From Paenibacillus sp. 481 (GTDB lineage: Bacteria > Bacillota > Bacilli > Paenibacillales > Paenibacillaceae), in assembly GCF_021223605.1 (NCBI RefSeq), contig NZ_CP075175.1, positions 5,411,501 to 5,475,500 on the forward strand: a DNA stretch of 64,000 bases, given 5' to 3'. The notes under the pieces were generated by a model. It did not search any database and was not told where the DNA came from. It saw only the letters and a list, made by a program, of their open reading frames with translations. The position numbers were made by a program, and so were the translations under genes. Shown here piece by piece: positions 1 through 64,000 of this stretch. Each line of letters opens with the position of its first letter. Positions within the stretch are counted from its first letter, which is position 1.

Positions 1-3000
1 GAGTCCTTAGTAGAGTCCTCGTTAGAGTCCACAGCCGAATCCGCAGTAGCTTTCACAGCAGTTGGAGCCTGTTCAGACGAAGCCAAGTAAAACTCAAAAA
101 ACTCTACAAAATGAGTCCAATTAAGAACAGGAAATCCAGCTTTGCTCCTCGCCCACTTGGCCGCGCTCTTCAGCATAACTGCATCGATATCGGATTTCAT
201 GTAATGCAGCAAATCGAACAGCCGAATCCAATGGGCATCCTGAACAGGCCGCTCCTCTATGTCAAAATGGGTTAACATTTCGGAAATTTCGAACTGGTGC
301 TTACGGAACCTAAGCCTTTCCCCACCTGAGCTAATGAGCGATATGCTAGACATGTCCTCCGTATAAGGCAGCTTTCCTTTCTCCGAGATTTTGTAGACGA
401 ACATCAGCAGCTCATCTAGCTTGTTTTTAGCTTTTAATTCGCGGATCTTATTAACATGGATACGTATTTCGCCAGCGAAGCTGAGCATATCACCGCCTGC
501 ATTCGTTATCTCTATCGCAATGCCATCTTTCTGCATCTGGGTTTGAATGTCCTTAATCCACACTTCCACCGGCTGCTCATCCTTAAGATTCTCTGTCCAA
601 CGCCATGGGCGTGGTCCGACATACTTGCTGTTCTCAATCGCAGGCCTACCAGGTTCGCCGGTAGCCGACATCCCCTGACTATGCTTGTCCCACTCCCCTT
701 CTCCTGACTCTTTATCGATCCATCGGTACAAGTGATAATGCGGCGATGTATGACCCGCCATGCCGTGCTCGGTTAAGTCCATATCCACCATCAAATTTTC
801 CTCGTCCTGATCCTTCACGAACATGCGGTACTGATACAGTCGCCCGCTCTCCGTGTCGTATTTTACATCAGGCAAACCGTCATCTGGCAGCTTAGACGTT
901 TGTGGATTATCCAATCTCCCAGGAATAATACTATGTCTATAACTCGGTGTACCGTCCTCAAAAAACCCGGAAGGACTATCCGGAAACAATTGACGGATCA
1001 GCTTGTCCGAAAAACCTAAATCCCTCATGACCTGAATAAGCTCCGCAGGGGTACGTTCTCTTGCTTGATCCAGAATCTGCGCCATTTTAACGGCCCGAGT
1101 ATCCTTGTCATTGTGGGCATTGCTTATTAACTCAACTATCCGTTTACGGATCAATTGCAGTTGCTCGTCAGCAATATGATAGTTTCTGGCAGAAAATTTA
1201 AGCAACCGCCCGAGTCGATTAAATGACATCAATTCAAATAGCTCTTCAACAAAGCTTCTTTCCAGCGAATACAAGTTTTTAGACAAGGTATCGGCTACTC
1301 CGCGTCCTGTAGGATCATGAAGCTTGCCTGTCTTATCGATATAAAGCGAATTCATCGAAAAATCTCGTTTTTTGGCATCTTTTTCGTAAAATCCGGAGTC
1401 TGCGAAGGATCGGACCTCAGTTGCCCTTTCTCTGGGTACGCACGTAATATCGATGGAAAATTCGGTTTGAATGGCAAGTTGGACCAGATGCAGCTTATCC
1501 GTTTTGACGACATTGCGAGGGATATTGGAAAAACGTTCGTCCGCAATCAGCATCGCGACCAGCGAATCGATATCCATGTTCGTCGTGACATCGATGTCTT
1601 TAGGTGATTCACCACGCAAGGAATCCCGCACGGAACCGCCAACGAAAGCGATATCATATTGATTGGCGGATACGAGCTCAATTAAATCTTTCACGGTAAC
1701 CGTTGAATCTTTTTTGCCGATCGGCTTTCCGAATAGTGTGGCAGCGGGACCTTTGTTCGGCACGACTATCTCGTTGTAGCTGTCACTGCCGTGTACGATC
1801 GGATCGGCCTTAGCTCCGTCCGGCTTGTAAAATTCATAGGTCTTGTCTTCTTCCTTCACCGTCGCGTCAACCGGAATGATCGTCAGCTTGCGACCGCCTA
1901 GCTCCAATATGAAAGGTTTATCGGAAACATACTTCTTCACATCCGGCACCTCGACATCAGGAACGGCCTCACCGATTGCCGTTGAAGAACCAAGAGATGG
2001 TGCAGAGCCATCAGGTAGGCCCGTACTCCCCTTCCCTATCTCTTTCTCTTTCTCTTTCTTTTTCACTTCCTGCTCCAAGTACATTTCATACAAATGCTTC
2101 GTTATTCCTTTATCCGCGGTAATTAAGCGTACTTCAGTTGCTTCCGATTGCGTCAACGCATGTAGCGAATCGACGACAAGTTGCCGATCAGGCGCGCCCT
2201 TGGATCCACCGACCTGCCGCTGCTCCAACATAAGCAAATCGGCGGCATACTGTCCTTGGTGGTTCGAACCGTCTCGCTTGCCAGTGATCGGCATTGGCTT
2301 CCATGGAATGCTCGGTGTTTTTTTGGAGCCAGCTTCGAAGACGCGGGTTCCGAATTGCACCAATTCACCAATGACCATGTTCGGAAGCCGAATGTCCTTC
2401 ACCGTACGACCATTCAGCAGTTCCATCGTTTTGCGTTTGACTTGTAGCTCCTCCGGATTCATATCGGCATCCGCTAGGAGGAGCGCTTTAGCAATGTTCG
2501 TGTCCAAAATAAGTGATTCTGAAGACAACGGGCTGTTCTGCTCATCATCATTAGCGGCAGTATTCACGTTTGCCAACGTGTCGCGCAATTGATCAATCAA
2601 GCCGCGAATCGCGGCCATCGCATTATTTTTACGATAGTAGGAGATTAAGCGGGCTGCTGTATGGAAACCTAGTGTGCGCACGAGAAATCCGGCTTCTAGC
2701 TTCGTGATGAAAAAAGCATCGACCGCGTTATCTATCGTTTTCTTCGTGGGCAGGGTATCTCTAAGCTCCAGCTTCTTCACGGGTTTTTCCAAAAATGTAT
2801 CCGGAATATCGATGCTCACGTCAAACTTTTCTTTAAAAGCGATGAGATATTTTTTGTCGTCTGATTTTTTGAAGTTCGCCAAGAAAGTCCCTAGAAGCAA
2901 CTCTCCATTGATGTATAAATTGAGCTGACGCAGCACATTTCCCATACGAGGCTTTTGTTCTTTTATTTCTTTTTCCAAATCCGTGTGATGCTTCTTGTCG

Positions 3001-4304
3001 ATGTGTTCAAATAAAAAGGGGAATTCCTCTTCTGGTTTCTTCTCCACCACTACTTCATCACTATAATCGGAATATTCCATTAACATCTCCAAAAAAGCAT
3101 CGTTAGTATCCTCATGTATTGGAGTACTCGATGATTCATCGCTTGCTGTTGTTGGTTTGTCGATGAGCGGTGTCTCCACAATCGGATCGTCTTTTTTGAC
3201 CAGCAAAGGTACGGGTACGGGAGGCGTTTCATTTCTTCGTTTTTTCTTTGCTTTCTCAAAATCGGTATCCGTATTCGTAGCTTTTTCCTTCAAACTCGCC
3301 ATATATCGCTCTCTGGACTGTTTTGTTTTCTCGGTTACCATGTTGAGGTGATTGATCAGCCCTGTCGGCATATCCGGATGTTCCCGCTCCGAAGTTGATT
3401 TGTGAAATCTAAGATAAAATTCGCTCAATTGAGCAAGGAAACGTGTCGACGAAGCCAGAGTCAGCTTCAATTCCGAAGCTGTAAATTCTGTTAGACTCGC
3501 AAACTGGACACTTAATGCTTGGGCATTTGGATGTTCTTCCAAATGAGGTAGCCAGTCTACTAGTGTGCTCCACAAAGCTGATTCGGGAATATCAGTTTGT
3601 ATGGATTGAACAACCCGATCTTCCAACGTCCGTACACCTGATCTTACTTGGGGTATGCCCGATTCGCTGCCTGTCTTTCGTTTGCTGCCTGCTTCGGAAG
3701 GATCGAACCAACCGGGGGTTTCGCTTGCCCAATCTTGAATTTGCCGCAGCGCCGAACGCAACAAGGGAAGAAGCGCCTCTTGATTGATCGTTTCCGCAAT
3801 ATATAGGATGTATGATTTCACGCCTTTGCCGTCATTTACCGGACCGCGACTAATAAAGACGGGCTGCCCGTGTTCTGCCTCAGAAAGCAGCTGAATGTCT
3901 ACCGCTATCCTTGAATGCCTATTATATATGGAGTCGATAAGCAATCTTTTATGTGTACGATCGACGGTAGTAGACGGGTCTTCCAATTTACTCAAAATTT
4001 CATCAATAATATCCCCCTCTGAATCGCCAGCTTTCCAACGCTGAATGACCTGATTGGTGGAAGGAGAAGCCGTTGAGCCCGGGCCTTGCCGAACATCTTG
4101 CAATAGGGAAACCATCTGTAAAACAGAATCATTTCCAGAAACGTGCTGCATATGAAGGAGTCCCTGATGAGTCAACGATACACGGTTTTGACTTGCTCCG
4201 AGTGTTGGCTCGTGCAGAGCACTATCGTTCGTGCCGAGCGGCGTTTGAGTCGCGTGAGATTCATTGCCTTGACCGGTTTTAGATGCTGTTTGATGCGTCA
4301 TCAT
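1..4304 (-). CDS. Giant eCIS cargo candidate with PIN-like and CCA-adding/poly(A) polymerase-like domains (3' end outside window)
   Basis: One frame stays open from the tandem ATG codons at 4304/4301 to the window edge, at least 1434 codons, so the C-terminus is missing. Upstream of the start is a GGTGGGGG ribosome site. Residues 49-65 read LLHMQHVSGNDSVLQMV, matching a motif in the DUF4157 protein and the kinase of this locus. Residues about 595-745 look like a PIN nuclease: LDTN with D601, then E647, D706 or D712, and ITADKG with D731. Residues about 882-1010 look like a class II tRNA nucleotidyltransferase head: GGSVRD at 889-894, KDID with D903 and D905, D952 in IDIT, and KRDFSMNSL around D981. 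A His-rich stretch follows near 1180. The middle (about 300-420) is charged linker. It lies 82 bp behind the AAA+ ATPase gene. A role as an injected RNA-active effector is inferred from the shared motif and location; the domain calls come from motifs only. Confidence 0.8.
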   Translation of the reverse strand, partial: MMTHQTASKTGQGNESHATQTPLGTNDSALHEPTLGASQNRVSLTHQGLLHMQHVSGNDSVLQMVSLLQDVRQGPGSTASPSTNQVIQRWKAGDSEGDIIDEILSKLEDPSTTVDRTHKRLLIDSIYNRHSRIAVDIQLLSEAEHGQPVFISRGPVNDGKGVKSYILYIAETINQEALLPLLRSALRQIQDWASETPGWFDPSEAGSKRKTGSESGIPQVRSGVRTLEDRVVQSIQTDIPESALWSTLVDWLPHLEEHPNAQALSVQFASLTEFTASELKLTLASSTRFLAQLSEFYLRFHKSTSEREHPDMPTGLINHLNMVTEKTKQSRERYMASLKEKATNTDTDFEKAKKKRRNETPPVPVPLLVKKDDPIVETPLIDKPTTASDESSSTPIHEDTNDAFLEMLMEYSDYSDEVVVEKKPEEEFPFLFEHIDKKHHTDLEKEIKEQKPRMGNVLRQLNLYINGELLLGTFLANFKKSDDKKYLIAFKEKFDVSIDIPDTFLEKPVKKLELRDTLPTKKTIDNAVDAFFITKLEAGFLVRTLGFHTAARLISYYRKNNAMAAIRGLIDQLRDTLANVNTAANDDEQNSPLSSESLILDTNIAKALLLADADMNPEELQVKRKTMELLNGRTVKDIRLPNMVIGELVQFGTRVFEAGSKKTPSIPWKPMPITGKRDGSNHQGQYAADLLMLEQRQVGGSKGAPDRQLVVDSLHALTQSEATEVRLITADKGITKHLYEMYLEQEVKKKEKEKEIGKGSTGLPDGSAPSLGSSTAIGEAVPDVEVPDVKKYVSDKPFILELGGRKLTIIPVDATVKEEDKTYEFYKPDGAKADPIVHGSDSYNEIVVPNKGPAATLFGKPIGKKDSTVTVKDLIELVSANQYDIAFVGGSVRDSLRGESPKDIDVTTNMDIDSLVAMLIADERFSNIPRNVVKTDKLHLVQLAIQTEFSIDITCVPRERATEVRSFADSGFYEKDAKKRDFSMNSLYIDKTGKLHDPTGRGVADTLSKNLYSLERSFVEELFELMSFNRLGRLLKFSARNYHIADEQLQLIRKRIVELISNAHNDKDTRAVKMAQILDQARERTPAELIQVMRDLGFSDKLIRQLFPDSPSGFFEDGTPSYRHSIIPGRLDNPQTSKLPDDGLPDVKYDTESGRLYQYRMFVKDQDEENLMVDMDLTEHGMAGHTSPHYHLYRWIDKESGEGEWDKHSQGMSATGEPGRPAIENSKYVGPRPWRWTENLKDEQPVEVWIKDIQTQMQKDGIAIEITNAGGDMLSFAGEIRIHVNKIRELKAKNKLDELLMFVYKISEKGKLPYTEDMSSISLISSGGERLRFRKHQFEISEMLTHFDIEERPVQDAHWIRLFDLLHYMKSDIDAVMLKSAAKWARSKAGFPVLNWTHFVEFFEFYLASSEQAPTAVKATADSAVDSNEDSTKD

Positions 4305-4386
4305 TGACACTCATTCCCCCACCTACGACAAATGATTTTGGAGTCTAAATTGCAAGGGCTAATACAGCTTGATTAATACAGCTTAA

Positions 4387-6621
4387 TTAATCCTCTGCAT
4401 ATTCGTCCCAATCGCGATTTGACATGATCTTTCCGTTTTTGAGCAACTCGTAGCGAGCCGCTTGCAAAATATGCCGCATTCCAATCGATTCACCAGCTTC
4501 GGCTGCCAGAAATGCCGAAGAAACGACGATATTTTTGATATGCCCTCCCGATAGTTCCAGTTTGCGTCCAAGATAAGCGTAATCAACTTCATCCGATACT
4601 GGCGCTTCCTTGGGATACAAAGAACGCCAAATCCCCTCACGATAGGTAGCATCCGGAAACGGAAACTTAACAACGTAGCTAATACGCCGCAAAAATGCTT
4701 CATCAATATTTTGCGCATAGTTGGTCGCCATAATGGTAATTCCCTCGTACTCCTCCATTTTTTGCAGCAGGAAGGACGTTTCCATGTTTGCATATTTATC
4801 GTGAGAATCTTTAACCTCTGACCGCTTGCCGAACAACGCGTCGCACTCGTCAAAGAACAATATCGCATGACTCAACTGCGCTTCTCTAAAAATATCGTGC
4901 AAATTCTTTTCCGTTTCTCCAATATATTTACTCACAACTTGAGCCAAATCGATTTTATACATTTGCAACGCCAGCTCGCCAGCAATGACTTCTGCCGCCA
5001 TCGTCTTGCCTGTTCCAGGAGGCCCCGAAAATAGCATGCTAACCCCTTTGCCATACGAAAGCTTTTGCGAAAAGCCCCATTCACCAAATACGATATGTCG
5101 ATACTTAATTTGGTTGCATGCATTGCGAAGTTGTTCCATTTGCTCCAACGGTAAGATGACATCGGCCCAGCCATATTTCGGCTTTATTCTCGTCGACTTC
5201 GTCTCCAATTGATGCTGAGCTCCACGATAACAAGCCGCCACTACATGCTCATAACGAATCCGACCGCCTTCAGCTACGTCCCACAAACTAATCGTATGCG
5301 CTTGTTCCAACGCCTGTTCGATACGCCCTGGGGTGAACCGAAACGCCCCGGCCAAAGTTCCCCATGAGATTCCTGCTTGATCACATACATAAGGCTGCGA
5401 CATCTTCGACCACAGCTTTTCCCGCTGTCCTTCATCCGGAATGTCGATTTCTGCATCCATGCAGCGCCTCTGCACCGCTATATTCGGTTTCCACGCACGT
5501 TCTGATAAAAAAAACACGGCCCGCGGGAAATACTTCATCGAGGATATGATAAGGTCTAGCTTCTTGCTTATAGCCGGATCCTGTTGCAAGCTCGCCTCGA
5601 TATGCCGGAAGCAGATTACCGCTTGTTGCAGCACCGCCTCGCGAATCAAGTGTGTTATTAACTCGTCAAACGGTTTATCTTCCTGCAACATTCGTCTTAC
5701 ATCTACCACAAGCAAAGGATGCAAAAAGTGCTGGCAAAAATGCTTGACGTGGAACAGCTTTCCTGATCCGGCAGCGCCCGATATACAAATCAGCAATCCC
5801 TGCTGCCCTTTGGAATCCGAATGCGAATCCGACTCGTACATCCGCCCCGCAAATGCCTTTAGCTTATCCTGAAGCTGTTTATCAACGAGCAACTCACTCA
5901 GTTGACCCGACGGATAAATCATTTCGCAGAAAGGAGAAAGTCGATCATCCAGCTTATTTGCCCCCAGCATAAATGCGACTATTTTCTCGTCGAGTTGGAG
6001 TGACTTGCTTAACAGCGTATGGCCCGACACTTGCGTATGCGATGTAAAAAAGAACCGTTGCAGCGTACTGCCTGCGGACAAGTAGCTTCTCGCTTGAAAC
6101 TTCTCCTCCCATTCCCCTTCAGTTAACTGCAAGATCAGATCCACAGAGGCACTTTTACGCGTAACGTCATCTTGCAAATAAGCATAAATCTTTTCATATT
6201 TCCGATGGACTTCAGGTGCGAGGCAAATCATTATGCAGCGGGCCTCATAGGCCGACAACCCGAATACGATTGACACATATTGCAGAGGCGTAACCGCTTG
6301 CAATTTGGTACACAACTGCAAACGCGCTTCTATCTCCTCTTCCAACGCCCTAATTCGGAAGTCAATATCTTCGTCATGATCGACAGTTGGTTCATTCAGC
6401 CAATACAGGATTTCTTGCTCAGACATGACTAGTCCTTTCAAATGATCGAATGGATTGTCCGCACCTGCTGCGTTGCGTTTGTGCCAAATGGCGTGAAGCT
6501 TTAAATCCAACAGCAGCAGCTCGTCATGCAAGTGCTCCCAAACTCTAGAATATGCGGTGCGCGATTTCTCATTGACGGTACGGTTCACCAACACTTCACC
6601 TCCCAACGTATAAGTTGACAT
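4387..6621 (-). CDS. eCIS AAA+ ATPase (Afp15-like), two P-loop regions
   Basis: A 744-residue protein of the type found in nearly all eCIS loci, where the ATPase is needed for particle assembly or cargo loading. The C-terminal AAA+ domain is complete: Walker A GPPGTGKT near residue 533, Walker B ILFFDECDA near 587, sensor 1 in IMATNY near 628 and an arginine finger in FLRRI near 643. A second, upstream nucleotide-binding region has GAAGSGK near 283, followed by LF instead of the usual T/S, so it may be degenerate. The start has GGAG 8 nt upstream. It probably shares a transcript with the giant downstream cargo gene, since only 82 bp separate them with no hairpin. It is separated from the DUF4157 gene by yfmM and a terminator. 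Confidence 0.9.
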   Translation of the reverse strand: MSTYTLGGEVLVNRTVNEKSRTAYSRVWEHLHDELLLLDLKLHAIWHKRNAAGADNPFDHLKGLVMSEQEILYWLNEPTVDHDEDIDFRIRALEEEIEARLQLCTKLQAVTPLQYVSIVFGLSAYEARCIMICLAPEVHRKYEKIYAYLQDDVTRKSASVDLILQLTEGEWEEKFQARSYLSAGSTLQRFFFTSHTQVSGHTLLSKSLQLDEKIVAFMLGANKLDDRLSPFCEMIYPSGQLSELLVDKQLQDKLKAFAGRMYESDSHSDSKGQQGLLICISGAAGSGKLFHVKHFCQHFLHPLLVVDVRRMLQEDKPFDELITHLIREAVLQQAVICFRHIEASLQQDPAISKKLDLIISSMKYFPRAVFFLSERAWKPNIAVQRRCMDAEIDIPDEGQREKLWSKMSQPYVCDQAGISWGTLAGAFRFTPGRIEQALEQAHTISLWDVAEGGRIRYEHVVAACYRGAQHQLETKSTRIKPKYGWADVILPLEQMEQLRNACNQIKYRHIVFGEWGFSQKLSYGKGVSMLFSGPPGTGKTMAAEVIAGELALQMYKIDLAQVVSKYIGETEKNLHDIFREAQLSHAILFFDECDALFGKRSEVKDSHDKYANMETSFLLQKMEEYEGITIMATNYAQNIDEAFLRRISYVVKFPFPDATYREGIWRSLYPKEAPVSDEVDYAYLGRKLELSGGHIKNIVVSSAFLAAEAGESIGMRHILQAARYELLKNGKIMSNRDWDEYAED

Positions 6622-6756
6622 GGAAACTACTCCGACAACCCGAATAACAATCCAAACACATAATATAGTTTAGTCTCGAGTTGATATCGTCCATATCGAT
6701 GTAATGGGAGAATTCGACGAAAACCAACATTTTCCTACCTGTCTTTAAACGATATG

Positions 6757-6804
6757 ACAAAAAAATAAGCCGACTCTATCGCGTAAATTACGATAGAGTC
6801 GGCT
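6757..6804 (-). terminator. Intrinsic terminator of yfmM
   Basis: Perfect 14-bp inverted repeat AGCCGACTCTATCG (6768-6781) / CGATAGAGTCGGCT (6791-6804) with a 9-nt loop, followed on the minus strand by TATTTTTTT. It sits 13 bp past the yfmM stop and separates yfmM from the AAA+ ATPase gene. Confidence 0.92.
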
Positions 6805-6817
6805 CTTTGAGCATGTA

Positions 6818-8374
6818 TTAAAATACTTTCGTCGTCCAAGACTCACAGTTCCACGTTTCTGTAACGACATCCCGATAAAATTCAGGTTCGTGGGAAATGA
6901 GCAAAATGCTGCCTTTGTATGCTTTGAGGGCACGCTTAAGCTCATCCTTCGCATCTACATCCAAGTGGTTCGTCGGCTCATCGAGCACGAGTAGATTCGT
7001 TTCATTGTTAATCAACTTACATAGGCGTACCTTAGCCTTCTCACCACCGCTAAGCACAGTAATTTTACTTTCGATATGCTTAGTTGTGAGTCCACATTTC
7101 GCAAGTGCTGCACGCACTTCGAATTGCGTAAAGGAAGGGAACTCTTTCCAAATCTCTTCGATACAAGTATTGTAATTTGCATCCTTCATTTCCTGTTGGA
7201 AATAGCCGATTTCCAAGTTATCTCCGAGCTGAACAGAGCCAGATACCGCTTGGATCTCCCCTAAAATGCTGCGAAGCAACGTTGTCTTACCAATCCCGTT
7301 GGCACCGACAAGCGCGACCTTTTGCCCACGCTCCATGCGAAGGCTAAGCGGGCGAGATAATGGTTCATCGTAACCAATGACGAGATCCGTCGTTTCAAAA
7401 ATCAGCTTGCTAGACGTTCTAGCATCCTTGAAGTTGAACTGCGGCTTCGGTTTTTCCTGCGCAAGTTCGATGACTTCCATCTTATCAAGCTTCTTTTGGC
7501 GGGACATCGCCATGTTACGAGTTGCTACACTCGCTTTGTTACGCGCAACGAAGTCTTTCAAGTCAGCAATTTCTTGTTGTTGACGCTTATACGCAGATTC
7601 CAGCTGTTGCTTCTTCATTTCATAAACTTGCTGGAATTTGTCGTAATCGCCTACATAGCGGTTTAATTCTTGATTTTCCATATGGTAAATCAAGTTAATA
7701 ACGCCGTTAAGGAACGGAATATCATGCGAAATAAGAATGAATGCATTCTCGTACGCTAACAAGTAACGTTTCAACCATTCGATATGCTGCTCATCGAGAT
7801 AGTTCGTCGGCTCATCCAAGAGCAGGATGTCTGGCTTCTCAAGCAATAGCTTGGCCAATAGCACCTTCGTCCGCTGTCCACCACTGAGATCATGAACGTC
7901 TTTATCCAAGCCGATATCGTTAAGTCCAAGACCACGTGCCGTCTCTTCAACCTTAGAATCAATCAAATAGAAATCTTGATTCGTTAACGTGTCTTGAATC
8001 GTTCCAACATCCTCAAGTAGCTTTTCCAGCTCTTCTGGGGTTACATCCCCCATCTTGCCGTACATATCATTCATTTCTTGTTCCATATCAAATAGATATT
8101 GGAAGGCTCCACGCAAGACGTCGCGGATCGATGATCCCTTCGTAAGTACGGCATGCTGATCCAAATATCCAACACGCATGCGCTTGGACCATTCGACCTT
8201 GCCTTCATCCGGTTGAAGCTTGCCTGTAATAATGTTCATAAACGTGGACTTACCTTCGCCGTTGGCACCGATCAGTCCAATGTGCTCGCCTTTAAGCAGG
8301 CGGAAGGAAACGTCCTTGAAGATCGCACGATCACCAAAGCCGTGGCTTAATTTTTCTACATTTAATATGCTCAT
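6818..8374 (-). CDS. yfmM: ABC-F family ATPase, YfmM type
   Basis: A 518-residue soluble protein with two ABC ATPase domains and no membrane segments, closely resembling Bacillus subtilis YfmM as I recall that sequence. Domain 1 has Walker A GANGEGKST near residue 36 and LSGGQ near 155; the linker is rich in Lys and Gln; domain 2 has Walker A GANGIGKTT near 347 and LSGGEKAKV near 435. The C-terminus ends CESWTTKVF. ABC-F proteins act on ribosomes rather than in transport. I start at ATG 8374 because AGGTG lies 8 nt upstream; a GTG at 8383 would overlap that site. This housekeeping-type gene interrupts the eCIS locus and has its own terminator, so a functional link to the eCIS is doubtful. Confidence 0.93.
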   Translation of the reverse strand: MSILNVEKLSHGFGDRAIFKDVSFRLLKGEHIGLIGANGEGKSTFMNIITGKLQPDEGKVEWSKRMRVGYLDQHAVLTKGSSIRDVLRGAFQYLFDMEQEMNDMYGKMGDVTPEELEKLLEDVGTIQDTLTNQDFYLIDSKVEETARGLGLNDIGLDKDVHDLSGGQRTKVLLAKLLLEKPDILLLDEPTNYLDEQHIEWLKRYLLAYENAFILISHDIPFLNGVINLIYHMENQELNRYVGDYDKFQQVYEMKKQQLESAYKRQQQEIADLKDFVARNKASVATRNMAMSRQKKLDKMEVIELAQEKPKPQFNFKDARTSSKLIFETTDLVIGYDEPLSRPLSLRMERGQKVALVGANGIGKTTLLRSILGEIQAVSGSVQLGDNLEIGYFQQEMKDANYNTCIEEIWKEFPSFTQFEVRAALAKCGLTTKHIESKITVLSGGEKAKVRLCKLINNETNLLVLDEPTNHLDVDAKDELKRALKAYKGSILLISHEPEFYRDVVTETWNCESWTTKVF

Positions 8375-8530
8375 CAATGACACCTTTTCTTTTATACTTT
8401 TTACTTGAACTATTATAAACGTTATTGGGTATATAACTCAATATTTGAAACAGCTTTCGGACAAATTCGGTATTGCGATCAGATTGTATATGCATGGTTG
8501 AATCCAATGAAAATGTGCGAGATAAGTTAA

Positions 8531-11245
8531 CTATTGACCGAATGGCCGAAAGCCGAAGCGGCCATACGATGGCGGGGGCTGCATTCCGCGCTGTTGCTGT
8601 GCCTGTTGCTGTGTCTGCTGCTGTGTCTGCTGCTGTGTCTGCTGATAATTTTGCATGGCCAGCATTTGTTGCATCTGCATCATTTGCTGCTGCATCCTTT
8701 GCATCTGCTCCTGCAAGCTTTCATTCTCGCTTTGGAGTCTACCAACCTCCTGCTCAGCATCGTCTGCTCGCCGTGCATGAGACACTGCCGCGTTAAATAA
8801 CTCCCGATTATCCTCTCCCTGTTTGTGAATCTGATCTTTCAGTTCTTGGTTTTCAACCGTTTTATGATACAGCTGTGCCTTCAATTGCTGCAAATCGTGT
8901 TGCGTATCGGACAGTTCATCTTGAAGCTCATCCAAATCCTCAACCATCTGTTCCGTTTCTTCCCAAGCTTCGTCTCGCTCTTGTATTGTATGCTGGAGCA
9001 GCTGATAGTCCGCTTCGAGATTAAAGGTAACCCCTTGCTGGATAAGCTGTTTCGACTGTTTGATCACGATAGGAATCTGTTTTTGCAGCACTTCAAACTC
9101 TTCTTCTCCCTCACTATCAATCTCCGTTTCAACCATTTCAGACATCGTAGCATGCATTAACTGCTTTTGCTGTAGCCCTTTAGCCTTAGCGGTATCTCCG
9201 CTAATGATTGCACGCGTCATTCGTTTAACACGTTCCGACTGCTGCAAGGATTGTACTTTAATTTTACGGTTTTCTCGAATCGCTTGCTGAATGTAAGAGG
9301 TAATTGCAATCCATATTTTCACGAATTCGCCAGCGTATTTCCCGTCATCGGAAGTAATTTCACCGGACTTAAAACTTGCCTGTTGACCATCCATCCATTT
9401 TAAAAATGGCTCTCCAAAATGTAAATTCCCTCCCATAAAATCACGGAATTCCTCATCATTGCGAATCAATTGGTTGCACGTTTTGCAAGAAAGAGCTAAA
9501 TTTTTAACGTTGTTAAACAAAATTTTTGCCCCGTTTGCCGTCACATCCCATTGTCCGTTTAATTTTCTGAAAAAATCATTAAATCGAAGCCCGATCGATT
9601 TGAATTGCTCCGTTAACTCGGCTAAGAAGCCAGGCTGCTTATTTAACTTAGCAACGATTTGCAGCAGCCACTTACCAATTGCACTCCAAGTGATGGCGTG
9701 GTCGGAATCGAGTTCCGGCGGTGTAAACCACTGTAGGCAATACGTGCAGTACGTGATGGCCTGCTCGGTGTCGGGTGTTCCTTTCTGCAAAGAGCCAATG
9801 ATAAAGCTTTGTGAAGCTTCATGTCCTAATCTTCTACGTTCTTCTTGTTGTATGATTCGTTCTGCTCCCGTACTTTTGGTTCCAAGCGTCATGTATGCAT
9901 GTTGACTAGTCGGAATATCCACTCTGTTGACAGAATGAAAATCAGGCCGATCTAACGATTTCTTATCTTTGGTTCGTTTGGCCGACGTCGTCTTGCCTAC
10001 AGGCTCTTTTTTACCAATTCCTTTCGCATTCCATATTCCATCGTCCACCTGCGGCACACTTAATGTAGGAACGTAATAGTCCGAACCACGACTTCTATCA
10101 ACGTTTTTCCATAGGGATTTATTAAGAATTTGCGGCATGTTCACATAGTACATTTTTCCATCGTCATAGTTCATAAAAAGGTATCCATCCCCATATTGCG
10201 GATGTCTGACCATTTTCGTATTTGTTAATTTATGTACACCACTGATCGTTATCACATTACCGGAAAATATATAGTTACCGTTGGAATCAACCGTCATTTC
10301 CTCACCGTAGACCGCTTGACCCGAAACGACTTCCTGCACATGATCTGCGGAAAATAGGTTCTGCCATCGGGTTGGATCTGAAATTTGTGACAGGTCTACA
10401 AAATAATCATTTTTGTCAGCATAGCTCATAAGGATGTACCCGTTCCCATATTTGGGGTGGCTAAAAACATGTTTACTTCTGAGCTTAAATACGCCATTAA
10501 TAGGAGCATTGTTATTCGTATATGTAATCCTTCCGAATTGATCGAAGGTGACGACTTCACCGTAGACCGTTTGTCCGGATACAATCTCTTGGACTTCATC
10601 TGCAGGAAATAAACCTTGAATAACGCTCATCATTCCCAAGGATGAGGCTCCCCCCGTCCCTAGTAAGGTTCGATCCCCTCTGGCGGCTAATTTCCCATTA
10701 TCATCAGCCTCTTTCTCCAACCCGGGGTCGTCATTTACCGGAACGCCTTTAGCCTGTGTTGTCGCCTGAACCCTTCCCTGTCTCTGCTGCACGACATGCG
10801 TCAGCTCATGGCCCAAAAGTTCCTGCCCACCGATACTGTCAGGCTGAAACTGACCAGGCGCGAAATGGACATCGTTGCCCTGTGTGTAGGCGAGCGCGCC
10901 GATTGTGGATGCCTTTGACGAACTCGGATGAATGCGGACCTGCGAAAAATCCGTATTAAAGGCTTGCTCCATCTTAAGCTGCAGCGCAGCAGGCATTCCT
11001 CCCGTTCCCATGTCTGCTTCCGTTCTTTCTGCGGACGACTCTATAGATTGATTTTCCGCTAACATACGCTGCACCGCTTGATTACCTATCGTCCGTTGCA
11101 GCTGCAAAATCGACGACGAAGTTAATGAATCAGAGCTAAATGAACGTACAACATCGCTTGGGGCTGAATTCGCTTTTTCCGTATCAAATTGTCGTTGTGT
11201 TGTAAATTGGGCCGAATTTGGTTCGCGTTTATTTGAATGTTCCAT
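8531..11245 (-). CDS. eCIS-associated DUF4157 protein with tandem repeats, HNH nuclease motif and coiled coil
   Basis: A 904-residue multi-domain protein, probably eCIS cargo. In order: residues 46-62 [17 protein letters not shown] (shared motif); a DUF4157 (eCIS core) domain at about 85-160 with the zinc-protease-like motif HELTH at 146-150 followed by [17 protein letters not shown] near 170-181, common after DUF4157; two tandem repeats of about 85 residues (212-296 and 297-381), each beginning LF-x-AD-x-VQE-x-VSGQ; an HNH-type nuclease pattern with CTYC at 500-503, SDH near 514-516 and LSCKTCN at 585-591; a long coiled coil at about 735-845; and a Gln/Met-rich tail. Two starts are possible (11260 and 11245). 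I prefer 11245: GAGG is 4 nt upstream, and the resulting MEH N-terminus matches the kinase cargo. It is divergent from the DUF4280 gene. Confidence 0.85.
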
Positions 11246-11463
11246 CTTGCCTCGTGACATGCGCCTGCCCCCTTAGGCTAGATCGCCATCCTCTATACCA
11301 ATCCCTAATCCGTTCATTATGGTCAGCGAAGAAAGCGTCAGCACTTCATCTAACTCAACAACTTCTACTCCTTAAAGTCTACCATTTTTTAACGCGATTT
11401 GTGGCGGAATTTGTAGTAAAATAGAAAAGAAAATCATTCCTATTGAAGGAGATTCGATCGATT

Positions 11464-11850
11464 ATGAGCCAACTCGTATGCGGAGGTGCCATGCTGCAAT
11501 GCAGCTTCGGATCAGCCCCGAGCACGTTAAACGTATTGCCTACCAAGCGAGTGACAGCTGCTGCTCCAATTGCGACGATTATGGACCATAATCCGGTCGT
11601 TAACGTCCCTCCTTTTGTCATGTGCAATTCGATTGCCAACCCAGCGGTAGCTGCCGCTACTGCGGCTGCCTTGGGCGTATTGACACCTGCTCCCTGCATG
11701 CCCGTGCTCCCTGCTCCATGGGTGCCAGGTTCACCTACCGTCCTGATTGGAAACATGCCCGCTCTCAATAACAACTCCAAATTAATGTGTGCTTGGGCAG
11801 GCGTCATTCAAATTACAATGCCCGGTCAAATGACCATTCAAGTTCCATAA
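11464..11850 (+). CDS. PAAR-like DUF4280 spike-tip protein
   Basis: A 128-residue protein beginning MSQLVCGGAMLQCSFG, with the low-complexity Ala/Pro pattern, conserved Cys residues and the motif PTVLIGNMPAL typical of DUF4280 PAAR-like proteins. PAAR proteins form the sharpened tip on the VgrG/gpV spike; the eCIS equivalent is Afp10. No other PAAR candidate exists in the locus, so it is the likely tip of the particle encoded on the opposite strand. I use ATG 11464, with GAAGGAG 12 nt upstream; an in-frame TTG at 11443 would swallow that ribosome site. The stop is 23 bp before the start of the MORN-repeat gene, so the two form one transcription unit. Confidence 0.85.
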   Translation: MSQLVCGGAMLQCSFGSAPSTLNVLPTKRVTAAAPIATIMDHNPVVNVPPFVMCNSIANPAVAAATAAALGVLTPAPCMPVLPAPWVPGSPTVLIGNMPALNNNSKLMCAWAGVIQITMPGQMTIQVP

Positions 11851-11873
11851 CAACGATGCCAAGGAGGCAGCTT

Positions 11874-13715
11874 ATGGATAATAATGCAATTCCGAAACTA
11901 CGGCAAGATACGAAGCCGCCAGCTCCCGCTCCTTTACAAGGACAACAAGTCGTTCCGCTCAAAAAAACGCTCGAATGGTGGCAGGGATTTATGAAAAAGG
12001 TCACTGCTATCCTTAAAAAGCCTGTGCAATGGCTGCTACCTCAAAACGTAACCGTCAAGGATTACGTACGCGTCGGTCGCTATTACTTTGCTAAAAGACT
12101 TCTGCTCCTACTTGCAATTGCTCTCATTCTCGTTATTTATTTTGGCTTCATTCAGCGTCCAGTCTTTTTGAATAAGTGGCTTCATTTACCTACCTCCATC
12201 TATGAAAAAATAGAGAAACCGCTTGTCTTTACTGGGCTTGCTAAAGTGTATGACCGCTCGCGCTCATTGATTTACCGTGGTGATCTTGTCGAAGGTGTAT
12301 ATGATGGTAGCGGTAAGCTATATAATTCCGAAGGAAAAGTGATTTATGATGGCGGGTTTGCCAAAGGAAAAATGAATGGTTACGGCATCCGTTACGATGA
12401 TCAGGGTCGTGTGCTTTACCGCGGACAATTTGCTGAAGGCGTTTACGCTGGTTCGGGTATCTTATACCATGCTTCAGGCCCCATTCAATATCAAGGCGAG
12501 TTCAAGAATGGTTCCATCATTCAAGGAACGGAGAACGATAAGAATGGCAGTAAGCGGTACGAAGGTGCGTTTGCGAGCGGCAGCTACGACGGTGCCGGTG
12601 TATTATACGACGGGCATGGCGTGAAATTGTACGAAGGTGGCTTTAGTGGCGGTTCTTTTTCTGGTGCTGGCACTGCCTATTATGCAACCGGATCGATCAA
12701 ATATAAAGGGCCGTTTTTAAATGGAAAATATAGTGGGAGCGGCAAGCTGCTGCGACCAGACGGTTCCACTCAGTATGAAGGTGCATTTCAAGCTGGTGTC
12801 TTGTCAGGTGAAGGGGCAGAGTTTCACACGAATGGCGCTGTCAATTATAAAGGACAGTTCGCGGCAGGTGCATATGGTGGACAAGGTGCCCTGTTTGATA
12901 ATAAAGGCGAGATCCTTTATAGTGGCACATTTGTGTCGGGTAAGCGAAACGGACCCGGACAGCAGTATGAACATGGCGCCCCTATTTACGAGGGCAAATT
13001 CCAAAATGATCTTTACGACGGGCTTGGTACCTTATTGGATAAGGATGGACAAGCTTGGTTTAAAGGCTATTTCAAGCAAGGGGCCATTTATATCCCAGGA
13101 TTCTTAGGGCTAGGCCAACACAAGCTGGAGGAAATTCTCGGCAAACCGTCGGGTGTAGCAGGAGATAGTACTTTGCAAGCTTCAGCGGCAGAATCAGCAA
13201 CTAAGTCACCTACTGAAGTATCTACATTATCTGCATCTGCTGAATCATCTACATTATCTGCACCACCTGCGTCTGCTGAATCATCTGCACCAACTGTATC
13301 TACTAAACCGTCTTCAGCACAAACACCAACTGCACCATTACCAGCCCAGACAACGTCGACAGCCGCCGCTTCTGGACTTTCCGGTGCCAAGTTGGCTTTG
13401 ACTTACAGCCAAACGGGATTGACCTTCTTGCTTCAACCACCAAGCACTAACCCACGTGAACAAGTTGTCACGACTGTACAAGTGTGGGGTACACAGCTCA
13501 TGCAAACACTGCTCAACGACGTGGAACATGCCGCAGCAAAAAAAGACAAGTTCGGCGAAAAAGACACGGTTGTGCCGCAATCCATCATAAAGACGAGCGA
13601 TGCAACGATCTCACTCTACTTGATAGACGGTTACGTCTATAAGCTCTACTACCGTAATAGCGACAGTCAGCTTTCCCTCATTGAGGTTACTTATGTCGAC
13701 GATACGGGCCGCTAA
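11874..13715 (+). CDS. Membrane-anchored MORN-repeat protein, eCIS-associated
   Basis: A 613-residue protein starting at ATG 11874, 6 nt after AAGGAGG. Residues 1-75 are Pro/Lys-rich. Residues about 76-93 are one hydrophobic span (LLLLLAIALILVIYFGF) preceded by AKR, which predicts N-inside, C-outside. Residues about 136-400 hold eleven MORN-type units of about 24 residues, each opening G-x-F and ending with a tyrosine and a charged or polar residue. A Ser/Thr/Ala/Pro linker (about 435-505) follows, then a folded C-terminal domain of about 110 residues ending VTYVDDTGR that I do not recognise. It is co-transcribed with the DUF4280 gene and converges on the main eCIS operon. It might anchor or dock the particle at the cell envelope; that is inference. 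Confidence 0.75.
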   Translation: MDNNAIPKLRQDTKPPAPAPLQGQQVVPLKKTLEWWQGFMKKVTAILKKPVQWLLPQNVTVKDYVRVGRYYFAKRLLLLLAIALILVIYFGFIQRPVFLNKWLHLPTSIYEKIEKPLVFTGLAKVYDRSRSLIYRGDLVEGVYDGSGKLYNSEGKVIYDGGFAKGKMNGYGIRYDDQGRVLYRGQFAEGVYAGSGILYHASGPIQYQGEFKNGSIIQGTENDKNGSKRYEGAFASGSYDGAGVLYDGHGVKLYEGGFSGGSFSGAGTAYYATGSIKYKGPFLNGKYSGSGKLLRPDGSTQYEGAFQAGVLSGEGAEFHTNGAVNYKGQFAAGAYGGQGALFDNKGEILYSGTFVSGKRNGPGQQYEHGAPIYEGKFQNDLYDGLGTLLDKDGQAWFKGYFKQGAIYIPGFLGLGQHKLEEILGKPSGVAGDSTLQASAAESATKSPTEVSTLSASAESSTLSAPPASAESSAPTVSTKPSSAQTPTAPLPAQTTSTAAASGLSGAKLALTYSQTGLTFLLQPPSTNPREQVVTTVQVWGTQLMQTLLNDVEHAAAKKDKFGEKDTVVPQSIIKTSDATISLYLIDGYVYKLYYRNSDSQLSLIEVTYVDDTGR

Positions 13716-13729
13716 TCCACAGCGGCCCG
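13705..13729. terminator. Convergent hairpin between the MORN gene and the eCIS operon end
   Basis: CGGGCCGCT (13705-13713) pairs with AGCGGCCCG (13721-13729) around a 7-nt loop. The MORN gene stop lies in the stem. The following plus-strand tract TCATCTTTGTT is only mildly T-rich, so strength is uncertain. Confidence 0.6.
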
Positions 13730-13762
13730 ATCATCTTTGTTGCGGCGCTATCCATCCTGCGC

Positions 13763-15430
13763 TTACATTTCTTCGTCATCCATGCTATACGTCACAGCCG
13801 CTTCACTAATATAATCTTGCGGTTCCGAATCCAGAAGCCGCTTGATTGCCCACCAGCGCAAGCGTATAACTTCCAAGCTAGTCGCATGTTGCAACTTCAT
13901 ACCAATCCGAAATGTCCCTTTTTTCGGATAAACAACACTCCCGATTGAAATTTTCGGAAAATCGCACTCATACGCGCTTCCTTTAAATACATCGGTATTG
14001 CCATAATACACCCGTTCGTCGTCGTTCGTAAGTTCAGAAAAAACGTTGTCACTGACCATCTCGATTCCGACATGAACAAATACGGGCCCTTCACCTAGGC
14101 CGTGACTGATTTCATCAGAAATGGCATCATGACGGCTGAATGGATTAAGCCTCGTCGATTTCAGGTGAAATTCGAATACACCCATTCGGATATAGTCACT
14201 AACCGGTGGGGCTTCGGGAAGGGATAAATCAAGTACGATCCCGTTGCCCGCTTGGTCGAAGTGCGCTGATAGCTCCGGTTTCTCCTTGTTCGTGACCATC
14301 GTTAACGAAGATGTGATTTGCATCGCTTCACGACTCGGCTGCGGTGTCTGCGCGAGTTGGCCAAGCTTTTGGACAAATGTCGAGTTGTACACATAATTGT
14401 CAAAAGGGATCGGATCTACGCTTTCAATCCAAAACGTGAATCCTTCATACGTATTTATTTGGAGTAAGCTGATTTTCGCTAAATAGATACAGTCTCGAGC
14501 ACTGTTATAAGCTTGATCGAGCGTACGTGAGTAGTAATCGTGCAAGAGCTTTTTTCCGACAGCCTCGTGAACGATACCAATTTCAACGCCGTTTATGGAG
14601 CCATCGCCTCCCAGCAACACCGTCCGATCCCCGATCATGAAATGGGCATAATCAGCACAAAGTCGCCAGTGCCCTATGCCTTCCTTGTTACTCAGAACCT
14701 TAAACGGAAAATGCGTAACAAAGTAGGTCTGCTTACTGCCCTCCGGCTCCGTAAAGACGAGCTGATTGTTCCCGATACCATTCGCAAGGGCAAACTGTTC
14801 GGATTCGAGATTGAAATGGATATGAATGCGCTGTGCTTCCGCTGCTTTTTCCACATGCAGCGTAACATCAAATACTTCCTGTGGATTGACATACTTCGGC
14901 ATTTGCAGCCAGATCCGTACTTGCGTGTCCTCATAAACAACGGCATGATTCCACAGGATCTCTGCGTATTCGCTATCTGTACTTACCGGCGGTTCCTCTT
15001 TCACAATGAGTTGGTAGCTTTCCAACACACGATTAAACTCCCTTATATCCTCCAGTCGAGTCGATGAACCTGCTATGGAATGTACGGGTTCAGTCGATTT
15101 TTCCTTATACTGAAGGCATAAATACACATTTTGCGAAAAATTCGATTTCGGAAAGCCTGGGAGACGATTTAATTTCTGTTTAACAGGCGCAGCGACAATA
15201 ATTTCTTGACCCAGATGGTCAATCGCCAATCCAGGTTCAAGAGATATAAACTTGTCGTCATATCGCGATACCTGTAATCCGGTGACGATCCCCGCCCCAT
15301 GCAGCAGCCGATTCATGAGCCAGCGCTTCTCGTTAACATAATGCTGTTCCAATTCGAAATCGCGCACCGTCAACAATTTGCCGTAAAAGTACCGATTTTT
15401 TTCAAAAGGATATGGACGTGGCTTCTTCAT
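13763..15430 (-). CDS. Conserved eCIS-cluster protein of unknown role (last operon gene)
   Basis: A 555-residue protein beginning MKKPRPYPFEKNRYFYGKLL, followed by a pattern (RDFELEQ, NRLLHGAGIVTGL, DHLGQEI) that I associate with a family found beside baseplate genes in eCIS and related contractile loci. I know of no assigned function. The sequence is beta-rich with no membrane segment, signal peptide or catalytic motif. The start has AGGGGG 7 nt upstream. It follows the propeller/tail protein gene by 42 bp and is the last gene of the long minus-strand operon. Its position argues for a baseplate or particle-surface component. Confidence 0.75.
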   Translation of the reverse strand: MKKPRPYPFEKNRYFYGKLLTVRDFELEQHYVNEKRWLMNRLLHGAGIVTGLQVSRYDDKFISLEPGLAIDHLGQEIIVAAPVKQKLNRLPGFPKSNFSQNVYLCLQYKEKSTEPVHSIAGSSTRLEDIREFNRVLESYQLIVKEEPPVSTDSEYAEILWNHAVVYEDTQVRIWLQMPKYVNPQEVFDVTLHVEKAAEAQRIHIHFNLESEQFALANGIGNNQLVFTEPEGSKQTYFVTHFPFKVLSNKEGIGHWRLCADYAHFMIGDRTVLLGGDGSINGVEIGIVHEAVGKKLLHDYYSRTLDQAYNSARDCIYLAKISLLQINTYEGFTFWIESVDPIPFDNYVYNSTFVQKLGQLAQTPQPSREAMQITSSLTMVTNKEKPELSAHFDQAGNGIVLDLSLPEAPPVSDYIRMGVFEFHLKSTRLNPFSRHDAISDEISHGLGEGPVFVHVGIEMVSDNVFSELTNDDERVYYGNTDVFKGSAYECDFPKISIGSVVYPKKGTFRIGMKLQHATSLEVIRLRWWAIKRLLDSEPQDYISEAAVTYSMDDEEM

Positions 15431-15472
15431 TGTATGTCCCCCTGTGCTTTAAAAATGAACCTCTTTTGCCGC

Positions 15473-17563
15473 TCACTCCAGTTCGGCATCGATATCGAGC
15501 CGGATATGCATATCCAAGCGATTGTCCCGATCCCACTCCGTCAGTACGGTATCATGTGGGATGGAGGACTGCTCATTCAACACGAGCCTGTGCGGTTCGG
15601 TTAATACCGTATTTATCCCCAAATACGTATGCATATCCATATACATCCATGGCTCAAGCACAACGACATGGGCCTCCGTGAAAGCTGGCTTATGATCGGC
15701 TAACACTTTTTCAATGACATGTTGAGTATGATCAGACTTCATAGCCTCCGGTGTGAGAAGTACGAAAAAGCTATACGGATTATCCCCATACAAGCGTACG
15801 TATAACGATTTCAGCTCCGTATGTTCCTGCATCGCTTGCAACTGAAAATGCTCGATAATAATCGGTTTTTCCCCTGTGAAAATGCTGATCATACGTTCCA
15901 TTCCCGATCGTGTTCCCCTACGTGCATACAAGTCCGGAGATTGACTGATAAAAGACCGTAGTTGTTCTTCTGCCCAATGATGCTCATCCGATATGCCAAC
16001 CCACGTTCCAATCCAGCGTAAAAACTCTCCGGATACCGCATCCGCGTCAAAAAAGCGGGCCATGTGCTGAATCGTTGTTTCCTTCTCCATCAAGACGGTA
16101 TCGAACATCGCCAAAAACCGTTCTAAGAAGGGACCGAACGGGCCATCTCCGGTTTCCTCCTCATAAATAGCTGGCAAATACGAAAGCAGCGAAGTTCGTG
16201 GAAAATAAACACGCAGCTTCTTCAGCAATGGTGTGCTGTTTTCACTGCCGGACATTTCGATTTTCAGCCATAAAAACCGTCCTGTCTGCTTAAATAACAG
16301 CGCATCCGCCGGATTGACAATCGGTTCGGACATCGTCAACAGCCCCTGCTGTTCACGTTCGATCCATTCGGCCCTCGTCATCGCTTTATCCGATGCATAA
16401 GACGAAACCCGGACTTCCGTTTCAATTGGAATATCAGCCTCCAAAAGCAACTTGTGCCAATTCGTGCCCTCAATTGTACTGTCGATCGCATTCGAATAGT
16501 ACACGCCTCGCAGCGAACCACTCTCATTTATCGGCTTCGTTCGCCAGCTTTGTTGCCGGATATTCAGTTCATTGGCGCTCCGGTTCAGCACGTACATGCG
16601 CTTATGATCATCGAATAATATTTTATCCGCATGCCCTTGAAGAGAAGACGTTAGTGTCGCAACGTTTCCTGAAACGTCGAAGCTTTGAATCGTACCTACA
16701 ATTCCATCATACTCCGCCACTCGATCATTACGGCGGCAATATCCAACAAACAATCGCCCGATATCAGCGACTGCAAAGCTACATACGGACTCCGACGAAT
16801 CTAATGCACCTTCAAGCATCGAAATCGATAGCGAAATCTTGCTATTTTCGGTCAGCGTATGGACTTGTCCCGTGCGGGTGTCTAAGATGTGCACGTGCTG
16901 ATGCTCTACAGCCATGTAAAAGTTTCGTGCCAGGTCCGCCAAGCTCGTCAGTGTCGCAACTACGGTGAACGATTGGCGGAACGATGGATCAGGACGTCCG
17001 GAAGCGTCGATTTTAACGACCCCGATTTCACCACCCTGCGGAACATAAATGTCACCGTTCGACATCTCGGTAATTTGCAAAGGAACGATCACATAGACGT
17101 TATCCTGCTTATCAGCAGCTACAGCCAAAGGATAGAGCGGTAGCTCATCCCATTCCTCCAGCTGCCACACGGCCTGACCGTTATAGACCGAGTAAGCAGC
17201 ACATTTATGTGGACGAGTCGGATCAAAGATATACACAAAACGATCCGAACCCGCAATTAACGCCGTTGCCGTAAACAATCCGTGATCGCCTTCAAACACG
17301 GCTTCCGTTGTTCCGTTCCATGGATCGAACAACCATAGCTCCGCACGATGAGTTAGCAAATACAGTTTCCCGTAACGGGATAGAGCAATATCAACGATTC
17401 GGTTCGAGCCTAAGTAGTCCGCTACACGAATCGATTTGCTGGACATGTAGGTTTGCGTCTGACTAATACATATTCCTTCATCAGAAGTCGTCACATTTTC
17501 CGCCTGTCCTTTGTCCCAGTCACTCTTTTTGTTGAAGGAGAAAAAGCGCGGGGCTCCGTTCAT
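15473..17563 (-). CDS. Phage tail protein I-like protein with N-terminal beta-propeller-like region
   Basis: A 696-residue protein in two parts. Residues about 1-370 consist of repeated short beta segments of the form 'LYLL..RAELWLFDPW', 'VYIFDP', 'YVLNR', resembling an NHL/beta-propeller. Residues about 455-600 match the tail-protein pattern of the TIGR02242/P2 gpI group: LSYLPAIYEEE, FLERFLAMFD, FLRWIGTWVGI, RRGTRSGMERMI. Such proteins link the baseplate wedge to fibres. The start is preceded by GGAGGG at 7 nt. The gene follows the second baseplate gene by 33 bp. Because no separate tail-fibre gene is visible, the propeller region is a candidate for surface recognition; that is inference. 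Confidence 0.85.
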   Translation of the reverse strand: MNGAPRFFSFNKKSDWDKGQAENVTTSDEGICISQTQTYMSSKSIRVADYLGSNRIVDIALSRYGKLYLLTHRAELWLFDPWNGTTEAVFEGDHGLFTATALIAGSDRFVYIFDPTRPHKCAAYSVYNGQAVWQLEEWDELPLYPLAVAADKQDNVYVIVPLQITEMSNGDIYVPQGGEIGVVKIDASGRPDPSFRQSFTVVATLTSLADLARNFYMAVEHQHVHILDTRTGQVHTLTENSKISLSISMLEGALDSSESVCSFAVADIGRLFVGYCRRNDRVAEYDGIVGTIQSFDVSGNVATLTSSLQGHADKILFDDHKRMYVLNRSANELNIRQQSWRTKPINESGSLRGVYYSNAIDSTIEGTNWHKLLLEADIPIETEVRVSSYASDKAMTRAEWIEREQQGLLTMSEPIVNPADALLFKQTGRFLWLKIEMSGSENSTPLLKKLRVYFPRTSLLSYLPAIYEEETGDGPFGPFLERFLAMFDTVLMEKETTIQHMARFFDADAVSGEFLRWIGTWVGISDEHHWAEEQLRSFISQSPDLYARRGTRSGMERMISIFTGEKPIIIEHFQLQAMQEHTELKSLYVRLYGDNPYSFFVLLTPEAMKSDHTQHVIEKVLADHKPAFTEAHVVVLEPWMYMDMHTYLGINTVLTEPHRLVLNEQSSIPHDTVLTEWDRDNRLDMHIRLDIDAELE

Positions 17564-17596
17564 TGGTCTTCCCTCCGTTCACGCCACGTTTGCTTG

Positions 17597-19888
17597 TTAC
17601 TGCTGGGGCGATTTAATCGTCGTGATGACATGATTACCCGGATAAACCAGCCCGTGCGGCGGAATGTGGATGTCTCCGCTAGCCGCTTTGTGAATCTCTT
17701 TTCCCTTGGCGTGGATCGATAAGTCTTGGATAAAGGCTACGCCCTTAACCGTTTGAATGATCCCATAAATATCACCTTTGTGTACGGTGCAGCCGAACGT
17801 CCAACCCTTCGTGCCATCCTTTAAATCCAATGGCTGTAGGTGGCTGTTCAACACGTCTAGTATCGTTAGATCGACGTCTTTCCCATTTGGCTCGACCGCA
17901 ACAACAGCTTGAACGGTTATTTCCACGTACACAGGTGCGATGATATGTACCTGGGTCGTGAGCAGCCGGTACGGTTCGATGTAGGCTTTAATCGCCTGCA
18001 AGAACGCTTGGCTGGGCATAGGCTTCAAGGCATCGCTATATGGGATGACGACAACGCTCATATGCGTAGGAGACTTCCGCGCAGGATAATCTTTCAAGCC
18101 CGGCTTGTACAAAGGCAGTGCTTTGGATCTAGCAACGCGAAGCCCTGGCGTCGATTTTACGATTTCTTCAAAGTCTTCGTTTGTGACCGCGCTATGTCTT
18201 TTCTTGAGCGCCAGCGTTATTTTTCCCTTGGCATCCTCTATCGTTTCCCGCTCGACGCCTCCGGTGCCGTGAAATCGGTTATTTCCTGTAAGCGACAACA
18301 GCTCCGTCGAGCTTCCGCTTATCCCGTTCATCTCGTGTCGCTCGTTATGCGTAAACACAGAGTTGCTCTTAATGTTTCCCCGCTGTCCTCCCCCGACCTT
18401 GCTGGCGATGATCCGAATGTTAGAGCGCTCGGACGCTTCTGGAATCATCCCCTGCTCATGATCACCAAACAATAGCTCTCCTTTTTCATGGTCCAGCACG
18501 TAATGTCGGTCATAGGAGGATGAATGATCAAAATCATCCACCCGAGTCCAGTCGTACCAAATTAACTCTTCGTATCCATCGTGTCGTTCCCCGACTTGAA
18601 GCCGAAAGAACTCGGGCAGCAAGTTGTCCTTATACAGTGGATACACCTGTTCAGGAAGCCCCCTGCTGTCGCCGATCCAGCGCTCCTGCTCAAAGGCTGG
18701 AGCATACGATATAAGCCTAATCGTTTGCCTCCCATCCGGTGGCATCGCACCGTGGATTCCATCGCCAAACTCCACCACGGTTTCCTTCGTTTCAGGATTC
18801 CTGAGCAGTGTAAAGCCTTGTTCCATCGGACCGAGCAGAGACAACGAGTCCGTACATTGCCAATCCATCCAACCGCCGTCTGCTTGCCGCACTTGTACTT
18901 CAACTTTACCGTAGTAGCTCAAGTAGTCGTCGACAGTGAACATCTGTCCCGGCTTGCTCGTCCCATCGATCAACAGCTCGGAGGAAAGTGTATCGTAATG
19001 GGAGGCTGCCACTGTATTCAAGCACATATTTAGCATTTGTGGTGCGACCTCATACCCATCCTCGACGACTGTAAAGCAAATCCAATATCGCGCTCGATCG
19101 TTGGTCGGATACATGGTAATTGGGTGCATCTCACTCGGAATTCGAAAAGTAATTCGACCACTGCAAGTGAACTGACACGTTTCATCGACCAAGATCTCGA
19201 GCGGCTGCCAATTGGCCACAACTTCTTGAGCGTCCAGTGACGAGCCGAAATAGGTACAGGACAATTGGACAGTCGGATAATGGCAGCTTCGTTTGCCGTT
19301 GTCATTGCCTGTCGCGCTTCCTAATGAAATCGGATAATCTTCATAGAGATGAACCGTCAACGCCAAGCTTTTCCCTATAGGTAACGGAGAATCGAAACCC
19401 AAATATAGCTTGCTGCCCGCCTCCGCCTTCGGGCCGAATACGTAGAATGCCGCCCCGATATACGCATTGGCAGAGGTACGATCCACTTGTTCTGTGTCGG
19501 AACGGACGAGCACTTTGGAGATGCCGTTTGGAACGAGCAAAATCGTTTCGTCCGTTTCAAACGATTCCCCGCCTGCCTCCAATTTGGTTCCTTTAGGGAC
19601 GACCGTTTCTGTAGTAACCTGATTAAAGGTCACGTCTACCTTCGCGAATGCTGCATCCTCTCGGCGAATACCGAGCAGCTTCAGAAACTTCAGCTCATTT
19701 TTAACCGTAACTCGATTTAAAAAATATTGCTGCATCTCCGTCAACCATGCTAAAAGCTCGATCAACGTAATACCGGGATCATGAACGTTTTCATCCGTCC
19801 AATTCGGACTTAATTTAGGAATAAGTTGCTTGGCATTCTTTACAATCTGTTCAAAGTCCCTATCGTCCAAATTCGGTAAAGGCAGCAT
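17597..19888 (-). CDS. Baseplate assembly protein J-like (Afp12/TIGR02243-type)
   Basis: A 763-residue wedge protein. The N-terminus LPNLDDRDFEQIVKNAKQLI and the block DPGITLIELLAWLTEMQQY are hallmarks of the eCIS/phage 'putative baseplate assembly protein' family. A central stretch VVEFGDGIHGAMPPDGR and a C-terminal gpJ-like region (about 540-740, including GTGGVERETIEDAK) follow. ATG 19888 is preferred over GTG 19891, with GAGGGGG 7 nt upstream. It is a paralogue of the next gene upstream, which has the same N-terminal layout, GDGIHGKMPP motif and C-terminal gpJ region. The pair corresponds to Afp11/Afp12. Confidence 0.9.
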   Translation of the reverse strand: MLPLPNLDDRDFEQIVKNAKQLIPKLSPNWTDENVHDPGITLIELLAWLTEMQQYFLNRVTVKNELKFLKLLGIRREDAAFAKVDVTFNQVTTETVVPKGTKLEAGGESFETDETILLVPNGISKVLVRSDTEQVDRTSANAYIGAAFYVFGPKAEAGSKLYLGFDSPLPIGKSLALTVHLYEDYPISLGSATGNDNGKRSCHYPTVQLSCTYFGSSLDAQEVVANWQPLEILVDETCQFTCSGRITFRIPSEMHPITMYPTNDRARYWICFTVVEDGYEVAPQMLNMCLNTVAASHYDTLSSELLIDGTSKPGQMFTVDDYLSYYGKVEVQVRQADGGWMDWQCTDSLSLLGPMEQGFTLLRNPETKETVVEFGDGIHGAMPPDGRQTIRLISYAPAFEQERWIGDSRGLPEQVYPLYKDNLLPEFFRLQVGERHDGYEELIWYDWTRVDDFDHSSSYDRHYVLDHEKGELLFGDHEQGMIPEASERSNIRIIASKVGGGQRGNIKSNSVFTHNERHEMNGISGSSTELLSLTGNNRFHGTGGVERETIEDAKGKITLALKKRHSAVTNEDFEEIVKSTPGLRVARSKALPLYKPGLKDYPARKSPTHMSVVVIPYSDALKPMPSQAFLQAIKAYIEPYRLLTTQVHIIAPVYVEITVQAVVAVEPNGKDVDLTILDVLNSHLQPLDLKDGTKGWTFGCTVHKGDIYGIIQTVKGVAFIQDLSIHAKGKEIHKAASGDIHIPPHGLVYPGNHVITTIKSPQQ

Positions 19889-19906
19889 CACATAGCCCCC
19901 TCGTCG

Positions 19907-22900
19907 TTACTGAATGTTAACTGTTATTCGATGCTTCCCATTAACGATGACACGATGTGGCAGACCAGCCCACACAGCAGCATCTGCTTCGGTTCGTTGT
20001 CCGTACTCGATCCGCACAACACTCAGCGCAATGTCACTAACGAAACTAACACCGCGGATCGCCTTCAATAAGCCGTAAAAAATAGACTCATGGATCATTT
20101 CCCCGATGCTCCACCCTTTCCCATCGTAATTGCCGTTAACGGGATCTAAAAAGCGATTTAGTGTCTCAATCGACACCTCTTCTACCGATAAAATGCTTTC
20201 CATTCGCGTAACGAATAGCGAAGCCGAAACAGATACTTCAAGGTAAGCGGGCTGAATAACTTGGATACGATCTGGAAAAGCGACGATACTCGGCGTGCGT
20301 TCCAATAAGTAGGTTTCTACTTGTTTTTTCAGTTCTGGAAAAAAAGGAGCGTCAGACATCCCGCCGTGGGTAATAACCACGACCGTAATACAGCCGGGCT
20401 CACGCTCCAAATTAGCGTTGTAATTCGCTAGACATTTAACTTTATGTATATTCGGGCACGCTTCTCTAGCTAGCCATTCGAAATCCTGTGCAGCAATGGC
20501 ACGATTGCGATGCTTGACAACGTTGGGACCGCGTCGCAGCACCTCTTCCATCGTTTCTGTATCGCTGCCACCTCCGGAAGCTTGAGGGTTGTATACCGAC
20601 TGAATAAACGCGATAGAGTTTTTCAAATTGATGATTTGAAAAGCGTCCAGATTCCCCTGCCGCCCGCCTCCGACTCGATAATGAACTTTCACGCTCTCAG
20701 GCCCCGCATTTGGCGGCATTTTTCCATGGATTCCATCCCCAAACCGAATATGTCCCGCCGCTCGATGAATCACGTAATGTCGGTCATTCCAGCCTGAATC
20801 GGCAAAAGAATCGACTGGCAGCCACGCGACCCAACATTTCTGGATATGCTGCTCTGAATCGCGAATCGCTTGCACGGGGTGCCGACCTTCCCTTTGAAGT
20901 GCCTCAATTTCACTCTCGGTGAGATGTCCGGTCTCATTGATCCACACTTCCTCAGAGATGACCGGTGATTGCTCAAGCACGTAAGCGTCGCTCCCGTCAG
21001 CAAGCTTCTTTTTCCAAGTCAACTCATTACGGATGCTCTCTTGCTGCATAACCCGTGCCGTATTGAGGTAAATTCCTTTGACAATCGGCAGTGGTTGCCC
21101 TTTGTCCTGCTGTTCAAGCAGTCGGTCGCGGTTAACCGCACGAATCCAGTACAACCTTTGCCCAAAATAGGACACTATGGCGAAATCGGGTGGCCCTGCA
21201 AATTGTATCGTCCCGCTCCGTGTCAAAGACTCCGTTGTATCGATCGTCTTAAGCTTGCGCCATGTGACTTCACTGCCGTACTGACTTGTGTATTCCCAGT
21301 CCAGCACAGGAATTTGCGAGCTCGTGTAGCGCTGCTCCTGCAAAGAAAAGTATAGACTGATCGGTCCTTTCATCGGCGGGATGGCGAAACCCATATAAAA
21401 AGCCGGATACTCGCAATCGATTGCAGCAAACGGCTGAAACAGTTGGCTTCCGTAAATCGCCGCAACAGTTCTGTCGGCATACTCAGCGTTGTTGGATGTC
21501 AAACAAACATCCGGTGAAAACAGCTTCTCCTTAAATTCATAAAATAGCTGAACGTCTTCAACCCAAGGAGAAAAATAAATAGGATTAGCTGTATGTATCG
21601 GATCTATATGTAAAATGCGAACCCGAATCCAGCAACTAAGCCGTGAGTTCACAACGGTTTCTTTCAGATCAGGAGGACAGTCGAACACGACCGTCTGTAC
21701 TCTTTTTTCCGTATTGCAAAATAAATCTTCATAGGGGGAGCGGTCGAATAGCTTGACCCAGCTTTCTCCGTCCCAATATTCCCAGCGTACTTTTTCCACG
21801 ACCATTTTTTGCGGTTCGGGACGCTCGAATTGGGACTGCTTCATGATTGGCTTCCAATCGATTTTTGGCAACGCTTCGTTGTTCCACTCGTTGCAATGCG
21901 TTTGCAGTTGAAATTGTAGTGTAATTTTCCCTTCCTTTTTGCTGAACACTTCACAGCTTCCGATATAAAACACCGCATATGGCGCAAAATACTCACCGAA
22001 CGGGTATCCTCCCGTCTGGGTAAGCTGAATATCATTAAAAAATAAAAAATCAGGCGCTATACCAACGTGACCAGCTTGCTCGACATGCTCAGACTTCAAC
22101 TTCAAACCGTCAATACGAATGTCCTGTATCGGAAAAGGAGCGCCATCCCGCGCTAGCGGTTTATGGAGCGTGCATTTTATCCACATACCATCAGTTCCCG
22201 CGATACACTGCGGAATGATGTGTGCTATCTTTTTTTTGTGCAAAAAAATGCGGTTATCCCGCACGGTTACTTCATCAAATGGAACCCATCCACCCTCGGC
22301 CCCGTATGCCCACTGTACGGCGGTATCGTCCCCCAGCTTCGTGCAGATCTCATTTTCCAAATAGCGCTGCTCAGAATTGGAGATTACGATTTGAATCACG
22401 GCCGCATGACGAATAAGCAACAAATCGCGATGGGCCAAATAAAGGGTGTGAGCTTGCATATTTGCTCCCTCATCGAACTGAAACATCGTAAACGGTGTTG
22501 ACGAAGAGGAACATAAAGGGCCAGCACGACCAAGACCAAGTGCCCGTGCAATATAATCTCTGTCGGGACTGACGTTATAAGCATCTACAACTTCCGCTGG
22601 CGTGGCGAGTATTGCGCCCGTAGTCTCAAAGATGACATCTTCTGTGCCGTCAGGCGTCTTCCCCGTCACCTGAGTCCCCTCAGGAATGAGCACCGGTTCT
22701 TTTGCGCCCGTACTGAGCTCAAAGGTTACGTAGCCCTGTGCTGGTTTAGGGGGTAGAAAGGAGATGCCTAACATATTTAAAAAAGCAATAAAGTTTTTGT
22801 AAGGCACTTGATTAAGCCGCTTGCTATTTTGCTCGAACATGTCGGCGAAAATAAGCATTAAAGCTGTCCCCGCATCTGGATCTTCAAAGGAACATTTCCA

Positions 22901-22984
22901 TTCTGGCGTATAGTAAGGGGCTATGCGCTTGATTTGCTCGATTAATTGTTTAGCGTCTTCTGGTCCAATCTTTGGTGGTTTCAT
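19907..22984 (-). CDS. Baseplate assembly protein J-like (Afp11-type), large paralogue
   Basis: A 1025-residue wedge protein of the same family as its downstream neighbour. The N-terminus has DAGTALMLIFADMFEQNSKR, corresponding to the DPGITLIELLAWLTEM block of the paralogue. The C-terminal third has RFGDGIHGKMPPNAGPESVK and VGGGRQGNLDAF, then the gpJ-like core (ASGGGSDTETMEEVLRRGPN onward). The roughly 260 additional residues lie mostly in the middle. The start follows GGGG by 7 nt. It follows gp25 by 44 bp; the order gp25 - Afp11 - Afp12 is the usual eCIS arrangement. Confidence 0.9.
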   Translation of the reverse strand: MKPPKIGPEDAKQLIEQIKRIAPYYTPEWKCSFEDPDAGTALMLIFADMFEQNSKRLNQVPYKNFIAFLNMLGISFLPPKPAQGYVTFELSTGAKEPVLIPEGTQVTGKTPDGTEDVIFETTGAILATPAEVVDAYNVSPDRDYIARALGLGRAGPLCSSSSTPFTMFQFDEGANMQAHTLYLAHRDLLLIRHAAVIQIVISNSEQRYLENEICTKLGDDTAVQWAYGAEGGWVPFDEVTVRDNRIFLHKKKIAHIIPQCIAGTDGMWIKCTLHKPLARDGAPFPIQDIRIDGLKLKSEHVEQAGHVGIAPDFLFFNDIQLTQTGGYPFGEYFAPYAVFYIGSCEVFSKKEGKITLQFQLQTHCNEWNNEALPKIDWKPIMKQSQFERPEPQKMVVEKVRWEYWDGESWVKLFDRSPYEDLFCNTEKRVQTVVFDCPPDLKETVVNSRLSCWIRVRILHIDPIHTANPIYFSPWVEDVQLFYEFKEKLFSPDVCLTSNNAEYADRTVAAIYGSQLFQPFAAIDCEYPAFYMGFAIPPMKGPISLYFSLQEQRYTSSQIPVLDWEYTSQYGSEVTWRKLKTIDTTESLTRSGTIQFAGPPDFAIVSYFGQRLYWIRAVNRDRLLEQQDKGQPLPIVKGIYLNTARVMQQESIRNELTWKKKLADGSDAYVLEQSPVISEEVWINETGHLTESEIEALQREGRHPVQAIRDSEQHIQKCWVAWLPVDSFADSGWNDRHYVIHRAAGHIRFGDGIHGKMPPNAGPESVKVHYRVGGGRQGNLDAFQIINLKNSIAFIQSVYNPQASGGGSDTETMEEVLRRGPNVVKHRNRAIAAQDFEWLAREACPNIHKVKCLANYNANLEREPGCITVVVITHGGMSDAPFFPELKKQVETYLLERTPSIVAFPDRIQVIQPAYLEVSVSASLFVTRMESILSVEEVSIETLNRFLDPVNGNYDGKGWSIGEMIHESIFYGLLKAIRGVSFVSDIALSVVRIEYGQRTEADAAVWAGLPHRVIVNGKHRITVNIQ

Positions 22985-23028
22985 CTAGCCACCCCCTTTG
23001 CTCGGAATGGGCCGAACTTCAGTAGCAG

Positions 23029-23430
23029 TTATTTAATTCCTTCATGGAGGTAGTACGGATAGACGAGATTGTACAGATTGTTCGTCGTTCGAACCACATA
23101 TCGAATCGAAACTAGCAGCCGTTGTGGGCTTTCTGGGTCTGATTCGGAATGAACCTCAACGTCAGTTACACGCGGTTCCCACGTCTGAATAGCTTTCTTG
23201 ATGCTTGTTTCAATTAAGTGCCGCGTGGTGCGATCGGTTAATCCGAATACATAGCGATCAGCATCACAGCCAAAATCGCTTCTCATTACCCGCTCGCCTG
23301 GAGAAGTTCGTAAAATGATCCGAATCGCTTCCGCGATATCATCCTCGAACTCCGACATAACGATCCGACCGGTAGCTGCATCTACCTGAACGGGAAATTT
23401 CCATCCTCTACCGAGAAACGTTTTGTTCAT
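23029..23430 (-). CDS. Baseplate wedge protein, gp25/GPW family (Afp9-like)
   Basis: A 133-residue protein with the GPW_gp25 signature: an opening FLGRGWKFPVQVD, the helix DIAEAIRIILRTSPGERVM, the conserved RSDFGCD turn, and EPRVTDVEV. T4 gp25 homologues join the wedge to the first sheath ring and nucleate sheath polymerisation. The length is normal for the family. GGGGG lies 6 nt before the ATG. It sits between the spike gene and the two J-like genes. Confidence 0.93.
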   Translation of the reverse strand: MNKTFLGRGWKFPVQVDAATGRIVMSEFEDDIAEAIRIILRTSPGERVMRSDFGCDADRYVFGLTDRTTRHLIETSIKKAIQTWEPRVTDVEVHSESDPESPQRLLVSIRYVVRTTNNLYNLVYPYYLHEGIK

Positions 23431-23451
23431 CTCAAGCCCCCGTTTGTTAAG

Positions 23452-24171
23452 CTAATTAAATTTCACTAAGCTGCCTTTAATGTTAACGATGCCATCTGAT
23501 TCAATATTTAAAGAGGCACTGCCCTTCAATTTCAACGCAGCTGAAGCCTCGACCGCAACTTCCAATGCTTTTATGGATACCGAATTCGTGCCGGAAATCG
23601 TAATTTCTCCTTTAGCGTTTAGGGTAAGCGTGGATGATTGGCTTTTCACTGTGATCTGCCCAGAAGATCCACCTTGAATCTGGATACTGTTCGTTCCGTT
23701 GGCATCCGCAATTTTAATCGTTTCTGCCTGATCGTCGCACTGAATGATTTGCCCTTTTGCCGTATTAATAATAATTTTGCCGGCTGAGGTATCGTCGTCG
23801 AACGTAATCTCATGCCCTGCTCGGGAACGGATTTTACGCAGATTATTGTCCTCATTTGCTTTAGGGGCAGGCTGCGTGCTGCTCCACAACATGCCGATCA
23901 CATACGGCTGACGAATTTCCCCAAGATGAAAAGCAACGAGCACTTCGTCCCCTACTTCGGGTACAAAATAGCTTCCACGGTCACTGCCAGCCATGAGTGT
24001 GGCGATACGCGTCCAATCCGTTTCATTCTCGCTCTCACGTAGTGGAAGCTTTAGCTTCACTCTTCCTAAATTTTCGGGATCTTTATTGTTCGTCACAATC
24101 GCAACCATAACGCCGTCTACCTTGCGGTAAGAACGATCATTTCCGTAAAATGAAGGCTCAAATAAACTCAC
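23452..24171 (-). CDS. Spike protein, gpV/VgrG C-terminal type (Afp8 C-part)
   Basis: A 239-residue protein with an OB-fold type N-terminal half (GVMVAIVTNNKDPENLGRVK, then FVPEVGDEVLVAF and YVIGMLWSS), as in gpV/VgrG gp5 domains. The C-terminal beta-helix-like run has repeated short strands such as GKIIINTAKG, SGQITVKSQ, KGEITISG and DGIVNIKGS. It forms the shaft carrying the PAAR tip. Translation starts at GTG, overlapping the upstream hub stop as GTGA, which implies coupling. Together with the upstream gpD-like gene it supplies what is one VgrG polypeptide in type VI systems. Confidence 0.92.
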   Translation of the reverse strand: MSLFEPSFYGNDRSYRKVDGVMVAIVTNNKDPENLGRVKLKLPLRESENETDWTRIATLMAGSDRGSYFVPEVGDEVLVAFHLGEIRQPYVIGMLWSSTQPAPKANEDNNLRKIRSRAGHEITFDDDTSAGKIIINTAKGQIIQCDDQAETIKIADANGTNSIQIQGGSSGQITVKSQSSTLTLNAKGEITISGTNSVSIKALEVAVEASAALKLKGSASLNIESDGIVNIKGSLVKFN

Positions 24172-25265
24172 ACCGCATTACCTCCTACCTTAAAGCGAAT
24201 GATGTAGCCTGAACTATCGATGGTGTGAGTAACCGCTTTTAAATAGTAAGGCTGGCTCAATTTTTGGCCGACTCCTTCGAGCGTCAAATATCGGCCCGCA
24301 ATCAATTCGGGTATGCCGATACATTCCCCGTTTCCAGAAATGAGCTGCATAGCCTTATGGTTCAATATCGCATCGGCCTTTTTTTGAGCTTCTTGGACGG
24401 TATCTACATTGGTATAAACGTATTCCTTATATGTTCCGAGCGCATTCATGATGTCCTTGCCCGTCTTTGAGTTTCCACCTAGCTTCGTCACCTGTGTAGA
24501 GGAGGCTTCAATTAGCTGTGTTTGGATGGGGTCCCAGCTTCGTACGACGACCTCACCGATTTGTGAAGCGATATTCATTTCCGGAGTGAAGCTTCGTAAT
24601 GTTTTCCCCCATACTAACGTCATGACCGGAGTCATTTGTGTTAATGCTTTGCGAAAATACATCGTCTTGCCTACGATAAAAAAGTCATAGTTAATTTCTT
24701 TGGCCATCTGCGTTAAAAATTGAAAATCGTTGCATTCGTTCTGGGCGATTATATCAATGGCCTCTCCAGAGTCGTCGACCGACACGTCAGACACGTACTG
24801 TTTGCCGACCTCTGCTGCTACCTCGCTAAACTTTTTTTGCTCCCATGATCGGGATTTGAGTCCTCTCATCATCAGGAATGAAATATCCATTCCCCTAACC
24901 ATCAGTTTCGGCAATCCCCCTTCCGACGGAAAATCGCACGTTACCGAGGTAATCAGACCGTACAAGAGCGTTTCTAGTTTATCGACGTACCCGAACTTAA
25001 TCTCGATATACGTTCCAACGGCGAAATATTCGTCCAGCCATTGAAACTCTCTTTTAACGATATCAAACGCGTTATTAACGGTAAAATTGAACGAATTGGC
25101 TTCGGTCTCGACGCTTGTCTCAACTGTTATTCGGCTGACCGCCACGGTTGTCGTAATGTTCGCACCATTAATCAGAATCTGAAAAGTGGGCGCTAGGAAG
25201 TCACGATATTTTTTTTCAATGGCTTCGAATGTGTAAGCCGTTTGATTTAGCGTTAATTGTCCCAT
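24168..25265 (-). CDS. Hub protein, late control gpD family (Afp8 N-part)
   Basis: A 365-residue baseplate hub protein. Features typical of gpD/gp27-like hubs include NSFNFTVNNAFD early, IEIKFGYVDK followed by LLYGLITSV, GMDISFLMMRG, a central NDFQFLTQMAKEINYDFFI and the C-terminal GRYLTLEGVGQKLSQPYYL with HTIDSSGY. The hub binds the tube end and the spike. GGAG lies 7 nt before ATG. It follows the LysM gene by 4 bp and overlaps the spike gene by 4 nt, a tightly coupled block. Confidence 0.92.
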   Translation of the reverse strand: MGQLTLNQTAYTFEAIEKKYRDFLAPTFQILINGANITTTVAVSRITVETSVETEANSFNFTVNNAFDIVKREFQWLDEYFAVGTYIEIKFGYVDKLETLLYGLITSVTCDFPSEGGLPKLMVRGMDISFLMMRGLKSRSWEQKKFSEVAAEVGKQYVSDVSVDDSGEAIDIIAQNECNDFQFLTQMAKEINYDFFIVGKTMYFRKALTQMTPVMTLVWGKTLRSFTPEMNIASQIGEVVVRSWDPIQTQLIEASSTQVTKLGGNSKTGKDIMNALGTYKEYVYTNVDTVQEAQKKADAILNHKAMQLISGNGECIGIPELIAGRYLTLEGVGQKLSQPYYLKAVTHTIDSSGYIIRFKVGGNAV

Positions 25266-25269
25266 AGGT

Positions 25270-25890
25270 TTACTCCAATCGCGGAACGACCAGCTGCATT
25301 CCTGATGTTAGCCAACGAGGATTATCAATCCCATTCGCTTTGGCAATCTCTCGCCACATTGCTGGAGTTTCATATTCTTCGCTAGCCATTATCCACAGCT
25401 GTTCCCCCTGCTTGAGCTGGCGCAACTTCGTACGATCCGCCGATTGACGCGGAATTTGCTGTAGCTGCTCCGTTATCGATTTCACTTCACGAAACGTGAC
25501 GTTCAGTGTTGCACGCACGGGGGTTCCATCGCCAAGAAACATCGTGTATTTTTGGGTTACTTTTTCCAATACACCGCTAAAGTCCATGGAGCCCCACACG
25601 AACCGACATTTGGGCGGTGCATGAAGGTCTTTGTCGATGTTCAGCAAGTTGACAATTTGCAGCGTAAAGGTGCGGACGTCAGATCCTAATTCGTACGTAT
25701 CGAAAAACAAATCCATCGTTAACGTCGTCGAATCACCGCTAATAAATTGGGTGATTGGGCTAGAGAGTCCAGGAATCGTCGGCAGCGCATATTTATTGCT
25801 TGCACTGAGCGAGTACTCGTTCGGATTGAACAAGACATCGATATGAAGTTTGGGCTGGTCTACAATGATCTTTGCTTTTGTAAGCTGCAC
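25270..25890 (-). CDS. LysM-containing tube-baseplate adaptor (Afp7-like)
   Basis: A 206-residue protein with two parts: an N-terminal region containing VLFNPNEYSLS and DLFFDTYELGSDVR, typical of contractile-injection 'LysM peptidoglycan-binding' adaptors, and a C-terminal LysM-like segment (QLWIMASEEYETPAMWREIA, then GMQLVVPRL). Such proteins (Afp7, gp53-like) connect the central hub to the wedge. I prefer GTG 25890 over GTG 25899 because AGAGGG is 8 nt upstream of it. It lies 31 bp after the large repeat protein and 4 bp before the hub gene. Confidence 0.88.
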   Translation of the reverse strand: MQLTKAKIIVDQPKLHIDVLFNPNEYSLSASNKYALPTIPGLSSPITQFISGDSTTLTMDLFFDTYELGSDVRTFTLQIVNLLNIDKDLHAPPKCRFVWGSMDFSGVLEKVTQKYTMFLGDGTPVRATLNVTFREVKSITEQLQQIPRQSADRTKLRQLKQGEQLWIMASEEYETPAMWREIAKANGIDNPRWLTSGMQLVVPRLE

Positions 25891-25921
25891 ACTCGTCACC
25901 CTCTATGCTGGATTTGCTCGG

Positions 25922-28900
25922 TCACAAACCCCTTCTTTGCTGCTCGAATTGAACCTTTTTTTCAAATTCTCTGAACACTTGCTCGACAATCTGGTCGATG
26001 TTCACAGAAGTTGAGGCAGCAGTCTGTATTGGTATGGTTACTGGGCTTTTCTCGACCTGTATTTCATTCCGCACTGATTTTGCGGCGAGGCCTTCTGCCT
26101 GTTCTTCGTTGAACATATTGCGCTTCGGTTTATGGTACTCCATAACGGGTGCTCGATACGATGCTGGCGAAGCGGAAGGCTCTTTAGCGAGCTTGTGAAC
26201 ATGTTCTCCGCGCTCGAATGACTTAGTCAGCAGACGCAGCTGTATCACCGGAATGGCGGGTGTACGGTCATTGCCATTCACTTTCGCTTTCGCTTGTAGT
26301 AAAGCCTTTGCTTGGAGCGCTTCCTTCGTTGTGCGTACATCCTTCGCCTCATGGCCGATGCGGCTGAGCGGCGTGAACTGTTCCCTAGTAAGTTTACGAA
26401 CAAGTCCAGTGACATGCTCGCTACTACGATGGCTGGTACGTTCATTGATGCGTGAAGCCGTACGACTGAGCGCTCGGCCATCGATACGTGGTGCGAGCGA
26501 AACTCCTCTCGTACGTTCTTCGTTACGTGAAAGCGTACGAGCGAGTGCTCGTCCAGCGATATGTGCAAGCGTAATTCCACGCACATGGTCTTCGTTACGT
26601 GGAACCTTACGGCCACCGAGTATTTGTCCATCGATACGTGCAAGCGTAATTCCACGCGTACGGTCTTCGTTACGTGGAACCGTACGGCCGCCGAGTACTT
26701 GTCCATCGATACGCGCAAGCGTATATCCACGCCCACGTTCATCGTTACGTGAAGCCTTACGGCCGCCGAGTACTTGTCCATCGATACGTGCGAGCGTAAT
26801 TCCACGTGTACGGTCTTCGTTACGTGGAACCGTACGGTCGCCGAGTACTTGTCCATCGATACGTGCGCGCGTAATTCCACGCACATGGTCTTCGTTACGT
26901 GGAACCTTACGGCCACCGAGTACTTGTCCATCGATACGCGCAAGCGCATATCCACGCCCACGTTCATCGTTTCGTGAAACCGTACGGCCGAGCACTTGTT
27001 CATCGACACGAGCAAGCGTGTGTCCACGCGTTCGTCCATGTACATGAACCCCGACTCGATCACCGATACGCATGCTAATACTAGATAACATTGCAGTAGG
27101 CAACTGCGCCGAGCTTAACGTGTTCGTCAAGTTCAGCAATTTCAGCATATAGCTTACTGGCAATAAATTTACCGAACTATGCAAATCCACATCCTTCACT
27201 GTCATTCCCAATGGGCTCAGTCGACGCTTGCGCTGACCCGAAGACAGAAGTGTGCTAATCGCTAGCATTTTTTTCGAAATGACTGCGACATTGGGCATGA
27301 CAGAAATATTGGACGGCAGCATTAAGCGTTCAACTCGGCCCTTAGCTACTTGTACACGCATCCATTTAAGGGTCGACGTTTGCATTTGTAAACGCCTCAT
27401 ATTAAGTTGGAAATAGCGAGCATTCTCACTCCTATCTAGCTGTATCAATGTTCGACTACGATTAGCTATTTCCGTCTGAGTAGACCACATTTTCGACCGA
27501 ATACGCTCCGAACGCTCAATACTACTTCCACCTGTCCCTAGAAGCGTATAGAAGTAAGGACTTGTTTTAACACCATTTACTCTTTTCCACACAGAGCGTG
27601 ATTCGTTTTGTAGCCTTGTTTGAACAGATGCTGATGCTGATTCCGAATTCCAATTCGATTTCCTTGCATTAGATTCGGATTCAGTTACAAATCTAGCACG
27701 ATTCATAACCAGCTTCTGTTTAACTACTGTATTCATGTCGTTAAATCTACTATCGAAGCTAGCATGGGCTATACTTCCATCCTCCCAACGATGCGCCGCA
27801 TCCGAACGCATCAGCTCGAAAGACTTGACCGTCAGTCGTGTATAGTTATGTATACCTGACTGTGTAGGTCCGACAGGAATCAAATGTCCATAACCATTCT
27901 GGATTCTCTCGCTGCTCCGTATGAGCCATCCTTGTTTCAGGCGAGCTAACAATGGAGCAATGGTCGGGCTGCTAATATGGATTTCCTTTTTAACAGGCGC
28001 AACCATCTTGGGTGCACTTCCCCACAGCAATCCATTAAGCATAGATTGTTTGGGAAGCAAGAATACAGACTGTCCAAATCTGTTCATGGTCAGCATTGAA
28101 ACAGGGTTAGAACTATGAATTGGGCTTAAATGTTCATATTCTTGGGCTTCAGTTTGCCTCTTCACCATTTCTGCTACCCTTGCGACGAGTGGACTCAGCC
28201 TAAAAGCATGAACGCCTGCCCAATTCCTTGCTGACACACGAAAGTGCTTATGAACCGTATCAGATCTTACAAACAAACTTTTCGCACTGGCAAAAAGACG
28301 TTCAACATCGGACTCGTTTATCCGCGAGTGCAGATGCCTTGCACGGTTCATATAGGTCGGATCTGAAAAATAGGTAATGATCGTTCTTTCACTACGAGCA
28401 GCTGGACGTGCCGCATCATGATCATCCCAGACAGCCTGTTTTCGGAAAATCTCGTTTTGAAAAAGGGGTCCCGCCAGTCCCCCACGTAACCGCTCCATGA
28501 AAAAGGTTGCATGACGAAGCGAAGTTGTTGAAAAAGATGACTCCAAGCTGCGTTTTCCGAAACGTAACTGTAGCGGTCTAGCTGCAACAAGCAGATTACT
28601 GTAGGAATGCTCTACTACGCTCACCCATGCTGGTGCTTGGTTCCCTTCAATTTTCGGCCTTTGTTGCCGCATCGAATAAGAAGGTTGGTTGCGAACATCG
28701 CGCGAAAAGCCGAAAAAGCGTTTCACTTGCTCAGCAAAAGTAAAGTAGCGATCAGTAACTAACAAGTGCTCTAACAAGCGTTCGGTCAAATGCCTATTTA
28801 CACGCTCTACCACACCATGAGCAGTTTCCGTTTGCATCGTACTAAAGCTCAAATTTGGTTTAAGTAGCAGCATGTTTAGATTCATGCTCGTTCTCACATT

Positions 28901-30898
28901 TGACCTTAAAACTGGACTGAGATTTGATCCAGCTTGCGAAAGCTGTCCATGTGTATAAAACGATTTACTGAACAACGTATGCATGACTGCGGTTGAAAAC
29001 GAAAAAATACGCCCCAGCCTGTGCACGAGCTTCGACATGTTAGCGAATGTCGCAAAGTTGCTTCGCATAGCCGGAATCGGAACAGCCGTCTTTTGTCCAA
29101 CTTCGCTGCGTTTGGCATGCGTTATCACGCTTCGCTGTTCCAAAAACCTTTTGCCTGAATGCGTCTGAATCTCATTTTCTACAGCCCGCTCAATCCTTAA
29201 CATTGCGGCAAAACGCAACAACGAAGCTTCCATTCGCGCACTAGCTATTAGGCGTTCATGTTGTACCCATTCCGTGAGAGCTCGCTCATCGCGCACTCCT
29301 AGCCTTAGTTGGTTTCGTTCGCCTACTTGCGAAGAAATAGGGACGAAAAAGCCGCTAGTAGCTAGGAAAATGTTTAGCTCTTCACGCCTCTTCAACATAT
29401 TCGACTGGAATCGACTGTCGTAAGTCAAGAAGGCTAAAGGGCTAGGGTTAGGCTTAGGGTTAGGCTTAGACAAAGCTAGCGGGGGAATAGGCCCCAACAT
29501 CGAAAACGACAATGGCTTCCACAACAAGCTCGCCGCTTCCGACCGCGCAAACCTTTGATTCATGCTAACATTACGGATAGTAGACCACCGTATCGCCTCG
29601 TGCTTTAATTTCCATTTTCCAATAAATAATGAGCGATCACGCTTTATTTTGTGAGCAAATATTCCGGAAGATGATTCACTAGTATGAAAATGGGAGTTGC
29701 TAACGGACGCACGGAAAAAATCCAGCTCCTGCTTCCACCGTTGCACCAATGACCGACTACTGACAATACGACTGTCAATTCGACTGTATGCTACAGGACT
29801 CTCCCGCTGTTCCTGCTCCCCAGCCATAAACAACCGCACCCGACGGTCTAATGTCAACAAAGCATCGTTGTACTTGTACAACGCTTGCAGCGTCACCGAC
29901 CACGGCTCCCGCACAAAGCCTACTCTTTCTCCCAACCGTGTATCCCGATCTAACATTCCGACTTGGCGAAGCAAATCCCCTTGCGACCCCGCTTGCTGTA
30001 TTGACCTACTTGCCAACGGAACCAAAAAAGTACGCTCAAGCCCATACAAGCTTGGATTGATTTGTTGCGCATGCCACCATGCCGCAAAAGAATGCAAATC
30101 AGGTTGTCCATGTACGAGCCGTCCATTGAAGTGATCTCTAGTTGCAAACGGCCAATTTGCAAGCAATGCAAGTGAACGCGGTCTTTGTGCAAATCGACTT
30201 CGAGCAAGCAGTTGTAGTCGATTTGGTCGTAGTTGATTTGGTTGCAGGCGCTCAACGCCCATGTATACATTAAAGGGAGATCTCTCTGCTAGTTCCTTGG
30301 AAAAAAAGTGTTGTCGTCTCCCTCGTTCGATTACAGGAGTCATCTGCGCTGGAATTATTGCCTTTGTCGAGAAACTGGAAACCATGCTAGGTGTGAATGT
30401 ATTCGCTCTATGCAAATGCAAACGCGGCAAGCCGAAATACATCGTAGCGCCGAAATCTGATTTCCCATTATTCCTCGCCATCGGGATCGGGAGACGCTCA
30501 GGACGAATCTGCAACAGCTTTTCCCTAGGAGAACGTTGTATCTCTCGCAGCTCTTGACTCCTTTTAAAATCTTGCAGCACTTGAACACCTTGAACCTTAT
30601 GAGCTTCTTGAAGCTCTCGAACCTGTTGTCCCATTTGAGTCCATATCAAGGACGAAGCCAACTTCATCACCTGAAGGTGGACATGCTGTTGAATGCGAAA
30701 TTGATTCACCGTTAGGTACGAGAAAACAGATGCCCCAGCCGGAGCTGGATTAGCAGCATCCCTGAATACGAGTGCAGGTCTCCCCCATGAATGTCCGTTA
30801 AAGAAAATGCCATATTTGCTGCTTATACTTTGGGCGAATCGCTCCGTAGGCGGTTTTCCTCGCAAAAACTTGGAAGTCTGTTTCATAATACCATTCAT
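25922..30898 (-). CDS. 1658-residue basic repeat protein of the eCIS operon; possible tape measure
   Basis: A very long protein between the second tube gene and the LysM adaptor. It is rich in Arg, Ser, Leu and His, lacks clear membrane spans, and holds eight 25-residue repeats at about residues 1290-1486 (core RIDGQVLGGR-K/T-VPRNED). The last 30 residues, ending VFREFEKKVQFEQQRRGL, resemble the tail of a short protein encoded at this position in other eCIS loci. I prefer ATG 30898 (GAGGAG 7 nt upstream) over GTG 30913. No other gene in the locus is long enough to be a length-determining tape measure, which motivates that guess. The high Arg content and repeats are unusual for tape measures, so a scaffold or filament role is also possible. 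Confidence 0.7.
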   Translation of the reverse strand: MNGIMKQTSKFLRGKPPTERFAQSISSKYGIFFNGHSWGRPALVFRDAANPAPAGASVFSYLTVNQFRIQQHVHLQVMKLASSLIWTQMGQQVRELQEAHKVQGVQVLQDFKRSQELREIQRSPREKLLQIRPERLPIPMARNNGKSDFGATMYFGLPRLHLHRANTFTPSMVSSFSTKAIIPAQMTPVIERGRRQHFFSKELAERSPFNVYMGVERLQPNQLRPNRLQLLARSRFAQRPRSLALLANWPFATRDHFNGRLVHGQPDLHSFAAWWHAQQINPSLYGLERTFLVPLASRSIQQAGSQGDLLRQVGMLDRDTRLGERVGFVREPWSVTLQALYKYNDALLTLDRRVRLFMAGEQEQRESPVAYSRIDSRIVSSRSLVQRWKQELDFFRASVSNSHFHTSESSSGIFAHKIKRDRSLFIGKWKLKHEAIRWSTIRNVSMNQRFARSEAASLLWKPLSFSMLGPIPPLALSKPNPKPNPSPLAFLTYDSRFQSNMLKRREELNIFLATSGFFVPISSQVGERNQLRLGVRDERALTEWVQHERLIASARMEASLLRFAAMLRIERAVENEIQTHSGKRFLEQRSVITHAKRSEVGQKTAVPIPAMRSNFATFANMSKLVHRLGRIFSFSTAVMHTLFSKSFYTHGQLSQAGSNLSPVLRSNVRTSMNLNMLLLKPNLSFSTMQTETAHGVVERVNRHLTERLLEHLLVTDRYFTFAEQVKRFFGFSRDVRNQPSYSMRQQRPKIEGNQAPAWVSVVEHSYSNLLVAARPLQLRFGKRSLESSFSTTSLRHATFFMERLRGGLAGPLFQNEIFRKQAVWDDHDAARPAARSERTIITYFSDPTYMNRARHLHSRINESDVERLFASAKSLFVRSDTVHKHFRVSARNWAGVHAFRLSPLVARVAEMVKRQTEAQEYEHLSPIHSSNPVSMLTMNRFGQSVFLLPKQSMLNGLLWGSAPKMVAPVKKEIHISSPTIAPLLARLKQGWLIRSSERIQNGYGHLIPVGPTQSGIHNYTRLTVKSFELMRSDAAHRWEDGSIAHASFDSRFNDMNTVVKQKLVMNRARFVTESESNARKSNWNSESASASVQTRLQNESRSVWKRVNGVKTSPYFYTLLGTGGSSIERSERIRSKMWSTQTEIANRSRTLIQLDRSENARYFQLNMRRLQMQTSTLKWMRVQVAKGRVERLMLPSNISVMPNVAVISKKMLAISTLLSSGQRKRRLSPLGMTVKDVDLHSSVNLLPVSYMLKLLNLTNTLSSAQLPTAMLSSISMRIGDRVGVHVHGRTRGHTLARVDEQVLGRTVSRNDERGRGYALARIDGQVLGGRKVPRNEDHVRGITRARIDGQVLGDRTVPRNEDRTRGITLARIDGQVLGGRKASRNDERGRGYTLARIDGQVLGGRTVPRNEDRTRGITLARIDGQILGGRKVPRNEDHVRGITLAHIAGRALARTLSRNEERTRGVSLAPRIDGRALSRTASRINERTSHRSSEHVTGLVRKLTREQFTPLSRIGHEAKDVRTTKEALQAKALLQAKAKVNGNDRTPAIPVIQLRLLTKSFERGEHVHKLAKEPSASPASYRAPVMEYHKPKRNMFNEEQAEGLAAKSVRNEIQVEKSPVTIPIQTAASTSVNIDQIVEQVFREFEKKVQFEQQRRGL
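26440..27030 (-). repeat. In-frame 75-bp tandem repeat array, eight units
   Basis: The landmark GTCCATCGAT and close variants recur with starts at 26476, 26551, 26626, 26701, 26776, 26851, 26926 and 26998, a spacing of 75 bp with one 72-bp step (one Gly codon missing). Units alternate between NEDHV/RGIT, NEDRT/RGIT and NDERG/RGY variants, suggesting multi-unit duplications. The repeats lie inside the 1658-residue protein. Confidence 0.93.
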
Positions 30899-30909
30899 GG
30901 GAGGTCTCC

Positions 30910-31347
30910 TCACTCGCTAATGAATACCGTTTTCAGACCATTATGTACAAGCTCAAGCGTTTCGATGGCGATTTCCTTGCTATCTGATTTCAGATCCGTT
31001 CCAACCCACTTGGTCGGGTAAGCGCCTACGAAATCCCAACTACATAACGGTTGACCATCCTGCCTTTGCAGCACGATCGTGCCATTTTTCCGCTCGATCT
31101 TTCCCATAGTTACATTACAATACCATTGCCATAGGGCGTTAGACATCGTAATTCCCCGTTTTAACACGAGTACGGGACTGGTCGTTTTCTTGGGCAGACG
31201 ATGTACAAAATCGTTTACCCCACCCTCGCGATACTCTTCAAATTCCGTCTCAACCTGTAGTCCACGAACTTCGGTAAATCCGATGACTCCGTTTATGCCC
31301 TGCAAGTATACGATAAAGCGAAACGTGCCACTCGGCTGGTCAAACAT
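30910..31347 (-). CDS. eCIS inner tube protein (gp19-like), second copy
   Basis: A 145-residue tube protein of the T4 gp19/Hcp-like fold family: SGTFRFIVYLQGINGVIGFTEVRGL, then EYREGGVNDF and RLPKKTTSPVLVLKRGIT, with SNALWQWYCNV and a C-terminal AIETLELVHNGL. It is related to the first tube gene at 31969-32400. Afp loci also carry a separate tube paralogue (Afp5) near the baseplate that initiates the tube, and the position here fits that role. AGGAGG lies 6 nt before ATG and overlaps the DUF6760 stop. The stop overlaps the region upstream of the 1658-residue protein. Confidence 0.92.
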   Translation of the reverse strand: MFDQPSGTFRFIVYLQGINGVIGFTEVRGLQVETEFEEYREGGVNDFVHRLPKKTTSPVLVLKRGITMSNALWQWYCNVTMGKIERKNGTIVLQRQDGQPLCSWDFVGAYPTKWVGTDLKSDSKEIAIETLELVHNGLKTVFISE

Positions 31348-31357
31348 TTAAATCCTC

Positions 31358-31546
31358 CTATTTAAACACATCGAATACGTTCTCACGCTTGTCCTCGTTC
31401 AGGCTGCGATTAATACGTGAGATCTCATCGCACCATCTTTTGCGCTCCCGATGCTCCATAGACATAATGTCATCATGCGACCAATGAAAATGGTAAGCGA
31501 TAAACGCCACTTCCTCATAAACTTTGTCTTTCGGGTATACGGTCAG
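31358..31546 (-). CDS. DUF6760-like micro-protein of eCIS operon (probable CTG start)
   Basis: A 62-codon gene in the 190-bp space between two called genes. The frame encodes a protein with YEEVAFIAYHFHWSHDDIM followed by MEHRERKRWCDEISRIN, the pattern of the short DUF6760 proteins found beside eCIS tube genes. An in-frame stop lies about 12 codons upstream and the frame has no ATG, GTG or TTG before the conserved core, except GTG inside EEVAF. The only position that retains the whole domain is CTG at 31546, whose TG overlaps the TGA of the upstream gene. That suggests re-initiation by coupling, or a sequencing error near the start. The frame stays open to TAG at 31358. Confidence 0.72.
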   Translation of the reverse strand: MTVYPKDKVYEEVAFIAYHFHWSHDDIMSMEHRERKRWCDEISRINRSLNEDKRENVFDVFK

Positions 31547-31917
31547 ACCACTTGGGGCTCGTCCAAAAAATCGAGCTGAACCTCATGATCATGTCCACAC
31601 TTCGGACAAGATGCCTTCACGCGCGGTGACTCCGCCTTATTAATTTCCTGATAAAAATGTTGCAGAAATGCCAGATCCGCCGTGAATAAATTCTCGATCA
31701 CCATCGTGTCGAGCGCTTTTATATCGCCGAGCCGTGTAATCACGCGTGCGAGCAAAATAATCGTCAAGTAACTCGGATTCGTCTGTACCCGATGATCACG
31801 TAAAGGCGCAATTTCATCAGCTGCTGTAGCTAGGCGCATCACACCTTTTTTATGCAAATTCCCGTTCTCGTCTACATAGCCTTTTGGCAATTCGAAAGCA
31901 TATTCCGTTTTGAACAT
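31543..31917 (-). CDS. Small conserved eCIS protein with CxxC metal site
   Basis: A 124-residue protein encoded between tube and DUF6760 genes, as in other eCIS clusters. Recognisable parts: FELPKGYVDENGNLHKKGVM, then RLATAADEI, a helix-rich middle (LTIILLARVITRLGDIKALD and FLQHFYQEIN) and a C-terminal CPKCGHDHEV likely to bind zinc. The family may act as a tail-assembly chaperone, by analogy with the gene order tube - chaperone - tape measure in phages; that is inference. GGGAGG is 12 nt upstream of ATG. The stop overlaps the DUF6760 start. Confidence 0.82.
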   Translation of the reverse strand: MFKTEYAFELPKGYVDENGNLHKKGVMRLATAADEIAPLRDHRVQTNPSYLTIILLARVITRLGDIKALDTMVIENLFTADLAFLQHFYQEINKAESPRVKASCPKCGHDHEVQLDFLDEPQVV

Positions 31918-31968
31918 GATGATGTAACGCCTCCCATTGAAAATAGATGCCGCTCAATTCCTGACTTC

Positions 31969-32400
31969 TTACTTTTTCCGCGTCATACCTTCATGGGCAA
32001 TTTCAAGCGATTCAATCGCGATATCATTACCCAATCCTTTAAAATCAGGTGCCGTATATTTGCACGGCCAAGCGTTAAGCACGGTCCACACGGCTTTTTC
32101 TGCCCCAGTCTCATCCAATGCAGTAATCGTCACCGATTTTCTCGCTATTTTCCCGTTAACGGCATCCTCCATCCACTTATACATATCCATCGAGTCGGTG
32201 ACTCCCCATTTAAGCGTAATGTTTCCGTACTTGGTTAGCCCCGGAAGCTTACGCGCGGTCGTGGTCTCATTGCCTTCACGGTATTCAATCACTTCAATGG
32301 AAGCGTCGTATCCAGATACTTCACTGAATCCGGCTTGCGTAATTTGATCTACCTGTACGGTAAACCTAAAACTTCGATATGGATCTACGCGATCTGCCAT
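31969..32400 (-). CDS. eCIS inner tube protein (Afp1-like)
   Basis: A 143-residue main tube protein: DPYRSFRFTVQVDQITQAGF, then EYREGNETTTARKLPGLTKY, LKWGVTDSMDMYKWMEDAV, and a C-terminal AIESLEIAHEGM. All are typical of the T4 gp19-like tail tube family in contractile injection systems. It follows the sheath gene by 41 bp, the usual order, and GAGGGG lies 8 nt before ATG. It is paralogous to 30910-31347; this copy, beside the sheath, is the more likely bulk tube subunit. Confidence 0.95.
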   Translation of the reverse strand: MADRVDPYRSFRFTVQVDQITQAGFSEVSGYDASIEVIEYREGNETTTARKLPGLTKYGNITLKWGVTDSMDMYKWMEDAVNGKIARKSVTITALDETGAEKAVWTVLNAWPCKYTAPDFKGLGNDIAIESLEIAHEGMTRKK

Positions 32401-32441
32401 GACTATATCCCCTCATTTTCCGTGTAGAAGTCGTATTCCGG

Positions 32442-34331
32442 TTAGCTGGCGTCGCCGCCTGTTTTTTGCGTAATTCTGAAAATAACAAACTCTGCTGGCT
32501 TAACGGGAGCTATGCCGATCACGCAAATTAACCGACCGTTATCGATGTCATCCTGTGTCATCGTATTTCGTCCGATCTGGACATAGAACGCCTCCGATGG
32601 ACTTCCACCCATCAATGCGCCGCTGCGCCAAACCGTCGTTAAAAACGCATCGATCGTCAGGTTGACACGGCTCCAAAGCGTCTGGTCATTCGGCTCAAAT
32701 ACGACCCAGTTCGTCCCTGTCTTGATGGATTGCTCCACATAAATAAACAATCTTCTGACGTTTACGTATTTCCATAAGCCGTTGGAAGAGCATGTTCGCG
32801 CTCCCCATACTCGAATGCCTTGGCCCGTAAAGGCGCGAATCAAATTGACGCCGATCGGGTTGAGAATATCTTGTTCGCCCGTATTGTACTGGCAATCCAG
32901 ACCGATACAGCCGCGAACGACTTCGTTCGCTGGAGCCTTGTACACACCACGGGACTGATCCGAGCGTGCATAAATGCCGGCCATCGAACCTGAAGGTGGA
33001 ATGAAAATGTTGCGTTTTTCTAGTGGATCGTAAACTTGAAGCCAAGGATGATAGAGTGCCGCATATGAAGTGTCGAAAATATTGCGATGAGCCTGAACTT
33101 CATCGACTCGTTTTTTTGCCTGAGGAATATCTAGGATGGCAAATCTGCTGGCAAGGTTTTCGCAGTGGGCCACTAAGGCGACCTGCACCGCAGGATCAGT
33201 TACACCAGGAACGCTAATGATACTGACCTCGTCATTATCAATGAATGCTTTAATGCCCGTGCGACGTCCAGGGCCGTTGTCAGTCCCCATATAAATGTCG
33301 GATGGAAACTTAGATGGATCATCGGTTACGGTTCCGTCCGAACCACCCTCAAAAAAGATACTGTACGACGATAGCTTATTGTCGGGTGCGGACGTTTCCC
33401 CTAAAGCTGAAATCGTTTGAAAAGGGGAAACGATGCCTTGCACAGGTTCAGGTGCAACAGGTGTCGCTGGATCGTTCGTTTCTTCCTTCTCATCGGCAGC
33501 TTTGTTCGTGCCATCGTCTTCCTTCTCTTGCTCCTTTTCTTTCGGAGGAAGAACGGCTGCTTTGGGCAAAAATGCAATAATATTCGAACGTGAAATGAGT
33601 TTCTCAACATGGTTAGGTGCTAATTCGTTGAGCGAGCAATTTTCATACGTCTCCTGCTCTTGCCCAAACGTTACAGCGAGTGTAAACTCGCACGTGGTCA
33701 GCACTTTCACCGGAGGTAGCGTCTTGCCATCGTCAATGACCGCTGCGTCGCCAGCAAAATGCTGTGCAAACGTGATGACATCGTCCTGTACAGAAACGAC
33801 TTGATTGTACAGTTTCGTTTTGCCGTCTGACGTAAAACCAACGATATCGCCAGCAAGAAATCCGGCAGGGCTCGCAACGCGATATTGCGTAGAATTGGAA
33901 GCGTCTCCAACAATTGCTTTGATCGTCGTCTTCGCTTTGCTCGAAGGTATAAATTCAGCACGAATCCCGTTGCCCCAAAGACCCGGATTTTTCGCGGAAA
34001 AGCTAACGTCCGCTGATTTGCTAACCGCCTTCGCTGGCTTTGCATCCGCAGCAGCGACTCTCATGACAAAGCAGCGGGAGCCCCCGTTGTTAAAAAAATG
34101 TTCGACAGCGTACGCCAGAAAGCGGTTGTTGCCATAAGGATTGGCAGGCAAATAGGAACCAAACTGCCTCTGGAAATCGGCAAAGCTTGTTAAGAACCTC
34201 GGAATACCCTCGGTGTCCCCCCTCTGTGCCATCCCAATAAAACCCGCCGTACTCGTACTGACACCTTGCATGGGTACGCCACCGCTATCAAATTCTTGCA
34301 CATACACGCCTGGCGATAAATACTCGGCCAT
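32442..34331 (-). CDS. Contractile tail sheath protein (Afp2-4-like)
   Basis: A 629-residue sheath protein. The N-terminus MAEYLSPGVYVQEFDSG and the C-terminal region (YVEQSIKTGTNWVVFEPND, WRSGALMGGSPSEAFYVQIG, then GRLICVIGIAPVKPAEFVI) are diagnostic. An acidic, Pro/Glu/Lys-rich insert around residues 265-295 separates the N-terminal domain from the contractile core and is likely surface-exposed. Only one sheath gene is present, unlike the three of the Serratia antifeeding prophage. The ribosome site is weak (CGGGCAG). A 144-bp gap separates it from the preceding gene, without a clear hairpin. Confidence 0.97.
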   Translation of the reverse strand: MAEYLSPGVYVQEFDSGGVPMQGVSTSTAGFIGMAQRGDTEGIPRFLTSFADFQRQFGSYLPANPYGNNRFLAYAVEHFFNNGGSRCFVMRVAAADAKPAKAVSKSADVSFSAKNPGLWGNGIRAEFIPSSKAKTTIKAIVGDASNSTQYRVASPAGFLAGDIVGFTSDGKTKLYNQVVSVQDDVITFAQHFAGDAAVIDDGKTLPPVKVLTTCEFTLAVTFGQEQETYENCSLNELAPNHVEKLISRSNIIAFLPKAAVLPPKEKEQEKEDDGTNKAADEKEETNDPATPVAPEPVQGIVSPFQTISALGETSAPDNKLSSYSIFFEGGSDGTVTDDPSKFPSDIYMGTDNGPGRRTGIKAFIDNDEVSIISVPGVTDPAVQVALVAHCENLASRFAILDIPQAKKRVDEVQAHRNIFDTSYAALYHPWLQVYDPLEKRNIFIPPSGSMAGIYARSDQSRGVYKAPANEVVRGCIGLDCQYNTGEQDILNPIGVNLIRAFTGQGIRVWGARTCSSNGLWKYVNVRRLFIYVEQSIKTGTNWVVFEPNDQTLWSRVNLTIDAFLTTVWRSGALMGGSPSEAFYVQIGRNTMTQDDIDNGRLICVIGIAPVKPAEFVIFRITQKTGGDAS

Positions 34332-34475
34332 AACTGCCCGATTTCATAAGATCGTACAAATGAACAAGTGAACAGATAGGAAATGAATACATGTTCCTTT
34401 GTACTAGTCCCGAAACCAGTTCCTCCCCCCAGCTTGTAGTTAATGTATCGAAGATTGAGAGCAAATCTCAATCGA

Positions 34476-35285
34476 CTAACCGCAGTAAATAGAGCCCAAG
34501 TAGGTCGTCTTCCCCTCTGTAACGGTAACTTGTTGACTGAAATGTTGGCCCCGATACGAGTATTCAAGCCGTAAATCAAACTGCTTCGCATTGCAGCTGC
34601 GAAATGGGAGAACGATTTCTCCCCTCTCATCACTGTGCGCTGTCACGACGGGCAATAGTAGCGTTCCCCGGTGATAGCTGTGCTGCAACGGTCTATCTAG
34701 CACAAAGCTTCTTGGCTCGTCAAGCAATTGAGCGATGCGGAATACTTCTGCTTCTCCCGCTTCTTCATGTTTCTCCTTGAATAGGAAGGCATCTCCCTCC
34801 GCTATTCTCCCTGTTAAGCCAGACAAGCGAATGGTGCAACTTCCTTCTTTCACTTCCTGTGCGAGTCGCGCTCTGGCATGCAGGTCGTCGGTGAAAAATG
34901 CCTGCATGTCGGCGCCCGCAGCAGGCTGGCCCGATGCATCCTTGATAGCTGCTCGCAGCAGTGTTGCTTGGTTGGAAAAAGGATACGCAGGGTGCGGGAT
35001 TAATGCTACGCACACAACAGGCTCGATGGGATTCAACGCATTCATATCCACGCTTATCGTCTCGGGCAAATACCTTGCTGAGCGGACGGTCACGGTGTAC
35101 GTTCCAGTCGGCGGCAAATCGGTAAGGACATAGAGGCCGTCTGGTTTTTTCACGGGTTGGCGGCATATCGTATCGCTAACGCTCACCTTCAGATCGGGGT
35201 CCGATGGAGGACCCGCTGTATAGGTGTCAATTAGGCGGACGACAAACGACAGGCACACAGGCTTCATTCGTTCAGACAAACGCAT
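34476..35285 (-). CDS. eCIS-operon protein with carboxypeptidase-regulatory-like domain
   Basis: A 269-residue protein, second in the operon. Residues about 12-100 (LSFVVRLIDTYTAGPP, then GLYVLTDLPPTGTYTVTVRS) look like an Ig-like carboxypeptidase-regulatory (CnaB/DUF-type) fold. The C-terminal half has a second similar module (VVTAHSDERGEIVLPF, YSYRGQHFSQQVTV). No catalytic motif is seen. Related proteins occur next to DUF4255 and sheath genes in eCIS loci and may form surface decorations. Start choice is uncertain: a strong GGAGGTG lies 26 nt before ATG 35285, but the nearest ATG to it is out of frame. Confidence 0.7.
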   Translation of the reverse strand: MRLSERMKPVCLSFVVRLIDTYTAGPPSDPDLKVSVSDTICRQPVKKPDGLYVLTDLPPTGTYTVTVRSARYLPETISVDMNALNPIEPVVCVALIPHPAYPFSNQATLLRAAIKDASGQPAAGADMQAFFTDDLHARARLAQEVKEGSCTIRLSGLTGRIAEGDAFLFKEKHEEAGEAEVFRIAQLLDEPRSFVLDRPLQHSYHRGTLLLPVVTAHSDERGEIVLPFRSCNAKQFDLRLEYSYRGQHFSQQVTVTEGKTTYLGSIYCG

Positions 35286-35323
35286 AGCTCGCTTAGCATG
35301 GCTTGACTTAACACCTCCGCCTG

Positions 35324-35878
35324 TTAATTCTCTTCCATCTGTGTATCTTGCTGTCGCACCCGCTTCATCGGATTCGATCGCGCCGAATCTAGATACACGG
35401 GCCCTACAAGATAGCTGACCGACAGCTTATAAGGAATGTGCGGAAACAAAGAAGTCATCATATCAAACGGCAGATGCTCCCGCACAATGCGAACGCTCTC
35501 ATTATGCTCTGATAGCGTGCCTTGCAGCGTTGATCCGCCAATGATTCCGTTATCATACAACACTTGCATCGCGCGCCCTAGAATTCGATGTTCATCTAGC
35601 GCACGAGTACTCAGATCGGCGTTGGAATGAGCCGTCATCAAGTAGAACAGCTCTACCGCCATCGGCTGACCGGAGCCTCTTTGGACCATTCCCGCTTGTC
35701 TGTATTCCACGCTCTCCCTGATGTTGTACAGGAATAGTGACAAGCTCAGGTCGCCCTTGTCGGCGGGAGATGCCAGCCCGATTAATTCCGGTTGCGTGAT
35801 TGGGTAAGGCGTCAGCTCATTTCGTAGGAGCTTGATTAGTGTCTTGCCCGTATCGGCAATGACCGTATAGTCGCCAAT
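35324..35878 (-). CDS. DUF4255 cap/terminator protein (Afp16-like), probable ATT start
   Basis: A 184-codon gene at the head of the operon. DUF4255 proteins (N-terminal part of Afp16) cap the distal tube and sheath. The conserved N-terminus GDYTVIADTGKTLIKLLRNE and the following SLSLFLYNIRES are intact only if translation begins at ATT 35878. In this frame an in-frame TGA lies three codons upstream of ATT and no ATG or GTG precedes the domain; the first TTG is at 35743, which would delete about 45 conserved residues. A perfect AGGAGGTG sits 7 nt before ATT. Either a rare ATT initiator is used, as in infC-type regulation, or one base is wrong in the sequence. Confidence 0.85.
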   Translation of the reverse strand: MGDYTVIADTGKTLIKLLRNELTPYPITQPELIGLASPADKGDLSLSLFLYNIRESVEYRQAGMVQRGSGQPMAVELFYLMTAHSNADLSTRALDEHRILGRAMQVLYDNGIIGGSTLQGTLSEHNESVRIVREHLPFDMMTSLFPHIPYKLSVSYLVGPVYLDSARSNPMKRVRQQDTQMEEN

Positions 35879-35885
35879 AAGTGCT

Positions 35886-35893
35886 CACCTCCT
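35886..35893 (-). promoter_or_regulatory. Perfect Shine-Dalgarno for a non-standard ATT start
   Basis: AGGAGGTG on the minus strand, 7 nt before ATT 35878. Its spacing fits ATT and no ATG, GTG or TTG, so it decides the start of the DUF4255 gene. Confidence 0.8.
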
Positions 35894-36598
35894 GGCAGCA
35901 ATTTTTGGGATCAGTATGAATACGTCGTTATGCTGTGCATGATTATCTGACTTCTTTTTTTTGCGACACGAAACTTGATTGTATGGATTAGATAATTGTC
36001 ATTTGACCGTATGTAGGTTGCCTCTATGTTGAAGTGTTGCTTGTGTTAATCGCGAGGATGCAGTGTTTTCTCTTATTGAACATAATCTAGATGAATTTAG
36101 AAGTAAGGATGGCGTACTGTTACTTAGATAAACAACTAAAGCACAGTAAACCGCTTATATTAACAGAATCATAAGGAGTTTCGCAGGTCTAGGTCAGCCT
36201 CTCCGTACTAGTAATGGCGTTCTACTTGAACGCTTCTTCCCCCTGACACTATTCCTATAGAAGTCTCCTTGTTTCGCGAAAAATGATGTCAAAATCCCAT
36301 CTTGTATCAATATTCGACATCTTTCACACATTGGATATTCGACATATTCCACGTATTTCCTTCTTACTGTAGTTCAAAATAAAAGAAACAACACAATCGG
36401 AAAACTCGCAAATTTTAGTATAGGAGATAACATATAAATGCTCATTGTGAACGAATCGATAAAGAAGTCGTGTTAACGCTATTTGTTTAATTAGTTTCGG
36501 ATGTGCGTGAAGTTCTTCATTGTCGATTGCTTACCTATGATATATGCTTATTCGAAGGCTATGTCATGGTCAATATTTATAATAGGACTGGTGATAAG
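35894..36598. other. Divergent 0.7-kb regulatory region between the eCIS operon and the kinase gene
   Basis: No gene is supported here. The region is AT-richer than its flanks and must hold the promoters of the eCIS operon (minus) and the kinase gene (plus). An 11-bp direct repeat, ATATTCGACAT, occurs at 36310-36320 and 36335-36345, 25 bp apart (about two and a half helical turns), a possible operator. I could not settle on a convincing sigma-A promoter for either side. Confidence 0.5.
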
Positions 36599-38062
36599 AT
36601 GGAACACAAACGTGCTAACACCGATCCCCCAAAAAATACGCCAATTTCAAAACAAAACACACTTCATAACAATAACACTGCATATAAACAACCTTTTCGA
36701 TTAGAGACTACCGCTTGGACCCAACATGATGTGCTGCAGCTCCAACGGGTCATTGGGAATGTATCCGTTAGACAGTTCATGCAGCATAGCAGAGTACCAG
36801 AAATCCAAAATCCGTATCACAATCTACCGCGGCAAACAGCGGTCATACAAAGGGTATTGGATGAACAAAGACCGCAACTTACCGAAAAATTTGGTGCAGA
36901 AATTGCTCAAAAGCTAGTTCAAACAGAGGGCAACGAGGAAATGGTAAGCAAACGGATTCAAATTATCGAACATTTTCTGCAAAAGCACCCGGATAGAAAA
37001 AAGACGGTCCTCGAAATGCTGACAAAGGAACGGGACGACAATGAAAAGTTAGCCGCGGAACTTTATGGAGCTCCTTTCGAAGATTATTTCGGAAATGATC
37101 GATCTGAAGACGAGGAAAAGTTCATTCCCTTATTTGATACGGACGAATTGGTGAAAGACACCCTAGCTTTACGCCCATATTCCATAAAATCAACATTAGA
37201 CAAGTCTTCAGAGCGCATGATATTGCTGGCTAAAGATGACGAAAAGAAAGTTGATGTCGTTATCAAGGTAATCACCAAAGAATTTATGCTGGATGACAAT
37301 GAAGAAGATAACAGTAAAACAAGACAACGTACTCGAGATGAATTCAATATACAAGCAGAAATGTCGGAAGTCGATATTCCGAGCCTGAAGTTGATCGATG
37401 TCGCGGAAGGGAAATTCAACATATACATCATCATGGAATATGCCAAAGGCGGTACACTGGAAGATCGGATTGAGAAGAAGAAACCCCTTAGCTCCCAAGA
37501 AAAAGGAGTTTTGATGCACAATATGGTGAGAGGATTATCTGCACTGCATGAGAAGGGATATGCCCATCGTGATATAAAGCCGGAAAATATTTTTTATGCG
37601 GGCGAATCCGGCGATAGACCGGTCCTCGGTGACTACGGTTTGAGTGAAAGCTTAATACAAGATGAATCGCAGATTAATAAAATGATTGGAAATCCGCTTT
37701 ACGCCTCACCGGAGGTGCTGCGGGCTAGACTCAAAAAAAACTCAGAAGACGAAACGTTTGATTTTAAAAAAGCCGACACGTTTATGCTTGGGCTAGTTTT
37801 CTACCAGCAACTTATGGGGAAAATGCCCTATTCTGAAACTAAAAAGAGTCTTCAAGCACAGTATGGCGCAATGGGTGCCGATGAAGATGAGTTAGAAAAG
37901 CAACTCAAGGAACTAAAAGAGATCAGGTTTGAAGGTTTGAAGGAGGATGAAGCAGCGCTGCTCACTGCGATGTTGAAATACAATCCTAATGAACGACTTA
38001 ATATTGAAGATATAAAGAACAATGAACACTATCAATCCGTTTTAAAGAGATTGTCCTCATAA
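36599..38062 (+). CDS. Serine/threonine protein kinase with eCIS cargo motif
   Basis: A 487-residue protein. Residues 45-61 read VLQLQRVIGNVSVRQFM, matching the DUF4157 protein at the same distance from the N-terminus. Residues about 190-485 are a protein kinase: the catalytic-site lysine in VVIKVI near 222, IIMEYAKGG hinge, HRDIKPENIF near 322, DYG (instead of DFG) near 346, and ASPEV near 370. All catalytic residues are present, so it should be active. No transmembrane segment or PASTA domain occurs, unlike housekeeping PknB kinases. I choose ATG 36599 because its MEH N-terminus matches the DUF4157 protein; ATG 36566, with GAAGG 7 nt upstream, is a good alternative. An injected kinase effector is inferred. 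Confidence 0.85.
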   Translation: MEHKRANTDPPKNTPISKQNTLHNNNTAYKQPFRLETTAWTQHDVLQLQRVIGNVSVRQFMQHSRVPEIQNPYHNLPRQTAVIQRVLDEQRPQLTEKFGAEIAQKLVQTEGNEEMVSKRIQIIEHFLQKHPDRKKTVLEMLTKERDDNEKLAAELYGAPFEDYFGNDRSEDEEKFIPLFDTDELVKDTLALRPYSIKSTLDKSSERMILLAKDDEKKVDVVIKVITKEFMLDDNEEDNSKTRQRTRDEFNIQAEMSEVDIPSLKLIDVAEGKFNIYIIMEYAKGGTLEDRIEKKKPLSSQEKGVLMHNMVRGLSALHEKGYAHRDIKPENIFYAGESGDRPVLGDYGLSESLIQDESQINKMIGNPLYASPEVLRARLKKNSEDETFDFKKADTFMLGLVFYQQLMGKMPYSETKKSLQAQYGAMGADEDELEKQLKELKEIRFEGLKEDEAALLTAMLKYNPNERLNIEDIKNNEHYQSVLKRLSS

Positions 38063-38081
38063 TGAGAAGTAATTAATTAAA

Positions 38082-38131
38082 AGGGATACGACGTTACACT
38101 CACAATTCTCACTTATCATCGCCGTATCCCT
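38082..38131 (-). terminator. Possible terminator in the convergent kinase/DUF2785 gap
   Basis: AGGGATACG (38082-38090) pairs with CGTATCCCT (38123-38131) around a 32-nt loop. On the minus strand the stem is followed by TTTTAATTAATT. The long loop and inclusion of the stop codon make it a weak candidate. Confidence 0.4.
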
Positions 38132-38369
38132 CCTCAATAAGAACGGATAAGATGTATCGAAGCTCGTCCTCCTGAATGTACTCTTTTTCAACAATCCACT
38201 TACAAAATGTCATATAAATGAGCTCATCCCGCAGCTCGGGCGAGGGATCTCCTATGTATTCAAGCATCAGCTCAACGTAATCCATTGCGCTCTCTTCTTG
38301 CTGGAGCTGATATCCGCTCTGCTTGATTCTTCTTAAATTCAGTAGCAACTGTGTATTTTTGTCCTCCAC
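38109..38369 (-). CDS. Short DUF2785-like protein, probably truncated
   Basis: An 86-residue protein starting at GTG with GAGGG 8 nt upstream. The sequence ELMLEYIGDPSPELRDELIY followed by a conserved Trp-Ile matches the N-terminus of DUF2785 proteins, which as I recall are roughly 270 residues. Here the frame stops after EEGYGDDK, and the next gene is the convergent kinase, so the remaining two thirds are absent. It may be a remnant or a small stand-alone version. No function is known. Confidence 0.55.
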   Translation of the reverse strand: MEDKNTQLLLNLRRIKQSGYQLQQEESAMDYVELMLEYIGDPSPELRDELIYMTFCKWIVEKEYIQEDELRYILSVLIEEGYGDDK

Positions 38370-38581
38370 TTAGTGTTCCCTCACTCTCATCCATTTCGAT
38401 ATTCCGGATTTGTTCAAGCGTTTTATGATCGCCAACTCCACATAACATACCATAATCATACAACTGTCGAAAATGTGATATAAAGAAGAAATAGGCTGTC
38501 GCCCTCGATTGAAGACGTGCACGTAATCAGCAAATAACCATACGTTGTAGGGAGCGAAAATAAAGGATTGGAGCGGTGTAT

Positions 38582-38929
38582 ATGGCATATCATCCGTATA
38601 TTGATCATACACAACAGTATAATCCGGAACATTACGATCAATCGGACGCTAGGCAACAGGTCAATCGATTCTTTGAACATATTAACGGAACAGGCATGTC
38701 TTTCGCGCTAAACTCAGGAAACGACCTTTCATATGTAGGAAATCCTTGGAACGACAGAATTTCTTCGGTACGTGTCGCTCCTAAAACACTTGTCGTGTTG
38801 TACGAACACGCCAACTTCTCAGGTTTGAAAAAGATACTTGAAAATAAAACACACAATTCCCATCTCTTTAACATTCACAGCGATTTTAATGACAAAGTGT
38901 CCTCCATAAAAACGTATCGACTTTGCTAA
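38582..38929 (+). CDS. Beta/gamma-crystallin-type small protein
   Basis: A 115-residue protein whose C-terminal 75 residues follow the crystallin pattern: SFALNSGNDLSYVGNPWNDR, then ISSVRVAP, VVLYEHANFSG and DFNDKVSSIKTYRL, with paired D/N-x-x-S-S calcium-binding-like turns (NDRISS and NDKVSS). ATG 38582 is preferred because GGAG lies 8 nt upstream; GTG 38576 is too close to it. There is no signal peptide. It is monocistronic, with its own terminator. Such domains bind calcium in many microbial proteins; the physiological role is unknown. Confidence 0.75.
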   Translation: MAYHPYIDHTQQYNPEHYDQSDARQQVNRFFEHINGTGMSFALNSGNDLSYVGNPWNDRISSVRVAPKTLVVLYEHANFSGLKKILENKTHNSHLFNIHSDFNDKVSSIKTYRLC

Positions 38930-38981
38930 ATAACGAGTAAACCGTCCTGAAATCAACCCTAGTAGCTAGCAGTATCCCATC

Positions 38982-39055
38982 CCCCCTTACGGTAAACAGT
39001 AAACAGAGTTCATGTTAAGAAGAACTCCGCGCTGTTGTTTGTAAGGGGGTTTTTT
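38982..39055 (+). terminator. Terminator of the crystallin gene
   Basis: CCCCCTTAC (38982-38990) pairs with GTAAGGGGG (39041-39049); AAACAG/CTGTT segments add inner pairing; six T residues follow (39050-39055). Confidence 0.85.
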
Positions 39056-39100
39056 GTAAAAAAAAGCGACTGGATTTCAAGAAAGATTGGAGCGACGACA

Positions 39101-39146
39101 AAGTGCCGCCCAAGAGTTAGACACAACTAACGGTTGGGCGGCACTT
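39101..39146 (-). terminator. Hairpin after the glutamine amidotransferase gene
   Basis: Perfect 13-bp arms AAGTGCCGCCCAA (39101-39113) and TTGGGCGGCACTT (39134-39146), 20-nt loop, 43 bp past the stop of the minus-strand gene. No T-run follows on the minus strand, so termination strength is uncertain. Confidence 0.55.
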
Positions 39147-39189
39147 CAATTTGGAGACATACCCACATATGAATCTAGTCATATGCGTA

Positions 39190-39894
39190 TCACGCGTGCT
39201 TGAACTTTTCTTCGAAAGCGTCAAGCAAAGCGAACAAGATCGCGTTCGATAGCGCTAATAACCCTCGCTGATTACACATTTCATGAGAAGTTTGGACATA
39301 TATTCCCTCTTCCATCTCGTCTGCACAATGTTCGATTAGTTTCTTAATGCTTGAAGCACTGGATTCCAAATGAAACTGTAGTCCGACAACGTGATCCTCA
39401 TACACAAAGGCTTGATTGACACATCCTTTGCTGAACGCGATTCTCTTCGCTTCCGCAGGCAGCTGAAACGTGTCCGCATGCCAGTGCAAAGGGAGAAACT
39501 CATCTGGGAAGTCTTTGAAAAAGAACGATTGCTCCCCCGCTTCCGTCAGTTTGACAGGGAACCAGCCAATCTCTTTATGCTCATTTCGGTATACCTTGCC
39601 CCCGATCACTTCCGCAATTAATTGCGCTCCCAAACATATCCCGAGTACGAGCTTCCCCTCGCGGATTGCTTCTGCAATAAAGTGTTTTTCCGGAGCAAGC
39701 CACGGATACACATCCACATCATACACGCCCATCGGGCCTCCGAGGATGACAAGCATATCGAATTCCGACATCGATGGAAAATGAGGATTGTCATAGACGT
39801 ATGTCCCTGTAATTTCATGTCCTTTTTCCTTCGCCCAAACGCCGATATGCTCGATGGATTCAAAGGGAACGTGCTGCACGTAATGAATTTTCAT
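39190..39894 (-). CDS. Class I glutamine amidotransferase (GMP synthase-like)
   Basis: A 234-residue protein with the glutaminase triad pattern: LVILGGPMGVYD, the nucleophile cysteine in LGICLGAQLIAEV near residue 94, and the histidine/glutamate pair in GLQFHLESS near 174. It lacks the synthase domain of GuaA, so it belongs to the free-standing amidotransferases that hydrolyse glutamine or gamma-glutamyl compounds. It is divergent from the LysR gene, and regulation by that regulator is possible but unproven. Confidence 0.9.
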   Translation of the reverse strand: MKIHYVQHVPFESIEHIGVWAKEKGHEITGTYVYDNPHFPSMSEFDMLVILGGPMGVYDVDVYPWLAPEKHFIAEAIREGKLVLGICLGAQLIAEVIGGKVYRNEHKEIGWFPVKLTEAGEQSFFFKDFPDEFLPLHWHADTFQLPAEAKRIAFSKGCVNQAFVYEDHVVGLQFHLESSASSIKKLIEHCADEMEEGIYVQTSHEMCNQRGLLALSNAILFALLDAFEEKFKHA

Positions 39895-40142
39895 AGTTAT
39901 CTGTTGTTCTCCCCTCTATTTCGTCGGCATCAAAAGTCATTCTGAATTGAGTATAATAATGACTTACCTGATAAACAATTCAATTATCGCTATACTAATG
40001 ATAGGTTTGGCCTATCGTTTTTTACATTTCGCGACCATAGGCCCTTTCCATTCATATCTATTAGATATTTATAATCATTTGGCTCATAATAATAGCAATT
40101 TCCTATTTGAATTAGAAAAGGAATGGATAGCGAGGAACACTT

Positions 40143-41039
40143 ATGGAACTAAAGCAACTTGAGTACTTTATGGCCCTATGCAAGGAACTGAATTTTACCC
40201 GTGCCGCTGAAAAGCTGGGTATCGCCCAACCCTCGCTAAGCCAACAAATTCGTTTGCTTGAGCACGAAATCGGCACGCCATTATTTGATCGCGTGGGCAA
40301 ACGAACGATTATGACCGAAGCGGGCAAGACTCTGCTACATCATAGCTATAATGTGTTTCACGAGTTGTCGCAGGCCCGCGCTGCGATTAGCGAGCTGCAA
40401 GGCTTGAAACGTGGCACGTTAAGGATCGGCGCGCTACTTACGGTGGTCAATTACTTGCTTCCACCTACTGTAATCGGCTTCCACAGCAATTATCCGAATG
40501 TGGATTTATCTGTATTTGGCATGCGGACGGGAGATATTTTTGAAGGCATTTTGCAAAATGAACTCGATTTGGGCATCGTCTTTTTACCAATGGAACATGA
40601 TGATCTGGAAACGATCCCGTTGTATAAGGAGAACCTTGCACTTGCTGCACCCGTCGATCACCCTATCGCCCAGCAGCCATTCGTCACCCTTGATATTTTA
40701 AAAGAAACTTCAAGTGTTTTATTGCCCAGCTCCTATTTTTTGCGACAACTCATTAATGAGCAGTGCCGTGAACTTGATTTTGCACCACGGCAAGTGATCG
40801 AAATGACGACGATGGAATCGATTATTCATATGGTAAGCAAAGGCGTCGGCGTCACTATTTTGCCTAAAGGATATCTCGATTATATCGACAATCCGTATAT
40901 TCGGACGATTCCCATTCAAGCGCCCACGCTCACAACCGAAATCGGTCTCGTCTATCGAAAAAACAAATTTTTGTGTGCGGCGAGTCGGGTATTTATGGAG
41001 CAGTTGCTGGCAACCGTAAACAAGGAGCCTTATTCGTAA
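40143..41039 (+). CDS. LysR-family transcriptional regulator
   Basis: A 298-residue regulator. Residues 1-60 form the LysR winged helix (MELKQLEYFMALCKELNFTR, AAEKLGIAQPSLSQQIRLLE, GTPLFDRVGKR), followed by a linker helix and an effector-binding domain with GTLRIGAL and a distinctive SVLLPSSYFLR. It most resembles the CynR/CbbR type that senses small organic acids or anions. GAGG lies 7 nt before ATG. It is divergent from the amidotransferase gene (250 bp between them) and convergent with the glutaredoxin-like gene. Confidence 0.93.
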   Translation: MELKQLEYFMALCKELNFTRAAEKLGIAQPSLSQQIRLLEHEIGTPLFDRVGKRTIMTEAGKTLLHHSYNVFHELSQARAAISELQGLKRGTLRIGALLTVVNYLLPPTVIGFHSNYPNVDLSVFGMRTGDIFEGILQNELDLGIVFLPMEHDDLETIPLYKENLALAAPVDHPIAQQPFVTLDILKETSSVLLPSSYFLRQLINEQCRELDFAPRQVIEMTTMESIIHMVSKGVGVTILPKGYLDYIDNPYIRTIPIQAPTLTTEIGLVYRKNKFLCAASRVFMEQLLATVNKEPYS

Positions 41040-41056
41040 GGCAACTGGTAGCAGCT

Positions 41057-41096
41057 AAAAAAGAAGGAGGAGCCCGTTGAGGGGCCCCTCCTTCTT
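41057..41096 (-). terminator. Terminator of the glutaredoxin-like gene (convergent)
   Basis: AAGAAGGAGG-AGCCC (41061-41075) pairs with GGGGCCCCTCCTTCTT (41081-41096). On the minus strand the stem runs into TTCTTTTTTAG. It may also stop LysR transcription from the other side. Confidence 0.85.
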
Positions 41097-41103
41097 ACGC
41101 ATG

Positions 41104-41343
41104 CTATCCTTTTTTAACCTCTTCCATACTCGCGCCAAAATTAATATGATAAACGCCGCCGTCAATCACTAATGCGGGAACTGATTTTACACCAACTTGT
41201 TCTGCTTCGGCTATGCGATTGCGATCCGTGCCAAGATGTACGATTTCCAGTTCTACTTTGGCTTGATCCAGAAACTCCAGTACGAATCGTTCACCTTCGA
41301 CACAAATTGGACAACCTGCGTGGTAATAAACTGCTTTAGACAT
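41104..41343 (-). CDS. Glutaredoxin/thioredoxin-like small redox protein
   Basis: A 79-residue protein with a thioredoxin fold: the active-site CPIC at residues 10-13 (after KAVYYHAG), the cis-proline region VGVKSVPALVIDG, and a conserved glutamate-rich C-terminus. It probably reduces disulfides or delivers electrons to a partner; the target is unknown. ATG 41343 is chosen over TTG 41349 because AGGAG lies 10 nt upstream and the family normally starts shortly before the first strand. Confidence 0.85.
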   Translation of the reverse strand: MSKAVYYHAGCPICVEGERFVLEFLDQAKVELEIVHLGTDRNRIAEAEQVGVKSVPALVIDGGVYHINFGASMEEVKKG

Positions 41344-41611
41344 ACTCAAACAACTCCTATCGATTTTTTATATGGTGTTCCTTGCTACATGTCATCATTA
41401 TAGGAGTGAGGTAAAGAAGTAACAATTACAAATTCCCTATCGTTATTATAGGTAATGGTAATGATTAGAGTTATAGTGCGGCCTTGAGGCATTTTTTACT
41501 GATCGATATTCTACTTCCCTAGATGTTACACGATTTTCTTTAAGACAAAACGATTTTGACCCGCTCTTCTACCGTTTTATCCATGGGACAGAGATTTCTA
41601 GTTGGTTTCAT

Positions 41612-42178
41612 TTAGTTACTCGTTTTGAATTTTTCAAATTGGATTATGTATTCTTTGAATGCTTTATAGGAGTCTTTAATATCCGCAACTCTATTGTCTC
41701 TAAGAGGATGTCCCACGATTGATAAGAAAGGAAATTGTACGCCGATTTCCTTGATTTCAATAGCAATCGGCTCCTGAGAAGCATAGTACTCGATCGCTGT
41801 TGTCCTCGCATGCGTAAACGGAGCTTCTCCATCGTACATCTTTTTAATTTCTGTTAATAATTCTAGTAAATTCTTTGGAGCTTCGAGTTCGTTATTGGCA
41901 ATCGGACCGTACCCTTCCAAATTGATTATTCCCTGAGGATTATTCATCCATTCTGAATCTAAAATATCCAAATGTGCTTGAGAGTAAGACTTTTTAAGCG
42001 ATACTCTTAATTTACGAATCTGCTCTATTTCAAATTGCTCAGGCGAGTAATTTTGAGCTTCTGCAGCGCTCAGCGTATTGATATCATTAGATTCTGTACT
42101 TGATTTATATCCGTAAAGTCCAACAATCGTAACAACTAGAACAGTAACAACAACCATGAAAATATTCCTTTTGCTCAC
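41612..42178 (-). CDS. Membrane-anchored or secreted protein of unknown function
   Basis: A 188-residue protein with a GTG start, GGAGGGG six nucleotides upstream, and an N-terminal hydrophobic segment (IFMVVVTVLVVTIVGLYGY, residues 6-24) without a lipobox cysteine, so probably an uncleaved anchor. The remainder is soluble and mixed alpha/beta. I do not recognise a family. No partner gene is adjacent. Confidence 0.7.
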   Translation of the reverse strand: MSKRNIFMVVVTVLVVTIVGLYGYKSSTESNDINTLSAAEAQNYSPEQFEIEQIRKLRVSLKKSYSQAHLDILDSEWMNNPQGIINLEGYGPIANNELEAPKNLLELLTEIKKMYDGEAPFTHARTTAIEYYASQEPIAIEIKEIGVQFPFLSIVGHPLRDNRVADIKDSYKAFKEYIIQFEKFKTSN

Positions 42179-42527
42179 GACTTTCCCCTCCCCAATATTT
42201 CGAAATAGAAATTTAATGATGTTTAAGAATCAATCATTTACAATTTTCACATACAGTATCTATTCGTTCATTTATGTAGGTTGTTGGGAGTAAGTTAAGA
42301 AGAAGTACTTTATCGTCGTCTCATTACCACGTCGTTACCATGAAGAATTATGGGGATGAATATGTAGATGGAGTACTCAGAACAAGTTATACTTCATGAA
42401 ATAGTACATCAGCTTGTCGAGCAACCCTTGTCTTTTTTCAAGACAGGGGTTGCTCGACAAGCTGACCGCCTTCCTTAGAAGGCGGTCAATGGAATGCTAT
42501 CGTTTCCGTTAGTTCAATCGTGTTTGA
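42179..42527. other. Gene-free stretch with two back-to-back hairpins
   Basis: No coding frame is supported. The right half holds the tandem palindromes described separately at 42410-42487, directly downstream of the minus-strand GNAT gene. The left half is AT-rich upstream sequence of the 188-residue protein. Confidence 0.6.
42410..42487. repeat. Two adjacent large inverted repeats
   Basis: Arm CAGCTTGTCGAGCAACCC-TTGTCTT (42410-42434) pairs with AAGACAGGGGTTGC-TCGACAAGCTG (42440-42464), with one mismatch and a 5-nt loop. Immediately after, GACCGCCTTC (42464-42473) pairs with GAAGGCGGTC (42478-42487) around CTTA. Together they may act as a strong terminator for the GNAT gene or as an extragenic palindromic element. 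Confidence 0.8.
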
Positions 42528-42962
42528 TTAGTACGCTAGCTTGTAAACTATTTCTCCATCTAGCACGCGACCATCTGCTTCAAAGCCTAATTTTTCATAT
42601 AAATGCTTAGCCCACGTATTCTCGGGTTCAAAACTAATATAAATGACCTGATGCTCTTTATCTTCTTTAATCCTGTCAACAAGCTTCACCATTGCAGCTT
42701 TTCCATATCCTTTTGACTGATACTTCGTATCTATCATTAAACGATAAATCCAGTATTCATTATCCTCATGGTCTATGCAATACATCGTGAATCCTACTAA
42801 AACATCATCGTGATATATAGACAAACAAACACACTCTGGAAGTGCCTTCGCCTGTGCGAGTGAATACATATTATTGGCCACAAACTTTTTCTGTTCTTCT
42901 GCCACTCCCAACTTAATCACATCAAAAAAATTATTTCTATCTATCTCCTTAAATGTTAGCAT
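42528..42962 (-). CDS. GNAT acetyltransferase, spermidine-type
   Basis: A 144-residue GNAT enzyme. The acetyl-CoA loop is QSKGYGKAA near residue 88, preceded by IYRLMIDTKY and followed by HLYEKLGFEADG. The N-terminus and the LYEKLGF end resemble BltD/PaiA-type polyamine acetyltransferases. GGAGGG lies 7 nt before ATG. It is monocistronic, with tandem hairpins downstream. Substrate assignment is tentative. Confidence 0.85.
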   Translation of the reverse strand: MLTFKEIDRNNFFDVIKLGVAEEQKKFVANNMYSLAQAKALPECVCLSIYHDDVLVGFTMYCIDHEDNEYWIYRLMIDTKYQSKGYGKAAMVKLVDRIKEDKEHQVIYISFEPENTWAKHLYEKLGFEADGRVLDGEIVYKLAY

Positions 42963-43078
42963 AACTAAACCCTCCGTAAATAATGGTATATTCCTTTATT
43001 ATGACTTACTTATGATACGCTTCAGCTTAACGAGTCTATCCGCGAAAATGCGAAAGGAGCTGCCCAGCACACGCCGAG

Positions 43079-44407
43079 CTAGGTTCTAAGAATGCCTTTG
43101 CTCCTCGCAGCGCGCAGCCAGGACGGAAATTCGTTGAACAGCCGGTCATAGAGCACTTGGTCGGACACTCGGTCGAGGTCATCCAAGGCGAAGAAGTTAC
43201 AATTGTCGACGATTCGGCCTGGCAAGTTGTCGAATTCCTCCAAAATTCCGTAGTCCGAGTTACCTAGGCCGACGAATTGCCAGAATAGATTGTGGCGGGA
43301 GCTTTGAACAAGTAACTTGGCAATTTGATCCGAAAAGTAAACGCCGCCATCGCTGAAAAATACGATAAAGACCGGGAGACGATCATTTGGCGATTCAACG
43401 GTATACTTGTGTATAATGTCCCTCATTGCCTCGGGCTCGTTGTTTTCGAATCCCAGCTTATCTTGGAAATCCTCGTCCGAACAATAATAACGATCGACAT
43501 AACCCTCGAATTGGGCGGCTTTCACACTTGGCGTTCTAGCCGAATTGTCGCCGAAAAACCAGACGTCCATTTCCCCATCGTCATCCATGCTGGCCGCTAC
43601 CGCAAGCACCCTTTCGAAAGCACGTTGTATGGTTCCCTGATTATATAAGTGATACATGGAACCAGAGGCGTCGAACACGACAGCGACGCGGGCCTTCTGC
43701 GAGCCTATTCCTTTCTTCGCCAGCGAAATCTGCACCTCTTTTTTGAGCAAATCAATTTTGCTCAAATGAAGCTTAGATCCGGACGCCGACTGCGACGCGG
43801 TGGCGGGCTGTGAAGACGCGACGGAAATCTTCGTCGGCGTCGACGCTACAGTCGCGGCCGGATGCGCGATCTGGCCAGCATCCCCGTCGTCTGCGACAAC
43901 AACGCCGTGCGCTTCGGCCAGCGGCTTCAGGCCGCCGTTGAAGCCGCGGCCCACCGCCCGTAGCTTGAACAGCGATTGATGGCGGTACAGCTCGACGAAC
44001 ACTAAAGACGTCTCGCGAGTCGCTTCCTTAATATCATAAACGACGGTCTGCCCACCAACACGCACGGTCACGGTGCAGCCGGACACGTCTGCGAACGTAC
44101 CAGGCCCGTCCAGCGTCGCCGCAAACACGCATTTGGCGACAACCGACGAGAGCTTGTCCAACTGGATCGTAAATGTCGACGATCGAGCATCGACCGTTCT
44201 CAGTTTCACGTGTCCGTGTGGATCAGACGGCTGATTGTAGAACACAAAGTAATCGTCGGAAGCCACTTTGCCGTTAGTGCCCACGATAAAGCAGCTTACA
44301 TCAAGTTCGGCGGGTGTGCTATTCCACGAGACAGTAACTTGCAGTTCGTTCCCGGCGTTCAGTGTGACGTTGCCGCCAGTTACGAGTGTGGATGTCGAAT
44401 TGGTCAT
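43079..44407 (-). CDS. TerD-vWA fusion (tellurium-resistance family)
   Basis: A 442-residue protein. Residues about 1-185 form a TerD domain (GGNVTLNAGNELQVTVSW, ELDVSCFIV, FYNQPSDPHG, ATRETSLVFVELYRH and GRGFNGGL). A linker rich in Ala/Ser/Thr (about 190-215) precedes a C-terminal vWA domain (about 240-430) with the metal-site motif DASGSM, conserved Thr replaced in context by GTIQRAF, and FFSDGG near 365. TerD domains bind calcium; vWA domains mediate protein interaction. AGAGGAG lies 8 nt upstream. No other ter genes flank it. Confidence 0.88.
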   Translation of the reverse strand: MTNSTSTLVTGGNVTLNAGNELQVTVSWNSTPAELDVSCFIVGTNGKVASDDYFVFYNQPSDPHGHVKLRTVDARSSTFTIQLDKLSSVVAKCVFAATLDGPGTFADVSGCTVTVRVGGQTVVYDIKEATRETSLVFVELYRHQSLFKLRAVGRGFNGGLKPLAEAHGVVVADDGDAGQIAHPAATVASTPTKISVASSQPATASQSASGSKLHLSKIDLLKKEVQISLAKKGIGSQKARVAVVFDASGSMYHLYNQGTIQRAFERVLAVAASMDDDGEMDVWFFGDNSARTPSVKAAQFEGYVDRYYCSDEDFQDKLGFENNEPEAMRDIIHKYTVESPNDRLPVFIVFFSDGGVYFSDQIAKLLVQSSRHNLFWQFVGLGNSDYGILEEFDNLPGRIVDNCNFFALDDLDRVSDQVLYDRLFNEFPSWLRAARSKGILRT

Positions 44408-44612
44408 GTTCGTAGCTCCTCTTCACTCATCATTATCACTAGATTTCCAACATTATACAAAACAAATGATAATAGCATCTCACTTTTATAGGAAATACGC
44501 AAGCATATTTTTCCTTATCTCCGGCGCTTCTCCGCTCTTAAACAATGCTGCCCATTCGTTCAGCACCAAAAAGCTGTTCGTCGAAGTTGGGTATATGAAT
44601 GGCTCATCCCCA

Positions 44613-44809
44613 CGCCTAAAGTCATAATCGATCAACTGCTCCCTATCTTTATTAAAGGGCAGCAGGAAGGTGAATTCCGTGCGGGCAACCCTCAAGAGTT
44701 GTTATATTGGTATTTTGCAATCATTAGCGGTCTTATGCTACAAGTTCAGGAGAATGAAGGATTCGGGTTGCCGGATGCCCGTTTTCTGATGTGTATTTTG
44801 GTTAAGTAA
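44613..44809 (+). pseudogene. C-terminal fragment of a TetR-family regulator
   Basis: The plus-strand frame ending at TAA 44807 reads VIIDQLLPIFIKGQQEGEFR, then ELLYWYFAIISGLMLQ, the typical C-terminal ligand-domain helices of TetR regulators. No DNA-binding domain precedes it: upstream codons in the frame are not regulator-like and a stop lies at 44489. The gene has lost about two thirds of its length. Confidence 0.6.
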
Positions 44810-44849
44810 ACAAGAGTTGAATGTTCTACCTACCCTCTTGTAAACATGA

Positions 44850-44884
44850 TACGTCAGCACTCAAATATCAAGAGTGCTGACGTA
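44850..44884. terminator. Perfect 13-bp hairpin near the DUF6273 gene
   Basis: TACGTCAGCACTC (44850-44862) and GAGTGCTGACGTA (44872-44884), 9-nt loop. It lies 94 bp past the DUF6273 stop and lacks a strong T-run on either strand. Confidence 0.5.
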
Positions 44885-44977
44885 CCATATCCCAACCATC
44901 TCCGTACTGTGATTTGTACGAGCTAGCCGGACGCGCAGCGCTGTTAGGTAAAAGCCCGTCGAACGCCACGCTTATGA

Positions 44978-45655
44978 TCATTGAAGATTAATAGTTAAAG
45001 CAGGGCGCACGCCGTAGCAAGCTAAGCTGACACGTCCATAACTACGAATACTGCTACGAGGTCCAACAAAAAACGCACGCGAAGAACGACTAGGTTGCGT
45101 TCTCAGCCACCACCATGAGCAGCCCAACTCTTCACCGTTCTCGATTATATAATCAACTTTGACTTTTTTATCATACACATACAAGTTACAACCATCGTTC
45201 TTTTTCATTTTGGCGAATGGTGTTCCTATTGCACGACGGTTCGCACTTAAACCATCTTCACCACGTTTATCGGTCAGCTCTTTTACCTCCGAAACACTGA
45301 GCAAAAAGACTTTGTCCTCCGTATCTGTACTATCCTCTCCATTATCCGTGCAGCGTGTAGTCTTAATTAGGCTCTGCTCGGAGTCATTGAACGCGGCATG
45401 ATAAAATTCATCGTTCAGCCACTTTCGCAAATCAGAATCACGCCATGTAATATCGACATATTCACCGTAATACCGCTTGCAGTCCAAAATGTACTCGCTC
45501 AAAAGGAACAGCTCGCTACCTGAACGTTGCAGCACCCGCCACTTTATCGGCGTTCTGTCTGCGCCGTCCGCCAGTTGCGGATAAGTGCCGAATGTAATGA
45601 TTTCGCCGGGCTTTGCGCACGGGTACGGCGTAGAACCAAGATTACTAATTTCCAA
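44978..45655 (-). CDS. DUF6273-domain protein
   Basis: A 225-residue protein with the DUF6273 pattern: GEIITFGTYPQ, TPIKWRVLQRSGSELFLLSE, WRDSDLRKWLNDEFYHAAFN, KVFLLSVSEV, and the C-terminal WWWLRTQPSRSSRAFFVG with YGVRPALTI. The end resembles formylglycine-generating-enzyme/lectin-like folds and may bind ligands. I choose TTG 45655 because AAGGTGGAG lies 6 nt upstream; ATG 45697 has no ribosome site. It is monocistronic. Function is unknown. Confidence 0.75.
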   Translation of the reverse strand: MEISNLGSTPYPCAKPGEIITFGTYPQLADGADRTPIKWRVLQRSGSELFLLSEYILDCKRYYGEYVDITWRDSDLRKWLNDEFYHAAFNDSEQSLIKTTRCTDNGEDSTDTEDKVFLLSVSEVKELTDKRGEDGLSANRRAIGTPFAKMKKNDGCNLYVYDKKVKVDYIIENGEELGCSWWWLRTQPSRSSRAFFVGPRSSIRSYGRVSLACYGVRPALTINLQ

Positions 45656-45845
45656 TACGATCTCCACCTTTTCGTTTCTAGATTTATTGTATAACATTTA
45701 TGCAAGTGCTAAAGTAAAGCTGCCGTACCCTTGATTTTTACCGATATGAATATAAAAAGTTTAGCTATGTACTTTATTGTTTTTCTCTAAGATTTGTGTG
45801 TGATCAAAACATTTGGAATCGTAAAATGTTGCCCCTCAGCACCAT

Positions 45846-45885
45846 AAAAAAGGACGCTCCCACGCTTTCGCTTGGGCTACGTCCT
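45846..45885 (-). terminator. Terminator of the SulP gene
   Basis: AGGACG (45851-45856) with inner complementary segments pairs with CGTCCT (45880-45885). The minus strand continues with TTTTTTATGG. Confidence 0.82.
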
Positions 45886-45974
45886 CTGCATTATATTCCA
45901 GTTCAAACGATTAATTAAAATGGTAAAGCTACTGTCCATGGTACTCGTTTCACTTTATCTCGCCTCGCCTCGCC

Positions 45975-47438
45975 TCATGAATGAGCCGCAAGTTTGCCAT
46001 TCTTATCGTAGACAGCCAATTGATCAACTAATTTTTGACTAGACGAATTTAGTCCAATAAGCGATACTTGATTACCATTTTCCTGATACTTTATAATCAC
46101 TTTATCAATGGCACCCACACCCGAATCATCCCATACATGAGCATTCGAAAAATCAATAATGATTTCTTGCCCGTGACTGTTCAAATCGAAGGCATTGATA
46201 AAACTGCTAGTAGAAGCAAAAAAGAGTTGCCCCTCCACTAGGAACACCTGCTTCGTTCCATCTTGCGTTTGCGTGACTTTAATCTTCGAAATTTTCGCTA
46301 CAAAAAATAACGCACTCATCAGCACCCCAGCAATAACCCCTTTGGACAAATCATGGGTTACCACAACCATACTAACCGTCGTTAACATGACAAGCGCATC
46401 CGGTTTCGGTGCTTTTCTCAAATATGTAAATGACGACCAGTCAAACGAGCCGATACATACGACAAGCATAATACCCGCCAGAACTGGCATTGGGATTTGC
46501 ACGACCCAATCACCTAACACAATAATGAGAAACAGCATGAACACGCCTGTTACAAACGTAGACAGCCTGCCTCTCCCGCCCGATTTCACATTAATTACAG
46601 TTTGTCCGATCATCGCACAACCTGCCATACCGCCAAAGAAGCCGGTAATGACATTGGCGATACCTTGGCCGCGCGCTTCTTTATTTTTGTTGCTGCTTGT
46701 GTCAGTCATATCATCAACGATGGAAGCAGTCAGCAAGGATTCCAGCAGACCGACGATAGCTAATGCAAGTGAATATGGAAAAATAATAGCAAGCGTCTCT
46801 AAATTAAATGGCACATTTGGGATAAGGAAAGAAGGTAAGGTCTGTGTGATACTGCCCATATCCCCTACCGTTTTGAGATCCAAATTCCAGTTCATCGCTA
46901 CTGCTGTTAATAGGACGGTGGCTATTAGAGGCGCTGGAATCGCAGTGAAAAATCTAGGCACGACATACACGATAAGTAAGGTGAGCCCCACGAAAATATA
47001 CGTTAGTGTCGAGATACCAACAAAATGCGGAACCTGCGCGATAAAGACCAGCATACATAATGCATTTACAAATCCAATCATAACGGGACGCGGTATAAAC
47101 TTCATTAATTTTGCAACCTTACAAACACCGAATATGAATTGAATAACTCCTGTCAGAATGGTCGCAGCCAATAAGTAATTCAAACCATGTTCCTTCACCA
47201 ACGGCACCATTAATAACGCCATCGCACCTGTTGCCGCTGAGATCATGCCCTGACGTCCCCCAACAAATGCAATAATGACAGCAATACAAAATGACGCATA
47301 TAAACCGACCATAGGATCGACTCCGGCAATAATGGAAAAGGCAATGGATTCTGGAATGAGAGCTAGCGCTACGACGATACCCGACAAAATATCAGATCGT
47401 ACATTTGAAAACCATTCTTGCTGTATTTTTTGTAACAA
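45975..47438 (-). CDS. SulP-family anion transporter with STAS domain
   Basis: A 487-residue integral membrane protein. The SulP signature appears at the N-terminus ([31 protein letters not shown]); about ten to twelve hydrophobic segments follow, including [16 protein letters not shown]. Residues about 385-487 are a cytoplasmic STAS domain ([40 protein letters not shown]). Members carry sulfate, bicarbonate or other anions; substrate is not predictable here. The start is TTG with GAGG 7 nt upstream. A terminator follows. Confidence 0.93.
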
Positions 47439-47708
47439 TTCTCCACCTCATATGCTAGTAAAATAAATAAGCGCACCTTACTTCCACTCCATTTGCAAAA
47501 ATTAGTTTAGCACCAATTCTCACAAAATTGAACCCATTTAGAATAGTTTTAAAGCCAAGTTGCTAATTAGACATCTAATGGAATTGTATAGAATAATTAG
47601 AGGTTAAGAGCGCTTATTTATTTACCATATATGAAAATGTAGACCGTAGCACAGTGTGACCCGATTCATTCCCCGTCTCTGCAGGCCAAGTTGTACAAGG
47701 AGAAATAA

Positions 47709-48599
47709 TTACGCATGTGAAGTAAACGGTAATAAAAACGGCTTCACGCCCTCTTTCCACGCTGGTCGAACAAACAATGTATCTTCCGGCTCTGTCATCA
47801 ACGTGAACTGAATATGCTTGTTGTCACAATCAGGCACAAAATGAAAATGAACCGTCTCTGTTGCATCAGAAATGACATGGTGGATGATCCGTTCTACATC
47901 CACTGGTGTCTTACTTACGATATCAAACACATGCAACTGATTCTCTTCTTCCGTAAATAAAACAATGACATCCTCCGCTTCGACATAATAGATCGCATGA
48001 GGTAACGCTAGCATAAAGTAAAACATTAATATCTGCTCGCTATCCTTCACACCTAATTGCGATGATACAGGAATTCGTGCAGCCGCAAACGTGTGCATGA
48101 CTTCGAAATCAACCTCGTTGTTGACATCCAGCTTGCGTAGCATGGATTTTTGACAACTTTGTGGTTTCAAATCTGAAGTCCTCACGTAAAAATGACTTTC
48201 CTGAACCTTCTCGAATCCAAACTTAGGATAAAAATCCAACACCGTATCGTTCGCAAATAAATATATAAAATCAACTTCATTTTCATAGGTTTCAATGATA
48301 TGTTTCATCAACTTGACGGCCAATCCTTGGTGACGATAATCGGGATGCGTCATCACTGCGCCCACTTGAATCGCCTTATAATCGGTACCATTGGACGTAA
48401 TGACCATTTTATTGACTGAAGCATTCGCGATCACTTGATCCCCATCTACAAAGGAATAACAGATGTAGTTGTCATTCCAGCACCCCTTGTTATACCATTC
48501 CGTAAAATTTATCTTAAATAGATGATTGGCTAGTTCAATAAAGCTCTCCCGATATTTTGATATATGCTTGTAATCGCTAATGAGTTGATATTCAGCCAT
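47709..48599 (-). CDS. GNAT acetyltransferase with C-terminal extension
   Basis: A 296-residue protein. The GNAT domain occupies about residues 1-150, with VGAVMTHPDYRHQGLAVKLM as the acetyl-CoA-binding region and DFYPKFGFEKV as the C-terminal strand. The remaining 145 residues form a second domain related to the C-terminal half of Eis-like two-domain GNATs, without recognisable catalytic motifs. GGGAGG is 10 nt before ATG. It is monocistronic. Confidence 0.85.
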   Translation of the reverse strand: MAEYQLISDYKHISKYRESFIELANHLFKINFTEWYNKGCWNDNYICYSFVDGDQVIANASVNKMVITSNGTDYKAIQVGAVMTHPDYRHQGLAVKLMKHIIETYENEVDFIYLFANDTVLDFYPKFGFEKVQESHFYVRTSDLKPQSCQKSMLRKLDVNNEVDFEVMHTFAAARIPVSSQLGVKDSEQILMFYFMLALPHAIYYVEAEDVIVLFTEEENQLHVFDIVSKTPVDVERIIHHVISDATETVHFHFVPDCDNKHIQFTLMTEPEDTLFVRPAWKEGVKPFLLPFTSHA

Positions 48600-48946
48600 G
48601 ATGTGCGTTCCTCCCTTTTAAATTGGATTTATTTCATCCAGCCCACTTTTTAAGCCCTTGAATGTGTTCTATTTCAGGATGATACCCGTCATATCAAATA
48701 TGACCTACTACAATTTGCTGCACACATTTACTCTATCTCATTTTATCATCATGGAATGTAATATAGATCTAAATTTTTAAGGAGAATGACTAATATGGTC
48801 AATAACATGCTGCATGCCCGCTGTAAAAGCGACCTTACTCATATTGCGATCATCTTTCGGGGGACCGAAACGAATACACAAAAGGACAGCCAGAGCTGCC
48901 CTTATATACATCTTGTTACATGTAGTTATCCGACTTTATTTCATAT
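48600..48946. other. Gene-free stretch between two GNAT genes
   Basis: Contains upstream sequence of the larger GNAT gene and the terminator of the smaller one. A plus-strand frame at 48786-48980 has AAGGAG nearby but no recognisable protein and overlaps the terminator and the neighbouring gene, so it is not called. Confidence 0.6.
48881..48903 (-). terminator. Terminator of the smaller GNAT gene
   Basis: Minus-strand AAGGGCAGC / GCTGTCCTT stem with a 4-nt loop (TCTG), followed by TTGTG, 44 bp past the stop of the gene at 48947. Confidence 0.7.
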
Positions 48947-49483
48947 TCACGCATTAAATTCACTTTTTAACAGCCCATAAATGTATTCATCATAATGTTG
49001 TCCATTCGTAAAGATCATATTTCTCATTTTTCCTTCTTGTTTAAAACCAAGATGTTCTTGTAGTTTGAGCGAGCTTTCGTTGAACGCATAAATATGTGCG
49101 GTTACTTTTTCGTAACGCAATTCATGAAAGAAATAGCGGAGAAACACCTGCACAGCGTCCGACGCATATCCATTACGCCAATGAGTGCGAAAAATAGCCA
49201 CGCCATATTTAAAAGTCCCGTTACGGGCATCACAACTATGTGAATTAATGCTCCCTACTAATGCGCCATCGAGCGTTTCGATGGCCAGCATAATATTGTC
49301 TCCATTTTGCCCCATTGATGCTTGATGCTCAGCCCACGACTTCGTTCCAGCTTCCGATCTTGGAAAATAGATGACATCAGATAATCTGGCACCCTCTGAA
49401 TCTTGATCATTTTCATGAAATTTCGTCCAATCCTCAGGCACAATTGCTCGTAATCTAACCTTCTTACCTTCCCAAATATTCAA
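48947..49483 (-). CDS. RimJ/RimL-type GNAT acetyltransferase
   Basis: A 178-residue GNAT protein that opens NIWEGKKVRLRAIVPEDW, has the acetyl-CoA region THWRNGYASDAV and the C-terminal LKLQEHLGFKQEGKMRN, all typical of RimJ/RimL-like N-acetyltransferases. I start at TTG 49483, with GAGGGG 9 nt upstream. An upstream ATG (49570) would add 29 hydrophobic residues that are not part of the family. Substrate is unknown. Confidence 0.87.
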   Translation of the reverse strand: MNIWEGKKVRLRAIVPEDWTKFHENDQDSEGARLSDVIYFPRSEAGTKSWAEHQASMGQNGDNIMLAIETLDGALVGSINSHSCDARNGTFKYGVAIFRTHWRNGYASDAVQVFLRYFFHELRYEKVTAHIYAFNESSLKLQEHLGFKQEGKMRNMIFTNGQHYDEYIYGLLKSEFNA

Positions 49484-49607
49484 ACTCCCCAACCCCTCTC
49501 TATGAAAAATATACCATATAATGATGAGGTATGCGATAGTTATGACCGCATTTTCCCACTCCAAAAACATGCCACAACGGTGTTTGTAACGACCGCCTCA
49601 AGTTACG

Positions 49608-51164
49608 TCATGCGCCGATTCGCTTGTTCGTAAATACGAGCAGCATCCCATACATGAAATACAAGCTGAACATACCAATAACGCTATAATAAGTTAGCGC
49701 GATGGTAGCTGGTGACCATCGGTTAATAAAGGACCAAGGCATTCCCCCGAGCAATAGGTTCGGGAGATTGATGACAACGAATAACCCTGTTGCGCAGATC
49801 ACGATATGTATGACGAGAAATAAGCATCTTTTCCATGTTAATGCGTATAATGAAACCCAGCTCCGTTGCTGTCGGACTAATTTACGGACTAATCCAAGGA
49901 TCAAACAGAAACAAAGTAATACTAGGCATCCAGCGCTGAAGAACACAGAAGTCGCGATTTGATCAAGCTTCAGCATGCCGTCTGGTTGGCGCTGACTTGC
50001 AGGCTTCTTCCCCTGCCATATGTCCATCACGCCTTGGCTGATGGCGGTCGTTGTACTGCTCTGCATATTTGCTAGCACGGCTACCCCAATCTGTTCTTCA
50101 GGCAGCATCGTAATATAAGAAGAGTAGGTAGGATTTGCTCCTGCGTGAAAGATGACGTGCTTGTTGTTGCTTTGCTGTTCTACTGCCCATCCGGCGGCAT
50201 AGTACGTATGTTTATCTAATGGCTTGACGGACTTATCAGGAATGTGAGAATTGCTAATTAGCTGTGGATCAATTGGCTGTGCTGCGGACTGCTCAGACGT
50301 AGGATGCGGCTCAGCAGCGAGCTGAACGTTTAGCCATTTGGCGATATCGTTCGTATTACTAATGATATAGCCTGCGGGTGTATTGCCACGATAGATGGGT
50401 GGCGTATAAGCGCTAGGCTTGGTGAACCGAAGGCGGTAACCCACAGCCATGCCCGCTGGGGGACTAGGTTGCACCCCGACTATTGAGTCGTTCATATTAA
50501 GCGGCTGCAATATATGCTGCTGCATATAATCTTCGAAGCTTTGCTTCGTCACTTGTTCAATCACTAGGCCCAATATATCGTAATTGATCGTCGCATACTC
50601 ATACGAACTTCCTGGTTCACGGTTCAATGGCTGGCTTAGCAACGTGGAAACGGTTCGTTCAAGCGAATCTTCCGTATGACTCTCGGGATAATATTGAATC
50701 GAGGTAGCTGGTATTCCGCTCGTGTGAAACAATAGATCATTTATCGTGATCAATGCAGGCTCATCCTTGTACGACAAGGTCAACCACGGGATGATGTTCG
50801 TCACATCATCCGTCCGCTTCAGCTTCCCCTCTTGTTCCAGTTGCAAAATAGCTAGACCTGTAAACGCTTTGCTCGTTGAAGCGAGCTCAAACAAAGTGTT
50901 TCCGGTAACAGGCTTGTTCGCAGCAACATCTGCGTAGCCAAAGCCTTGTTGATAAACGGTGTTCCCCTTCTCTACAATAACGACCGAAATACCTGGAATA
51001 CGGCTAGCTTGCATGTGTTGTTGAACAAACTGCTCGATGGTGTGAGCTTTCTGTTCAATCGTTAATTGCGAGCTTGCGATAGCTGCCGTTGGGTATCCTC
51101 CGCCTAATATCGCGATGATCATGATCGCCATATAGGTTCTCTTCCAAATGGTCCTAGTAGTCAT
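49608..51164 (-). CDS. Beta-lactamase-fold serine hydrolase with C-terminal membrane region
   Basis: A 518-residue protein: signal peptide at residues 1-30, class C beta-lactamase/PBP-like domain at about 40-390, and about three transmembrane segments (near 405, 440 and 490). The serine nucleophile motif is STSK at 96-99. The usual Y-x-N is YAT in EYATINYDILG near 184, and the KTG-equivalent is HAG in FHAGANPTYSS. This class includes FmtA/PbpX-type enzymes acting on cell-wall peptides or teichoic acid esters. It directly follows the BceB-like permease gene by 22 bp, suggesting co-expression in envelope defence. AAGGAG lies 7 nt upstream. Confidence 0.88.
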   Translation of the reverse strand: MTTRTIWKRTYMAIMIIAILGGGYPTAAIASSQLTIEQKAHTIEQFVQQHMQASRIPGISVVIVEKGNTVYQQGFGYADVAANKPVTGNTLFELASTSKAFTGLAILQLEQEGKLKRTDDVTNIIPWLTLSYKDEPALITINDLLFHTSGIPATSIQYYPESHTEDSLERTVSTLLSQPLNREPGSSYEYATINYDILGLVIEQVTKQSFEDYMQQHILQPLNMNDSIVGVQPSPPAGMAVGYRLRFTKPSAYTPPIYRGNTPAGYIISNTNDIAKWLNVQLAAEPHPTSEQSAAQPIDPQLISNSHIPDKSVKPLDKHTYYAAGWAVEQQSNNKHVIFHAGANPTYSSYITMLPEEQIGVAVLANMQSSTTTAISQGVMDIWQGKKPASQRQPDGMLKLDQIATSVFFSAGCLVLLCFCLILGLVRKLVRQQRSWVSLYALTWKRCLFLVIHIVICATGLFVVINLPNLLLGGMPWSFINRWSPATIALTYYSVIGMFSLYFMYGMLLVFTNKRIGA

Positions 51165-51186
51165 CTTCGTTCTCCTTCATCACCTG

Positions 51187-52536
51187 TTAGTAGTCTGTGC
51201 TGCGCCATACATGCTTCATATAATCATGACAAGTCACGAGGAAATATATCGTTTGCATAGCCATGTAAATCCCTATAACGAACAACGAATAGTTCCAATT
51301 CGATAACTGAAGCAGGTTGTCCACTGCTTTCATCGCAAACAACGCGTGGATAATTCCCACGATACAAGGTGCGTAAAAAATGATACCAATCTGTGTAACA
51401 ACGATCTTTCTGACCTCATCTTCGGTCATGCCGAGGCGGGTCAACGCTTTAAATTGCGCTTGATCGTCCCGTAGCTCCGTAAACAGCTTGAAATAAATCA
51501 TGCTGCCAGCTGCAACAAAAAACAACATGCTAAGAAACATGCCTATAAATAAGATGAGCGAAAAAAGGGCTTCGGGATTTTCGTATTGCGTCTTCACACC
51601 ATCTAATTGCACAGTTCGCAATATCATGTAGACAGCGCCCGATGCCGTAACGATAACGGCACTCAACATCGATACGATAAATAGCATGCGCGCATTGTCT
51701 GTTAACTTGTGTCCAAGCTGAGCGATTATAATCATATGGGTACGATGATAGTAAATATGACGATTTCCTCGCACGAATTGCAGGATGGCAAGGCTGACCT
51801 GTGTAAACAGAAAATAAGTCCCGATCATCACCGTCCCCATAATAAGCGGTGCTAGCAGGACAAAGTTATGACCGTTTAAAATAAGCGCCGAACCATACGC
51901 GAATCCTAAGCAAACGACGGCCAGCACGGCAAGCGACGGCGATTGGATCAGATTGTTTCTAGACTGCAATGAAGCTTGGAGCATATGGATGATTTCCTTG
52001 CGCCCTACCTGTAAAGCCGACCATAGAGATAGAACGGTGAACAACACGAAGAAACTACCTGCCGTTTGCCACACTGCATCGAGTGGGACCGTAAATTTAA
52101 GCGGATGTTTCATTTCTAACAGCACTTCTAGCACCATAAAAAATAGTTTGCTAAACATCATGCCAAGGCCGATACCGACGCCGATCGCTAGCGCGGAAAT
52201 AACGCCATTTTCAACTATGATCAGTCTACGAAGCTGCATGCGCGTCATGCCAAACAGCGTGAAGAGGCCAAATTGTTGCTGTCTCGTCTTCAAAAATGCA
52301 GTATTGGAATAAAGCACGAATAACAATGAAAAAATAATAATGATATACTGACAAAATATGAGCCCTTGCTTGACGTTCATAGCCGCTATCATATGAGCGT
52401 TCACGACATCCGGATGTACAATAAAAGCGGTATACATGTAGTAGATCATGACAGAAAAAACACAGCTCATAAAAAATGCGCTATACGAGCGCCATTTTCC
52501 GCGAATGTTGCTATATGCAAGTGAGCGAATCGTCAT
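51187..52536 (-). CDS. BceB-like ABC transporter permease (FtsX family), short form, no ATPase nearby
   Basis: A 449-residue membrane protein. The N-terminus MTIRSLAYSNIRGKWRSYSA, the block FGLFTLFGMTRMQLRRLIIVENG, and the C-terminal FKALTRLGMTEDEVRKIVVT are FtsX-domain signatures of BceB-type permeases. It is shorter than typical BceB (about 630-650 residues), mainly because the large extracellular domain is missing. I start at ATG 52536, with AGGAGGG 6 nt upstream. Regulator and sensor genes lie upstream, but no ATP-binding subunit is present in the window. Confidence 0.87.
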   Translation of the reverse strand: MTIRSLAYSNIRGKWRSYSAFFMSCVFSVMIYYMYTAFIVHPDVVNAHMIAAMNVKQGLIFCQYIIIIFSLLFVLYSNTAFLKTRQQQFGLFTLFGMTRMQLRRLIIVENGVISALAIGVGIGLGMMFSKLFFMVLEVLLEMKHPLKFTVPLDAVWQTAGSFFVLFTVLSLWSALQVGRKEIIHMLQASLQSRNNLIQSPSLAVLAVVCLGFAYGSALILNGHNFVLLAPLIMGTVMIGTYFLFTQVSLAILQFVRGNRHIYYHRTHMIIIAQLGHKLTDNARMLFIVSMLSAVIVTASGAVYMILRTVQLDGVKTQYENPEALFSLILFIGMFLSMLFFVAAGSMIYFKLFTELRDDQAQFKALTRLGMTEDEVRKIVVTQIGIIFYAPCIVGIIHALFAMKAVDNLLQLSNWNYSLFVIGIYMAMQTIYFLVTCHDYMKHVWRSTDY

Positions 52537-52711
52537 TGCGTTCCCTCCTAACATACTCTGTCATCTTCTGTTCCTCCAATAACGTCATTCTCTAACTCTA
52601 CTCTCCTTTGCCCCCTATTCAAATGATTCAACACCGTAAGTATAGCCTTCAGAAAGTGCTGAACCCATCGATTTAGATGACAATCCGCGTGTTGTTTACC
52701 TTACAAATTTG

Positions 52712-53797
52712 TCACCTAAGAACATGAAGACTAGTTGGCTCAAATGTAATCACAATCCTTGTACTGACGCCTAATTCCGAATGCACCGATACATCGTGAC
52801 CGAGTCTACTACACACTTGCTTAGCCAAATATAACCCCATTCCGGTAGATTCTCCCGCAGATCGCCCATTTTCACCTGTGAAAAATGGGTCAAATATGCG
52901 CGGCAATTCATGCGCCGCAATTCCGATGCCTTCATCGATCACGCTCAGCTTGACGCCGTTCGCAGTCTGCTCCATGCGGAAGATAAGGCTTTTGGGACCG
53001 AGCTTCTGCTTGCTATATTTAATCGCATTGCTTACCAATTGATTAAGGACGAATGCCATCCACTTCGCATCCGTTTCTACCCAGGCCACACCATCCACCC
53101 GCGGGATGATGGAATGGCGGATACAGAGACGCTTGTGTGCAATCATCACGTCACGAATTATTTCATGCAACGGTGTTCTCTTGATATGAAGATCGATCTC
53201 GAATTTATCGAGCCGCGCTGTATATAACAGCATTTCAAGCCCCCTCGTCATGCGGTCGGCTTCATCCTTTACGCTAGACACGAGTTGATGCTGCTCTTCC
53301 TCTGTTGCGGGCATCTGCTGCACAGCCTCCTGCATAAGGAGATCGATAACCGCGATAGGCGTTTTCATATTGTGAACCCATTGCAGCACAAAGTGATTGT
53401 GCAGCTCTTGCTGGCGTTCATAGGTGTGCAGCTCATTCAAATAAGAACGTTGCTGCTCCTCCAATAAGCGAGCCACAAGACGCTGCTCCTGTGTCACGGT
53501 AGATTGGACGACGGCACTTGCCTGTAACCCGTGGGGACGTTCGATGGCCGATTTCATTTCATCGTAGTAAGCGCGTTGCCGGACGTAGTCTACAGCTAGC
53601 CATAATCCAATAATGAATACAGATACGACGATAAAATACGTAATCGTTCCGCCATCACTTATTCCTCTGCTGACACGCGATCTCTCCAGCAACATGAGCG
53701 TGACACCAAGTCCGACCACACACAGCCCCGTTACTATATAGAGTAAGCGATCACGAAAAAAAAGGACTACGGAGCTTCTATGTGCGCTTTTGCTCAT
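52712..53797 (-). CDS. Intramembrane-sensing histidine kinase (BceS-like)
   Basis: A 361-residue sensor kinase with two transmembrane segments near residues 16-34 and 51-68, separated by a very short outer loop, as in intramembrane-sensing kinases. The H-box is VLQWVHNMKTPIAVID near residue 145, the N-box NQLVSNAIKYS near 255, and the G-boxes DEGIGI and GMGLYLAKQV follow. Its start overlaps the regulator stop by 4 nt. Together with the downstream permease it resembles a BceRS-BceAB peptide-antibiotic detection module. Confidence 0.93.
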   Translation of the reverse strand: MSKSAHRSSVVLFFRDRLLYIVTGLCVVGLGVTLMLLERSRVSRGISDGGTITYFIVVSVFIIGLWLAVDYVRQRAYYDEMKSAIERPHGLQASAVVQSTVTQEQRLVARLLEEQQRSYLNELHTYERQQELHNHFVLQWVHNMKTPIAVIDLLMQEAVQQMPATEEEQHQLVSSVKDEADRMTRGLEMLLYTARLDKFEIDLHIKRTPLHEIIRDVMIAHKRLCIRHSIIPRVDGVAWVETDAKWMAFVLNQLVSNAIKYSKQKLGPKSLIFRMEQTANGVKLSVIDEGIGIAAHELPRIFDPFFTGENGRSAGESTGMGLYLAKQVCSRLGHDVSVHSELGVSTRIVITFEPTSLHVLR

Positions 53798-54567
53798 TTG
53801 AGTGACTCCCTCTTTCGAACTTGAACTTCTGCTTCTGCTTCTGCTTCTGCTTCTGCTTCTGCTTCAATTATGAGCTTATACCCTAGGCCACGTACTGTCA
53901 CAATGACTTGATGTAGCCCTAGCTCCTCTAACTTTTTGCGGAGTCTTGTTACATTGACGGTTAACGTATTGTCATCGACAAACTCTGCCTTATCCCACAG
54001 CGTCTCTAGTAATCGATCTCGTGTGACCGTTTTTCCGAGATGCTGCATGAAGCATTCCGCCAGCAATTGCTCATTTTTCGTCAACTCGACTTTCTGCTGC
54101 TGCCACGCTAGCTCATTACGGCTTAAATTAAGCCGTAAACCTTGTACGTTCAATTCGGCATCAGGCTCAGCGACGGGCGCCAGTGTCGACGTATCTGCAT
54201 ATTCACCGTACACTCTTCGTAATACACCCTTTATTTTGGCCATAAGCAGATCTAGCGGAAGTGGTTTCGTGATGTAGTCATCGCCCCCATTTTCAATAGC
54301 CATGACCTGATCCATCTCTCCTTCTCGCGCCGATATAAAAATAATCGGCACACTCGAACGCATGCGGATCTGCCTGCACCAGTAATAGCCGTCAAAATAC
54401 GGCAAGTTAATATCTAACAGCACAAGATTCGGTGCATACTCCTCGAGCTCTGGTACCAATTCGCTAAAATTCGTTGCACATTTCGCCTCAAATCCGTATT
54501 TCTCCAAGTTTCTTGTCAGAAGTGCGCCAATTTGGTCATCATCTTCAACGATAAAAATGCGATACAT
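53794..54567 (-). CDS. OmpR-family response regulator (BceR-like)
   Basis: A 257-residue regulator: receiver domain at about 1-120 with DD near residues 9-10, the phosphorylation aspartate in NLVLLDINLPY near 52, and the lysine in YITKPLPLD near 102; a winged-helix DNA-binding domain at about 140-240 (RDRLLETLWDKAEFVDDNTL, GLGYKL). An unusual (Glu-Ala)n tail precedes the C-terminus and is encoded by a hexanucleotide repeat. I start at ATG 54567, with GAGGAG 10 nt upstream, because the family begins MYRIFIVEDD. Confidence 0.93.
   Translation of the reverse strand: MYRIFIVEDDDQIGALLTRNLEKYGFEAKCATNFSELVPELEEYAPNLVLLDINLPYFDGYYWCRQIRMRSSVPIIFISAREGEMDQVMAIENGGDDYITKPLPLDLLMAKIKGVLRRVYGEYADTSTLAPVAEPDAELNVQGLRLNLSRNELAWQQQKVELTKNEQLLAECFMQHLGKTVTRDRLLETLWDKAEFVDDNTLTVNVTRLRKKLEELGLHQVIVTVRGLGYKLIIEAEAEAEAEAEAEVQVRKRESLK
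53827..53865 (-). repeat. Hexanucleotide microsatellite in the response-regulator gene
   Basis: About 6.5 copies of TTCTGC (plus strand), encoding alternating Glu-Ala. Copy-number change would alter tail length but keep the frame. Confidence 0.92.
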
Positions 54568-54700
54568 GCTGATGCTGCTCCTCATCCATTTAGTTATATA
54601 TATAACTATCTAATGGAATGTTATGGCTGTCAAATCAAGAGGGATGTTGGCTATACATTTGCGCTCCTCGAAACCCCTAATGAGCTCGATTAACGCACAA

Positions 54701-54724
54701 AGGCCGCCCTTTAATGGGCAGCCT
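54701..54724 (-). terminator. Terminator of the D-2-hydroxyacid dehydrogenase gene
   Basis: Minus-strand AGGCTGCCC/GGGCGGCCT stem with a 6-nt loop, followed by TTGTG. It lies about 85 bp past the stop. The T-run is short. Confidence 0.6.
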
Positions 54725-54809
54725 AATTAGCTTGAAATTAGCTTGCGTCTTGACTTGTATCGGAAATACCCGATCATTCATCTCGAACTAGCGTGCTTGC
54801 TGAGGCGTC

Positions 54810-55763
54810 TTAATATCCGTCTGTTAAATTTACCTCGTTCAACATGGAAGTGGAAGCCCCCTCCAAATAACGCAACGCATTCTCGACAAATATGCCCGTG
54901 CAACGCTCATTATATCTTTTCGAAATGGCTGACACATGAGGCGTAATGATACAGTTATCCAGCTGCCACAGTACCGATTCACGGGGCAACGGTTCGACGC
55001 GAAACACATCCAAATACGCTCGCTTTATTTGTTGCGCTTGAAGGGCATGAATGAGATCGTCCTCTACGACAAGATCCCCTCTCCCCAGATTTATAAGCAC
55101 CGCGTCCTGATTTAACTGCTTAAGTTTTGCAGCGTCCAGCCAATTCGCAGAATGGGGCGTAAGCGGGGCGATAAGGATAACATAATCAGCATCCCCCAGC
55201 GGAATCTCGTCGGCATCGCTTTGATATATGGCATCAAAATGTTCGACCGCTCGTCCTGATCGATTTATGCCGATCGTCTTCATCCCGAACACTTTAGCAC
55301 GCGCCGCTATTTCTTGTCCGATCGCGCCCGTACCTAATAGCAGCACCGTCTTCCCATCAAGCTCTCCAAAGCTTAGCTTGTTTCCCCATTCCCCTCGCTT
55401 CTGCTGTTCATATAGCGAAATGAACGATTTGGCTTCCTGCAACATAAGTCCGAAGGCGAACTCTGCCATCGGCACTTTATGTGCGCCACGCGCATTCGTC
55501 ACGGTTATGTTCCGATGAGCTAAATAAGATAATGGCATCGTATCCACACCTGAACTGAACACTTGAATCCATTTTAAATTAGGCATCTTGTCCAATAGAC
55601 GCTCCGTAATGCCCGACGAGTACGTAACTAGTACGTCGGATTGAAAGATCTCGTCCGGAGCTTCTGAGAGCGAACGGCATGTATGGATATTCGTGTGAGG
55701 ATAACGGGACAGCAACGTGTCTATCAACGTGTCCTTTAAGCGAATTGTAGTCGCAACATTCAT
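54810..55763 (-). CDS. D-isomer specific 2-hydroxyacid dehydrogenase
   Basis: A 317-residue NAD-dependent dehydrogenase. The Rossmann motif is LLLGTGAIGQEIA at residues 141-153; the catalytic arginine lies in LINLGRGDLVVEDD near 223, and the catalytic histidine in ITPHVSAISKRYNERC near 281. Such enzymes reduce 2-keto acids to D-hydroxy acids or the reverse. The C-terminus (CTGIFVENALRYLEG) is typical of the phosphoglycerate-dehydrogenase-like subgroup. AAGGGG lies 9 nt upstream. It is monocistronic. Confidence 0.92.
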   Translation of the reverse strand: MNVATTIRLKDTLIDTLLSRYPHTNIHTCRSLSEAPDEIFQSDVLVTYSSGITERLLDKMPNLKWIQVFSSGVDTMPLSYLAHRNITVTNARGAHKVPMAEFAFGLMLQEAKSFISLYEQQKRGEWGNKLSFGELDGKTVLLLGTGAIGQEIAARAKVFGMKTIGINRSGRAVEHFDAIYQSDADEIPLGDADYVILIAPLTPHSANWLDAAKLKQLNQDAVLINLGRGDLVVEDDLIHALQAQQIKRAYLDVFRVEPLPRESVLWQLDNCIITPHVSAISKRYNERCTGIFVENALRYLEGASTSMLNEVNLTDGY

Positions 55764-56013
55764 TAAACGTGTCCCCTTCCTCTTTACGGTGATATGATCC
55801 AGCGTAACATATCCATAGATCGTAACGGAAGACTTGAATCGTTATGTTATGCCGTGGCTGGGAATGAGCGGATGATTAGGGCCTGAAATCATAGACCTCC
55901 TTCTAAAAAAAGGGACACCGGTCAATTTTTTTTGTATTTTTAACCCATACTAATGGTGCGTTAGGCATGCTTGATAGTTAGCTGCAATCTTGATTAGTCG
56001 GGAGGATTTACAA

Positions 56014-57183
56014 GTGCAAGTGCAGGTACAGACGCTGAAGAAACGAATCATAATCGCACTTTGCATCGCTTTGTTTGGAATTGACGTTGCAGACATTGTT
56101 GACAGCCCGAAGGTGCATGCTTTGGGTTGTGCGAAGTTGGGCGTTGTTTCAAGCGTAAGGAACGACGTCGTTTATTCTCCCCCATTAGTGGAGCATATCT
56201 TTTTTCACCCGTTAATTGCGTATCCACAGCGAGCATTTGTTGGCGATAGGCAGTCAAAAGAGATGTTTGATTGGTTCGTAACGGTACCTGAATTTAAGCG
56301 GATTATAAAGTCACTGTACGATCATAACTATGTACTCGTTCATTTGGATGATGTGTATGAATTCAAAAAGATTAACGGTAAGCAGCAAGCGATGCGCCAT
56401 GATTTTCATTTGCCTGCGGGTAAGAAACCGCTAGTCATCTCGATAGATGATCCGAACTATTATACATACATGCGGAGGTATGGCACCGTTGATAAGCTTC
56501 GTTTGAATCGTGATGGCAAGGTGGTATCGGAGTCGTATGACTTAAAGGGCAACACGGTGTTATCCAGTGAGCTGGATATCGTCCCGCTGCTTGACCATTT
56601 CGTGGAGGAGCATCCTGATTTCTCTTATCGGGGTGCAAAAGGGACATTAGCGCTCACTGGTTTTGAGGGGATTTTAGGTTGGCGTACACAGTCAACTTCA
56701 CGAGATATGTCAAGGGAGCGTGTGGGAGCACGAAAAGTCGTTGAGAAGTTAAAGGAGTCGGGCTGGCGGTTCGCTTCGCATAGTTATGGCCATCGTCACC
56801 ATTTGAAGATGAATTTGGAGCGATTGAAGGCCGATGAACGCAAGTGGAAACGAGAAGTCGGCTCACTTGTTGGCGACACGAGTGTATATATTTACCCCTA
56901 TGGCGAAGGCTACGCGTTAGGCGACAAACGTCTAGCGTGGCTGGAGCAGCAAGGCTATACGGTATTCAGTCATGTGGGCAATGTTACGTATGAACATCGT
57001 CTCGCGAACAAAGTGATGCAGGATCGCAGGCATATTGATGGCATCGTGTTAAGTAGACAGCGTGAACTGTTTCTTGATTTGTTCGATGTCAGGCAGGTCA
57101 TTGACTTGGAAGGTCGATTCCCGCTGAATAAGATGCCTGATACGAGAAAAAACACCAAGACTACAATTTCAGACACAGAGTAG
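56014..57183 (+). CDS. Secreted polysaccharide deacetylase
   Basis: A 389-residue protein with a signal or anchor segment (RIIIALCIALFGIDVADI) and a NodB-homology domain. Metal and catalytic residues are visible: LVISIDDPNYY supplies the Asp pair and FASHSYGHRHH the two histidines. A helical extension follows. These enzymes remove N- or O-acetyl groups from peptidoglycan or other polysaccharides. I start at GTG 56014, with GGGAGG 8 nt upstream; the in-frame TTG at 55990 lies before that site. A bidirectional terminator follows. Confidence 0.88.
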   Translation: MQVQVQTLKKRIIIALCIALFGIDVADIVDSPKVHALGCAKLGVVSSVRNDVVYSPPLVEHIFFHPLIAYPQRAFVGDRQSKEMFDWFVTVPEFKRIIKSLYDHNYVLVHLDDVYEFKKINGKQQAMRHDFHLPAGKKPLVISIDDPNYYTYMRRYGTVDKLRLNRDGKVVSESYDLKGNTVLSSELDIVPLLDHFVEEHPDFSYRGAKGTLALTGFEGILGWRTQSTSRDMSRERVGARKVVEKLKESGWRFASHSYGHRHHLKMNLERLKADERKWKREVGSLVGDTSVYIYPYGEGYALGDKRLAWLEQQGYTVFSHVGNVTYEHRLANKVMQDRRHIDGIVLSRQRELFLDLFDVRQVIDLEGRFPLNKMPDTRKNTKTTISDTE

Positions 57184-57192
57184 TAAAAATAA

Positions 57193-57240
57193 GCTCGACT
57201 ATCGAATACTGCGTACGTTAGTTGATAGTCGAGCCTTTTA
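57193..57240 (+). terminator. Bidirectional terminator between deacetylase and DUF5071 genes
   Basis: GCTCGACTATC (57193-57203) pairs with GATAGTCGAGC (57224-57234). CTTTTA follows on the plus strand and TTATTTTTA on the minus strand, so it likely serves both convergent genes. Confidence 0.85.
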
Positions 57241-57258
57241 TATGGGTTAAGCAAAGGA

Positions 57259-58110
57259 CTAAAACAGTTCGTGTTCTTTAAAAATTTCCAGTACAGTTCT
57301 TTTAGCATATTCCGACGTTTCGTCCTGCGTCGTCAAACTTTTTAATTCGTGCTTTAATTGAATTACATGAGATTTTGGCCAATTTTCAACAATTTCAGAC
57401 AAAATATTTGAAGTCATTGGAGATTCATATTCTGATAAGTATGGCTTCAAATGCGGGATTATAGGTTCTCCCATTTTACATAATAACTCTGCAATTTCCA
57501 GTGCTCCGGGCCAGTTCAAATCATACAACCATTCAATCATGTCTGGAATAATAACTTCAAGTCTCTTAGATTCTATTTTAGATAATACTAATGCAGCGTT
57601 GTCCCAATACGCTTTACCATAAGGAAGAACAAGTAGATGGAGATGCTGATCATCGATTTGGATTAACTCTTGGAGTACAGAATCTACTATACAGTTTGGC
57701 GTATACCAGTGTAACAGCTTTATTTGTTCATGAATTTTTTCAAACACAGTCATTTCCCTATCTAAATCGGGAACATCACCATCATCTAAACCAAATGTTG
57801 TATGATCGCTGCTTATTGGGGATGAAAAAGTAATTACTTTTCCTGATAAACCTGTAGTAACCTTGTAGAAAACCTCGTTAAAAAGGATTTTAGATTCTCT
57901 AGCTTCTTCACGTTTATACTCGTGAACTTTCCCTTCAATACATAGACTACCGTTTTCATTCTTTTTCCAAACAAACGTATCGCTAGACCAACCTTGTTTA
58001 TTCATGCTATACATCCAGCCAGTTCCATTTTTCAAGAAAACTAAAACATCATTATCGTAAGGCAAGTGTTCCCCCAGTACTCTTGTTGTCCATTTTCCTA
58101 TTATCATCAT
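57259..58110 (-). CDS. DUF5071-domain protein
   Basis: A 283-residue protein. Residues about 1-115 are beta-rich and lipocalin-like in feel, with no recognised family. Residues about 160-275 match DUF5071: AALVLSKIESKRLEVIIPDM, then EWLYDLNWPGALEIAELL and LKPYLSEY. The domain is HEAT-like and occurs in many Bacillota proteins of unknown function, some near toxin-immunity genes. GAGG lies 3-6 nt before the tandem ATG codons. It is monocistronic, convergent with the deacetylase gene. Confidence 0.75.
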   Translation of the reverse strand: MMIIGKWTTRVLGEHLPYDNDVLVFLKNGTGWMYSMNKQGWSSDTFVWKKNENGSLCIEGKVHEYKREEARESKILFNEVFYKVTTGLSGKVITFSSPISSDHTTFGLDDGDVPDLDREMTVFEKIHEQIKLLHWYTPNCIVDSVLQELIQIDDQHLHLLVLPYGKAYWDNAALVLSKIESKRLEVIIPDMIEWLYDLNWPGALEIAELLCKMGEPIIPHLKPYLSEYESPMTSNILSEIVENWPKSHVIQLKHELKSLTTQDETSEYAKRTVLEIFKEHELF

Positions 58111-58221
58111 GCACCTCTAATTGTTATGAGATTATGAAACAAGACAATTTAGTAAGTGAGCTATACGGACGAATACCATCTATGTAGGAGTTTACTTTTT
58201 CATGATAACCCCGTATTGTCA

Positions 58222-58257
58222 ACAAACAAGACACCACGCAAGGGGTGCCTTGTTTGT
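58222..58257 (-). terminator. Terminator of the exodeoxyribonuclease III gene
   Basis: ACAAACAAG (58222-58230) pairs with CTTGTTTGT (58249-58257), with further pairing of CACC and GGTG inside. The minus strand ends in CTTGTTTGTTG. It lies about 50 bp past the stop. Confidence 0.75.
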
Positions 58258-58308
58258 ACTTGATATCTGTACTCCATGTTTGTACTAGAGCATGAACTGG
58301 GAAATGAA

Positions 58309-59076
58309 TTACAATTTGGTATCGTCGATAATAAGCTGAATCGGGCAATGATCACTGCCCAGCACCATCGAATCAATACGTGCATCGACCAAAGCCGTAT
58401 CGATTCTGCTTGAACTAAGGAAATAATCAATACGCCACCCGATATTTCGTTCTCTTACCTTTGGCATGTAAGACCACCACGTGTAAGCATCTGTCGTATC
58501 CGGGTAGAAATACCGGAATGTATCGGTAAATCCGGCTTGTTGAAGCATCGTCATTTTTTCCCGCTCTTCAGCCGTGAACCCTGAATTCCCGTGGTTGGAT
58601 TTTGCATTTTTAATATCAATCTCTTGATGCGCCACATTCAAATCACCGCATACAATGACTGGCTTCTGCTCATCCAACTGCTGCAAATAATGACGGAAGC
58701 GATCCTCCCACACCAAGCGCTCTTCCAGACGTGACAAGTCCCGCTTCGCATTCGGCGTGTATACATTGACCAGATAGAAGGACTCAAACTCTAGCGTAAG
58801 AATTCTACCTTCCGGTTCCTCATTTTCCTCGATTCCATAGCGCACAGTAAGAGGTTTCCGTTTCGTATACACAGCTGTTCCGGAATATCCCTTCTTCAAT
58901 GCATAATTCCAATACTGCGCATACTCTTCGCCTAGGGCCATATCAATTTGCCCCTCTTGCAGCTTCGTCTCTTGCACACAAAAAATATCCGCATTCATCT
59001 CATGGAAATAATCCATGAACCCCTTATTTACACATGCCCGTAAACCATTTACATTCCACGATATAAGCTTCATCAT
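58309..59076 (-). CDS. exoA: Exodeoxyribonuclease III (AP endonuclease)
   Basis: A 255-residue Mg-dependent DNA repair nuclease that cleaves at abasic sites and removes 3' blocks. All core motifs are present: MKLISWNVNGLRA, DIFCVQETKLQ with the metal-binding Glu, NVYTPNAKR, VCGDLNVAH, and the C-terminal GSDHCPIQLII with the catalytic Asp-His. Length and motifs match the ExoA/XthA family. GGAG lies 10 nt before ATG. It is monocistronic, with its own terminator. Confidence 0.96.
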   Translation of the reverse strand: MMKLISWNVNGLRACVNKGFMDYFHEMNADIFCVQETKLQEGQIDMALGEEYAQYWNYALKKGYSGTAVYTKRKPLTVRYGIEENEEPEGRILTLEFESFYLVNVYTPNAKRDLSRLEERLVWEDRFRHYLQQLDEQKPVIVCGDLNVAHQEIDIKNAKSNHGNSGFTAEEREKMTMLQQAGFTDTFRYFYPDTTDAYTWWSYMPKVRERNIGWRIDYFLSSSRIDTALVDARIDSMVLGSDHCPIQLIIDDTKL

Positions 59077-59155
59077 TATGTTCTAACTCCTTGCTATCTC
59101 TGATGCAGAAATGTCTCATACGAATATGTGATCACAGCACCTTTTTTATGTACAT

Positions 59156-59506
59156 TTAATAAAGTTGTAGGTTCTCTTTAGGTACCCATCCCTCTTCGGA
59201 GTTAAGCGTTCTTAAACACCAAATCCAACCGTTGAGTTCTTTTAAGCCAACAAGATGTTCTCCTTCGTTAACATCCAGTTCTTTTGCGGTATAATCTTCT
59301 AAAATAACTCCTTCTGCTTCCCTTACATCAATCAATTGCCCTGGAACCCAACCGCCATTTTCATGATCCAAAGTTGAACAGAAGTACCAATTGTCCCATT
59401 CTTCTGGTCCATTGTATTTTTCGCCAACAATGATAGGCTGACCTTTTATTAAAGTGATAGGATTCGAATATTCCGTTCTGTGATTGGTTACAACTAAATA
59501 ATTCAC
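59156..59506 (-). CDS. Small double SH3-like protein
   Basis: A 116-residue protein made of two SH3-like modules: residues about 5-60 (ITLIKGQPIIVGEKYNGPEE, WDNWYFCS, GGWVPGQLI) and about 62-115 (EDYTAKELDVNEGEHLVGLK, ELNGWIWC, EGWVPKENLQLY). The ALDV-like and GWVP motifs suggest a eukaryotic-like SH3 fold rather than SH3b. There is no signal peptide. GTG 59506 is preferred (AGAGGGG 6 nt upstream) over ATG 59536. Function is unknown. Confidence 0.75.
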   Translation of the reverse strand: MNYLVVTNHRTEYSNPITLIKGQPIIVGEKYNGPEEWDNWYFCSTLDHENGGWVPGQLIDVREAEGVILEDYTAKELDVNEGEHLVGLKELNGWIWCLRTLNSEEGWVPKENLQLY

Positions 59507-59684
59507 GATAATCCCCTCTCTTATCATTGTTACCATTTTTCAAAATAAAAATCTTCAATTCGCGTAGTCAGTAATACACAATCCACTCGACAACAACCTT
59601 GAATTAGCATGAACTACAATTCTATCACAATTTTTTAAAATGGAGTGACCACGGAACGCTGAGCTGATGCAAAAATACAACCCA

Positions 59685-59731
59685 TAAAAAAATCGCCAAC
59701 GAACCATCCACAAGAAGAAGGAGGTTCGTTG
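59685..59731 (-). terminator. Terminator of the 43-residue peptide gene
   Basis: CAACGAACC (59697-59705) pairs with GGTTCGTTG (59723-59731). The minus strand continues GCGATTTTTTTATG. It lies about 110 bp past the peptide stop and shows that the peptide gene is a separate transcript. Confidence 0.85.
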
Positions 59732-59839
59732 ACGAAATTTTGTGATGTCGATGTCACTGCAATCATTTTCATCATAAAGATCAGAGTTATACGAGAGAAA
59801 TGTAACCTATGCTCCTTTTGCGGGAGTTTCGAAAATACG

Positions 59840-59971
59840 TTACCACGGTAAAATAACAGCTCCACCACCAAAAGAGACAACGTCACCGACTGTAGCATTT
59901 ACAATCAACATGCTGGAAAAAAGAGAACCGCCAATCACTGCAACAAACCGTTTAGAAACTGCTTTTTTCAT
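59840..59971 (-). CDS. 43-residue secreted peptide candidate
   Basis: ATG 59971 is preceded by AAGGGGG at 8 nt. The sequence starts MKKAVSKRF, continues with a hydrophobic span (VAVIGGSLFSSMLIVNATVG) and ends DVVSFGGGAVILPW. This looks like a signal peptide followed by a short hydrophobic, Gly-rich mature part of about 14 residues. It could be a signalling peptide, small bacteriocin or secreted hydrophobic peptide; no immunity, export or modification gene is next to it. A dedicated terminator supports expression. An alternative start at 60028 has no ribosome site. Confidence 0.6.
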   Translation of the reverse strand: MKKAVSKRFVAVIGGSLFSSMLIVNATVGDVVSFGGGAVILPW

Positions 59972-60227
59972 GCAGCTAGCCCCCTTGTTTATTAAATGAG
60001 TAAATTTCAATAATGAACTCACTTTCACCTGTTAATAGCCCTTCAGCGACTTGCAAATCATTTTGTCTAAATATAATGGAACAAGCTCATTTACCATATT
60101 TATTTTATGAGAAGAAGATTTTAAACATTCATGCAACTACTTAATAGAAAGGGTTTAATTCCCTTTTTTTGAAAAAAGACAAGTGAATAACGAAGTTGAA
60201 CAACAGCACTGAGTAATTGAAGTGAAG

Positions 60228-61220
60228 TCACTTAACCACTGGAATCGTCAACTCCAACTCTTTCAGATATGTCTTATCACCCACACTTTTCTTACTATGG
60301 CCTTTCACGCTCCAATCCTTCGGGTTTACCGTAAGCGTAAACGGCTTAATCGTAATCGATTTAGGTGTCACCTTAGCAGGGCTATACAGGTCATTTACAT
60401 GAGCTTTATCGCCCGGCGCTTTGTGGTAATAACCGAAAATATTAGGCTCAAGGACATTCCCCTTGTCGTCTACCAACTCATAGTAGACCTTGCTGGCGAT
60501 GTATTTGCCCGTTTGCTCTTTGGATCTTGGAACGGGTCCATTACTGTCCAAAATGAGTCGCGTATACTTCGGCGAAATATGCAATCCCTTCACTGTATAG
60601 CTGAACTTGCCGTGCGATTTGGACGTATTCGGCTTTAACATAAGCGGCTTACCTACAGCTTTTACTGGAATTTTGAACTCGAACGGCTCATCAACCTTGG
60701 TGACCTTCGCTTGAATCGTCAGTTCGAACTCATCAGGCAAGTTCAACCCACTTGTTAGTTCAAAATAAAAAGCATTGTCGGGTGTACCACGAGAGCTGCC
60801 TGCGGTATATTTTATTTTTTCCCCATTAGCAAGCAAATGTAAGGTTGATCCTTCAATATACCCTTTAACCCGATCTTTTTCAGGTACCTTCCGTTCTCTG
60901 ACCCATTCGTTATCCGTTGCTTTTATTTCTCCATCAATGTATGGAGATGCAACATTTTCAGGCAAGCCTACTCCCTTACGTATCAACTGGAAAGACAATC
61001 GGGTTCCATCATAAGATAATTTGTCTACCGTTAATGTGATTCCGTCATGAGTTACACTCCGGTTAGATGCAGTTGCACTGTCTTTGCTAGCGGATGCAGC
61101 CATTACTGGTGTTCCAAATCCTGTTCCCGCACCATACACACCAGTCCCGAATACGGTTAAGATCGATGCGATCAGTACTGTTTTTTTGAGTACACTTAAT
61201 TTAGATGTCGTTGTTGTCAA
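60228..61220 (-). CDS. Secreted DUF4179/DUF5643-type protein, copy 1
   Basis: A 330-residue exported protein with TTG start (GGAG 8 nt upstream), a signal peptide (KKTVLIASILTVFGTGVYGA), a first beta-rich domain (THDGITLTVDKLSYDGTRLS, NEWVRERKVPEKDR) and a second one (NTSKSHGKFSYTVKGLHI, KVYYELVDDKGN, TLTVNPKDWSVKG). The layout matches DUF4179/DUF5643 proteins, often linked to ECF sigma and anti-sigma systems. It is a paralogue of the gene at 61956-62906. A 37-bp block at 61296-61332 is shared with the promoter region of that paralogue. Confidence 0.82.
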   Translation of the reverse strand: MTTTTSKLSVLKKTVLIASILTVFGTGVYGAGTGFGTPVMAASASKDSATASNRSVTHDGITLTVDKLSYDGTRLSFQLIRKGVGLPENVASPYIDGEIKATDNEWVRERKVPEKDRVKGYIEGSTLHLLANGEKIKYTAGSSRGTPDNAFYFELTSGLNLPDEFELTIQAKVTKVDEPFEFKIPVKAVGKPLMLKPNTSKSHGKFSYTVKGLHISPKYTRLILDSNGPVPRSKEQTGKYIASKVYYELVDDKGNVLEPNIFGYYHKAPGDKAHVNDLYSPAKVTPKSITIKPFTLTVNPKDWSVKGHSKKSVGDKTYLKELELTIPVVK

Positions 61221-61295
61221 TGAACTCGCTCCATTCTAGTAGGAATTGTGATGTAGATAGAATACCTTAATGGAGACTGGCGTCCCCTGCGCTAT

Positions 61296-61332
61296 ACCTA
61301 TATAACAACTTCAACCTGCGAATTTGTGACAC
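61296..61332 (-). promoter_or_regulatory. Putative ECF-type promoter of DUF5643 copy 1
   Basis: Minus strand: GTGTCACAAATT - 12 nt - TTGTTATATAGGT. Both ends are identical, with the same spacing, in the block at 63052-63088 before the paralogue, while the 12 nt between them differ. It ends 76 nt before the start codon. Confidence 0.65.
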
Positions 61333-61430
61333 AATTTTTTATATTTATTTGATATTGAAGAAGCAGCAAAGAACATAAAAATACGATATATTAACCTTAT
61401 ACAAATAGTCGTTTGATAGGGGATTCCAAA

Positions 61431-61877
61431 ATGGTTGATAATAGCACGGTTATGGAGTCTGGACAATGTGTGGAATGTGGTGCTAAGGGGATAGATGGGT
61501 TTTCCTGCTACGAATTATTCGGATTCCCCCTTATTTGGGAACACAATAACCCAAAGTTATATGCTTTGCATTTTTGGCTTGTTGCCTGTTATATGATACA
61601 GCATCCTTCGAATTACACTGAAGAAGGTTACCGATCTTTGGTTCAATTATTTACTGACGCTTATGATCATAATTGGGATACTCCGTATATTCTCGAAAGA
61701 AATCGAGAGTTAGTATCCAAGGCTGGTAAAATAGCAAATCCTCTTCCAAGTAAAGAAAGAAGTCGCACACTGAAACGTTGGTCTATGACCATTGAGGATA
61801 TTTACTTGGGTGGTGAAAAAAACGCCATCGCAAACATTATTAAGTGGAAAGAGCACATAAGAAGTGAATTAAAATAG
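61431..61877 (+). CDS. DUF5946 protein
   Basis: A 148-residue protein with the DUF5946 pattern: CVECGAKGIDGFSCYELFGF near the N-terminus (CxxC plus Cys), then LHFWLVACYMIQHPSNYTEE and LKRWSMTIEDIYLGG. The Cys cluster may bind zinc. ATG 61431 is preceded by AGGGG at 8 nt; TTG 61413 lies before that site. It is located between the two DUF5643-type genes on the opposite strand. Function is unknown. Confidence 0.8.
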   Translation: MVDNSTVMESGQCVECGAKGIDGFSCYELFGFPLIWEHNNPKLYALHFWLVACYMIQHPSNYTEEGYRSLVQLFTDAYDHNWDTPYILERNRELVSKAGKIANPLPSKERSRTLKRWSMTIEDIYLGGEKNAIANIIKWKEHIRSELK

Positions 61878-61884
61878 ATCACGA

Positions 61885-61921
61885 ATAAAAAAGAAATCCA
61901 CACTCGTATTAGTGTGGATTT
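61885..61921 (-). terminator. Terminator of DUF5643 copy 2 (bidirectional)
   Basis: Perfect 11-bp stem AAATCCACACT (61894-61904) / AGTGTGGATTT (61911-61921). The minus strand continues CTTTTTTATTCG. It may also end the DUF5946 transcript. Confidence 0.9.
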
Positions 61922-61955
61922 CCCTCATCCCTATTTTCACTTGTCCAGCTGTCGT

Positions 61956-62906
61956 TTACTTCGCTACCGGAATCGTCACTTCCAAATCTTTCAGGTATGT
62001 CTTATCTCCAACACTCTTCTTCCCTTGGCCTTTCACGCTCCAATCCTTCGGGTTCACCGTAAGCGTAAATGGCTTAATCGTAATCGATTTAGATGTACCG
62101 TTCGCGGACTTATACAATTCGTTAACGCTGTCTTTCGTGCCAGGCTCTTTGTGGAAATAGCCGAATATCTCTTGTTCGAGGGCATTCCCTTTGTCGTCCA
62201 CCAGCTCATAATAGACCTTGCTGGCGATATATTCACCGGTCTGTTCTGACGATCTTGGAACTGGGCCGTTACTATCCAAAATAAGACGAGTAGACACTGG
62301 CGAAACATGCAATTCCTTAACCGTATAGCTGAACTCCCCGTCTGATTTGGACGCATTTGGCTTCAGTATAAGCGGCTTTTGTGTAGCCTTTACTGGAATT
62401 TTCAACTCAAAAGTTTCCTTGACCTTCGTCACTTTCGTTTGAATCGTGAGCTCGAAATCATCCGGCAAATTCGAGACATTTGTTAAATCAACGCGAAAAG
62501 CGTGTTTCTTAACGGGATAATCTCCGTAACTGCCCATACCGTCGATCTTTTTCCCATTAACTAGAAGGGTTGGATTTGTAATATATCCTTTAATCCGATC
62601 CTTTTCAGGCACCTTCCGTTCTCTGACCCATTCGTTATCGTCAGCTTTAATTGCTCCATCAATGTATGGCGATGCGGTTGTAGGTAAATCTATTCCGTCA
62701 CGGATTAAGAGAAAAGATAAACGAGTTCCATTATAAGTTAAGTCGCTTACCTTTAATGTGATTCCGTCGTGGGTAGCACTTAAGATAGATTCAGCTGCGC
62801 TTCCTTGGTTTGCGGATGTAGCTAACGCAGTCGATACTGATGCTGGGCTAATAACACTTGCTCCGAGTACTGCTGCTATAGAGGCAGCCAAAATTGTTTT
62901 TTTCAT
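61956..62906 (-). CDS. Secreted DUF4179/DUF5643-type protein, copy 2
   Basis: A 316-residue exported protein with a signal peptide (MKKTILAASIAAVLGASVIS) and the same two-domain plan as copy 1: THDGITLKVSDLTYNGTRLS, NEWVRERKVPEKDRIKGYI, then SKSDGEFSYTVKELHVSP and TLTVNPKDWSVKGQ. ATG 62906 has AGGAG 8 nt upstream; ATG 62924 does not. The two copies flank the DUF5946 gene and are strongly similar in sequence throughout, indicating local duplication. The shared promoter block suggests co-regulation. Confidence 0.82.
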   Translation of the reverse strand: MKKTILAASIAAVLGASVISPASVSTALATSANQGSAAESILSATHDGITLKVSDLTYNGTRLSFLLIRDGIDLPTTASPYIDGAIKADDNEWVRERKVPEKDRIKGYITNPTLLVNGKKIDGMGSYGDYPVKKHAFRVDLTNVSNLPDDFELTIQTKVTKVKETFELKIPVKATQKPLILKPNASKSDGEFSYTVKELHVSPVSTRLILDSNGPVPRSSEQTGEYIASKVYYELVDDKGNALEQEIFGYFHKEPGTKDSVNELYKSANGTSKSITIKPFTLTVNPKDWSVKGQGKKSVGDKTYLKDLEVTIPVAK

Positions 62907-63246
62907 TGAAAACTCTCCTATCATGTTATGAGTTGGTTATTCATCTGTGCATAGTGCTGGCACCTTGCTATTCGCGCATTTCACGTTATTTCAACCTGTT
63001 ACTATCTTCCCCGGGGATGGAGTCTGTAAGAGCTTGTCCCCCTTTCTCTTTACCTATATAACAATCTTGAAATACAAATTTGTGACACGCTCATTCATGC
63101 ATGACGTATTTTTTAAAAATGGCGATGTTAAATCATGTTGTTGATATGGGATAACTACGAGTATTCGTTCTAGATTTAGTGTGATAGCATGGTTTAGAGA
63201 TGGTGTACCTAAAGTTAACCTAGAGTATCTTTCGAGGGGGTTTAAC
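62907..63246. other. Intergenic region with a conserved promoter block
   Basis: Divergent region between DUF5643 copy 2 and the phosphotransferase gene. It holds the block at 63052-63088 and a 146-nt leader before copy 2. No gene is supported. Confidence 0.6.
63052..63088 (-). promoter_or_regulatory. Putative ECF-type promoter of DUF5643 copy 2
   Basis: Minus strand: GTGTCACAAATT - 12 nt - TTGTTATATAGGT, matching the block upstream of copy 1 at both ends and in spacing. It ends 146 nt before the start codon. Confidence 0.65.
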
Positions 63247-64000
63247 ATGATAGATTCGTTAAAATGGATAATTGCCAAATATGTTGATACCAACAATGTG
63301 AAAACGGAACCCGCACCGTTCGGTTTAACGAATACGACCATATTCGTGGCGATACATAACGAGAAATTCGTTGTGCGAAAATATGACCGATATACAAAGT
63401 CGATTCAAAGCTTAGCCTTGGAAATGAGTGTGACGTCATTTTTAGAAGACAGTCCATTGTCCTTTGAAATTCCAAGGTTCTTACCTACGCTAGATGGAGA
63501 AGCATATGTTACGTTACAGGACGGTACTTTAGGAGCTTGCGTTACTTATATTAAGGGTACCGCACCTGCGCTGTTAACGCTGAAAGATGCCAGATCGTTT
63601 GGAAGCGTCGTGGGAGAATTGGCTGCTAAGCTAGGTACATATAACAAGCCAAGGGGGTTAGACTTTGAAGGGATTCCCTTTACAGACTTCTACGGCATCC
63701 ACCCGCTCGTTAATCAAGCAGCAGTCGAATCGTTTTGGGATTGCCCGCCATTTCCTATTACAGATGCACAAAAAAACGCCTATGATCATGCCCTTGCATC
63801 CGTTAATAAACAGCTTGAACAATTAAAGAAATTACCACAGCAGCTTGTGCATCATGATTTGCTCGTGTTCAATTTGCTTGCGATAGACGATAATATAACT
63901 GGCGTCCTTGATTTTGATTTTCTGGCGTATGACATTGCCTTTCTAGAATTTGCAATCAGTTTGAATCATGTGTTGCAAATGTCAAATGGCTCTTTAGATA
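63247..64000 (+). CDS. Aminoglycoside/homoserine-kinase-like phosphotransferase (3' end outside window)
   Basis: ATG 63247 follows GAGGGGG by 6 nt; the frame remains open for 251 codons to the window edge. APH-fold features: FVVRKYDRY in the N-lobe (ATP-binding lysine), the catalytic loop LVHHDLLVFNLL (H-x-D-x-x-x-x-N) near residue 202, and VLDFDFLAYDI with the metal-binding Asp near 219. It belongs to the broad APH/choline-kinase/HSK2 group, so the substrate cannot be inferred. The N-terminal WIIAKYVDTNNVK and overall layout resemble stress-response kinases and HSK2. The C-terminus is missing. Confidence 0.85.
   Translation, partial: MIDSLKWIIAKYVDTNNVKTEPAPFGLTNTTIFVAIHNEKFVVRKYDRYTKSIQSLALEMSVTSFLEDSPLSFEIPRFLPTLDGEAYVTLQDGTLGACVTYIKGTAPALLTLKDARSFGSVVGELAAKLGTYNKPRGLDFEGIPFTDFYGIHPLVNQAAVESFWDCPPFPITDAQKNAYDHALASVNKQLEQLKKLPQQLVHHDLLVFNLLAIDDNITGVLDFDFLAYDIAFLEFAISLNHVLQMSNGSLD

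Follow-up and report, generated by a model that had tools for sequence, protein, structure and literature searches.

A conserved N-terminal motif on otherwise unrelated proteins, nearly confined to genomes with contractile injection genes: a candidate address tag of eCIS cargo

How an eCIS chooses its cargo is an open question. Danov et al. (2024), according to the excerpted text of PMC11297309, detected no conserved signal sequence and predicted cargo from composition, DUF4157 and operon adjacency. A locus of Paenibacillus sp. 481, examined here in a window of 64,000 nucleotides (the whole stretch of DNA from which the analysis set out), raises this question anew, as proteins encoded around its particle operon carry a common N-terminal segment.

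The particle operon (15473..35743, minus strand) encodes, by family matches, Pvc16_N, a sheath, two gp19-type tube proteins, CIS_tube with LysM, a spike, gp25, two Baseplate_J proteins and Tail_P2_I as well as proteins without family, while its GPD-like hub matches below the Pfam cut-off. A candidate cargo loader of the Pvc15 type is an ATPase to which Pfam assigns AAA domains and a winged helix (PF22977; 4387..6621, minus strand). The first-pass annotation had singled out similar N-terminal segments in three proteins encoded on both sides of this operon, and all three were confirmed, their residues and Gly-Asn positions agreeing with those given there if translation starts at MEHS, MEHK and MMTH, respectively. 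The first protein is a putative cargo of 909 aa with a Pfam match to DUF4157 (eCIS_core, PF13699; 8531..11260, minus strand), whose 17-residue motif lies at 11060..11110 (minus strand); for the HNH domain formerly ascribed to it, Pfam gives no match at E<=0.01. The second is a protein kinase (PF00069 by Pfam; 36503..38062, plus strand) with the motif VLQLQRVIGNVSVRQFM at 36731..36781 (plus strand), whose earlier residue numbering fits a start at 36599 (MEHK). The third is a giant protein, of whose 2095 residues the N-terminal 1436 are encoded in the window (1..4310, minus strand) and the remainder past its edge. Its motif, LLHMQHVSGNDSVLQMV (4110..4160, minus strand), is the weakest at the locus. 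The giant had been described as a PIN/nucleotidyltransferase protein; Pfam finds a poly(A)-polymerase head domain (PF01743, about residues 1278-1646), yet no PIN domain at E<=1, and places a ubiquitin carboxyl-terminal hydrolase domain (PF00443), mostly beyond the window, at its end. PF13699 was looked for in the kinase and the giant, and neither matches it. As had been noted, the genes flank the operon, with the kinase on one side and the DUF4157 protein and the giant on the other. The number of motif proteins has to be raised from three to four, since a second DUF4157 protein with the motif and a PF13699 match above cut-off is encoded just outside the window (L011:15573-17357). All four genes are located at or near the operon. 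Effector-type domains among the proteins of the locus comprise the kinase, the ubiquitin carboxyl-terminal hydrolase and a TcdA/TcdB-type glycosyltransferase, of which the first two suggest eukaryotic targets. Contrary to the statement that the three proteins share nothing beyond the motif, the kinase and the giant both contain VIQR (36842..36853, plus strand, and 4038..4049, minus strand) at a distance of exactly 37 residues from where the motif begins (positions 77 and 114 of the kinase ORF, 51 and 88 of the giant ORF).

The motif follows a consensus of about [LIV]xx[LM]Q[RQK]xxGN[QR]A[VAT]x[QR][LM][LM]. The segments of set A4 were picked by a pattern demanding Q...GN, so that Q, G and N are invariant in this set by construction; an A3 consensus was set aside, as the alignment behind it consisted mostly of unrelated proteins. 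The strength of the motif at the locus was gauged with an ungapped matrix made from 77 other motif segments, leaving out the kinase and the giant. The scan with this matrix covered 258 ORFs (60 aa or longer) in the window and 19.5 kb upstream. The two DUF4157 proteins, both similar to matrix members, score 55.4 and 54.4, followed by the kinase (35.8) and the giant (18.0), while the next-best ORF reaches 0.3. None of 12,500 shuffled proteins attained the score of the giant, with the top shuffle at 17.8. Under a local profile HMM the giant obtains only 0.6 bits (E 7.3 among the 258 ORFs), and it is not among the matches listed in the profile searches of genomes; its membership of the motif class would accordingly have to be regarded as less secure than that of the other three. 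The kinase, on the other hand, is recovered by a profile built from DUF4157 N-termini only (E 5e-4 per genome). A profile is needed for this, as a single-sequence query with 76 residues of the DUF4157 protein gave the kinase no better than E 0.37. In the same genome, a degenerate nucleotide pattern of the motif matched 30 times and its control 16 times; having omitted the TTN Leu codons, this pattern was discarded.

Profile A1 was used to follow the motif across genomes. It was built from 23 DUF4157 N-termini picked by a pattern demanding Q or L and G/A-N, with two of them (L036 and L039) placed by eye. These seeds were drawn from the same family genomes that were later scanned; hence, matches to DUF4157 proteins arise partly by construction, and matches elsewhere constitute the test. 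Genomes with a CIS tube gene were counted as CIS-positive, i. e. 55 of 245 in the family, and in several genomes scoring covered the best 35 candidates of a first pass. At E<=1e-4, 37 of the 245 genomes have a match and all 37 are CIS-positive, with no match in the 190 CIS-negative genomes. At E<=1e-3 this holds for 40 of 41 matched genomes (Fisher p 3e-32). Among a phylum sample of 398 genomes, 17 of them CIS-positive (one below the Pfam cut-off), all five with a match at E<=1e-3 are CIS-positive; this sample shares at least seven genomes with the family set, including the one studied here, and the association has p 1.8e-6 with that genome left out. At the looser E<=0.01, CIS-negative genomes account for four of 44 matched genomes in the family and two of seven in the phylum sample. 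Forward and reversed profiles gave 34 and 0 matches, respectively, in cross-phylum loci. The motif is not universal, as 15 of the 55 CIS-positive family genomes and 12 of the 17 in the phylum sample have no match at E<=1e-3. Of 29 genomes with DUF4157 that were taken from several phyla and counted regardless of CIS genes, 21 likewise gave no match at E<=0.01, among them the Bacteroidota, Nitrospirota and cyanobacteria sampled.

Away from DUF4157, 59 matches at E<=1e-3 occur in 37 family genomes, of which 36 are CIS-positive. Since any match within 1500 bases of a PF13699 match on the same strand was counted as DUF4157, some neighboring motif genes are hidden in this figure. Ten CIS-positive genomes with such matches, eight of them in one genus, have no PF13699 match at all (E<=0.001). 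The carriers of the motif are otherwise unrelated and come almost entirely from CIS genomes, and DUF4157 is not required. This supports in part the earlier proposal of a common, DUF4157-independent class of eCIS cargo, to which the giant is tied by a weaker match. Near-confinement to bacteria with an injection particle implies that the motif probably marks cargo of this particle.

The carriers were analyzed on a set of 60 proteins without HExxH, comprising 57 of the 59 matches as well as three others (two neighbors of DUF4157 genes and one match at E 1.4e-3), and leaving out the kinase of the window and L081, which has HExxH. Counted from the most upstream start codon, the motif begins between residues 23 and 149 (median 52), in 59 of 60 cases within the first 110 residues; removal of redundancy by shared 5-mers leaves 45 carriers. 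The remainder of the proteins is exchangeable: Pfam assigns 11 families, five of them nuclease-type, among 51 carriers including the kinase and the giant, and at least 39 of the 51 have no family at E<=1e-3. Carriers from the genus with eight DUF4157-less motif genomes differ in their C-terminal domains, for instance a colicin-type DNase (L104) and an NS_2 endonuclease (L109), and a ubiquitin carboxyl-terminal hydrolase, as on the giant, also occurs on a carrier from a different genus (L098). The first-pass annotation had suggested testing whether carriers other than DUF4157 proteins cluster near eCIS loci. Of the 59 matches, only 11 could be placed 40 kb or less from the tube gene; cargo seems scattered in the genome. 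Twelve share its contig at a larger distance. The other 36, one of them in a genome without CIS, are on separate contigs, where draft assemblies give no distance. This indicates that the motif is independent of genomic position.

The motif is probably best explained as an address tag at the N-terminus of eCIS cargo. Roughly 20 to 150 leader residues (median about 50) precede it, and a hydrophobic-Q-R element often follows. The tag would be bound by the AAA loader or by some conserved component of the particle during assembly, and the remainder of the cargo would be interchangeable, be it a nuclease, kinase, deubiquitinase or glycosyltransferase, with or without DUF4157. We infer recognition for loading as well as the candidate receptors. 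The tube initiator or spike hub may be considered because in Streptomyces the tube initiator and a DUF4157 protein elute together (excerpts of PMC13277306), and the winged-helix AAA ATPase because Pvc15 acts on N-terminal signals in Photorhabdus (excerpts of PMC11495950). The PF22977 winged-helix domain is found in 54 of the 55 CIS-positive genomes, whether the motif is present or absent; co-occurrence thus does not single it out as receptor, and PF22977 was dropped as a discriminating candidate on this ground.

Conceivably, the motif could instead be a docking site for DUF4157 proteins that serve, in cis or in trans, as an adaptor, a chaperone or a maturation protease; DUF4157 and not the motif would then tether the cargo to the particle. 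A Streptomyces effector without DUF4157 indeed binds a small DUF4157 protein via its N-terminal region, and the latter is the protein that co-elutes with the tube initiator (PMC13277306, in excerpts). Moreover, at four Cohnella loci (L168, L196, L199 and L203) a short DUF4157-type motif protein (209 aa; 171 aa in one) adjoins a motif protein without HExxH. Nevertheless, docking is unlikely in view of the ten CIS-positive genomes without a PF13699 match, of DUF4157 proteins that bear the motif themselves, and of DUF4157 loci in several phyla that do without it.

Rather doubtful, too, is a role after delivery, with the motif helping the protein to unfold, to be released or to reach its place in the target cell, and with loading left to residues nearer the N-terminus, as is the case for PVC and Afp. 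The signals of these systems, according to excerpts of PMC11297309 and PMC11495950, reside in the N-terminal 20 to 70 residues and have no conserved sequence, and 22 to 148 residues precede the motif here; toxin-type nuclease, kinase and ubiquitin hydrolase domains on the carriers would also be in line with such a function. Yet, as a matter of argument, a post-delivery signal would hardly be identical for nucleases and for deubiquitinases or kinases with different targets.

It is very unlikely that the motif is part of some different export or toxin system whose association with eCIS reflects shared lineage. The family genomes are not independent and CIS occurs in only seven of 19 genera, but the association persists inside genera (stratified z 7.7; seven CIS-holding genera, 125 genomes with listed genus), it recurs in four phylum-sample genomes of other families, and DUF4157, a known eCIS marker, has the same motif. 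Chance likeness of Gln-rich N-termini, for which the low HMM score of the giant and its near-tie with the top shuffle would speak, is scarcely credible, being refuted for the whole class by the CIS-negative genomes and the reversed profile and for the kinase by its distance from the shuffles, while for the giant alone it may apply.

Compared with known systems, the address tag proposed here is closest to DUF4157 proteins, many of which (in Bacillota, Minicystis, Aminicenantes and Streptomyces) have the same N-terminal motif and are tied to eCIS cargo. In contrast, the kinase and the giant do not match PF13699, the 60 other carriers have no HExxH, and the motif is absent from DUF4157 loci in Bacteroidota and other groups. 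N-terminal markers are also familiar from T6SS polymorphic effectors, where MIX and FIX are found besides RIX. The latter likewise sits at the N-terminus of polymorphic toxins and has enlarged the cargo list (excerpts of PMC10435454); it belongs to another machine for which secretion was demonstrated, so that the likeness is an analogy by description. PVC/Afp signal peptides are N-terminal on unrelated effectors as well and are handled by an AAA ATPase in PVC (PMC11495950, excerpts), but have no conserved sequence (PMC11297309, excerpts), unlike the Q...GN.A core with its second element. Published eCIS signals are hydrophilic, whereas the 35 residues preceding the motif are not clearly more so than the rest of the protein (hydropathy below the rest in 25 of 43 carriers). 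Tme and Sle1/Sle2 of the Streptomyces CIS resemble the present case as DUF4157-linked cargo on baseplate, spike or tube initiator, while Sle1 relies on a coiled-coil region and a DUF4157 partner, and the excerpts of PMC13277306 and PMC11126660 do not mention the present motif. In searches of the open PMC literature without preprints, judged by titles and opening lines of abstracts, no paper on such a motif came up, nor does it appear in the excerpts of PMC11297309, PMC12961389, PMC8213781, PMC12210884, PMC11495950, PMC13277306 and PMC11126660.

A motif that separates CIS-positive from CIS-negative genomes to this degree permits a direct test of the loading mechanism, provides a means to list cargo remote from the operon, could help to find eCIS cargo elsewhere in genomes, and is a candidate natural tag for protein-delivery particles. 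If one receptor reads the tag, cargo genes need not adjoin the machine, and locus-based searches would miss scattered nucleases, kinases and deubiquitinases of many eCIS genomes. The wider proposition, that the Q...GN.A motif and the hydrophobic-Q-R element form the first sequence-defined eCIS cargo tag, read by one particle receptor and serving a scattered, interchangeable arsenal in many eCIS genomes, has in our estimate even chances of being correct.

The hydrophobic-Q-R element follows the motif in 25 of 42 non-redundant carriers (out of 60, with proteins shorter than 200 aa and redundant ones excluded), compared with a mean of 3.3 and a maximum of 9 in shuffled windows (500 rounds). One conceivable function is in processing, perhaps by the metallopeptidase-like domain of DUF4157. 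An amphipathic helix was considered for the motif and rejected, as 26%, 47% and 79% of shuffles equal the hydrophobic moment of the three segments. A predicted structure of motif and DUF4157 places the motif in a helix at low confidence (block-mean pLDDT 50-56). Among solved structures, the best hit for the DUF4157 stretch had E 1.1, and a fold search with the predicted structure returned a weak likeness to small metallopeptidase zymogens (best E 0.53).

The N-terminal segment (with a Q[RQK]xxGN core) that the first-pass annotation had reported in a DUF4157 protein (window 8531-11260, minus strand), a kinase (window 36503-38062) and a giant protein (window 1-4310, minus strand) is present exactly as claimed, Gly-Asn positions included, and the observation as a whole is confirmed: the motif is real in the named proteins. 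The window spans positions 5,411,501-5,475,500 of a one-contig genome of 5.69 Mb. Its particle operon encodes Pvc16_N, a sheath, two gp19-type tubes, a CIS_tube protein with LysM, hub, spike, gp25, two Baseplate_J proteins, Tail_P2_I, as well as an ATPase with winged-helix and AAA domains, and is an eCIS as judged from these parts. One operon product of 1663 aa (window 25922-30913) had no Pfam match at E<=0.01. On the opposite strand within the eCIS region, a MORN-repeat protein (window 11787-13715) displays, by eye, a long hydrophobic stretch. While all three named proteins carry the segment, that count was too low: a second DUF4157 protein with an identical motif segment and a TcdA/TcdB-type glycosyltransferase domain lies about 2.1 to 3.9 kb past the window edge (adjoining stretch L011, 15573-17357, minus strand). 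The giant extends over the same edge, its continuation (L011:17523-19988, minus strand) being contiguous with window 1-4310, and measures 2095 aa in full; it contains a poly(A)-polymerase head domain and ends in a ubiquitin carboxyl-terminal hydrolase domain (PF00443, E 4e-35). The PIN domain previously assigned to it was not found in Pfam at E<=1, nor was the HNH domain of the DUF4157 protein at E<=0.01. Among solved structures, the kinase best matches eukaryotic enzymes (S6 kinase alpha-5, ULK2 and others), with bacterial kinases scoring weaker.

Could such a short segment arise by chance? With a scoring matrix made from 77 other motif segments, kinase and giant excluded, the two DUF4157 proteins score 55.4 and 54.4, the kinase 35.8 and the giant 18.0, compared to 0.3 for the fifth-ranked of 258 ORFs. 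None of 12,500 shuffled proteins attains 18.0 (top shuffle 17.8). A local HMM, which is stricter than the matrix, gives 20.7 bits for the kinase (E 3e-6, 258 ORFs) and 0.6 bits for the giant, and the latter is absent from the matches of the genome-wide profile searches. By its sequence, the kinase is thus a clear member of the motif class. Membership of the giant is probable; in its favour are also the location of the segment near the N-terminus, a gene neighbouring that of the ATPase, and a second element. This element, VIQR, is common to kinase and giant and lies exactly 37 residues past the first motif residue in each.

Profile A1, built from 23 DUF4157-protein N-termini, was run on 245 genomes of the host's family, Paenibacillaceae, of which 35 encode PF13699 (DUF4157) and 55 the CIS tube protein PF19266 (CIS+). 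At E<=1e-4, all 37 matching genomes are CIS+; at E<=1e-3, 40 of 41 are, and at E<=0.01 four of 44 lack CIS. The association persists inside the seven CIS-bearing genera (z 7.7; 125 genomes with listed genus). Fifteen CIS+ genomes have no match at E<=1e-3, and therefore absence of the motif says little. The single CIS-negative genome at E<=1e-3 (G117, no tube match) has motif and Q-R element on a 68-aa ORF (L126:3785-3991, minus strand), perhaps left over from a system since lost. Eight genomes of one genus (g13) and two others (G028, G072) have the motif with no PF13699 match, which is the cleanest sign of its independence from DUF4157.

Outside DUF4157 proteins, 59 A1 matches at E<=1e-3 occur in 37 genomes, 36 of them CIS+. 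Eleven lie within 40 kb of a tube gene and 12 on the same contig but farther away (0.15 to 6.2 Mb); the other 36, one in a CIS-negative genome, are on other contigs, their distance hidden by draft assembly. Occurrence far from eCIS loci, named beforehand as evidence against a cargo signal, is thus found in part for gene position, but not for genome content, since nearly all these genomes are CIS+. The marker is apparently independent of gene position, and we read the carriers as scattered cargo genes sharing one machine. The own genome also holds a 78-aa ORF with the motif (E 1e-4; L219:7171-7407, minus strand, around position 255,240), some 5.2 Mb away from the tube gene, that could be either a truncated remnant or a tag on its own.

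A broader profile, A4, made from 77 segments, was applied to 398 genomes of the host's phylum, Bacillota. Five match at E<=1e-3, all among the 17 CIS+ genomes (own genome removed, p 1.8e-6), leaving 12 of the 17 without match. The two samples overlap by at least seven genomes including the own one; the other four matching genomes are only in the phylum sample. Two further matches (E 0.007-0.008) in CIS-negative genomes are put down to chance, the sequences resembling an ABC-transporter ATPase in one case and a chemotaxis-type protein in the other. In the phylum to which Minicystis rosea belongs, 188 genomes were searched for the motif alone: only Minicystis itself matches at E<=1e-3 (8 matches), with two other genomes giving one match each at E 0.002-0.003. 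Among 29 DUF4157-bearing genomes from other groups, eight show the motif at E<=0.01 (two Tumebacillus, Brevibacillus, Desulfocucumis, a Syntrophomonadaceae bacterium, Minicystis, an Aminicenantes bacterium and SAR324). The 21 without it at this threshold include three further myxobacterial genomes and every Bacteroidota, Nitrospirota, cyanobacterial and Desulfobacterales genome tried. Of five DUF4157 plasmid loci, two of actinobacterial origin show the motif clearly (e.g. NILALQRAVGNAAVVRAL) and a Paraburkholderia one in a looser form, while it was not found in those of Deinococcus and Nostoc; just one of the five scores below E 0.01 with the profile.

Sixty carriers without HExxH were read (45 after redundancy removal by shared 5-mers). 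Although the search imposed no position, the first motif residue falls between positions 23 and 149 (median 52), and at or before 110 in 59 of 60. Pfam assigned 11 families at E<=1e-3 to 51 carriers, including the kinase and the giant's window part: five nuclease-type, three kinase-type (all on one kinase), ubiquitin carboxyl-terminal hydrolase, poly(A)-polymerase head, and OTU, the last below Pfam's own cut-off. At least 39 of the 51 have no family at this threshold. A second ubiquitin carboxyl-terminal hydrolase carrier occurs in genus g12 (L098:2475-5336). Carriers from g13 combine a common N-terminus with varying C-termini, e.g. a colicin-type DNase (L104) or an NS_2 endonuclease (L109), which is the polymorphic-toxin layout. 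Downstream of the motif, a hydrophobic-hydrophobic-Q-R/K/M tetrapeptide occurs in 25 of 42 non-redundant carriers versus 3.3 in shuffled windows, and Q-R-type tetrapeptides are about tenfold denser there than elsewhere in the same proteins; docking or cleavage are guesses at its role. Four DUF4157 proteins (L151, L164, L165, L173) contain QR...EEELQMK-type repeats between motif and DUF4157 domain.

The original interpretation is partly supported: the motif would be a sequence-defined, DUF4157-independent N-terminal marker of putative eCIS cargo, with a reach exceeding the original claim and the giant as a probable member only. Its best reading is that of an address tag, which either the particle itself or its loader would recognize. 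Signals at the N-terminus are already known for the cargo of contractile injection systems. Danov et al. (2024) did not detect a conserved signal sequence and relied on composition, DUF4157 and gene neighbourhood (PMC11297309). The open-access literature yielded no description of the motif, with preprints and many subscription papers outside this scope. The nearest concept is RIX, a marker of T6SS cargo (PMC10435454). Precedents for the proposed mechanism are N-terminal signals handled by the Pvc15 AAA ATPase in Photorhabdus (PMC11495950), and a Streptomyces DUF4157 protein co-eluting with the tube initiator and a DUF4157-free effector (PMC13277306). PF22977 is found in 54 of 55 CIS+ genomes, and the winged-helix AAA ATPase could therefore be a candidate tag reader, which co-occurrence as such cannot show. 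In structure prediction, the motif sits in a helix of low confidence. Another conserved N-terminal module, GD.YE.EAD.VA, opens DUF4157 proteins in some CIS+ motif-free genomes, where it may serve as an alternative tag; it is found on DUF4157 and HExxH-free proteins (L017, L023, L025, L026, L215-L218), at times shortly after the motif.
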